Below are positions 1 through 34,943 of a stretch of DNA of 34,943 bases, piece by piece (position 1 is the first letter of the stretch; every line of letters starts with the position of its first letter). The notes under the pieces are model-generated. The model did not search any database and had not been told where the DNA came from. It worked only from the letters and a program-made list of their open reading frames with translations. A program made the position numbers and the translations under genes. The stretch covers positions 1 through 34,943 of the forward strand of contig JACOYE010000002.1 of assembly GCA_016182045.1 (NCBI GenBank). The letters are read 5' to 3'. The DNA is from Candidatus Microgenomates bacterium (lineage in GTDB: Bacteria > Patescibacteriota > Microgenomatia > Daviesbacterales > UBA10151).

Positions 1-3000
1 CCGGGTATAGTCTTTCCTGCCAATGGCTTGGCTGTTTTGGGGAATGTGGGTATTGGTACTACCACTGTGGGATCTAACTTACTTCAGGTGGCCGGTAATG
101 TGGGGATATCCAGATCCTTAACAGTCACCAGTGTTATTGCAGCTAATGGAGGATTAAAGGTAAGTGGATTATCCGATCTAACAGGTAATGTGGGAGTGGG
201 ATTATCCTTAACCACTCTATCTGTTGCTAATTTAAACACTCTTAGGGTAGGTGGTTTCTCAGATCTGAGAGGTAATGTGGGGATTGGGGGATCTTTAACA
301 GTTACCTCTGCTGTCACTTTTTCCAACTTAGTTTCCTGTAACACTATTGACACAAATGCCAGCGGGGTTTTAGCTTGTGGTACAGATGCCGGGGCTACTT
401 TTGAGCGCTTTACCGCAAACGGTACATACACTAAGCCATCCGGCGCAGTAACTGTCTACGTCGTCGCGATCGGTGCTGGTGGAGGCGGTGGAGGGGGAGA
501 GGGCGCTGCTGCCTCAACTGCCCGGACAGGCGGGTCTGGTGGTGGTGGGGGCGCGATAGCTTCCAAGATATTTGATGCTGCTGCTGTGGGGGCAACCGAA
601 ACAGTTACTATTGGTGGGGCAGGCACAGCAGGTAGTGGAGGATCTAGCGCAAATGGCGGCGATGGAATAACAGGCGGGGACACGACTTTTGGCAGCCTTT
701 TAACAGCCTATGGTGGTGGTGGTGGTGGTGGTGGAAAGGGTTCAGCGCGTGGGGGTGGTGGAGGAGGAGGCACAGGTTCGGCAGGGGCCAGTGGAGCGGA
801 TGCTTCAACCGCACAAGGCGGGCAACCTGGAGATGGGCTAGTCGCGGCTGGTGGTACTGGTGGTGATGCCACTAGCTCGAATGATGGTAGGAGTGCAGAA
901 TATGGTGGTGGGGCAGGTGGAAGCGCAGATATTTCGGGTGGTACTAGTAGTTTAGGTGGTAGCTCAATATATGGTGCGCCTGGAGGTGGCAGTGGAGGTG
1001 GTGTTTCATCAGCCAATGTAGAGACTGGTGGGGCGGCTGGAGGAACCAGGTCAAGCTACACCGCCGGCGGCGGTGGAGCCGGAGGGGCAGTTAACGGGGG
1101 TGCTGGAACAGCCGGGACAAACAAAACAGACGGCCCAGGTACAGGAGGTGGTGGTGGTGGTGGGCAAGACTCAGGAACAGGTGGTGTTGGAGGCAACGCT
1201 GGAACCCCAGGAGCAGGTGGAGGGGGCGGTGGGAGTGGGACTACCACTGGTGGAGCAGGTGGCGAAGGTGCAAGAGGCGAAATTTGGGTTTGGACTGTGA
1301 CAGGAGGAGCCGGGGCTGACCTGGCAGAAGTTTACTATTCTTTGGATATGTCTTTGGAAGCAGCAGATGTGGTGGTGGCAGATCCCAATTTACCTGGAAT
1401 AGGGTTTAAAAAATCTAATAAAGCTTATGATGGTAAAATCTTGGGTATCGTCTCCACCCAGCCGGGATTGGTCTTGGGAGACGATTCCACGCCTCCATCA
1501 GATAAACAAGCCAAACCAGTTCAGCTGGCTTTAGCAGGAAGAGTGCCTGTGAAAGTCTCCACTGAAAATGGGCCAATTGAGGTTGGGGATTACTTAACCT
1601 CCTCCTCCACCCCCGGGGTGGCCATGAAGGCCACGAAAGCAGGACCTGTAGTAGGTAAGGCCTTGGAGGCTTGGGATGGTGAAGGAGGAACTCAATGCCC
1701 CAACCAACAAAAAACCACCCTTGCGGATGGCTCTTTGACGGTTCGCACTTCTGATGAAGTAGCGCTCGATCTGTCTGGAGAAACTATACCACAAAATACT
1801 ACCAATGTCAATAATCAAAACGTGGAGGTGACGAGCACCCCCACGCATCCTCCATTATGTGGTAAGATTTTAACTTTTGTCAACGTCTCCTATGCTGATC
1901 CTGATGCATCCCTTACCTCAAATTCAGGCTTTGAGATTATTAAGAAAATATTAGAACCTATTGGTGAAGTTTTTTATGCAGTAACTAATGCGACAGGTGA
2001 AATTGTCCAAAGAATTGGCATCTTTTCCGAAGCCACCATTGGTTCTTTGGATGCAGGCATTATTTTGGCTGAAGATCTAAAAATAGACGGCCTGATCCAA
2101 TCCACTGCCTCCTCCTCTGCCATTGCTCTTAAGGTTTCGGATGAGACTATCAATGTCTTTAATACTAAGGAAGCCACTCCCTCGGCTGTAGTGACCATTG
2201 ACAATCTGGGTAACATTGACACAGAGGGTACCATTTCCGCTCCTGTGATTGCCGTGAGTCAAATCATGATTGCTTCTTCCTCTGCCAGCCTGACCATCAC
2301 CAGCCATACAGGAGATGAGCTGTTTACCTTAGATAATCAGGGCAATATTGAAGGCAAAGTGGCTAAACTGGATAAGCTGCTTTTGCCGGCAGGCATTAAT
2401 CTGGCCCTGGATGAAGGTCAAACTATCCTGGCTTACCAGACCACCACCTTAAGCAGCGGCGACACCTCATATCAGGTAGATGTCTATCAGTCTTTAAAGA
2501 ATCTGGAATCTAAGGTGTTGGAGGTGGAGGAGAAGCTTAATTCACAAACTCAGCAGGCTTCATCTTCTGCTGAGTTGGCAGATGCTGCCGAGGTGGCCAC
2601 TTCTTCTGCTAATCTGGCTTCCACCTCTGATACCTCTGGATCCTTCGATTCCACTCAGGCCTTCGGCTCTGAGGCTCAGGCTCGAAGAGATCTCGCTTCG
2701 CTCGACCTCACCCCTCCTGATATCTTACTGGCCTCTGATTCTGCTACTTTAACAGCTGATTTAACAGTCACCTCCAATGCAGACATCTTAGGTCAATTAA
2801 CAGCCTATGAAGGAATATTTGAGGAATCTCTTAATTCATATGGTCAGACCACTCTATCAGATACCCTGATTGCCGGCAGATTAACAATTGACGGTCTCTT
2901 CTCCATTGATAACGGCAGTGAGATTAATGTGATTGGCGGAGCCTTTTCCCAAAACAGCTCTTCATCCGGCATCCTTTACCTTCAGAAATCTCCCCTCTCC

Positions 3001-3327
3001 CAGGGCCTGGATATCCTAAACGGCAAAGTGACTATTGATAAGTCGGGCAATCTTAACTCCCAAACCATCACCACCAACCAGCTTAAGATCAATGAAGGAC
3101 AATCTGCCGGTGTAGGCAGGATTGCGGCAGGACAAATAGAAACCCTGGTGGAAAATCCGCTGGTTGAGGAAAATTCCCTGATCCTGATTACTCCCAGAGT
3201 ACAGCTTGACCAAACCATGGCTGTGGTGGAAAAGTTTAAAGGCAAGTTCCGCATCAGGTTGATCCGATCCGAACAGCAGGATGTCACTTTTGATTACCTG
3301 ATCATAGGAGTTACACCACATCAATGA
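1..3327 (+). CDS. Phage-tail-fibre-like giant surface/adhesin protein, 5'-truncated by the contig end (NVGIG array, Gly-rich domain, ADLAE/TENGPI domain, beta-rich C-terminus)
   Basis: Frame is open to base 1 (PGIVFPANGLAVLGNVGIGTT...), so the TTG at 28 is not a real start. GNVGIG repeats; FTANGTYTKPSGAVTVYVVAIGAGGGGGG Gly-rich tail-fibre-type domain; DLAEVYYSLD...LAGRVPVKVSTENGPIEVGDYLTSSSTPGVAMKATKAG. Confidence 0.75.
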   Translation, partial: PGIVFPANGLAVLGNVGIGTTTVGSNLLQVAGNVGISRSLTVTSVIAANGGLKVSGLSDLTGNVGVGLSLTTLSVANLNTLRVGGFSDLRGNVGIGGSLTVTSAVTFSNLVSCNTIDTNASGVLACGTDAGATFERFTANGTYTKPSGAVTVYVVAIGAGGGGGGGEGAAASTARTGGSGGGGGAIASKIFDAAAVGATETVTIGGAGTAGSGGSSANGGDGITGGDTTFGSLLTAYGGGGGGGGKGSARGGGGGGGTGSAGASGADASTAQGGQPGDGLVAAGGTGGDATSSNDGRSAEYGGGAGGSADISGGTSSLGGSSIYGAPGGGSGGGVSSANVETGGAAGGTRSSYTAGGGGAGGAVNGGAGTAGTNKTDGPGTGGGGGGGQDSGTGGVGGNAGTPGAGGGGGGSGTTTGGAGGEGARGEIWVWTVTGGAGADLAEVYYSLDMSLEAADVVVADPNLPGIGFKKSNKAYDGKILGIVSTQPGLVLGDDSTPPSDKQAKPVQLALAGRVPVKVSTENGPIEVGDYLTSSSTPGVAMKATKAGPVVGKALEAWDGEGGTQCPNQQKTTLADGSLTVRTSDEVALDLSGETIPQNTTNVNNQNVEVTSTPTHPPLCGKILTFVNVSYADPDASLTSNSGFEIIKKILEPIGEVFYAVTNATGEIVQRIGIFSEATIGSLDAGIILAEDLKIDGLIQSTASSSAIALKVSDETINVFNTKEATPSAVVTIDNLGNIDTEGTISAPVIAVSQIMIASSSASLTITSHTGDELFTLDNQGNIEGKVAKLDKLLLPAGINLALDEGQTILAYQTTTLSSGDTSYQVDVYQSLKNLESKVLEVEEKLNSQTQQASSSAELADAAEVATSSANLASTSDTSGSFDSTQAFGSEAQARRDLASLDLTPPDILLASDSATLTADLTVTSNADILGQLTAYEGIFEESLNSYGQTTLSDTLIAGRLTIDGLFSIDNGSEINVIGGAFSQNSSSSGILYLQKSPLSQGLDILNGKVTIDKSGNLNSQTITTNQLKINEGQSAGVGRIAAGQIETLVENPLVEENSLILITPRVQLDQTMAVVEKFKGKFRIRLIRSEQQDVTFDYLIIGVTPHQ
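184..218 (+). repeat. Left copy of terminal inverted repeat (35-bp exact core inside an imperfect repeat of about 190 bp)
   Basis: GGTAATGTGGGAGTGGGATTATCCTTAACCACTCT is the exact reverse complement of 34845-34879. Confidence 0.95.
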
Positions 3328-3404
3328 AAAAACTACCATATTTTATTAGTTTGATATATTTGATATCAGTTGCAATAAAAACAAATAGCCTTTATGGTAG
3401 TTAG
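3324..3404 (+). CDS. Candidate 26-aa membrane/signal-like microprotein MKKLPYFISLIYLISVAIKTNSLYGS
   Basis: ATG overlaps the upstream TGA (ATGA). Lys-rich N-terminus plus hydrophobic core; TAG stop 11 nt before the next gene. Not in the supplied ORF track. Confidence 0.3.
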   Translation: MKKLPYFISLIYLISVAIKTNSLYGS

Positions 3405-3415
3405 GTGATAATTTA

Positions 3416-5746
3416 ATGAAAGAGTCAATCAATACCTATCTCAGCTTGATTTTTAAAATCGGGGTGGTCTCAGTCATCCTGTCCACTTTCTTTCTTTTTA
3501 CCAATTTAACCACCGATTTTTATGACACACCTAAATTTATAGTTCTTTTGATCTTTACCGCTATTATTCTGATTTTATTAACAATCAAGTTTACCCTCTC
3601 CGGCAAAGTGGTTCTAATCAGAACCCCCCTGGATTTGCCACTGCTACTGCTTTTGGTGGTGGTAATTATTTCCACCTTTTTATCCCCCGCTCCATATGTA
3701 TCTTTGCTGGGCAACCAGGTTAGAATTCATGGCAGTTTAGTGGCCATAGCAGTCTATGTACTGTTCTACTTTCTTCTGGTAAACAATTTAAGATCCTTAA
3801 GAGAGATCAAATTTATTAACTTGGTGCTAACGGGCAGCGGTGGGGTGCTGGCAGCCGTTACCCTCCTTTCTTATTTTGGAGTCAGGTTACTTCCATCTCC
3901 CTGGAATGTGGGGCCTAACTTTACCCCCACCGGTTCTTCCTTCTCCACATCTGCTGTTTTGGTCCTGCTGATCCCCTTGGTGGTCTTACAGATCATTTCC
4001 GAGAAAAGTTTTGCCCCCAAACACTTAGCCTCCAAGCTGTACCATATTGTGCTACTGACCACTTTTGGAGTGACAGTGGCTCTGGTTGGTAGCTGGGCCA
4101 CTTACATTGCGGCCATTTTAGGTGTGGCTGCGGTCCTTTATCTAAACCGGGACGTTTTGGAAACCAGTCTGAGAGGGCTAACCGGACTGATTGGACTAAT
4201 TATCCCTGCAGTGGTGGTTTTGGCAGTAGTGCTACTGTCTTTTGTGCCCATCCCAGTTCAAACTCCTTTAGCCGAACGGGCCAAAAACTTTCCCAGAGAA
4301 ATACAGCTACCCTTTGTGACTTCTTGGAAAGTATCTGTTTCCGCTTTCAGAGATAACCCATTTTGGGGTAGCGGACCTTCCACATATCTATTCAACTTTA
4401 CCTCCTACAAACCGGTGGAGTTTAATCAATACAAGTTTTGGAATATCAGATTTGATACAGCTTTCAATGAATATTTGCAGGTGCTGGCCACTTTGGGAGG
4501 AGTAGGACTAGTGGCTCTTCTGTCCTTAACAGCCATGTTTATCAATATGGCTGCCAGGGTGCTACGCTTACCTCATGCATATGCCGGTCCTGCTCATAAA
4601 TTAGCTCAAGCTTTGGCAGTTTCAGGCTTAACTTTCTTTTTGATACTCCTTTTGCACCCTTCCACTTTAACCTTGTGGGTGGGGGGTCTTTTGATTTTGG
4701 CCATCTTTTGCGCTCTTAATCTGATGACTTCGGGCAATCCTTCCCTCAACCGGGAGGGAGTAGGAGGAAACCTCAAACAGGTATTTATGCGTTTGGCCTC
4801 CAATATCTCCCAAACAGGCACCAGCGAAGAAACAGTCCGAGTTGATGCTTTACCGGGGATATTGCTGGTCATATCTTTAGCAGCGGTCTTGAGCGCATTT
4901 TTCTTTGGAGGCAAGTTGGTTTTGGCAGATTTCCATCACCGCAAGGCCTTGGATGCGGTTTTGCAAAACCAGGGAGTGGTGGCTTACAACGATCTGGTGA
5001 GGGCGGAACAACTTAATCCGGTGTCTGACTTATACAGAACCGATTTGGCCCAGGTCAATTTTGCCCTGGCCAATGCCATTGCCCTGGCTAAAGCACCCTC
5101 CGAGGCATCTCCTGCCGGTTCTTTGACTGATCAGGATAAACAAAATATTCAAGTTTTGCTTCAACAATCCATCAATGAAGGCAGAACTGCCGTCTCTCTT
5201 TCTCCCCGTTCTGCCATCAATTGGGAAATTTTGGCCACACTTTACAGACAAATAGCCGGTGTGGCGGAAAATGCCTTAATCTTTTCTTTGGATTCTTATG
5301 GAAGAGCTATTTTCCAGGACCCCTTAAATCCCCTTTTAAGGCTTTATGTGGGAGGAACGTATTATGCTGTTCAAAATTATGATTTGGCCGTCCGCTTCTT
5401 TACCGATTCCATCAACTTAAAACCTGATTTTGCCAACGGTTACTACAATCTGTCTGTGGCTTTAAGAGATAGGGGGGATTTAAATGCGGCCTTACAGGCA
5501 GCGGAAAGAATGATTACTTTTGTTGAGGCCTCATCTGCCGATTATCAGGTAGCTCAAGACTACCTAAACGATCTAAAAAACAGGATTTCTCCGCCTAATC
5601 CTCCTCAACCACCTGCCGCTACTGCCTCAGGAGCTTTGCAGGAAGAAGGTTTGCCAAAAGTGGTTGATGTAGGACAACCACCGGCCAAAATAGCCACACC
5701 CGAAGCTATAAAGAGACCATCACCTACCCCATCTCCTCAGCCATAA
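3416..5746 (+). CDS. O-antigen ligase/polymerase-like polytopic membrane protein with C-terminal TPR region
   Basis: Multiple TM segments, O-antigen-ligase-like loop (FRDNPFWGSGPSTYLFNF...), then TPR-like repeats (LRLYVGGTYYAVQNYDLAVRFFTDSINLKPDFANGYYNLSVALRDRGDLNAAL). SD-like AGGTGA upstream. Confidence 0.75.
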   Translation: MKESINTYLSLIFKIGVVSVILSTFFLFTNLTTDFYDTPKFIVLLIFTAIILILLTIKFTLSGKVVLIRTPLDLPLLLLLVVVIISTFLSPAPYVSLLGNQVRIHGSLVAIAVYVLFYFLLVNNLRSLREIKFINLVLTGSGGVLAAVTLLSYFGVRLLPSPWNVGPNFTPTGSSFSTSAVLVLLIPLVVLQIISEKSFAPKHLASKLYHIVLLTTFGVTVALVGSWATYIAAILGVAAVLYLNRDVLETSLRGLTGLIGLIIPAVVVLAVVLLSFVPIPVQTPLAERAKNFPREIQLPFVTSWKVSVSAFRDNPFWGSGPSTYLFNFTSYKPVEFNQYKFWNIRFDTAFNEYLQVLATLGGVGLVALLSLTAMFINMAARVLRLPHAYAGPAHKLAQALAVSGLTFFLILLLHPSTLTLWVGGLLILAIFCALNLMTSGNPSLNREGVGGNLKQVFMRLASNISQTGTSEETVRVDALPGILLVISLAAVLSAFFFGGKLVLADFHHRKALDAVLQNQGVVAYNDLVRAEQLNPVSDLYRTDLAQVNFALANAIALAKAPSEASPAGSLTDQDKQNIQVLLQQSINEGRTAVSLSPRSAINWEILATLYRQIAGVAENALIFSLDSYGRAIFQDPLNPLLRLYVGGTYYAVQNYDLAVRFFTDSINLKPDFANGYYNLSVALRDRGDLNAALQAAERMITFVEASSADYQVAQDYLNDLKNRISPPNPPQPPAATASGALQEEGLPKVVDVGQPPAKIATPEAIKRPSPTPSPQP

Positions 5747-5750
5747 TAAG

Positions 5751-5822
5751 TGGACCAGAGCGGAATCGAACCGCTGATCTCCTCAATGCGAATGAGGCGC
5801 ATTGCCACTCTGCAACTGGCCC
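5751..5822 (-). tRNA. tRNA-Ala (anticodon CGC)
   Basis: GGGCCAG/CTGGTCC acceptor with G3:U70; anticodon stem CCTCA/TGAGG with loop TTCGCAT; T-arm AGCGG-TTCGATT-CCGCT; CCA not encoded. Confidence 0.9.
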
Positions 5823-5848
5823 AACTGAGCGAGCGTAGCGAGTCGAAG

Positions 5849-5920
5849 TGGACCCGAGGGGAATCGAACCCCTTATCTGTCCGATGCCATCGGACCGTCG
5901 TACCGTCAGACCCCGGGCCC
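5849..5920 (-). tRNA. tRNA-Ala (anticodon GGC)
   Basis: GGGCCCG/CGGGTCC acceptor with G3:U70; anticodon stem GTCCG/CGGAC with loop ATGGCAT; T-arm AGGGG-TTCGATT-CCCCT; G instead of U at position 8. Confidence 0.88.
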
Positions 5921-5925
5921 ATTAA

Positions 5926-5967
5926 ATATAATTTTTATAATAATTATAACGATTATAATAATTATTT
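5926..5967. repeat. 9-bp-period AT-rich repeat, intergenic copy
   Basis: ATAATTTTT ATAATAATT ATAACGATT ATAATAATT ATT. Confidence 0.8.
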
Positions 5968-7083
5968 CAAAATTGCCAGCGGATTAAGGGGCACACCTTT
6001 ATAGTGAATCTCCAAATGCAGATGAGTTCCGGTGGAGCGGCCTGTTGATCCCATCTGTCCTATCAGCTGTCCTCTGGAAACAGTCTCACCCACTGAGACA
6101 TAAACGTTGGACAGATGAGCATATAAAGATCTGTAACCGTTGCCGTGATCCAAAACCACCCTGTTGCCGAAACCGCCGCCATCTGGCCAGCCTGCCATCA
6201 CCACCGTACCCCCATCAGCTGCCGCAATCCCCGGAGCAGACCTATTGGCTATATCTATTCCCGAATGATACCAAGCATAATATTGGGTTAAAGAACCACC
6301 CACCGGCCAGATAAATTGGGCTCCTCCGGGAGCAGAAAAGGCAGGAGAAGAAGGACCTTGGGCCAAGTATTGGGGTTTAGGTCTGGCAGGCGGTTTTACT
6401 TGCGGTGGCGAACCGTCGGGAATAATCAGCAGCTCTCCCACCTTCAGAGTAAAATCATCAGGCACATCATTGAAGGGAAAATCAACTATGGCCTGTTCAT
6501 TGGCAGAATATTTTTTGGCCACTGATTCCAAAGTATCTCCTGATTTGACAGTATGGGAAACACCACTGACAGGCAGAATCTTTAAAATGTCCCCTGGTTT
6601 AATTGCATCACCCTTTAAATCATTTGCCCATCTGATTGTCTCTGTGGAGATGCCGAATTTTTTGGCAATAGAGGATAGGGTATCTCCTTCTTCCACTTCA
6701 TAGTCTATTATTTCCGAGCGGGGTTTTTGAGAAATGGTGGTATGAGGGTCTATCCCGTTTGACTGAGGATCAAATAACACCCCGTTGGGGAAAGGTTCAA
6801 AAGCATCTGTAAAACGTGGATCCGGCCCGCCAATGCCGGGGTAGGTAGATGAGATCAAACTTTGACCTCCAAAAACTCCCGATGTTAAGATCCCCACTGA
6901 GGCCAGTCCCACCATTGATCCATGCCAAAAATGTTTTTGCAAAGCTCCCCTTTTTAACATCAAAGCCTCTACCACCCAGTTCTTAAAACCTTCAAACTCT
7001 GTGGCAAAATAGCGGATTTTCTTTCTGGAATACCAAATTAAGGCCAAAAAAATAGCCCTTATATCATCTGTTAGGGAATTCAC
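5962..7083 (-). CDS. Secreted/membrane-anchored LysM (x2) + M23 metallopeptidase
   Basis: YEVEEGDTLSSIAKKFGISTETIRWAN and HTVKSGDTLESVAKKYSANEQAI (LysM); YHSGIDIA...GNRVVLDHGNGYRSLYAHLS...GSTGRSTGTHLHLEI (M23). Hydrophobic N-terminal segment; GTG start. Confidence 0.9.
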   Translation of the reverse strand: MNSLTDDIRAIFLALIWYSRKKIRYFATEFEGFKNWVVEALMLKRGALQKHFWHGSMVGLASVGILTSGVFGGQSLISSTYPGIGGPDPRFTDAFEPFPNGVLFDPQSNGIDPHTTISQKPRSEIIDYEVEEGDTLSSIAKKFGISTETIRWANDLKGDAIKPGDILKILPVSGVSHTVKSGDTLESVAKKYSANEQAIVDFPFNDVPDDFTLKVGELLIIPDGSPPQVKPPARPKPQYLAQGPSSPAFSAPGGAQFIWPVGGSLTQYYAWYHSGIDIANRSAPGIAAADGGTVVMAGWPDGGGFGNRVVLDHGNGYRSLYAHLSNVYVSVGETVSRGQLIGQMGSTGRSTGTHLHLEIHYKGVPLNPLAILK

Positions 7084-7107
7084 GGGAAATATTGTAACAC
7101 ATTGATG

Positions 7108-8517
7108 CTAGACACCTTTCAAAGTCTTGAGGAATTCCTCATTAGAATCTGTCTTCCCCAACCTTCCCAAAAATACCTCAGTTCTTTCTCCCGGATTTAA
7201 AATTCCAATCATCCTGCGCATCACCACCATTTGCCCATAATAATCTTCTGAAAATAACAGCTGTTCCTGTCTGGTGCCTGAAGCCTCAATATCTATGGCC
7301 GGAAAAATTCTTCTCTCGGCAAGAGCGCGGTCCAGATGCAACTCCATATTACCGGTGCCTTTAAATTCCTCATAAATCAGATCATCCATTCTGGATCCCG
7401 TATCAACCAAGGCAGTACCGATGATGGTCAAAGATCCACCTTCTTCACAATTTCTGGCAGCCCCAAAAAAGTGCTTGGGAGGATATAAAGCTACCGGGTC
7501 AAATCCGCCGCTTAGCGTTCGCCCAGATGGCGGGACAGATAGGTTGTAGGCCCTGCCAAGTCTGGTGATGGAGTCCAGCAAAATTACCACATCTTTCCCG
7601 CTCTCCACCAGCCTTTTTGCCCGTTCCAAGGCGATCTCAGCTGCGGCAGTTTGCTCTTCTGCCGGCTCGTCAAAATTGGAGGCAATCACATCACCTTTGA
7701 TAGAGCGGGAGATATCGGTAACCTCCTCTGGTCGCTCACCCACCAACACCGCCATCAAAATCACCTCGGGATGATTTTTGGCCAAACCTTCGGCAATATC
7801 TTTTAAGATGGTGGTTTTACCTGCCTTGGGAGGTGAAACAATCAAACCTCTCTGTCCAAAACCAATGGGGGCCACCAGATCAATTACTCTTTGAGACAAG
7901 GGAGCTTTACCTGTTTCTAATTTTAAGTGCTTGTTGGGATAAATGGCTGTCAGGTCTTCGAAACGTTTACGTTTCGCCCTGAGCGTACCTGTGGTGAGCG
8001 TAGTCGAACCAGTCGAAGGGATACTGCTTACTAATTTCTCTGCATCCTCGCCATTGATTTTATTAACTTGCAGCAGACCAAAATATCTCTCTGTTTCTTT
8101 GGGAGGCCTGGCAGCCCCTTCCACCAGATCACCCGACCTCAGCTGAAACCTTCTGATCTGGCTGGCAGAAATATATATATCTTGATCAGAAGGAATATAT
8201 TTGGGGCGTAAAAACCCATGCCCTTCCGGCATGATTTCCAGGATACCGGAAACTTCCTCTGTAGGAACATCACGGTCACGATCTGAATAGCGGTCTCCAT
8301 TATAGCGGTAACCATTTCGGAAAGACTCAGAACGACTCGGTGTATCAGAGTATCGGTGTGTCGGAGTGTCAGAGAAATCAGAGTTTCTGACATTCTGAGT
8401 CTCTGATCCACTGATACTCTGGTTCTCCGAGTTTTCCGAGTGTTCTGAACTACCTACCAGTTTATCAACTGATTTAGTTTCGTCCTTTGGCTTAAATGTT
8501 TTAGTTACACGAGGCAT
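7108..8517 (-). CDS. rho: Transcription termination factor Rho
   Basis: RGLIVSPPKAGKTTILKDIA (Walker A), VILLDSITRLGRAYN, PPSGRTLSGGFDPVALYPPKHFFGAARN, RMDDLIYEEFKGTGNMELHLDRALAERRIFPAIDIEASGTRQEQLL. Confidence 0.97.
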   Translation of the reverse strand: MPRVTKTFKPKDETKSVDKLVGSSEHSENSENQSISGSETQNVRNSDFSDTPTHRYSDTPSRSESFRNGYRYNGDRYSDRDRDVPTEEVSGILEIMPEGHGFLRPKYIPSDQDIYISASQIRRFQLRSGDLVEGAARPPKETERYFGLLQVNKINGEDAEKLVSSIPSTGSTTLTTGTLRAKRKRFEDLTAIYPNKHLKLETGKAPLSQRVIDLVAPIGFGQRGLIVSPPKAGKTTILKDIAEGLAKNHPEVILMAVLVGERPEEVTDISRSIKGDVIASNFDEPAEEQTAAAEIALERAKRLVESGKDVVILLDSITRLGRAYNLSVPPSGRTLSGGFDPVALYPPKHFFGAARNCEEGGSLTIIGTALVDTGSRMDDLIYEEFKGTGNMELHLDRALAERRIFPAIDIEASGTRQEQLLFSEDYYGQMVVMRRMIGILNPGERTEVFLGRLGKTDSNEEFLKTLKGV

Positions 8518-8661
8518 GATAAAAATTTACAATGATTTAATGATTAATGTTTGAAAATTTAAGAATTGAACATTGATTGAAAATTGTTACTTGAAAATTG
8601 AAAATTATTCAAAGAGGTTTACCATTATTAGTAAACCATATAACTCATGTTCTGTCAAGCA

Positions 8662-9689
8662 TTAAATAGTGATCGAGATATTATTATTGTTGTTATTATT
8701 ATTATTGTTATTATTGTTGTTATTATTTTGAATAATCAGTGGGCTGGGTGGAAAAGTGGGGATGGTTGGTATTGGTGGCAGAGGACAAATCAAACTACCG
8801 CAAGTCAAGACTACATCTGAATCACAGGTATCGGTTAACTGACCGGAATAAAAGCATCCGGAAGGTGCATCCGGGCAGGAAATACTCCAGCAAGCACTCG
8901 CAGAAGGACAGGCAAAAAACCGACAACTATTGTTGGGGCTCTACCCACCAATGAGTCGTCAGGGCAACGTAGCAAATCGGCCGAACAAACCAAAGGGGTA
9001 GAAGTGATGTTCACAAAAGCCGAGCAGGTATCTCTGTTTCCAGCGGAATCAGTCACCCTCAGCCTAACTGAGGTATCCTGATAATAGGTTGTTGCAGCAG
9101 AACTGTCAAAAGCATCTTCAAATTGTCCGTCACCATTAAGATCCCAGGCATAGGACCTGACAAATTCTCCCCAAGAAACTTGGACAGAGGAAGAAAAACT
9201 GACAAAAAGTGGGGCTGGACCTGATGAAGATTGAGGGAAGATGGTACAGATTGGCCTGGTTGTTGTCTGGGGAGCAGCCACCGAAAAAGTGGCCTGGGCT
9301 ATTCCCCCACTGCCACACTGATTAAAGGCCCTGATGGACCAGATATAGCTGGTATTATCTTTTAAATTGTCAATGGTAATAGAAGTTCCCGGATAATTTC
9401 TGTTGGCATAGACAGTGTGGGTAGAACCAATTCTGACATTGATTGAATAGAAGCTCGCCCGCTCCACCGGGCTCCAAGACAGAGTAACAGATCTGGTACC
9501 TGCCGGGAAAATCTGTCCATTAGGTGATAAATTTGTAGGGCTTCCTGTGGGAGACTGACAAGTCTGGCTGTCAGCTGCCACCCTGACAGAATCATAATTG
9601 AAAGCGGCGAAAATGATATAGAGGGAAAGTAAAAAGAGCAGGATGCGAGAAAATCGTTTCCAAAATACCGTCTGCTTAATTCTGCTCAT
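8662..9689 (-). pseudogene. Secreted FnIII-like + PKD-domain protein with probable homopolymer frameshift; annotated ORF stops at 8835, restored frame runs to 8662
   Basis: MSRIKQTVFWKRFSRILLFLLSLYIIFAAF signal/TM; FnIII-like VTLSWSPVERASFYSINVRI; PKD-like PLFVSFSSS...SYAWDLNGDGQFEDAFDS. Adding one T to the T6 run (A6 on + strand near 8915-8920) gives GFFACPSASACWSISCPDAPSGCFYSGQLTDTCDSDVVLTCGSLICPLPP...IIQ(N)16ISITI*. Confidence 0.55.
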
Positions 9690-10902
9690 AGTGCCTATTG
9701 TATTCTCTTTTTTCCCAAAGGTAAATAGGACTGTTTTCCAAATCACCTTTGACCTTTTTGAAACTCCTCATTCTAAATCCGGCCGGAATGAAGGCCAAGG
9801 CTGTCCAGGCTAAAGCTGGCAAACCGGTTTTTGGCAACTCTTTAACTTGAACACCTGCCACCTGAGGAGCCTGAGCATAGACCACTGTTGGCTGAGCTGC
9901 CTCCACCACCCTAACTACTTCTCTAGGAGCTGATGCATTAATAGATATACTGTTGTTGTTTGTATTACTATTATTATTGGTGTTGTTATTGTTATTGGTC
10001 ACAGTGATAGGTGCGCCCTGCGGGGGAGGCGGAACCACCGGAGGCTGAACCACTCTACATCGAGAAGAGTCCACACAATCAAAGGGGCCTCTTTTCACCA
10101 CACTACAATCCCGTCTTCGCTCAAAATTAAAAGTACAAAGTTGAGCTCCCACACAGGATTGTTCAGTACTAATGGTTCTAATCCGACAAACATCCGGGGT
10201 AGGGGTGGGTTGAGCAGGCTGAACTTGAGCCGGTTGAGCACATAAAATAGTCCCATGACAGTTTTCATTTCCGCTATATTTGGAAGAAATGGCTTTAGGG
10301 CTGCCATCAGGCCATCTTTCTGACACCCAAGAGATATCATATGTCCACTGATTGCTACATTGAGGTTCTTGTCGTGAACCAAGCTGTCCAGGGGTGGGAC
10401 AGGCAGGCAGCTGAGCAGTCACAGGCTGTGGAGTAGGTGTAGGTTGGTAAACCACAGGCTGAGGCTGTGGAGCAGGCTGTTGATAACCACATCTGGTATC
10501 ATTTTGACAATTATATGGTCCACCTTCACCAGTATTACAAGTACTACCTTTCCATTGATTATATGTACACCACAAAGTGGTATTTGGCTCACAATGCTGG
10601 GTAATACCTGTTTGGTTATCAGGTTCACAAGTTGGAGCAGTTGGAGCCTGAGTTGGAGCCTGAGTAGGGGTTGGTGCGGGTTCCATTGGTATTTCTCCTG
10701 CATCATAACCTGGATTAGGACACCCCAGTTCATCTTCTCCTCCACAATTATCTTCATCAGCTAAGACAGCATTGGGACCTTTTTGAAAATTATCTCCTAA
10801 TACCATTTGCTGAGCACCTACCAGTAAAACCATGGCAGATAAACCTATCAGAAGGTATCTGGTAAATTTATTCCAAAAATTAATTGTAGTTTGTGTATTC
10901 AT
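9676..10902 (-). CDS. Secreted Cys-rich, Pro/Gln-rich, poly-Asn surface protein with LPKTG sortase-type signal
   Basis: N-terminal signal (YLLIGLSAMVLLVGAQQMVLG); duplicated Cys module (CTYNQWKGSTCNTGEGGPYNCQNDTRC / CTFNFERRRDCSVVKRGPFDCVDSSRC); TNNNNNTNNNSNTNNNSISIN; VKELPKTG + hydrophobic stretch + RMRSFKKVK. Confidence 0.7.
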   Translation of the reverse strand: MNTQTTINFWNKFTRYLLIGLSAMVLLVGAQQMVLGDNFQKGPNAVLADEDNCGGEDELGCPNPGYDAGEIPMEPAPTPTQAPTQAPTAPTCEPDNQTGITQHCEPNTTLWCTYNQWKGSTCNTGEGGPYNCQNDTRCGYQQPAPQPQPVVYQPTPTPQPVTAQLPACPTPGQLGSRQEPQCSNQWTYDISWVSERWPDGSPKAISSKYSGNENCHGTILCAQPAQVQPAQPTPTPDVCRIRTISTEQSCVGAQLCTFNFERRRDCSVVKRGPFDCVDSSRCRVVQPPVVPPPPQGAPITVTNNNNNTNNNSNTNNNSISINASAPREVVRVVEAAQPTVVYAQAPQVAGVQVKELPKTGLPALAWTALAFIPAGFRMRSFKKVKGDLENSPIYLWEKREYNRHYEQN

Positions 10903-10918
10903 GATTCTTTTATTAAGT

Positions 10919-11191
10919 TTAATCTGAAAATAGTCCTGGAGGTGCTACAGGAGCTAGTCCTACACCTCCCCGGCGATGTCTCAATAACCTAACCCAATAT
11001 ATTGGAGATCGCCATATTAAAGCCACAGTATTCCATAATCTGGTTCTGATTCTTGCTGGACGATTCAGAAGTAATCCCAAAGCCACTAACCATCCTGCCA
11101 AATCAATTCCCCATCTTGCGGGCGGTTCCACATCACGCTCGGTGACTTGATCAACTAACTTACCTGGCAAATCAGCCGCAGATTTTCCCAC
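10919..11191 (-). CDS. Small hypothetical protein with one TM-like segment; possibly the continuation of the upstream ORF in another frame
   Basis: GTG-start ORF. The frame stays open upstream (KDEVNDAEGQPAGFKLPEITIPDLSAAGE) with no ATG and overlaps the end of the 12254..11271 ORF. Confidence 0.45.
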   Translation of the reverse strand: MGKSAADLPGKLVDQVTERDVEPPARWGIDLAGWLVALGLLLNRPARIRTRLWNTVALIWRSPIYWVRLLRHRRGGVGLAPVAPPGLFSD

Positions 11192-11270
11192 TTCTCCTGC
11201 CGCGCTTAAATCAGGTATTGTGATTTCCGGTAGTTTAAAGCCTGCTGGCTGTCCTTCTGCATCATTTACC

Positions 11271-12254
11271 TCATCCTTTCCTCCACGATAGACTTTTATC
11301 TTCTTCCTCAGCTTTTTTAGCTTTATCAGCTTCCTCTTTTTGTTTTAATAAAGTTTTAACTTGTTCCCTTATAAGTTGTCTATTGGTCTCTGATATTATT
11401 TCTGCAGTCCCTGATGGGGCCTTAAATGAATTTAATTGATATCCTCTTAATTCCTTGACTGCTCGATCTACCCACATTCCCACAGGTAAAATTTGCAAAG
11501 TTTTATCATCAGCTATTTTATTTAACTCATCTACTCTGCTCTCTACTCTACCTGCTACATGAATCCTCGTTTTTCCTTTACTAATAATCGCTGGATAAGT
11601 AGCAAAATCATCATCTTCAGGCTTAGGAGCCGGAAAATGAAGCCACACCTTTAGCGCTGGGTGTCCATTTTCATCTTTTGTATTACATTCCCTGGCTGAT
11701 TTTTCATCTTCAAATGTCACTGTGGCGTGACTATACATCCCTCTATTCACCATATTATCAGAAGTAATTGGCTTTGGTCTGTTGGTGAGATCTATTCTAT
11801 CAGGATCGTCTTTAGGCAATCGAGCCAATTCAGCTAATCTTTTAGCTCCTTCTTGGTCATATGCTTGAACCTCTGTAAAGTTAGCTGCTCCCAAGGCAAA
11901 ATCAGTAGGATCAGTAATCTTTTCTCTTCCTAATGTAGGATGATCAACCACTTTAAAGCCTAAAGAAAGTACACTACCAGTACACAATTCAGCTGCTTCT
12001 GCTGATGTAATACCCTTAGTAAGAAACTCAATAGTTTCAGTAAGACTTAGTTTTTGAGTGTATGCTGAAGGATGATCTTGAAGCTCTGTAACAGCTGCAT
12101 TAATTAACTTATCTACACCACCAACTGCCAATAGTCCAAGAAAAGCTCTGCCACCTATATGAAAAGCTGGTCTAAGCCACTCCGGAGCCCCTCCTGATTT
12201 TCCATCTCTAACTTGCTCCTCAGATCCAAGTTCTACTCTATCTGGATTATTCAT
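11271..12254 (-). CDS. Hypothetical protein (orphan family by inspection)
   Basis: 327-aa ORF with consensus-like TTGACA-N17-TATAAT promoter upstream; no recognisable domain. Confidence 0.7.
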   Translation of the reverse strand: MNNPDRVELGSEEQVRDGKSGGAPEWLRPAFHIGGRAFLGLLAVGGVDKLINAAVTELQDHPSAYTQKLSLTETIEFLTKGITSAEAAELCTGSVLSLGFKVVDHPTLGREKITDPTDFALGAANFTEVQAYDQEGAKRLAELARLPKDDPDRIDLTNRPKPITSDNMVNRGMYSHATVTFEDEKSARECNTKDENGHPALKVWLHFPAPKPEDDDFATYPAIISKGKTRIHVAGRVESRVDELNKIADDKTLQILPVGMWVDRAVKELRGYQLNSFKAPSGTAEIISETNRQLIREQVKTLLKQKEEADKAKKAEEEDKSLSWRKG

Positions 12255-12266
12255 AAATCTTGGTGG

Positions 12267-12295
12267 ATTATACTATGGGATCTATGACTTGTCAA
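12267..12295 (-). promoter_or_regulatory. Consensus sigma70-type promoter TTGACA-N17-TATAAT
   Basis: Minus strand TTGACA (12295-12290), 17-nt spacer, TATAAT (12272-12267), then 12 nt to ATG at 12254. Confidence 0.85.
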
Positions 12296-12322
12296 GTCCC
12301 CCTTTTACAGAAAAGCTTAAAA

Positions 12323-12357
12323 CCGAGAATTTGTCCCTGCCCAAGACAAATTCTCGG
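12323..12357 (-). terminator. Perfect 13-bp hairpin, probable minus-strand intrinsic terminator
   Basis: CCGAGAATTTGTC / GACAAATTCTCGG arms, 9-nt loop, followed on the minus strand by TTTTAAGCTTTT. Confidence 0.6.
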
Positions 12358-12556
12358 ATCCAAACCTTCCTGCTCAGACCTCCTACTACCCAAATAAAAC
12401 CTTCTTTCTAAACTCTCACTTTTGAGGGTATTTTGTCCCCAATTTTTCAAAATAGAACCTAATTTGGGGTCTTGACAACCCCCTAAAATTTGATCTATTG
12501 TTAATTTAGAAAGTGTAGTTTCTCTGCTCTGAAATTATGCTTTCGAAATCAACAAA

Positions 12557-12604
12557 AGGGCATTGCTATTCGAGTCCGTCTGCGGTAGTAATGCTCTTTT
12601 TTTT
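12557..12604 (+). terminator. Intrinsic terminator-like hairpin (11 bp with G:U wobbles) + T8
   Basis: AGGGCATTGCT ... AGTAATGCTCT arms, loop includes CCG-TCTG-CGG, then TTTTTTTT. Confidence 0.65.
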
Positions 12605-12695
12605 AGTTTGGACTTTTCTGAATAACCTCTCTCTGTTAATTAAGTCTAATCTGACGAAAAATCCAGTTCGACCCTTAGTCTCACAATTTAAAAAG

Positions 12696-12774
12696 CAGCG
12701 AAGTCACAAGTAACAAAGCAATTTGAAGATACAGAATATTCTAGTCGAGCGGTGCTTTGTACTGTGACAAGCTG
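12696..12774 (+). ncRNA. Structured non-coding RNA candidate (long interrupted hairpin upstream of terminator)
   Basis: CAGC-GAA-GTCACA-AGTA-ACAAAGCA ... TGCTTTGT-AC-TGTGAC-AA-GCTG; no ORF in the region. Confidence 0.4.
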
Positions 12775-12796
12775 ATTATTCTATTCTTAATGTACA

Positions 12797-12839
12797 AAAA
12801 AAGGAAAGTGCGTCCGTCTGCTTCGCACTTTCCTTTTTT
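12797..12839. terminator. Bidirectional intrinsic terminator, 16-bp perfect stem
   Basis: AAAAAAGGAAAGTGCG / CGCACTTTCCTTTTTT, loop TCCGTCTGCTT. Confidence 0.85.
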
Positions 12840-12974
12840 CTAACCTCTAACCATTAAAATTAATTTTTGATCAACATCAGTCAAAATTTTCTTCACCTGT
12901 TCTGTCATAAAATCTACTCTTTTGATTCTTAACCTTTTTGATTTTTTGCCCAATGACAGTTTGTGCAAAACCAT
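12840..12974 (-). CDS. Candidate 44-aa basic small protein MVLHKLSLGKKSKRLRIKRVDFMTEQVKKILTDVDQKLILMVRG
   Basis: Complete ATG..TAG ORF ending at the bidirectional terminator; TTGACA (13012-13007) with weak -10 TAATGT (12989-12984) upstream. Below the length cutoff of the ORF track. Confidence 0.4.
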   Translation of the reverse strand: MVLHKLSLGKKSKRLRIKRVDFMTEQVKKILTDVDQKLILMVRG

Positions 12975-13173
12975 ATTAAATTAACATTACCACCAAAAAT
13001 ACTATTTGTCAAGTTTTTATTAACCCATAGGAAAATATATATCAAATTTCACCAGTCCCGTAGTTATTTAAAGAGGATATAATATAATATTTAGGTTGTT
13101 GCAATAAACCAAATAAGGGATATACTTTTAGATATTAACAAGAAATTTAGGGGTGTGGAAAACTTAGGAAATT

Positions 13174-14076
13174 TTATACTTTTTTCCCAAATATCATCCT
13201 GCCTTGAGGAATTTGCAGAATTTTGGTCACCTCAACCTCAATGGTTTGACCTATTCTTTCCGAAGCATCAGAGACCACCACCATGGTCCCGTCCGGCAAA
13301 TACCCCACTCCCTGAGAAGAATCTTTGCCTAAATGAACTATCTTCAGCTCCAACTTCTCACCCGGCAGACTGACTGTTTTTAGAGCATTAGAAAGCTCAT
13401 TGACATTCAACACCCCAATATTGGACACGGAGGCCACCTTATTTAAGTTAAAATCGGTGGTTAAAATCTTGCCATGCAAACCTTTGGCCAAATTGATCAG
13501 CTTATCATCGGCAGTTTTGCCGGTTTGATCCTTATCCCAAACTTCTATTTTTATCCCCTTGACCTTTTTCAAATCTTCCACCACCTCAAACCCCCTTCGC
13601 CCCCGTCTTCTTTTCAGATCATCTTTGGAATCCGCTACCTGCTGAAGCTCGGTTAAAATAAAGCGGGGCACCAAAATTAGCCCGGAAATAAAACCGGCTT
13701 TGGCAACATCTAAAACCCTACCGTCAATGATGGCCGAGGTATCCAGTATCAGGGGCTTGGTTATAGAAACAGATCCCACCTGAGGAGAGGGATGACCAAA
13801 TGGCAGGACGGGACGAGGCAGTTTAAGTATCTGATTGGAAACTTCAAAAGAAACCCTGTGCACCACAAAATTGAAAAGAGTCAGGGTGATTAGTTTAATA
13901 GATCTGGCCACAGAGGGAAAAACCAGATAGCCCACCCCGAAAGATGCTATAGTCACCAGTACTTTAATAAGAAAGGGGTTAGTCCCTTCCAAGGGCGGGA
14001 TTAACTCAGAATAGATGACTGCCAAAGTCCCAAAAATTACCGCCAAAATCAGGCGCAACACAAATATTAAGCGCAC
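13174..14076 (-). CDS. Membrane-anchored PIN domain + TRAM domain protein (YacL-like)
   Basis: TM N-terminus; LILDTSAIIDGRVLDVAKAGFISG...VPRFILTELQQVADS...DDKLINLAKGLHGKILTTDFNLNKVA (PIN); C-terminal TRAM-like GVGYLPDGTMVVVSDASERIGQTIEVEVTKILQIPQGRMIF. Confidence 0.9.
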   Translation of the reverse strand: MRLIFVLRLILAVIFGTLAVIYSELIPPLEGTNPFLIKVLVTIASFGVGYLVFPSVARSIKLITLTLFNFVVHRVSFEVSNQILKLPRPVLPFGHPSPQVGSVSITKPLILDTSAIIDGRVLDVAKAGFISGLILVPRFILTELQQVADSKDDLKRRRGRRGFEVVEDLKKVKGIKIEVWDKDQTGKTADDKLINLAKGLHGKILTTDFNLNKVASVSNIGVLNVNELSNALKTVSLPGEKLELKIVHLGKDSSQGVGYLPDGTMVVVSDASERIGQTIEVEVTKILQIPQGRMIFGKKV

Positions 14077-14169
14077 AGGATAAATCCTTTAGCAGAAAGA
14101 GGTTAAAACAATAACTTCCTGCCGAATATATTTTGCCATGACCCGTGATAAAATACAACCACCAAACTT

Positions 14170-14874
14170 ATGGCTACAGTCGTCTACTCCTGGATTTTAC
14201 CTGCTAAAAATGAGGCTTTCTCTCTCCCCCAGCTGATCAAGGAAATTAGACAGACCATGCAAAATAAAGCCTATGAAATTCTGACCATCAATGATGCCTC
14301 AACCGATAACTCTGGGGCCACCCTAAAAGCCCTCACCTCTCAAATCCCACAGCTTAAGATACTAAGCTTTAAATCTCACCAAGGTAAATGGGCAGCCCTT
14401 CGGGCAGGATTTGAAGTAGCCAAGGGGGAAATTATCATCACCTGTGATTCAGATTTACAGGATGATCCAAAGGAGGTTAATAAGCTTTTGGCTAAATTCA
14501 GCCAGGGTTATGATCTGGTTTCCGGTTGGAGAAAGATTAGACATGACACTTTCTATAAGGTGGCCATCTCCAGGCTGGGTAATTGGTTAGCTTCCACATT
14601 AACCAGTCACAGATTCCATGATTTAAATTCTTCTTTTAAAGTTTATCAAAGAAGGGTATTAAATTATCTCCCAAAAGAGGGTTCTTTATTAAGATTTTCC
14701 CTGCTGTTTGCTCATAAGTTAGGTTATAAAGTGGCTGAGGTACCAGTTAATCACCGTCCCCGCCTTTTTGGCAAATCCAAATTCGGCATAATTAAATATT
14801 TAAGGATAATTTATGATCTGATCCTGATACTGCTGCTTTTTTCAGGTTCAGGGAGAGTGAGAAGATTTAGCTAA
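14170..14874 (+). CDS. Family 2 glycosyltransferase (DPM/polyprenyl-phosphate sugar-like)
   Basis: SWILPAKNEAFSLPQLIKEIRQ...INDASTDNSGATL...IITCDSDLQDDPKEVNKLL. Confidence 0.88.
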   Translation: MATVVYSWILPAKNEAFSLPQLIKEIRQTMQNKAYEILTINDASTDNSGATLKALTSQIPQLKILSFKSHQGKWAALRAGFEVAKGEIIITCDSDLQDDPKEVNKLLAKFSQGYDLVSGWRKIRHDTFYKVAISRLGNWLASTLTSHRFHDLNSSFKVYQRRVLNYLPKEGSLLRFSLLFAHKLGYKVAEVPVNHRPRLFGKSKFGIIKYLRIIYDLILILLLFSGSGRVRRFS

Positions 14875-16383
14875 ATCATATAAGTAGATTGAAGCACCCG
14901 TTGTGTGGTATTCATCCAATTTTTTCCCCATCCTGTCAAGTTTACTGATAAAAAACTGTTCCTCAGTAACATCTGGTATTCCCTTTACATTAGCAACATG
15001 TGAGAAAACAAACCAGATTCTTCTTGAACCCTTAAGCTTCTCCATATCTTGAGCATATTCAGCTAATTTTTCACTGCTAGATATGCCCATAATTACAGCT
15101 GATTTTAAGCCCAATTTTTGAGAATAATAACGAAACCCTGGCGCTGCTGCATAATAAAGGTAGACTAAATCATCTTCCTGGTGTTTGGATTTATAATATT
15201 GCACCACTGACTCCATATCTTCTGACACCCTTGAGTGAGTTAAATAGTTAATATCTGAGATAATTGTTTTATAAAAGAATAAAATTATGAAAAGAGAATA
15301 AATAATATAGCTTCGGAAGGTGTCCCCTTGCGAACCTACACGCACGGAAGGCGTCGCCTTTTGAACGTAACTTTCAATAAACTCCACACCCTGAGCGAAC
15401 ATAATCAATAAAGAAGGCACTAAAAAGAGTAAAAACCTCCCAATAAATGGGTATACATGCAAGCTTGATGTTATTAAAGTTAAAACAAGTGGTGAAGTAA
15501 GTAAAGCCAATTTAAGCTTATTCTTTCTTAATAAGATACTTGCTCCAATTAAAACTATGATTAAACCCCTTCTAGGCCAGGAAAAATTCAAAGGATTGAT
15601 CATGAAATTAACAAAAGCATTAAAATACCATGTTAAATCCTCCTGACTTTTTGGTAATGGGGCAAAGGCAAAGCTCCAAAAACCAATTAGTCCTTGATTA
15701 CCTTCTAAACCTAACTTTATGGTTGTTAAATATGATGCTAGAAAACTTAATCCCCAAAGAACTTGAATAAAAATTATTTTCTTAAAATCAGCCCAATTTT
15801 TTGAAAAAAGTGAGTAAAAAGTCAATGTTAATCCCAATCCTGCCAAAACAAAAATAGCTGGATGGGAGAACCAGATCGATATTACTCCAATCCCAATCAA
15901 AATCCATATATTCTTGGGAAAATATTTTAATACTAAAAAATAAATTAACAAGGCAATAAATAAATCAAAAGAATATTGTTTAACCTCAGAAGAATAATAA
16001 ATTAAGCTATCTAAGATCGAGAAAATAAAGGTGGAAAAGACGGCTGTTTTTGGAGAAACAAAGTAACCGGCTACTTTGTAGAATAGAATCACAGACGAAA
16101 TGCCTGAAAGTAAGGGGAAAAACCTTAGAGACAGTTCACTTCCTCCAAAGATTACCACAGCTAATTTTTCCAGCCAGAAAAAGCCAATGGTAGCATAAAC
16201 AGGATCCATCTGTTGGGTAAGTTCCCAAAAAGATCTTTGGATAATGAATAATGCAAAGGCAGCCTCATCAAGCCATAAAGATCTGTCTGCCAAATACTCT
16301 TTTAACCTTAAAATTACTCCTAAATAAATAGCAATTTGAGCCCAAAATGGGGTATTTTTTAGAAGGCTGTACATATCTTTCAC
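14848..16383 (-). CDS. GT-C/PMT-like membrane glycosyltransferase
   Basis: Polytopic; early acidic motif LADRSLWLDEAAFA followed by many TM helices. Confidence 0.7.
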   Translation of the reverse strand: MKDMYSLLKNTPFWAQIAIYLGVILRLKEYLADRSLWLDEAAFALFIIQRSFWELTQQMDPVYATIGFFWLEKLAVVIFGGSELSLRFFPLLSGISSVILFYKVAGYFVSPKTAVFSTFIFSILDSLIYYSSEVKQYSFDLFIALLIYFLVLKYFPKNIWILIGIGVISIWFSHPAIFVLAGLGLTLTFYSLFSKNWADFKKIIFIQVLWGLSFLASYLTTIKLGLEGNQGLIGFWSFAFAPLPKSQEDLTWYFNAFVNFMINPLNFSWPRRGLIIVLIGASILLRKNKLKLALLTSPLVLTLITSSLHVYPFIGRFLLFLVPSLLIMFAQGVEFIESYVQKATPSVRVGSQGDTFRSYIIYSLFIILFFYKTIISDINYLTHSRVSEDMESVVQYYKSKHQEDDLVYLYYAAAPGFRYYSQKLGLKSAVIMGISSSEKLAEYAQDMEKLKGSRRIWFVFSHVANVKGIPDVTEEQFFISKLDRMGKKLDEYHTTGASIYLYDLAKSSHSP

Positions 16384-16408
16384 TTTTTAGTATATTCTAC
16401 ACTGCTTT

Positions 16409-17515
16409 ATGATTCCCATATCCAAACCTATTATTCCCAAAAATGCCAAAAAAAAGCTTCTGGAGTGTCTTAAATCAGGCTGGATTTCGGGAGCAGGACC
16501 GATAGTTGTCAGTTTTGAGCGGGAATTTGCCAGATTTGTGGGAACCAAATATGCGGTAAGTTGTACGTCAGGTACTACAGCTTTACATCTTGCTCTGGCA
16601 GCATTAGGAATAGGCCCTGGGGATGAGGTGATAGTACCTACCTTTACCATGATTTCCACTATTTTACCTGTGATTTATGTAGGAGCCACCCCTGTTTTGG
16701 TGGATTCAGAAGCAGATACAGGTAATATTGATGTTTCACTTATTGAATCTAAAATTACCAAGAAAACTAAAGCTGTCATGCCTGTGCATCTATACGGGCA
16801 TCCTGTGGACATGGAACCACTCTTAAAGCTGGTTGAAAAAAATAGACTAGCCATCATTGAAGATGCAGCTGAAGCTCATGGAGCACAATATCAACTAAAA
16901 AAAGTAGGCTCAATCGGTGATTTAGGCTGCTTCTCTTTTTATGCTAACAAAATTGTTACTAGCGGCGAAGGGGGCATGGTCACCACTAATGATAAGCGAT
17001 TAGCTGAAAAATTAAAAAGTCTTAGAAATTTGGCCCGCACACCAAAAAAGCATTTTTATCATCAGGAAGTGGGCTTTAACTACAGATTATCCAGCTTACA
17101 GGCAGCATTAGGCCTGGCCTCTTTGGAGGAAGTAACAACTATTCTGAAGCAGAAAAGGCATATTGCTTCTTTATATCGTAAACTGCTCTCCCTTCTTCCC
17201 CATGTTATTCTGCCTGTGGAAAAAAATTATGCCTCTTCAGTTTTTTGGCATTACGCAATTGTTATAAAAAAAACCTCACCGAAAAGCAGAAATCAGTTGG
17301 CAGAAATGTTGGCTAAAAAGGATGTTGAAACCAGAACATTTCATATTCCAATGCATATTCAGCCAGCTCTTGTCAATTTAGGTTTGTTTAAAGGTGAAAG
17401 ATATCCTAATGCAGAATTTTTATCTAAAAATGGCCTTCTGTTACCTTCAGGACCAAATATATCTGATAGGCAAATTGCCACAGTCTGCTCACTGATCCAA
17501 AAGTTTATGTCATGA
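16409..17515 (+). CDS. DegT/DnrJ/EryC1/StrS-family sugar aminotransferase
   Basis: CTSGTTALHLALAALGIGPGDEVIVPTFT, IEDAAEAHGAQY, GCFSFYANKIVTSGEGGMVTTND, NYRLSSLQAALGLASLE. Confidence 0.93.
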   Translation: MIPISKPIIPKNAKKKLLECLKSGWISGAGPIVVSFEREFARFVGTKYAVSCTSGTTALHLALAALGIGPGDEVIVPTFTMISTILPVIYVGATPVLVDSEADTGNIDVSLIESKITKKTKAVMPVHLYGHPVDMEPLLKLVEKNRLAIIEDAAEAHGAQYQLKKVGSIGDLGCFSFYANKIVTSGEGGMVTTNDKRLAEKLKSLRNLARTPKKHFYHQEVGFNYRLSSLQAALGLASLEEVTTILKQKRHIASLYRKLLSLLPHVILPVEKNYASSVFWHYAIVIKKTSPKSRNQLAEMLAKKDVETRTFHIPMHIQPALVNLGLFKGERYPNAEFLSKNGLLLPSGPNISDRQIATVCSLIQKFMS

Positions 17516-18750
17516 AGTCATCCCCATCAATATATATAATAGCCGGTAAAAATGTTTTGGCTGGACGAGGTGGGTATGCAGTTGTTGGGTATAATTGGGG
17601 TAAGTTATTATCCTCTTTAGGATACGAAGTTAAAATCTATTGCGTAGGAGCTAAAGATCAAATAACAAAGTCTCAGATTGGTGAGGTGCATATAGTAGGC
17701 TCAAAAATAGCAACTACCTTTTTAAAAGATGTTGAAATGGCAGGACTTTTATTTTTAGCTCCAAAAATAGCCTTGGCAATCTTACGTGATATTAAAGATC
17801 AAAAAATTGTTATTTTAGGCATGGGGCCATGGAGTTTAGCAGGAGCTTTACTAAAAATATACTCCACTGTCATTCCCGCGAAAGCGGGAATCCATAAAAT
17901 AATTCTTTTATCTGATTATTATACTTCTATAAAACATGAGTATTCTGGTATATTATCAGGGGTAAGAATTTCGGATCATGGCGTGTTAATAAAGCTTCAA
18001 ATTCAATTAATATACTACTTTATTTTTAAATTATACAGCTTACTAGAAAGGTTTCTTTTAAGGATAACTGATAAAATTATTACCCATTATTTATCAACTG
18101 AGAATATTTTAAAAGATGAATTTAAAATTAGCCCTAAAAAATTTATCCGTCTTCCCTACCACACCCACGTCATTGCGAGGTCGCCAAAGGCGACCGTGGC
18201 AATCTCTCTTAAACCCAAATTACCATTAATTCTGCTCATTTGCCGCCATGATGGCAGAAAAGGCATTAACTTTTTACTTCATGCTTTTCATATTTTAAAT
18301 AAAAGAGGAGTTAAATACTCAGCTCTAATCGCAGGAGCTGGTCCACTACTTAAGAAACATCAACAGTTGGCAAAAAAATTAGGGCTGGATAATGTAAAAA
18401 TACCAGGATTTATTGCAGATACCAGACCATTTTTAAAAAAAGCTGCTCTTTTTGTTTTCCCTTCTTTAGAGGAAGGCTCCTCTTCTTTAGCAATCTTAGA
18501 GGCTATGCAACAGGGCATGTCCATTGTTTCCACCAATGTGGATGGAATACCAGAAGATCTGATCCATAATAAATCTGCCATATTGGTTCCCCCAAAAGAT
18601 CCGGAAGCTTTGGCAGATGGGATGGAAAAACTATTGAGCGATCCTAAACTTGCTAAAAAATTAGGCAGACAGGCGAAAATTAGATATTATCAGAAATATA
18701 ATCTTTTAAAAGTTAAAAGAGAGGTGAGGAATTTTTTAAATGGACTTTAG
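17512..18750 (+). CDS. Family 4 glycosyltransferase carrying two in-frame dispersed-repeat insertions
   Basis: GRGGYAVVGYNWGKLLSSLGYEV, LLICRHDGRKGINFLLHAF, VFPSLEEGSSSLAILEAMQQGMSIVSTNVDGIPEDLIH; inserts TVIPAKAGIH and HVIARSPKATVAIS. Confidence 0.88.
   Translation: MKSSPSIYIIAGKNVLAGRGGYAVVGYNWGKLLSSLGYEVKIYCVGAKDQITKSQIGEVHIVGSKIATTFLKDVEMAGLLFLAPKIALAILRDIKDQKIVILGMGPWSLAGALLKIYSTVIPAKAGIHKIILLSDYYTSIKHEYSGILSGVRISDHGVLIKLQIQLIYYFIFKLYSLLERFLLRITDKIITHYLSTENILKDEFKISPKKFIRLPYHTHVIARSPKATVAISLKPKLPLILLICRHDGRKGINFLLHAFHILNKRGVKYSALIAGAGPLLKKHQQLAKKLGLDNVKIPGFIADTRPFLKKAALFVFPSLEEGSSSLAILEAMQQGMSIVSTNVDGIPEDLIHNKSAILVPPKDPEALADGMEKLLSDPKLAKKLGRQAKIRYYQKYNLLKVKREVRNFLNGL
17872..17891 (+). 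repeat. Dispersed palindromic repeat, in-frame copy (VIPAKAGI type)
   Basis: ATTCCCGC-GAAA-GCGGGAAT perfect hairpin encoding VIPAKAGI. Confidence 0.9.
18172..18203 (+). repeat. Dispersed palindromic repeat, in-frame copy (VIAR...VAIS type)
   Basis: ATTGC-GA-GGTCGCC-AAA-GGCGACC-GTG-GCAAT nested hairpin. Confidence 0.9.
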
Positions 18751-19657
18751 ACAATCCGAACCTTTTGCTAAATATTTAGAATCGTCAGGCTGGAAAACAA
18801 CCAGATTATCTGATGGAACCTATGTTTACATCTTTAATTTTCCAATCTTAGGTGCCTTTTTAAGAATCCCCCGCCCCAAACTACCCCTACATTTTTCAGA
18901 GATAGACCAATTAGCCAAGAAATATCATGCATGTGCTATAAAAATTGAGCCTGATGCAGAAAGTTCTGATAATATTTTAAAAGAACATTTTCTGCAAAAC
19001 GGCTACAGATTTGACAGTTGGTCTATAGAGCCAACTAACACTCTAGTTGTAGATTTGAAACTTTCTGAGGGTAGACTTTTAAAAGATTTAAAACCTAAAT
19101 GGAGACAATATGTTAAATTTGCTAAGAAACATAAGATTATAATTCAAAAGTCAGAGGATATTAGCTCTTTTGTCAATGTTTGGCAGAAAAATGCCAAAAG
19201 AAAAGGCTTTTTGGTAGAGTCAGTTGATCAGATCAAAGCTTTTTATTCTTCGCTGAAAAAAAAGGATGGCGTAAAACTCTATAATGCCGTTTATGACAAT
19301 CAAACAGTAGCCTCTGCTTTTTTAATATTTTGGGGACAAACTTGTTATCTTTGGCATCTTGGATATGATGGCCAATATCCCAACCTCAGACCACTTTATC
19401 TTCTAGTATGGGAGTCTATTATTTTTGCCAAAAAGAAAGACTACAAGTATTTTGATTTTGAAGGGATAGAGGATAAACGTTTCCCATATTCTAAAAAGAC
19501 TCAACCTTCCTTTTTTAAGAAAGGATTTGGGGGAAAGGAAAAAATTTATCCAGGCTCCTATATTTACTTTTTGAATCCAATTGCAGCCTTAGCTTATAAA
19601 ATCATTAGTTTGATCAATCCCGGCCTTTTTAGGATCTTTGTTAAGTCAAGACCTTAA
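18740..19657 (+). CDS. FemAB/BioF2-like aminoacyl/acyl transferase (GNAT fold)
   Basis: LKPKWRQYVKFAKKHKI...VWQKNAKRKGF...VASAFLIFWGQTCYLWHLGYDG...YKYFDFEGIEDKRFPYSKKTQPSFFKKGFGGKEKIYPGSYIYFLNP. Confidence 0.8.
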   Translation: MDFRQSEPFAKYLESSGWKTTRLSDGTYVYIFNFPILGAFLRIPRPKLPLHFSEIDQLAKKYHACAIKIEPDAESSDNILKEHFLQNGYRFDSWSIEPTNTLVVDLKLSEGRLLKDLKPKWRQYVKFAKKHKIIIQKSEDISSFVNVWQKNAKRKGFLVESVDQIKAFYSSLKKKDGVKLYNAVYDNQTVASAFLIFWGQTCYLWHLGYDGQYPNLRPLYLLVWESIIFAKKKDYKYFDFEGIEDKRFPYSKKTQPSFFKKGFGGKEKIYPGSYIYFLNPIAALAYKIISLINPGLFRIFVKSRP

Positions 19658-20755
19658 ATCTGAAACATTATCTATCCATTTATTAATGAGAAAAGAAATC
19701 TCTTTGGATTTTTTAGCGCTTATATTAATATGGGTAGGTAGAGTTAAAGCAGTCCCCTTAAACCAAGTATCATCTAAAAAAATTCCATAAAGGGCGAGAT
19801 AACTAATTAGCTCTTCTTTTTTTGGCACAAATACAGGGAATCTAAAGTTAGCAGACAGACTAATCTGACTAACCAATTTAGCTGATAGAATATCCTTATC
19901 AATTAACTTTGCATAAATTCCGGCAATTTCCCTCCGATGTGAGAGTTCGTAATCTAAATTATTCAACTTATATAAGACAAGTGAGCAATACCAACCTGGT
20001 AACTGATGTATTCCATCTCCAATTTTAGTAAAAGGCTTTGAAAAAAATACTAATTTTTGGAAAAGTAAATACAACGGGTAAAAACTCTTACTTAAGTACA
20101 TGCAGACAGGATTTATTCTATCAACCAGCTGCCTTTTCAAATCAGGTTCTTTTTTGGGTAAAATAACTCTAAAGGGTTTTTTAAAAATTAATGCTCCACC
20201 AGCAGTTACATCCAAAATCTTATTTTGGCTAAACGATAGTACTACCATATCCCCCATACTTCCAGCCTCTATCCCATTTTCATACTTACAACCTACACAG
20301 TGAGCCAGATCCTCAATTAAAACCAGGCTGTTTTTACGGCATATCTTAGCGATATTTTCTATTTCACAAGGATAACCCAGTGTATTTTGTATCAATACTG
20401 CCTTAATTTTAAGATTTTTAGCCAAAGCTCTCTTTAATACAGAAGCAGAAAAATTTAATCCCTCTTTCCCAATATCCAAATATTCAATATTTAAGCCTGC
20501 TTGTTTTATTGCACCAATCACCTCTTGGCAACTAATGCTGCAGATTGCAACAAAACTCTCCTTTGGTAAAGCTAAAGATAAAAGACCGAGCTCAATTGCT
20601 TCTCTACATTTATAAGTTAATATAACTTTCCCCTGGTATTTTTTCTTTAGAAAATTGACCAGTTTCTTTTGAAAAAAATATCCATTTCTGGCAAAAATGA
20701 CCCTAAGTACAAATTTAAACGAATAATTAGCACCAAATGAGCTGAATACGTTCAT
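19646..20755 (-). CDS. Divergent DegT/DnrJ-type PLP aminotransferase
   Basis: LTYKCREAIELGLLSLALP, LIEDLAHCVGCKYENGIEAGSMGDMVVLSFSQNKILDVTAGGALIFKK. Confidence 0.78.
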   Translation of the reverse strand: MNVFSSFGANYSFKFVLRVIFARNGYFFQKKLVNFLKKKYQGKVILTYKCREAIELGLLSLALPKESFVAICSISCQEVIGAIKQAGLNIEYLDIGKEGLNFSASVLKRALAKNLKIKAVLIQNTLGYPCEIENIAKICRKNSLVLIEDLAHCVGCKYENGIEAGSMGDMVVLSFSQNKILDVTAGGALIFKKPFRVILPKKEPDLKRQLVDRINPVCMYLSKSFYPLYLLFQKLVFFSKPFTKIGDGIHQLPGWYCSLVLYKLNNLDYELSHRREIAGIYAKLIDKDILSAKLVSQISLSANFRFPVFVPKKEELISYLALYGIFLDDTWFKGTALTLPTHINISAKKSKEISFLINKWIDNVSDLRS

Positions 20756-20791
20756 AAAGATAAATAGCTATGGTAGACTATATCAGAAAAT

Positions 20792-21535
20792 ATGGCAATT
20801 TTTAATAATTACCTATCTACCACCATACCCCTTGCCCTTAAAACTACGGATAGAAAAAGGGTGGCTCAACAAATATTAACAATTCTTAAACAAACTACCC
20901 CTGTAGTTAAACTGGAAAAAGCAAATTGCCTGGACCTAGGATCATCAAGCGGAGAAGTAAGCAGCTATTTATCTGAAAATATTGGGAAAATTGTTTGTAT
21001 TGATATCGACAAAAATGCTATTCAGATTGGGAAAGAAAAATTTACTAATATAAAAAATCTATCATTTACTTATTTTAACGGCATAGATATCCCCTATCCG
21101 GATCACAGTTTTGATCTAGTTATATTAAGAAGAGTTATCGAATGTGCTGAGAAACCCCAAGAATTAATGGAAGAAATTTTTAGAGTGTTAAAGCGTAGTG
21201 GTCTGGTTTATTTTGAAAGCCAAAATATAATATGGCCTGATCCTAATTGGGATTATTTCGCTTTTGTTCCAGCCCAAATTAAAAAAATTTTCGCAAAGCT
21301 TACCAGGAAAAAAGCATATTATTTCGCAACTTATAGAAATTATTGGCAACTTAAAAAATTATTCTTTCAGTTTAGAATTGACATCATTACTCCTAAAATT
21401 TTAAAGAACCCCAAAAAATACAACTTTACTAAGCTAAGCTTTATACAACCATTAACTCAGCTTCTTCCTGATTCTTTTTTTAATCTCCTCGAACCCTTAA
21501 ACAGACATTTTATCTGGATCCTGAAAAAACCATAA
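20792..21535 (+). CDS. SAM-dependent methyltransferase (class I)
   Basis: CLDLGSSSGEVSSYLSENIGKIVCIDIDKNAI, PDHSFDLVILRRVIECAEKPQELMEEIFRVLKRSGLVYFE. Confidence 0.88.
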   Translation: MAIFNNYLSTTIPLALKTTDRKRVAQQILTILKQTTPVVKLEKANCLDLGSSSGEVSSYLSENIGKIVCIDIDKNAIQIGKEKFTNIKNLSFTYFNGIDIPYPDHSFDLVILRRVIECAEKPQELMEEIFRVLKRSGLVYFESQNIIWPDPNWDYFAFVPAQIKKIFAKLTRKKAYYFATYRNYWQLKKLFFQFRIDIITPKILKNPKKYNFTKLSFIQPLTQLLPDSFFNLLEPLNRHFIWILKKP

Positions 21536-21536
21536 A

Positions 21537-23627
21537 CTATTCTATACCATATACTTTAATAATCTTCCCCTGACCAAAACAGGATTGATTATTTAATGGA
21601 TAGATTCTGATAACACTTGCGCTCTCTGCCGGAAAATCATATTCAACGGTACCTTTTCCCAAATCCTTTTTTTCATTTAAAATAAATGCTCTTGCGGGAT
21701 CTAAATCATTATCTACTTGATCTGAGGGGATGAAAAAGATTAACTCATTTGAATAAATCATTGTTTTATCACAAGCCGATAAATTTTCAACAAGAACTCT
21801 GGTAATTCGATAGTCCTTGTCTAGTCTGATTTCCCAAAAGTCTCCTCTTTCTTCACTTTTAGGTTGAACTATTATATTACTCAAAACTTTCTCTTTAGAT
21901 ATATCTAATTTATTAAACTTCTGTTCATTTTTATAGATACTAAGTAGTGATATCCCCTCTGCTTTTATTTCATGAACTGGATTTAGAAACTTTTCCGGAT
22001 ATCTTTTGGCAAAGGTGGGAGTATTTAAAGGATTATATAACACTAAAATATATTCTCCTTTTTGATCAAAGCCAGAAAAATGATACGGAGAGATAGAAAT
22101 GTCCTCTCTTAACCATAAAGGAGATATGGCATAATCAGAGCCCTGAAGATGGGCAATATTGGCATTTTCGTCTGCATTTTGATTCAGCCATAAAACAGCT
22201 TGCTTGTAGCTATTACCATAAGTTAATCCCCAATCATTAAATTTAATTTGTAGATCTTGGGGAAGTGTTTTCAATAAAACATTAAAATAAGCATTCTGGT
22301 TGGGATGAAGCTTAATGGTGGGGAAAAGCAATATAACCGTTATAATAGTTATAATCATTATAATCGTTATATTATTCTGAACCTTTTTTGCCAGGTAAGA
22401 TCCTCCCAACCCAGCCAGAATTGCCATAACAGGTAAAATCTCCATAATCTGTCTTACTCCTGTATAAGAATTCATACCTGGTAAGCTAACCCTTAGCGCT
22501 GGCATAATTAACCATACTAACAATAAATATCCTATCTTTAAGTTTCCTCCTCTTTCCTTAATTACCCAAATTACCCCTAACATTCCCAACAAAAGGATTA
22601 TCTCTGGTGTCTGTAGTAAAGTAGCAATTACAGGATAAAAATTAAATCCAAAAAAAGTAAAACCTTCAGGTTGCAGCTTATTTATACCTGTGCCAATAGT
22701 AAAATAGTATTTAAAAGGCTCAAGCAGTTTTCCAAGATTAAACCAAGCAGCAGGCCAAGTAGCTATTAAAAATATAATTACCCCTACTCCCCCTAATATC
22801 CCTAATTTCCCTAATTTCCCCCAATCTTTAAACTTAATTAATATTAGCCAGGGAATTAATATCAATGGCAGAAAAACTATGTTCCACTTAGTAGCTAAAG
22901 CTAAGGCTACAAACAAACAAAATAACCCCCACCACCTTAAATGGCGAGAGCGAACCCAATGCCAAAATGCCCAGATACTACCCAGAAAGAATACTGCTTG
23001 AGCTGGATCCTTCATATTAATATGTGATTCTGCAAAAAAGATGGGAAATAACCCTAAAGAGAGTCCTGCTACAGCTGAAGCAAGAAAAGAATGGGTTATC
23101 TCGTAAGTAAACAAACTCACTATAAATATGCCTAAAGATGAAATTAGAATATATACTAGTTGATAACTCTCAATATCCCCAAACCAACCCAATTTTCCCC
23201 AGAATAACCTATTTGAAATAGCTGAGAGTGTATCTACAAGTGGCAAATGCGGAGTATCATACCTTAACCATAATTCCCCATTCCAAATCTCAGATTGATA
23301 GTAACTTAATTTTCCATCCCTTTGTTTTTGAACATTATCAAATTCTTTTTTAAGCAACAATCTTTGTGGCAAAGGGCCAATGGGTTTTGTATCTTCTACA
23401 GGTATATAATAATATCTGCTGGCTATTTCACCTGGCTTAATAATATTTGGTGAATAATTGGTAGGTAAATTATATGTTTTCTGACCAGTTAAATAAAAAT
23501 TGGCAAAAGCCTGACCACGCATCATATGAATGGGTGCATCCCAATTTATCCCATAATCAGAGATGGTAAATATCCCTACTATTAAAAATACTAGAGATAA
23601 AGAAATTGGTAAAAAATATTTATTCAT
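21537..23627 (-). CDS. GT-C/PMT-like membrane glycosyltransferase, paralog of 25347..27521
   Basis: DYGINWDAPIHMMRGQAFANFYLTGQKTY; AESHINMKDPAQAVFFLGSIWAFWHWV; many TM helices. Internal Met (MNKYFLPISL) preferred as start. Confidence 0.75.
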   Translation of the reverse strand: MNKYFLPISLSLVFLIVGIFTISDYGINWDAPIHMMRGQAFANFYLTGQKTYNLPTNYSPNIIKPGEIASRYYYIPVEDTKPIGPLPQRLLLKKEFDNVQKQRDGKLSYYQSEIWNGELWLRYDTPHLPLVDTLSAISNRLFWGKLGWFGDIESYQLVYILISSLGIFIVSLFTYEITHSFLASAVAGLSLGLFPIFFAESHINMKDPAQAVFFLGSIWAFWHWVRSRHLRWWGLFCLFVALALATKWNIVFLPLILIPWLILIKFKDWGKLGKLGILGGVGVIIFLIATWPAAWFNLGKLLEPFKYYFTIGTGINKLQPEGFTFFGFNFYPVIATLLQTPEIILLLGMLGVIWVIKERGGNLKIGYLLLVWLIMPALRVSLPGMNSYTGVRQIMEILPVMAILAGLGGSYLAKKVQNNITIIMIITIITVILLFPTIKLHPNQNAYFNVLLKTLPQDLQIKFNDWGLTYGNSYKQAVLWLNQNADENANIAHLQGSDYAISPLWLREDISISPYHFSGFDQKGEYILVLYNPLNTPTFAKRYPEKFLNPVHEIKAEGISLLSIYKNEQKFNKLDISKEKVLSNIIVQPKSEERGDFWEIRLDKDYRITRVLVENLSACDKTMIYSNELIFFIPSDQVDNDLDPARAFILNEKKDLGKGTVEYDFPAESASVIRIYPLNNQSCFGQGKIIKVYGIE

Positions 23628-23628
23628 A

Positions 23629-25350
23629 CTAAATTTTAAATGCACTAACCAACTCACCTGTATAAATTTCTTTAAGATTAGATTCCTTAAGCTTCCTTAT
23701 TAATTCTTCTCCTGTTTGTGAATTAATATACTCATCTTTGTGAACTATGATTGCATCAACTTTCATGCTTTTAAGCTGGTTTATCTTATCTTTTGTGGGG
23801 AAATTGATGGTTAAAGATTGTCCTAATAAAGTTCTTTGAGGAGGATTATATGCGGCATTTCCATTAATTAGCTTTTTTTTATGACCCAGGGCATATAATA
23901 AATACTTAGAATCATCAAAATAAGATCTGTTAATAGAGGGGTAATTACTTAACTCATTAGCAATTGGCAGCTCTAATATCACATTAATCTGAGGCTGTTT
24001 ATCCAACCATTGATAAAAACTTTTCACTTCAGGATTTACTTTAAAAACAGGGAGCAAACTGTGCTGATACTCAAGGCTAATTAAAAACACCAGTCCTAAG
24101 ATTACCCCTAATCTCCCCTTGTCCGCCGAAGCCTTGTCGCCGACGCTCCATAGCTTTGGCGACGGAGCGGCGAAGACGGACCATCTCTCTAGCAGCCATT
24201 TTACCGCAAAACCAGCTAAAATAGCATACGAGAAAAAACCCATTACCATAAATCTTGATGGAGCACGTAACGAATCAAAAAAAGGTACGAATTTGTAAAA
24301 TAATAAATATATATTGGGGATTAATGTTTCTCCAATTATAAAATAAGGACCAAATGAGAAGATAAAGGCAATTATCCATACAGCTATTAGTGCAATAAAA
24401 ACTTTTCTTAAAGCTGGCTCATACTTTCTTTTGAAAAACAGAAATAAACTAACAATAACCAAACCATAAACCACAAAACCTGCAAAAAGACTGTGCTCGG
24501 AATAATCACTATATTTTGTTCCTAATATTTGACCATATAACTTATTATCTTTGATGGTTGAGAAAAAATCCTTAAAAGTTGCTGAATGGGATACGATATT
24601 AGCAAATCCGGGACTGACACCAAACTCTTTTTTTACTCCCAAATAGGGCTGTAGATACAAAAACCCTATCACCACAGCCACAATTAATCCTACCAAACCC
24701 CATTTCATTCCCATAATCCTCCTAATCTCTCTTCCCCCCCTGATCACCCAATATACAGGCCAGGTTAAAGCCAAGAGAGTAGAGTAATAAAAAGAGGAAA
24801 TTAGCTGACCCAAAAATAGAAAAGGTAAAATAGCAACCCACTTTTTTCTCTTTTCCAGTATCTTCTCAGTTACTAGAAATATCAGAGGCATCCAAAAAAG
24901 AACTATTTGAGCAAAATAAAACTGAGCCATTGCGTATGGATTATAAGTAAAAATTAACCCACCCACTATCGATGAGGAGACTGATTTTGTTAGCTGAAAT
25001 ATTAACAGATACATCAGCAGAAAGGCCAGAAAGAAATTGATTAATACCATGGAATGAGCAGATACAATCACATTTTTGGTCAAAATATAAACTGGCAAAG
25101 CCATGGCACTTTGAATAAACTGGCTGTTTCCTAAACTTAAAGTTTTACTCATGGGATAAAACATTCTCAGATCATAAAGGTGTTGAAAATCTAATGAGAC
25201 AAATTTCGATAAATTATTATCCAGCAGGAAATATTCATAAAAAAGATCTGTATCAGATAATGGTTTATCTATGTTCAATATCAGTTGATTTAGAAAAACC
25301 ACCACAAACAGTATTGAACTTATTGCCCCAATTAAAAATATTTTTCTCAT
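23629..25350 (-). CDS. Polytopic membrane protein, probable GT-C-type glycosyltransferase
   Basis: Multiple TM segments and C-terminal soluble domain; same strand as and tightly spaced with flanking GT-C genes. Confidence 0.6.
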   Translation of the reverse strand: MRKIFLIGAISSILFVVVFLNQLILNIDKPLSDTDLFYEYFLLDNNLSKFVSLDFQHLYDLRMFYPMSKTLSLGNSQFIQSAMALPVYILTKNVIVSAHSMVLINFFLAFLLMYLLIFQLTKSVSSSIVGGLIFTYNPYAMAQFYFAQIVLFWMPLIFLVTEKILEKRKKWVAILPFLFLGQLISSFYYSTLLALTWPVYWVIRGGREIRRIMGMKWGLVGLIVAVVIGFLYLQPYLGVKKEFGVSPGFANIVSHSATFKDFFSTIKDNKLYGQILGTKYSDYSEHSLFAGFVVYGLVIVSLFLFFKRKYEPALRKVFIALIAVWIIAFIFSFGPYFIIGETLIPNIYLLFYKFVPFFDSLRAPSRFMVMGFFSYAILAGFAVKWLLERWSVFAAPSPKLWSVGDKASADKGRLGVILGLVFLISLEYQHSLLPVFKVNPEVKSFYQWLDKQPQINVILELPIANELSNYPSINRSYFDDSKYLLYALGHKKKLINGNAAYNPPQRTLLGQSLTINFPTKDKINQLKSMKVDAIIVHKDEYINSQTGEELIRKLKESNLKEIYTGELVSAFKI

Positions 25351-27521
25351 TTTAATAAGAAACTTATATTTATTGTTTTTACTCCTTTAAAGCATGAATT
25401 TTCATTTTTGGGATGAATTTGAATAACCATAGCAGGCTCTGCAGCAAACTCATATTCTAACACTCCCCCTAAATCTTTTTTCTCCAAATTGGAGTGTAAT
25501 TCCCTATGACCACTTTGGTCAACAAACAACACTCTTTCATTCCCCTCCTCACCTATTAAACACTCAGGATTGGCATAATCTAAAGTAATTCTGGTAACCA
25601 GAACTTGTTTTTCTAAATTCACTTTCCAATAATATAACTCACCTGATCTTAGTTCATTTAATATTAAACCATAATCAGTTTTTTCTTTATTAAATTCCGG
25701 CTTTAGAAACTGTTTGTCATTTTTATAGATAGTGAGTAATGATACCCCGTCAACAATTATTTCGTGAACGGGACTTAAAAATTTTTCAGGGTATCTTTTG
25801 GCAAAAATAGGAGGATTCTCTGGATTAAGAGGCACTAATATATATTCACCTTTTTGCTCATATCCTGAAAAATGGTGGGGGGAAATTGAGATATCCCTTC
25901 TTAGGAATAAAGGAGAGAGGGAAAAATCAGGACCCTGCAGATGAGCTATATTGGCATCCGTGGGAGCATTTTTATTAAGCCACATTGCTGCCTGTTTATA
26001 AATATTGTCATTGCTGGATCCCCAACTAATCATATTTCGGTTATAAGCTCCTTTTAATCCTTCAATTAGACTATTAAAATAATAATTTTGGTTAGGATGA
26101 AGCCTAATGATTGGCACAAGCAATATAATTGTTATAACAGTTATAATAGTTATAATTATTATATTATTCCTAGTCTTCCTTACCAGGTAAAATCCCCCCA
26201 CTCCGGCCAGTAATGCCATAGCTGGGATAATTTCCATCACCTGCCTGATTTCCCCATAGCCCCAGGTTTTGGGAGTGGATACCCGAAGCAGAGTTACTAC
26301 GATCCAGCTTAAAATTAAATACCCTGATTTTAATCCGCCAACTGGCGGACCCCCTCTTTCCCTAATCACACCTATCATCCCTACCACCCCCAAAATTAAA
26401 ATTATCTCTGGAGTTTGAAAAAGTAATAGAGTAGGTACATACCAAGCCAGATTAAAGGAACTAGATCTGGATCCAACATCACTATAAAATCCTAGGATTC
26501 CTTTCAATTTTCCTAAAGGATCGTCCCAAAGATATGGCCAGATTAAAATTATAAATGCTATTACCCCTACCCCCCCTACCAACCCTAATACCCCTAACCT
26601 CCTCGCTTCGCGAAGCGAGCCCAACTTAAACCAAGCTTTAAACTCTTCAGTTTTTCTGATTAAAAATAACCAGGGAATTAAGATAAAAGGCAAAAAAACA
26701 ATATTCCATTTTGTAGCTAAAGCCAAAGCCACAAATATTATAAATACCCCAAATCTTCCCAATCCCCCCCATCTCCCTGACCTGTCCTGAGCGTAGTCGA
26801 AGGATCTCCCTTCTTTTACCCAAAGATAAAAGGCCCAGATAGCTCCCATGAAAAATACAGCCTGCGAGGGATCTTTCATATTAATATGTGATTCTGCAAA
26901 GTAGAAAGGATGGAAAGCCAAAGATAAACCTGCTGCCAAACTAGCCAGATAAGATCCACTAATCTCATAAGTAAAGAGAGCCGCCAGAAATACACCCAAA
27001 GCTGAAATTAAAATATAGATTAGTTGGTAACTTTCAATATCCCCCAACACACCCAACCACCCATAAAAAAATCTGTTAGATAAGGCAGCCAAAATATCTA
27101 TCAAAGGAGGATGTCCACCATCAAAATTCAACCAAAACTCTCCTCCCCACCCATCATATTGATAAAAACTTACTCTCTTACCCAATTTAGCCAATTGATC
27201 TTCAAATTCAGCTTTAATCAAAGGGCGTTCTGGTAAGGATACAGGCTGTTTAGGAAAGGGTGGGGCAATATATTCTGTATCACCAAGATAATAACGACTG
27301 GCATAATCTTTTGGTCCAACCAGCATGGGGGAGGTTCGTTTACCTAAATCATAACTGGTTTTACCGGTAAGGAAATAATGTAGAAAAGCCTGACCTCGCA
27401 TCATATGAATTGGTGCATCCCAATTGATGCCGTAGTGCGACAAAGTCAACACACCCACGATAAGGAAAGCAATAGCGATGACTAATGGTATAAATATCTG
27501 TCTTATTTTCACTTTTACCAT
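25347..27521 (-). CDS. GT-C/PMT-like membrane glycosyltransferase, paralog of 21537..23627
   Basis: HYGINWDAPIHMMRGQAFLHYFLTGKTSYD; AESHINMKDPSQAVFFMGAIWAFYLWV; MVKVKIRQ start preferred. Confidence 0.75.
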   Translation of the reverse strand: MVKVKIRQIFIPLVIAIAFLIVGVLTLSHYGINWDAPIHMMRGQAFLHYFLTGKTSYDLGKRTSPMLVGPKDYASRYYLGDTEYIAPPFPKQPVSLPERPLIKAEFEDQLAKLGKRVSFYQYDGWGGEFWLNFDGGHPPLIDILAALSNRFFYGWLGVLGDIESYQLIYILISALGVFLAALFTYEISGSYLASLAAGLSLAFHPFYFAESHINMKDPSQAVFFMGAIWAFYLWVKEGRSFDYAQDRSGRWGGLGRFGVFIIFVALALATKWNIVFLPFILIPWLFLIRKTEEFKAWFKLGSLREARRLGVLGLVGGVGVIAFIILIWPYLWDDPLGKLKGILGFYSDVGSRSSSFNLAWYVPTLLLFQTPEIILILGVVGMIGVIRERGGPPVGGLKSGYLILSWIVVTLLRVSTPKTWGYGEIRQVMEIIPAMALLAGVGGFYLVRKTRNNIIIITIITVITIILLVPIIRLHPNQNYYFNSLIEGLKGAYNRNMISWGSSNDNIYKQAAMWLNKNAPTDANIAHLQGPDFSLSPLFLRRDISISPHHFSGYEQKGEYILVPLNPENPPIFAKRYPEKFLSPVHEIIVDGVSLLTIYKNDKQFLKPEFNKEKTDYGLILNELRSGELYYWKVNLEKQVLVTRITLDYANPECLIGEEGNERVLFVDQSGHRELHSNLEKKDLGGVLEYEFAAEPAMVIQIHPKNENSCFKGVKTINISFLLK
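26602..26619 (-). repeat. Perfect 18-bp palindrome within CDS
   Basis: CTCGCTTCGCGAAGCGAG encoding GSLREARRL. Confidence 0.85.
26785..26804 (-). repeat. FDYAQDR-type dispersed repeat within CDS
   Basis: TCCTGAGCGTAGTCGAAGGA (minus: TCCTTCGACTACGCTCAGGA) encoding SFDYAQD. Confidence 0.85.
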
Positions 27522-27546
27522 TGTATTATATAATCCCAATAAGCCA

Positions 27547-28326
27547 ATGGGTAAACATTCTTCGCTATATTATTCACAGTTATTTCCACCGGTTTTAGCA
27601 GAAAATGGAAAACGTGTTGCCAACCAAATTATGGCATGCCTTAGATTTGTTGCTCCAAAACATAACTTTGCTCCATGTAAACTGCTTGATGTAGGCTCCA
27701 GCAACGGCCGGACAACTGTTTTTCTATCATCTTTTGTCCGCAAAGCAATTGGTGTAGATGTAGATGAATCAGCCATAAGCTGGGGTAAAAAGAACTATCA
27801 TAATAAAAAACTGAGGCTATATGTGTTTGATGGCAAAAGCATTCACTATCCTGATCAGACATTTGATTTGGTGATATTCCGTTTGTCTTATTGGTATGCA
27901 GAGGATCAGGAAAAGTTAGTTTCTGAAATTTTCCGTGTGCTCAAAAAAGGTGGGTTAGTTTTTTTTGAGGGACACAATAAACTTTACCCATTTGATACTG
28001 ACTACAAACTACCCTTTCTTCCATATCTACCATCAAGTTGGGCTAAACTTTACATAAATATGTTTAGCAACAAACCTTATTTTGCCAGAAGATATAAAAC
28101 ATATTGGGGACTAAAACAACTTTTTTCCTCATTTCAGATAACACCATTAACACCAAACATTATTAAAAACCCCAAAGCCTTTCAGTTTAAAAAACTCTAC
28201 AATTTAGCTTGGATTGGTAAAGTTTTTCCTTTATGGCTTTTGCGCTTTTTAGAGCCTTTATCCTATGATCTTATTTGGGTTCTTAGAAAACCTGCTGGGG
28301 CCAAGTCAGAAGCTTTGATACAATAA
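27547..28326 (+). CDS. SAM-dependent methyltransferase, paralog of 20792..21535
   Basis: LLDVGSSNGRTTVFLSSFVRKAIGVDVDESAI, PDQTFDLVIFRLSYWYAEDQEKLVSEIFRVLKKGGLVFFEG; TATAAT 12 nt before the ATG. Confidence 0.88.
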   Translation: MGKHSSLYYSQLFPPVLAENGKRVANQIMACLRFVAPKHNFAPCKLLDVGSSNGRTTVFLSSFVRKAIGVDVDESAISWGKKNYHNKKLRLYVFDGKSIHYPDQTFDLVIFRLSYWYAEDQEKLVSEIFRVLKKGGLVFFEGHNKLYPFDTDYKLPFLPYLPSSWAKLYINMFSNKPYFARRYKTYWGLKQLFSSFQITPLTPNIIKNPKAFQFKKLYNLAWIGKVFPLWLLRFLEPLSYDLIWVLRKPAGAKSEALIQ

Positions 28327-28330
28327 CTTA

Positions 28331-30385
28331 ATGACCAAAATTCATCTTGGCTTAATTCTTGAATTTATCCTTTTTTTAATTATCATAATTTTTGCCATAC
28401 ATCCTGTGGAGAATTTTGATTTCTGGTTTCATGTTAAATTAGGTGAACATATTTTACAAACCAAAAGCTTGCCATTTACTGATCAGTTCTCCCATACTTC
28501 TCTGGGTGCTCCTGCCATCCCCTATGAATGGCTATTTCAGGTAATTATCTACCTAATCTATAAAACACTGGGCAATCCGGGAGTTCAAGCCTTAGTGGCT
28601 TTTTTGGCTTTAGCTTATTCATTTATATTTCGCCAGATCCTTTTGGAAATCTTCCAGGTTCCTTTAGTACCCAGATTATTTTTAGTAGGCTTTTCATATG
28701 TAGCAGGTTTTGACTTTTGGGTGGAGCGGCCGCAGTCTGTTGCTTATGCACTTTTTATGATCACCCTCTATATCATCCTAAAAAGAGTTTTTACGCACAC
28801 AGGGAGACTCCTTTTGTGGCTGACCATCCCCGTCTTTTTCATTTGGACCAATTTACATGCCAGTATGGTGTTGGGGCTTTATTTATTCTTTTCTTTTGCC
28901 ATCATTTGTTTGATCAGAAAGGACCTTAAACAGGCTCGAGACCTTCTTCTGTTTGGCGTCATTAATACCCTGATCACTCTTCTTCCTCCTTTGGGAATCA
29001 AAACTTACCAGCTTTTGTATCTGTTTTTTGAAAAAAGAGACTTTATTATGGTGGTTATTTCTGAATGGGTACCTTTGTATAAACTGGGCATCAGATACTA
29101 TATCTATCTTCTGATAATCGGCCTGGCTGCCGCATCCTTATTTTGGGCTTTCCTGAAAAAAACCAGACTTCGTTCCGTCATTGCGAGGAACACTTCGGCT
29201 TCGCTCAGTGTAAACTCCGTGACGAAGCAATCTCATTCTAGTAAGATCGCCACGTCGTCCTTCGACAAGCTCAGGACTCCTCGCGATGACGTTTTGAGCT
29301 TGGATCTTTTTTTCTTTTTGCCCTTTATCCCTTTAGGTCTCCTTGTGATTTCCGGGGTCAGACAAACCCAATTTTCCATGCCAGCCATCCTGCTTTGTAC
29401 AGTACCGGCCATCCAACTTCTAAAAGGTAAGCTTAAGTTTAGTATAACGATTATAACAATTATAACTATTATAATTTTTATCTCTCTTATAACCTCCCTC
29501 TATTTTTACCGCCAGCAAGTTATATCTATTTCCAGACTCTATCCCGAACAAGCTATCCCTTTTATTAAGGCCAATCTAGCAGGAAATATGTTTAATGAAT
29601 ATCATATGGGAGGATTTTTAATGTATCAATTAGGGCCTGCTATTAAAACCTTTATTGACGGCAGGACTGACATGTTTTTACCCCAAGTTTTACCTGAATA
29701 TGACAGATTGATTAATAATGATTTTTCAGATAGGGAGTTTGCTGATTATTTCAATTTTTTGGTTCACAAATATGATGTTTCCTGGGCTATTTTAACAACT
29801 GAACGTTTTACTAAAATCAGACGTCTTGCCAGAATCATCAGAAGCGATCCTGCCTGGCACTTAGTTTTCTTTGATGATCAAGCTGACATTTATGTTAGAG
29901 ATGATGGAAAAAATCCTTCTGTTACCCAACAATTTGCCATAAAAGCTGCCACTCCTTTTGGAAAAAGGCTATACAAAGAAGGTCAAAGAGATCAGGCTGG
30001 AAAGGAATATGACAGGATGCGCTCTATTGCTCCATCTGCTGCCTCTTTAAATGCTTTGGGCTTCATGCTTTTGGAGGATAAACAATTTGATCAGGCCAGA
30101 AGTTTATTTGAACAGGCTTTAATAATTGATCCCAAATCTGCTGCCCCCAAGATGAATCTGGCTGAACTGGCTGCCAAAGATGGCAATTTAGATGAGGCCA
30201 AAAGACTTTATAAACAGGCCATCAATGATGAGCCGGACAGAGGCTTGGCCTATTTAAGACTGGGACAGCTGATTATTGAGTCAGGGGGATCTAAAAATGA
30301 GGCCAGAAAAATTTGGCAAAAAGGCTTAACATCCACTCCGGATGAGGAAGTACTGGTTAAGCTAAGAAAAGAGTTGACAGAATAA
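28331..30385 (+). CDS. Polytopic membrane protein (GT-C-like) with C-terminal TPRs and in-frame repeat insertion
   Basis: TM helices; ASLNALGFMLLEDKQFDQARSLFEQALIIDPKSAAPKMNLAELAAKDGNLDEAKRLYKQAIND (TPR); insert SVIARNTSASLSVNSVTKQSHSSKIATSSFDKLRTPRDD. Confidence 0.75.
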   Translation: MTKIHLGLILEFILFLIIIIFAIHPVENFDFWFHVKLGEHILQTKSLPFTDQFSHTSLGAPAIPYEWLFQVIIYLIYKTLGNPGVQALVAFLALAYSFIFRQILLEIFQVPLVPRLFLVGFSYVAGFDFWVERPQSVAYALFMITLYIILKRVFTHTGRLLLWLTIPVFFIWTNLHASMVLGLYLFFSFAIICLIRKDLKQARDLLLFGVINTLITLLPPLGIKTYQLLYLFFEKRDFIMVVISEWVPLYKLGIRYYIYLLIIGLAAASLFWAFLKKTRLRSVIARNTSASLSVNSVTKQSHSSKIATSSFDKLRTPRDDVLSLDLFFFLPFIPLGLLVISGVRQTQFSMPAILLCTVPAIQLLKGKLKFSITIITIITIIIFISLITSLYFYRQQVISISRLYPEQAIPFIKANLAGNMFNEYHMGGFLMYQLGPAIKTFIDGRTDMFLPQVLPEYDRLINNDFSDREFADYFNFLVHKYDVSWAILTTERFTKIRRLARIIRSDPAWHLVFFDDQADIYVRDDGKNPSVTQQFAIKAATPFGKRLYKEGQRDQAGKEYDRMRSIAPSAASLNALGFMLLEDKQFDQARSLFEQALIIDPKSAAPKMNLAELAAKDGNLDEAKRLYKQAINDEPDRGLAYLRLGQLIIESGGSKNEARKIWQKGLTSTPDEEVLVKLRKELTE
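29176..29291 (+). repeat. Composite dispersed inverted-repeat element inside CDS
   Basis: CGTCATTGCGAGGA ... TCCTCGCGATGACG outer arms (13/14 complementary) enclosing ACGAAGCAATCTC and CCTTCGACAAGCTCAGG-type modules. Confidence 0.85.
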
Positions 30386-30387
30386 CA

Positions 30388-30828
30388 CTACCTGCCGCCC
30401 GGATTTATCCTTTTAACATAAATGCCGGGAGTAAAGATTAATATTCCGGTTTGTTTAGACACTTTAGCGGTAAAGTGTCGGGTATTACCGGTAACCAGGC
30501 AATCTGCTTTACTATTGATGGCTGCGGCCAGTATCGGTGCATCCGTTGGATTGATCAAGGAACTTACCTTTTCTACCTGCTCAGCAGTCGGGTCTGCCAC
30601 TATCTCAGGAGGAGTATTGGTTAGGTAGGTTTTCAGTTGAAATAGCAGTTCTCTCTTTTTGAGCCTAAAATTGGTAACCAGCTCCTCAAGAATTTGGCGT
30701 GAGATAATCATGGTGATTTTACCTTTTGCATGCTGATTGAGGATTTGAGCTGATGGTCCCAGAGATTGATAAAAGCCGGAAAAAAGAACGTTGGTGTCGA
30801 TAAAAGGTCTGGGCTTATTTCTTGCCAT
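30388..30828 (-). CDS. PIN-domain toxin (putative VapC-like ribonuclease)
   Basis: FIDTNVLFSGF, RQILEELV, PTDAPILAAAINSKADCLVTGNTRHF; overlaps antitoxin ORF. Confidence 0.88.
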   Translation of the reverse strand: MARNKPRPFIDTNVLFSGFYQSLGPSAQILNQHAKGKITMIISRQILEELVTNFRLKKRELLFQLKTYLTNTPPEIVADPTAEQVEKVSSLINPTDAPILAAAINSKADCLVTGNTRHFTAKVSKQTGILIFTPGIYVKRINPGGR

Positions 30829-31102
30829 AGCGGGAACTGGACAATTTCTGGCGGATTTTTCTACCCATCTTTTGCAACTCTTCCTCGGTTATACCGGAGT
30901 TTAAAAAGGCTGCCTGAATCTCCCGCAATGCGGCAAGGGAGAGTGATTTTTTGGGTTTGACTATCACCCCTTCATCGGACAGGGAAACTTGAAGCCGATC
31001 TCCCACCTGAAGACCTAAAGCTTCAACCACCTCAGCGGGCAAAGTTATTTGCCGACGGGGGCGAAGAGTTATATCCAGATTAGACGATGCAATTGGATTC
31101 AT
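30815..31102 (-). CDS. AbrB/SpoVT-type antitoxin
   Basis: DITLRPRRQITLPAEVVEALGLQVGDRLQVSLSDEGVIVKPKK. Confidence 0.9.
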   Translation of the reverse strand: MNPIASSNLDITLRPRRQITLPAEVVEALGLQVGDRLQVSLSDEGVIVKPKKSLSLAALREIQAAFLNSGITEEELQKMGRKIRQKLSSSRYGKK

Positions 31103-31112
31103 GGATTTTCTG

Positions 31113-31130
31113 ATTTCTGATATCAGAAAT
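31113..31130. promoter_or_regulatory. Perfect 18-bp palindrome, candidate toxin-antitoxin operator
   Basis: ATTTCTGATATCAGAAAT between promoter (TTGACA 31160-31155, N17, TAGGAT 31137-31132, minus strand) and antitoxin ATG at 31102. Confidence 0.7.
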
Positions 31131-31183
31131 TATCCTAGCACCTTATGCGCTCATTGTCAAGCGTATGCTGTCATGACCATCCT

Positions 31184-34100
31184 CTAAAATCTGGCGCTGA
31201 TGGTAGCTTCCTTTGAGGTATCTTTAATGGACAGGGCTGTCCAGGAGAAGGCAATATCATCCGGAGCGCTCTTATTTAGCTTAATCATAAAGCCTCTGGT
31301 AGTTCTTCTGGTGACAATATAGCGGATATCTCCGCTCAAGATGGCCTGCTCCAAAGTCTGCTGAGCAGTTGTATCAGTGTTGTTGTCCAGGGTAATAGTA
31401 ACGTTAACCACTGGTATTTGATCATACTCTTTATCAAAGATGACCTCTGCACTATCCCCTCCTTTGTTGATCACCACCGAACCGGCAGTATCCTTACTAA
31501 AGACCGGCCGGCCCAAAAATGTCACATCTTTTCTGAAGATTACAGATCCCAAAAAGTCGGCGAATTCAGAAATAATCAGTTTGGAAGAGGTAATGGTATC
31601 CACCACATTTAAGACCATCTCCACAATGGCTGAATCCTTAACATGTAATCTTTGGGCAGTCAGTTGGCCTGATACTGTGGCCACGGAGGCAAACTCAATT
31701 GCCTGAAGTTGAGTACTATCATTACTCAAAAGTGCGGATGGGCCTGTCCCGAGCAAGGCCGAGGGAGTGGCCAAAGAAGCATCTACCAGAGAGGCCGAAT
31801 TACTGGCTTCAGCAGATGATGTTGCCTCCAATTGAGCCAGTTTTTGGGACAAAGAGTCAATCTTATCAGTCCAGATTTCCAATCCCTCTATACTATTAGC
31901 CTTAATTTTATCTGCAGTTAAAGTGCCGGCAAAATAGGCATTTCCAAAAGAATCAAATATGATCACTTCTTTCGGCATGCCTGTCAAGCCATCCTTTTCA
32001 CCCTTAATGATAAACTTCCCATCAGCAGTCAAATTCAAAGCTACATCTTCACCTGTGGCAGCTGAGATTTGATCCAAGTTTATATTGGAGGTGATAATTT
32101 TGGGTGCAATCAACTCAAATCCGGCAGACAACCTGTCAGTTGAGATTTCTGACAAATTCAATACATCCAGTTGATCCTTTTGGACCATAAATTGAGCAAG
32201 GGCAAATTTCCCCAGATCCAAACTGTCCAGGTTGATTAGTTGTGGCGGGTCTAAAATAGAGGTAAGAGATACCCCGTTGGCATAATCAGTCTTGATAAAG
32301 ACCATCACCATGCCTTTAGTTGAGCCTGTTTGAGGATTGGGCTCAAATGAGGTCATGGCCTGGCCAATGATTTGTCCTGCTTTGGTGGCTTTCATGGCCA
32401 CACCCGGAGTAGATGAAGAGGTCAAAAGATCTCCCACTTTAATTGGTCCGTTCTCTGTTGTTACTTCGACTGGTACCCTTCCTGCCAAAGCCACCGGTAT
32501 GGCCCGTCCACGAGTTGCATCTTTACTCTCATCAAGTACCAATCCCGGTATAGTTGAAACTATGCCTAAGATCTGATCATCATAAGGCCTATCTGTCTTT
32601 TTGGCACCTGCTGGAAGAGAACTGTCAATTGAGACAATCTGACCAGGTTCAATACTATCATCCAAAGTATAATAATTTTCCGCCAAATCTGCCCCGCCAT
32701 TTGACTGGAATGATTTAACAATCACCACTCCCAGACCTCCATTTGCTCCGGCCTGGTCAGTAGTAGTCCAAGCATAGGCACCGGATGCTCCTCCACCATA
32801 ATTTCCTCCATTAACTCCAGCTGCTCCGCTCGTACCTGATCCGGCGTGAACGGCACCCGCTCCCAACTGAGAATTACCTCCTTTACCACCTATACCATTT
32901 GCTGTAAAGTTACTTGACCCGCCAGCCTCTCCCGCCCAGTTGATATCCCCGAGGCTTCCCACACCTCCTGCTCCACCGGTGGCTATCGCTCCACCTCCTG
33001 CAGATGAATCACTCAATCCTCCACCCGTGGCTTGAAGTAAGGTACTGGTACCAAAGGTGGATGTACCACCAGCAGTACCATTATTATTACCGGCAGCGCC
33101 TCCTGTTCCTGAATCTCCCACTCCCACAGATTCTGTTGAGCCCAGTTCAGCTGCAGTAAACCACTCTTCTGAATAACCTCCACCACCTCCACCCCCGGAT
33201 CCTTCATCTGTAGCATCAACTCCTGCACTGCCTCCTCCTCCACCCACCAGCATCACCTGGACATATTGGGTTCCCGAAGGCTTGGTCCAGGTTCTGGTAC
33301 CGACCAGGTCAAATACCTGGACATTAACATCCTGGGTTGCGCAAAATACTCTGCCTGAGGAGTCTGTCTTTAAAACACCGCAAGAGCCGGTGGAGGCCAG
33401 AGTCAATGTTCCCCCTATCCCCACATTACCTATGACATGTAATCCATAGGCAGGGGAAGTGGTCCCTATCCCCACATTACCGTTGATAGCAAGTACCGTA
33501 CCTGCTGAAAGTTGTTGGTTTGCTCCTGTATATCCTATTCCTACTGTACCCTGTACAGAAAGTTTCAAGTTAGGCACGGATGTTCCAATACCAACGTTTC
33601 CTGTATCATCAAAGACGGCAAAAGTTGTTCCCCCGTCTTGGATGACAAAATCACCTAATGAATTAAGATTAAATTCAATATCTCCCGAATCAGCACTGTT
33701 GGAAATAATGCTTAAAGGCCCGGCTGTCGAGTTAGAATCAGTGGTTAACTCAAGCAGGAACTGATCTCCAGTACCATTTTGACCAGCAGCAGACTCACCA
33801 ATAGTCACACCTCGGGATGTAGCCGAAGTTAAAGCCCATTCCCAAATTATGGTGTTGTCTCCATTTAACAGAGCTGTATCATCTGTGGTGGCAGGATTCA
33901 AAGCATCCAAAGCTGTTGCTCCTCCTGAATTCTGATCTGCACCACAGCTAAATTGTCCTGTTGAGGCAGTGTAAAGTAGTTTGTCAGCAGTTGCCCCAGA
34001 ACAACTGGTTAAACCCCCACCCAACCATGAACTGCCACTGACAAAAGATGAAAAGGTGGCACCTGATGTGACTGTTAAACTACCACCTATCCCTACATTA

Positions 34101-34943
34101 CCTACCAGACTGGAGATACCGGATACATTAAGGGTGGTGAGAGCAGCAGCTGAGGTGACTGTTAAGGAGGAAGATATCCCTACATTGCCTGATACATTTA
34201 ATAGATTAGATCCGACAGTGGTGGTACCTATCCCTACATTACCTAAAACAGCCAAGCCATTAGATGGAACTGATACATTTACTCCGGAAAATCCAATACC
34301 CACATTACCCTGGATAGCTAATGTCTGGAAAGGAACAGATATCCCAATACCTACATTACCACCATAAACTATTAACTTACCGCCAATTCCTGTGGTACCT
34401 ATCCCCACATTACCACCGTCTAAAACAACCAGACCAAAGGTGTTGTTGGAATTATTTAAGGTTAAAAGGGTGGGAGCGGTAGTATCTCCGGATCCTAATA
34501 TGTGCAGCTTGGCATTGGCCACAGATGGTGTGGTACCTATCCCCACATTATCTGAGGGAGTTAAGGTGGTAATAGTTGTGCCAAAGTCAAACCAACCTGA
34601 GACATTACCTCCTCCTGAATTCTGATCTGAGCCACAGGAGAATTGACCTGTTTGGGAGGTATAAAGTAGTTTATCTGTAGTGGCCCCATTACAATTGGTT
34701 AAACCCCCACCTAAGTAGGAATTACCATTAATAAAGGAGAGATAGGTGGCACCTGATGTGACTGTTAAACTACCACCAATACCTACATTACCCCTCAGAT
34801 CTGAGAAACCTCCCACCCTTAAGGTATTAAGGTTGGCAACAGAGAGAGTGGTTAAGGATAATCCCACTCCCACATTACCGGTCAGATCAGATAGTCCTGT
34901 TACCTTTAATCCTCCATCTAAAGCTGTGACATTAGTGACTGTT
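31184..34943 (-). CDS. Phage-tail-fibre-like giant surface/adhesin protein, 5'-truncated by the contig end; paralog of the 1..3327 gene
   Basis: NVGIGTT arrays; Gly-rich domain (TRTWTKPSGTQYVQVMLVGGGGGS); ADLAENYYTLDD...LAGRVPVEVTTENGPIKVGDLLTSSSTPGVAMKATKAG; frame open to the contig end (TVTNVTALDGGLKVTGLSDLTGNVGVG). Confidence 0.78.
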   Translation of the reverse strand, partial: TVTNVTALDGGLKVTGLSDLTGNVGVGLSLTTLSVANLNTLRVGGFSDLRGNVGIGGSLTVTSGATYLSFINGNSYLGGGLTNCNGATTDKLLYTSQTGQFSCGSDQNSGGGNVSGWFDFGTTITTLTPSDNVGIGTTPSVANAKLHILGSGDTTAPTLLTLNNSNNTFGLVVLDGGNVGIGTTGIGGKLIVYGGNVGIGISVPFQTLAIQGNVGIGFSGVNVSVPSNGLAVLGNVGIGTTTVGSNLLNVSGNVGISSSLTVTSAAALTTLNVSGISSLVGNVGIGGSLTVTSGATFSSFVSGSSWLGGGLTSCSGATADKLLYTASTGQFSCGADQNSGGATALDALNPATTDDTALLNGDNTIIWEWALTSATSRGVTIGESAAGQNGTGDQFLLELTTDSNSTAGPLSIISNSADSGDIEFNLNSLGDFVIQDGGTTFAVFDDTGNVGIGTSVPNLKLSVQGTVGIGYTGANQQLSAGTVLAINGNVGIGTTSPAYGLHVIGNVGIGGTLTLASTGSCGVLKTDSSGRVFCATQDVNVQVFDLVGTRTWTKPSGTQYVQVMLVGGGGGSAGVDATDEGSGGGGGGGYSEEWFTAAELGSTESVGVGDSGTGGAAGNNNGTAGGTSTFGTSTLLQATGGGLSDSSAGGGAIATGGAGGVGSLGDINWAGEAGGSSNFTANGIGGKGGNSQLGAGAVHAGSGTSGAAGVNGGNYGGGASGAYAWTTTDQAGANGGLGVVIVKSFQSNGGADLAENYYTLDDSIEPGQIVSIDSSLPAGAKKTDRPYDDQILGIVSTIPGLVLDESKDATRGRAIPVALAGRVPVEVTTENGPIKVGDLLTSSSTPGVAMKATKAGQIIGQAMTSFEPNPQTGSTKGMVMVFIKTDYANGVSLTSILDPPQLINLDSLDLGKFALAQFMVQKDQLDVLNLSEISTDRLSAGFELIAPKIITSNINLDQISAATGEDVALNLTADGKFIIKGEKDGLTGMPKEVIIFDSFGNAYFAGTLTADKIKANSIEGLEIWTDKIDSLSQKLAQLEATSSAEASNSASLVDASLATPSALLGTGPSALLSNDSTQLQAIEFASVATVSGQLTAQRLHVKDSAIVEMVLNVVDTITSSKLIISEFADFLGSVIFRKDVTFLGRPVFSKDTAGSVVINKGGDSAEVIFDKEYDQIPVVNVTITLDNNTDTTAQQTLEQAILSGDIRYIVTRRTTRGFMIKLNKSAPDDIAFSWTALSIKDTSKEATISARF
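33412..34880 (-). repeat. Interspersed NVGIG-coding DNA motif array
   Basis: About a dozen variants of CC(T/A)AT(A/C)CC(C/T)ACATTACC on the + strand, e.g. near 33465, 34085, 34226, 34346, 34397, 34532, 34776. Confidence 0.85.
34845..34879 (-). repeat. Right copy of terminal inverted repeat
   Basis: AGAGTGGTTAAGGATAATCCCACTCCCACATTACC; homology extends on both sides. Confidence 0.95.

Follow-up and report, generated by a model that had tools for sequence, protein, structure and literature searches.

In-frame insertion of palindromic repeats into genes is known above all in Rickettsia, and in a few bacteria rich in REPs. The first Rickettsia palindromic elements (RPEs) were about 150 nt long (Ogata et al. 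2000, as summarized in PMC10969869 and PMC3733652). The CGTC-tagged REPs comprise families CGTC-1 to CGTC-4, the first of which is defined by a CGTC or TGTC tag, an 8-bp stem starting with AT, a 4-nt loop, and a CCA tail, and REPs within replication and repair genes have been reported from other phyla (PMC3733652). The analysis described here extends such insertion to the candidate phyla radiation. Segments such as VIASEAKQS..PRND, SFDYAQD, and VIPAKAGI in predicted proteins are to be interpreted as repeat insertions, and recognizing such peptides bears on annotation, alignments, and structure prediction.

Materials and Methods

The genome under study is that of a candidate-phyla bacterium, 0.9 Mb in size and available as a draft in 24 contigs. 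The window, i.e., the whole stretch of DNA that was analyzed (34,943 nt), is one entire contig, the end of which consists of repeated adhesin genes. Repeats were searched for by patterns in the genome and in a sample of 264 kb, and genes were called with a simple hexamer-based caller. A site was counted as repeat-derived on the basis of at least one of the following: other copies in the genome, orthologues without it, or a full match to a described type of element.

Repeat Families and Their Distribution

Discovery with k-mers of 14 nt in the sample yields low-copy families only, thus the repeats are not abundant; 11-mers retrieve GTCATTGCGAG. Two families, B and C, are dominant genome-wide. 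Family B (TTCGACTNCGCTCA) is represented by 27 copies in the genome-wide pattern search, with 27 matches to its core compared to one for the reversed-pattern control. Family C (GTCATTGCGAG..CTCGCAATGAC), a CGTC-like dimer of 66–89 nt joined head to head, with GTC-AT at the outer ends, comprises ~24 elements, and its core has 44 matches compared to three in the control. Both families are found throughout the genome, as the initial annotation required, without the many disrupted genes that would have spoken against it. Of 380 genomes sampled from the phylum, 118 contain these families as well, and the same elements recur in many other genomes, one complete chromosome among them. The window includes three exact or near-exact B cores versus ~1 expected, and the density of B cores within it is unexceptional.

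The elements located in genes amount to 14 of 27 for family B and 13 of 24 for family C (~52–54%), versus 90% by chance in sampled DNA that is 89.6% coding (P about 1e-6 and 1e-5, respectively), and copies per kb are 7–8 times lower in genes than in non-genic DNA. Since the genic share is far below expectation, genes are depleted in these repeats rather than enriched. In turn, full family-C dimers have a length of 0 mod 3 in nine of ten genic cases versus two of eight non-genic ones (P = 0.013, small samples), and seven of the eight genic dimers of 3n length with a clear partner end start with VIA or VIL. Both the enrichment in lengths of 0 mod 3 and the predominance of one frame among genic copies, put forward earlier as checks, are thereby confirmed. 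The lengths of intergenic C dimers are mixed (66–89 nt), and the element is therefore not built for in-frame entry. No clear case of a gene broken by a frameshift was seen in the examined set. The region at C11:27.3 kb, considered as a disrupted gene, is the end of one gene followed by the start of a separate one.

In-frame inserts are present in ~20 genes, essential ones included, and occupy variable loops of unrelated proteins. Copies of families B and C are found in frame inside core enzymes, namely TsaD, the CCA-adding enzyme, the tRNA synthetases ValRS and HisRS, Rho, and the replication and repair proteins DNA polymerase I, DNA ligase, and PcrA, as well as in a Mur ligase. The orthologous sites are empty for Rho, TsaD, 28331, 25347, and GT4, and the CCA-adding enzyme has an insert of ~25 residues relative to a solved structure. 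In the predicted structure of TsaD, the two inserts coincide with its two internal stretches of pLDDT <50 (residues 23–28 and 244–262) and would be located in a hairpin turn and in an inter-helix loop; three other lineages have different extra segments in that turn. The segment QPSFFKKGFGG of a FemAB-like protein, considered as a further insert, is native in relatives.

Repeats in the Window

The features of the window are listed in Table 1. Of the 11 peptides that the initial annotation attributed to repeats, eight sites in five genes are repeat-derived, whereas those in the O-antigen ligase, 14848, and 23629 are unproven.

Table 1. Repeat elements and candidate repeats in the window
Feature	Position	Strand	Remarks
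Family-B-like repeat pair, adhesin gene, encoding FDSTQAFGSEAQARR	2639..2689	+	34/34-nt copy at C13:19.6 kb
Short inverted repeat TCCCTC..GAGGGA, O-antigen ligase gene (NPSLNREGVGG)	4736..4768	+	Candidate repeat
Intergenic B-like repeat CTGAGCGAGCGTAGCGAGTCGAAG	5825..5848	.	24/24-nt copy near C11:181 kb
Nested family-B element, rho (PSTGSTTLTTGTLRA)	7976..8020	-	24-nt unit within the loop of another B unit
SDTP-type repeat segment, rho N-terminal extension	8313..8394	-	47-nt, 85% match to tsaD insert of the same genome
Candidate repeat-derived segment, GT-C 14848 (VQKATPSVRVGSQGDTF)	15316..15366	-	Palindromic; best match elsewhere weak (86%/29 nt)
CGTC-1-type REP TGTC-ATTCCCGC-GAAA-GCGGGAAT-CCA, GT4	17868..17894	+	Structure as described (PMC3733652)
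Family-C half element, GT4 (VIARSPKATVAIS)	18169..18207	+	In a variable linker
Candidate palindromic segment, GT-C 23629	24115..24183	-	Strong hairpin
Palindrome TCCGCCAGTTGGCGGA, PMT-like gene 25347 (PPVGGL)	26331..26349	-	Copies at C4 and C13
Palindrome CTCGCTTCGCGAAGCGAG, gene 25347 (SLREARRL)	26595..26619	-	21/21-nt copy on C11
Family-B 24-nt unit TCC-TTCGACTACGCTCA-GGA-CAGG, gene 25347 (SFDYAQDR)	26781..26804	-	
Full family-C dimer, 114 nt, gene 28331	29177..29290	+	Length 0 mod 3
B-type hairpin ACAC-TTCGGCTTCGCTCA-GTGT, apical loop of the 28331 family-C element	29190..29211	+	
Second B-type hairpin (TTCGACAAGCTCAG core), 28331 family-C element	29258..29277	+	19–20-nt copies on C11 and C21

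In the adhesin gene, a repeat is indeed present, although not where it had been placed: ASLDLTPPD is native, and the repeat lies just upstream, with an additional 20/21-nt match to family B at C4, in a region that is variable or absent in relatives. The segment ARRDLASLDLTP was rejected as a repeat, being mostly native, with LDLTPPD/E conserved in relatives. The stem in the O-antigen ligase gene is exactly as reported, but its origin from a repeat is not established, no second copy having been found in the 264 kb examined; the linker that carries it is variable among relatives. The segment with the nested element in rho (7975–8020) is identical to copies at C2:6.7 kb and C13:3.1 kb in 39/40 and 42/45 nt, respectively, and Rho is ~11 residues longer than its nearest relatives. 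The site of this insert is the interdomain linker, where aligned relatives lack it; the predicted structure of Rho is poor and would support only a coil in the linker.

In GT4, the segment encoding TVIPAKAGIH (17866–17895) has other copies on C1 and C17 (28/30 and 21/22 nt) and is missing from two orthologues. It includes tag, stem, loop, and tail of a CGTC-1 REP, and a few copies in this genome are of that described type. The linker occupied by the half element downstream is variable, and the net gain in length is close to nil. The segment in GT-C 23629 has only partial matches elsewhere (14 and 18 nt), and no orthologues of either 14848 or 23629 were found among 281 genomes of the class or in a GTDB scan; with matches elsewhere this weak, the assignment of these two peptides to repeats is not established.

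The segment encoding PPVGGL in gene 25347 (26331–26348) matches its two copies elsewhere in 20/21 and 21/23 nt (C4 and C13) and adds a net four residues. The insertion encoding SLREARRL (26595–26618) is old, since the orthologue in G031 has it as well. The unit encoding SFDYAQDR is identical in 22/22 nt to C11:182.8 kb and is absent from the paralogue 21537 and from six relatives. In gene 28331, the segment 29174–29293 consists of a family-C dimer with two B-type hairpins, an insert of ~46 residues that G031 lacks, as does G041 for the most part.

Family B Hairpin

Family B is a hairpin unit of 20–24 nt, the 24 nt being deduced from nested copies. Its three outer base pairs covary, its core is nearly fixed, copies are nested inside the loops of other repeats, and an exact 22-mer of the family is common to many phyla. 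We can speculate that family B might be a very small mobile hairpin of a class of its own, a unit of 24 nt in which a core of 14 nt is almost invariant and the three outer base pairs are renewed complementarily. Such an element would insert preferentially where existing hairpins have their loops, would spread from phylum to phylum, and would by its nature be suited to in-frame entry into genes; we regard this only as a tentative and rather doubtful reading. If it were true, frame-safe entry would follow from the divisibility of 24 by three. Arms that covary and a core that is nearly the same in different phyla raise the mechanistic question of what moves these hairpins.

Origin of the Inserted Peptides

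The peptides are very probably by-products of short palindromes of the REP/RPE kind that have spread through a candidate-phyla genome, with in-frame survivors left by purifying selection. The families are repeated within and between genes, missing from orthologues at the tested sites, and frame-keeping in genes; B and C are probably mobile. The depletion of the repeats in genes, the lack of clear disruption, and the positions in variable loops point to random insertion of a repeat that is then subject to purifying selection. Copies would insert more or less randomly, and the intermediate is probably single-stranded or a hairpin, because copies are repeatedly found within loops of other repeats. 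Gene-breaking insertions would be lost, so that the survivors would be intergenic copies and an in-frame minority in permissive loops, linkers, and protein ends, making the added peptides mostly tolerated passengers. Such peptides can serve as starting material for changes in proteins; nothing here shows any selection for them. With families genome-wide, in-frame copies, and orthologues without them, the earlier suggestion that repeats supply protein segments appears sound at the level of sequence.

The same annotation went further and suggested that the repeats continually add new segments and are possibly a lasting, perhaps evolved, means of diversifying proteins. Many genes are struck, with one frame predominant and genic lengths of 0 mod 3, near-identical copies suggest ongoing spread, and the B unit seen in nested copies is a multiple of three. 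However, copies are 7–8 times sparser per kb in genes, the targets are unrelated housekeeping proteins with surface genes not obviously favored, intergenic C dimers do not keep to multiples of three, the inserts are in variable loops, and the density in the window is ordinary. The pattern is equally explained by a selection filter, without any further assumption, and a diversifying process is unlikely.

A reading of the peptides as native and conserved segments of their proteins, repeat-like through codon bias or chance, holds for ASLDLTPPD in the adhesin and for the FemAB-like look-alike, but exact copies of 18–40 nt at unrelated loci and the absence of most other sites from orthologues make it very unlikely overall, and for the confirmed sites it is already refuted. 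An assembly or binning artefact, in which misassembly of a metagenome-derived genome put repeats into genes, could be suspected in a draft of 24 contigs, the window being a whole contig that ends in repeated adhesin genes. It is nevertheless scarcely credible, given that repeats of 20–114 nt are shorter than ordinary reads, that the frame is kept across more than 20 genes, and that many other genomes, one of them a complete chromosome, contain the same elements.

Comparison with Known Systems

The selection of in-frame survivors from spreading palindromes, which we prefer as explanation, can be set against several described systems. Like GTAG REPs with RAYT (REPINs/REPtrons), this genome combines short imperfect palindromes with transposases of the REP-associated type, namely three Y1 transposase genes with scores under the curated RAYT cut-off. 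Unlike GTAG REPs, family B lacks an unpaired GTAG at its end, with GNAG internal to the core, and its outer stem stops after 3 bp, compared to a stem of 5–13 bp. RAYT-like genes are located at C18 and C2, the one at C18 being flanked by GGAGTCTCC palindromes and not by family B, and no RAYT was found near family B in this genome or at 80 loci from other organisms that carry family B. A search of the accessible literature found no paper pairing REP/RAYT with candidate phyla, which is not proof of absence.

Family C resembles CGTC REPs in forming head-to-head dimers with outer GTC-AT ends and in having no linked transposase, but differs from their 8–9-bp stem and 4–5-nt loop by a stem interrupted by mismatches and by variable apical hairpins; Patescibacteria are not mentioned in the survey of these REPs (PMC3733652). 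The enterobacterial RU-1/2/3 are likewise small mobile repeats with ORFs fused in frame into genes, for which the same suggestion of new peptides arising was made, although these MITE-like elements of 103–168 bp are unrelated in sequence (Delihas 2007, PMC2759123).

As far as the cited accounts describe them, RPEs differ from the elements reported here in host, which here is of the candidate phyla, in sequence, and in length (20–114 nt here), and about half of the elements here are non-genic. Nevertheless, in both cases palindromes occupy, in frame and where an insert is tolerated, genes that are unrelated and, here presumably, functional, and they also occur between genes, in a reduced genome. 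As with RPEs, a palindromic element is present at many loci, the host genes keep an open frame, and orthologues without the insert exist (Rho, TsaD, 28331, 25347, GT4, and the CCA-adding enzyme). The signature of purifying selection seen here matches that of Rickettsia palindromic elements and of intragenic REPs.

Repeat Families and Their Distribution

The genome is a 905-kb draft in 24 contigs, one of which (C3) is the window in its entirety. DNA copies of each peptide named in the initial annotation were sought in a 264-kb sample of this genome and in the loci around repeat matches, and each peptide-bearing gene was aligned with orthologues where any could be found. The closest relatives compared belong to the same family and class and have small genomes; these relatives and the gene content suggest that the genome lies in the candidate phyla radiation. 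Family B, a hairpin unit of 20–24 nt with the core TTCGACTNCGCTCA, has 27 matches at no more than one mismatch, compared with one for the reversed control. Family C consists of GTCATTGCGAG and a facing second copy, which together form dimers of 66–89 nt; its ends have 44 matches, as opposed to three for the control, and the dimer in gene 28331 measures 114 nt, with B hairpins occupying its loop. A CGTC-1 REP and two small palindromes also have a few copies in the genome. Of the 380 genomes sampled from the phylum, 118 contain family B, and its 22-mer ATCCTTCGACTACGCTCAGGAC is found exactly, among the matches listed, in Bacteroidetes, Chloroflexi, Planctomycetes, Nitrospira, Gammaproteobacteria, Cyanobacteria, Elusimicrobia, Fibrobacter, Dependentiae, and other groups.

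TCCTCAACAGATGGAAAAAATTGGACCCAGGAAACT is a separate, longer repeat with about five copies in the 264-kb sample. The TATAATNNT runs, with a period of 9 nt, represent another kind of coding repeat, three of the four encoding Ile/Thr-rich stretches of large membrane proteins. The similar adhesin genes at the two ends of the contig suggest that it probably breaks within a repeated gene.

Coordinates of repeats and related features in the window and on other contigs of the genome
Feature	Contig	Position	Remark
Contig end	C3	14-317	adhesin gene, similar to that at the other end, opposite orientation
Adhesin repeat	C3	2639-2689	34/34-nt copy on C13
TATAATNNT run	C3	5918-5972	
SDTP stretch, Rho N terminus	C3	8313-8394	matches TsaD loop insert
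TATAATNNT run	C3	22323-22386	
TATAATNNT run	C3	26115-26178	
TATAATNNT run	C3	29443-29497	
Contig end	C3	34154-34943	adhesin gene
PcrA, family-C inserts	C4	25.2-25.6 kb	
TsaD loop insert	C11	168.3 kb	
Y1 (RAYT-like) transposase gene	C18	~19.2-20.0 kb	locus L001, 1276-2025

Inserts in Genes

The initial annotation placed in-frame repeat-derived peptides in at least eight genes. Repeat origin is borne out for eight sites in five genes (one each in the adhesin, Rho, and gene 28331, two in GT4, and three in gene 25347), whereas those in the O-antigen ligase and genes 14848 and 23629 are candidates only. In the adhesin, the peptide originally named is mostly native and the repeat lies upstream of it. 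The SDTP stretch of Rho is an addition to that list, and TsaD of genome G015 has a segment resembling it. SLREARRL of gene 25347 is also found in the orthologue from genome G031 and is therefore an old insertion.

Outside the window, copies lie in open frames of genes for TatD nuclease, an ATP-citrate-lyase-like protein (two), a sugar nucleotidyltransferase, TsaD, HisRS, YebC, a prepilin-peptidase-like protein, the CCA-adding enzyme, a P-type ATPase, PcrA (two), a Mur ligase, DNA polymerase I, ATP-dependent DNA ligase, and others, some of these names having been assigned by reading the sequence. A class-I tRNA synthetase with a copy is, as we read it, presumably ValRS. Family-C inserts occur in the replication and repair genes for PcrA, DNA polymerase I (locus L218), and ATP-dependent DNA ligase (L221).

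Empty orthologous sites are found, and the inserts are placed in variable loops. The B insert of TsaD adds seven residues after AAVL relative to the closest relatives. In this same turn, at residues 18–30 (loci L034 and L177), at least three further lineages (L179, L190, and L193) carry other extra segments, GSPSTSSGSTS, YLPTGRQV, and EIPTSGKPLADKGV, and two of these segments resemble other repeat peptides. Both TsaD inserts coincide with the two low-confidence internal loops of the predicted structure. In the CCA-adding enzyme, about 25 extra residues directly follow the RRDFTVNAMA motif.

Full family-C dimers have a length divisible by three in 9/10 genic cases (8/9 without L210, whose partner end is doubtful) vs. 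2/8 outside genes or at their edges (P = 0.013). Seven of the eight genic dimers of such length with clear partner ends read VIA/VIL...ND and one is in another frame, while the third frame hits TGA. No clearly broken gene was found among the insert-bearing ones. Thus, neither random frames with many disrupted genes nor absence of the families elsewhere in the genome, either of which would have spoken against the initial annotation, was observed.

That annotation also raised the possibility of a protein-diversifying process, for which the data give no need. Genes make up 89.6% of the sample and hold only 14/27 B and 13/24 C elements, copies per kb being 7–8 times higher in non-genic DNA. Since genes are depleted and intergenic dimers have mixed lengths, the lengths divisible by three and the open frames are attributed to purifying selection rather than to an adaptive or programmed process. 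The repeats would be mobile and insert at random, with damaging insertions subsequently lost.

Structure and Proposed Mobility of Family B

At the three base-pair positions flanking the B core, 25, 26, and 26 of the 27 copies show complementarity, and about ten different stems occur; pairing falls to 9/27 at the fourth position, and permuted flanks never come close. The pattern recurs in 60 copies drawn from further genomes of the phylum, for which the summed stem length is 181 and permutations reach at most 95. Where B is nested within B, the inserted unit measures exactly 24 nt in four of five cases, three of which share an identical inner unit and are not fully independent, and 21 nt in the fifth. 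In rho, one common nested core lies between the outer stems CCC/GGG; elsewhere, its outer stems are TAC/GTA. The nested copies, together with the B hairpins in the family-C element of gene 28331, suggest that B may insert at the loops of hairpins, perhaps while the DNA is single-stranded.

Three Y1 transposases of the REP-associated type are encoded in the genome, with scores under the curated RAYT cut-off. The gene on C18 has GGAGTCTCC palindromes on either side and itself holds one in frame, coding for SLQGDSLQ.

Comparison with Known Systems

A limited literature search found no paper on such elements in candidate phyla. In-frame palindromic insertion is already known from the RPEs of Rickettsia (reviewed in PMC10969869) and from enterobacterial repeat units, for which the idea of new peptides has likewise been put forward (PMC2759123). 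REPs have been reported within genes of several phyla, including those for DNA polymerase I, UvrD, and DNA ligase (PMC3733652), the same gene classes that carry family-C inserts here. One site is a clean match to CGTC-1 REPs. The resemblance of family C to CGTC REPs comes with reservations, and family B falls outside the definition of GTAG REPs. That the inserts are a real phenomenon is well supported; its kind is known, and the group in which it is seen here is new.
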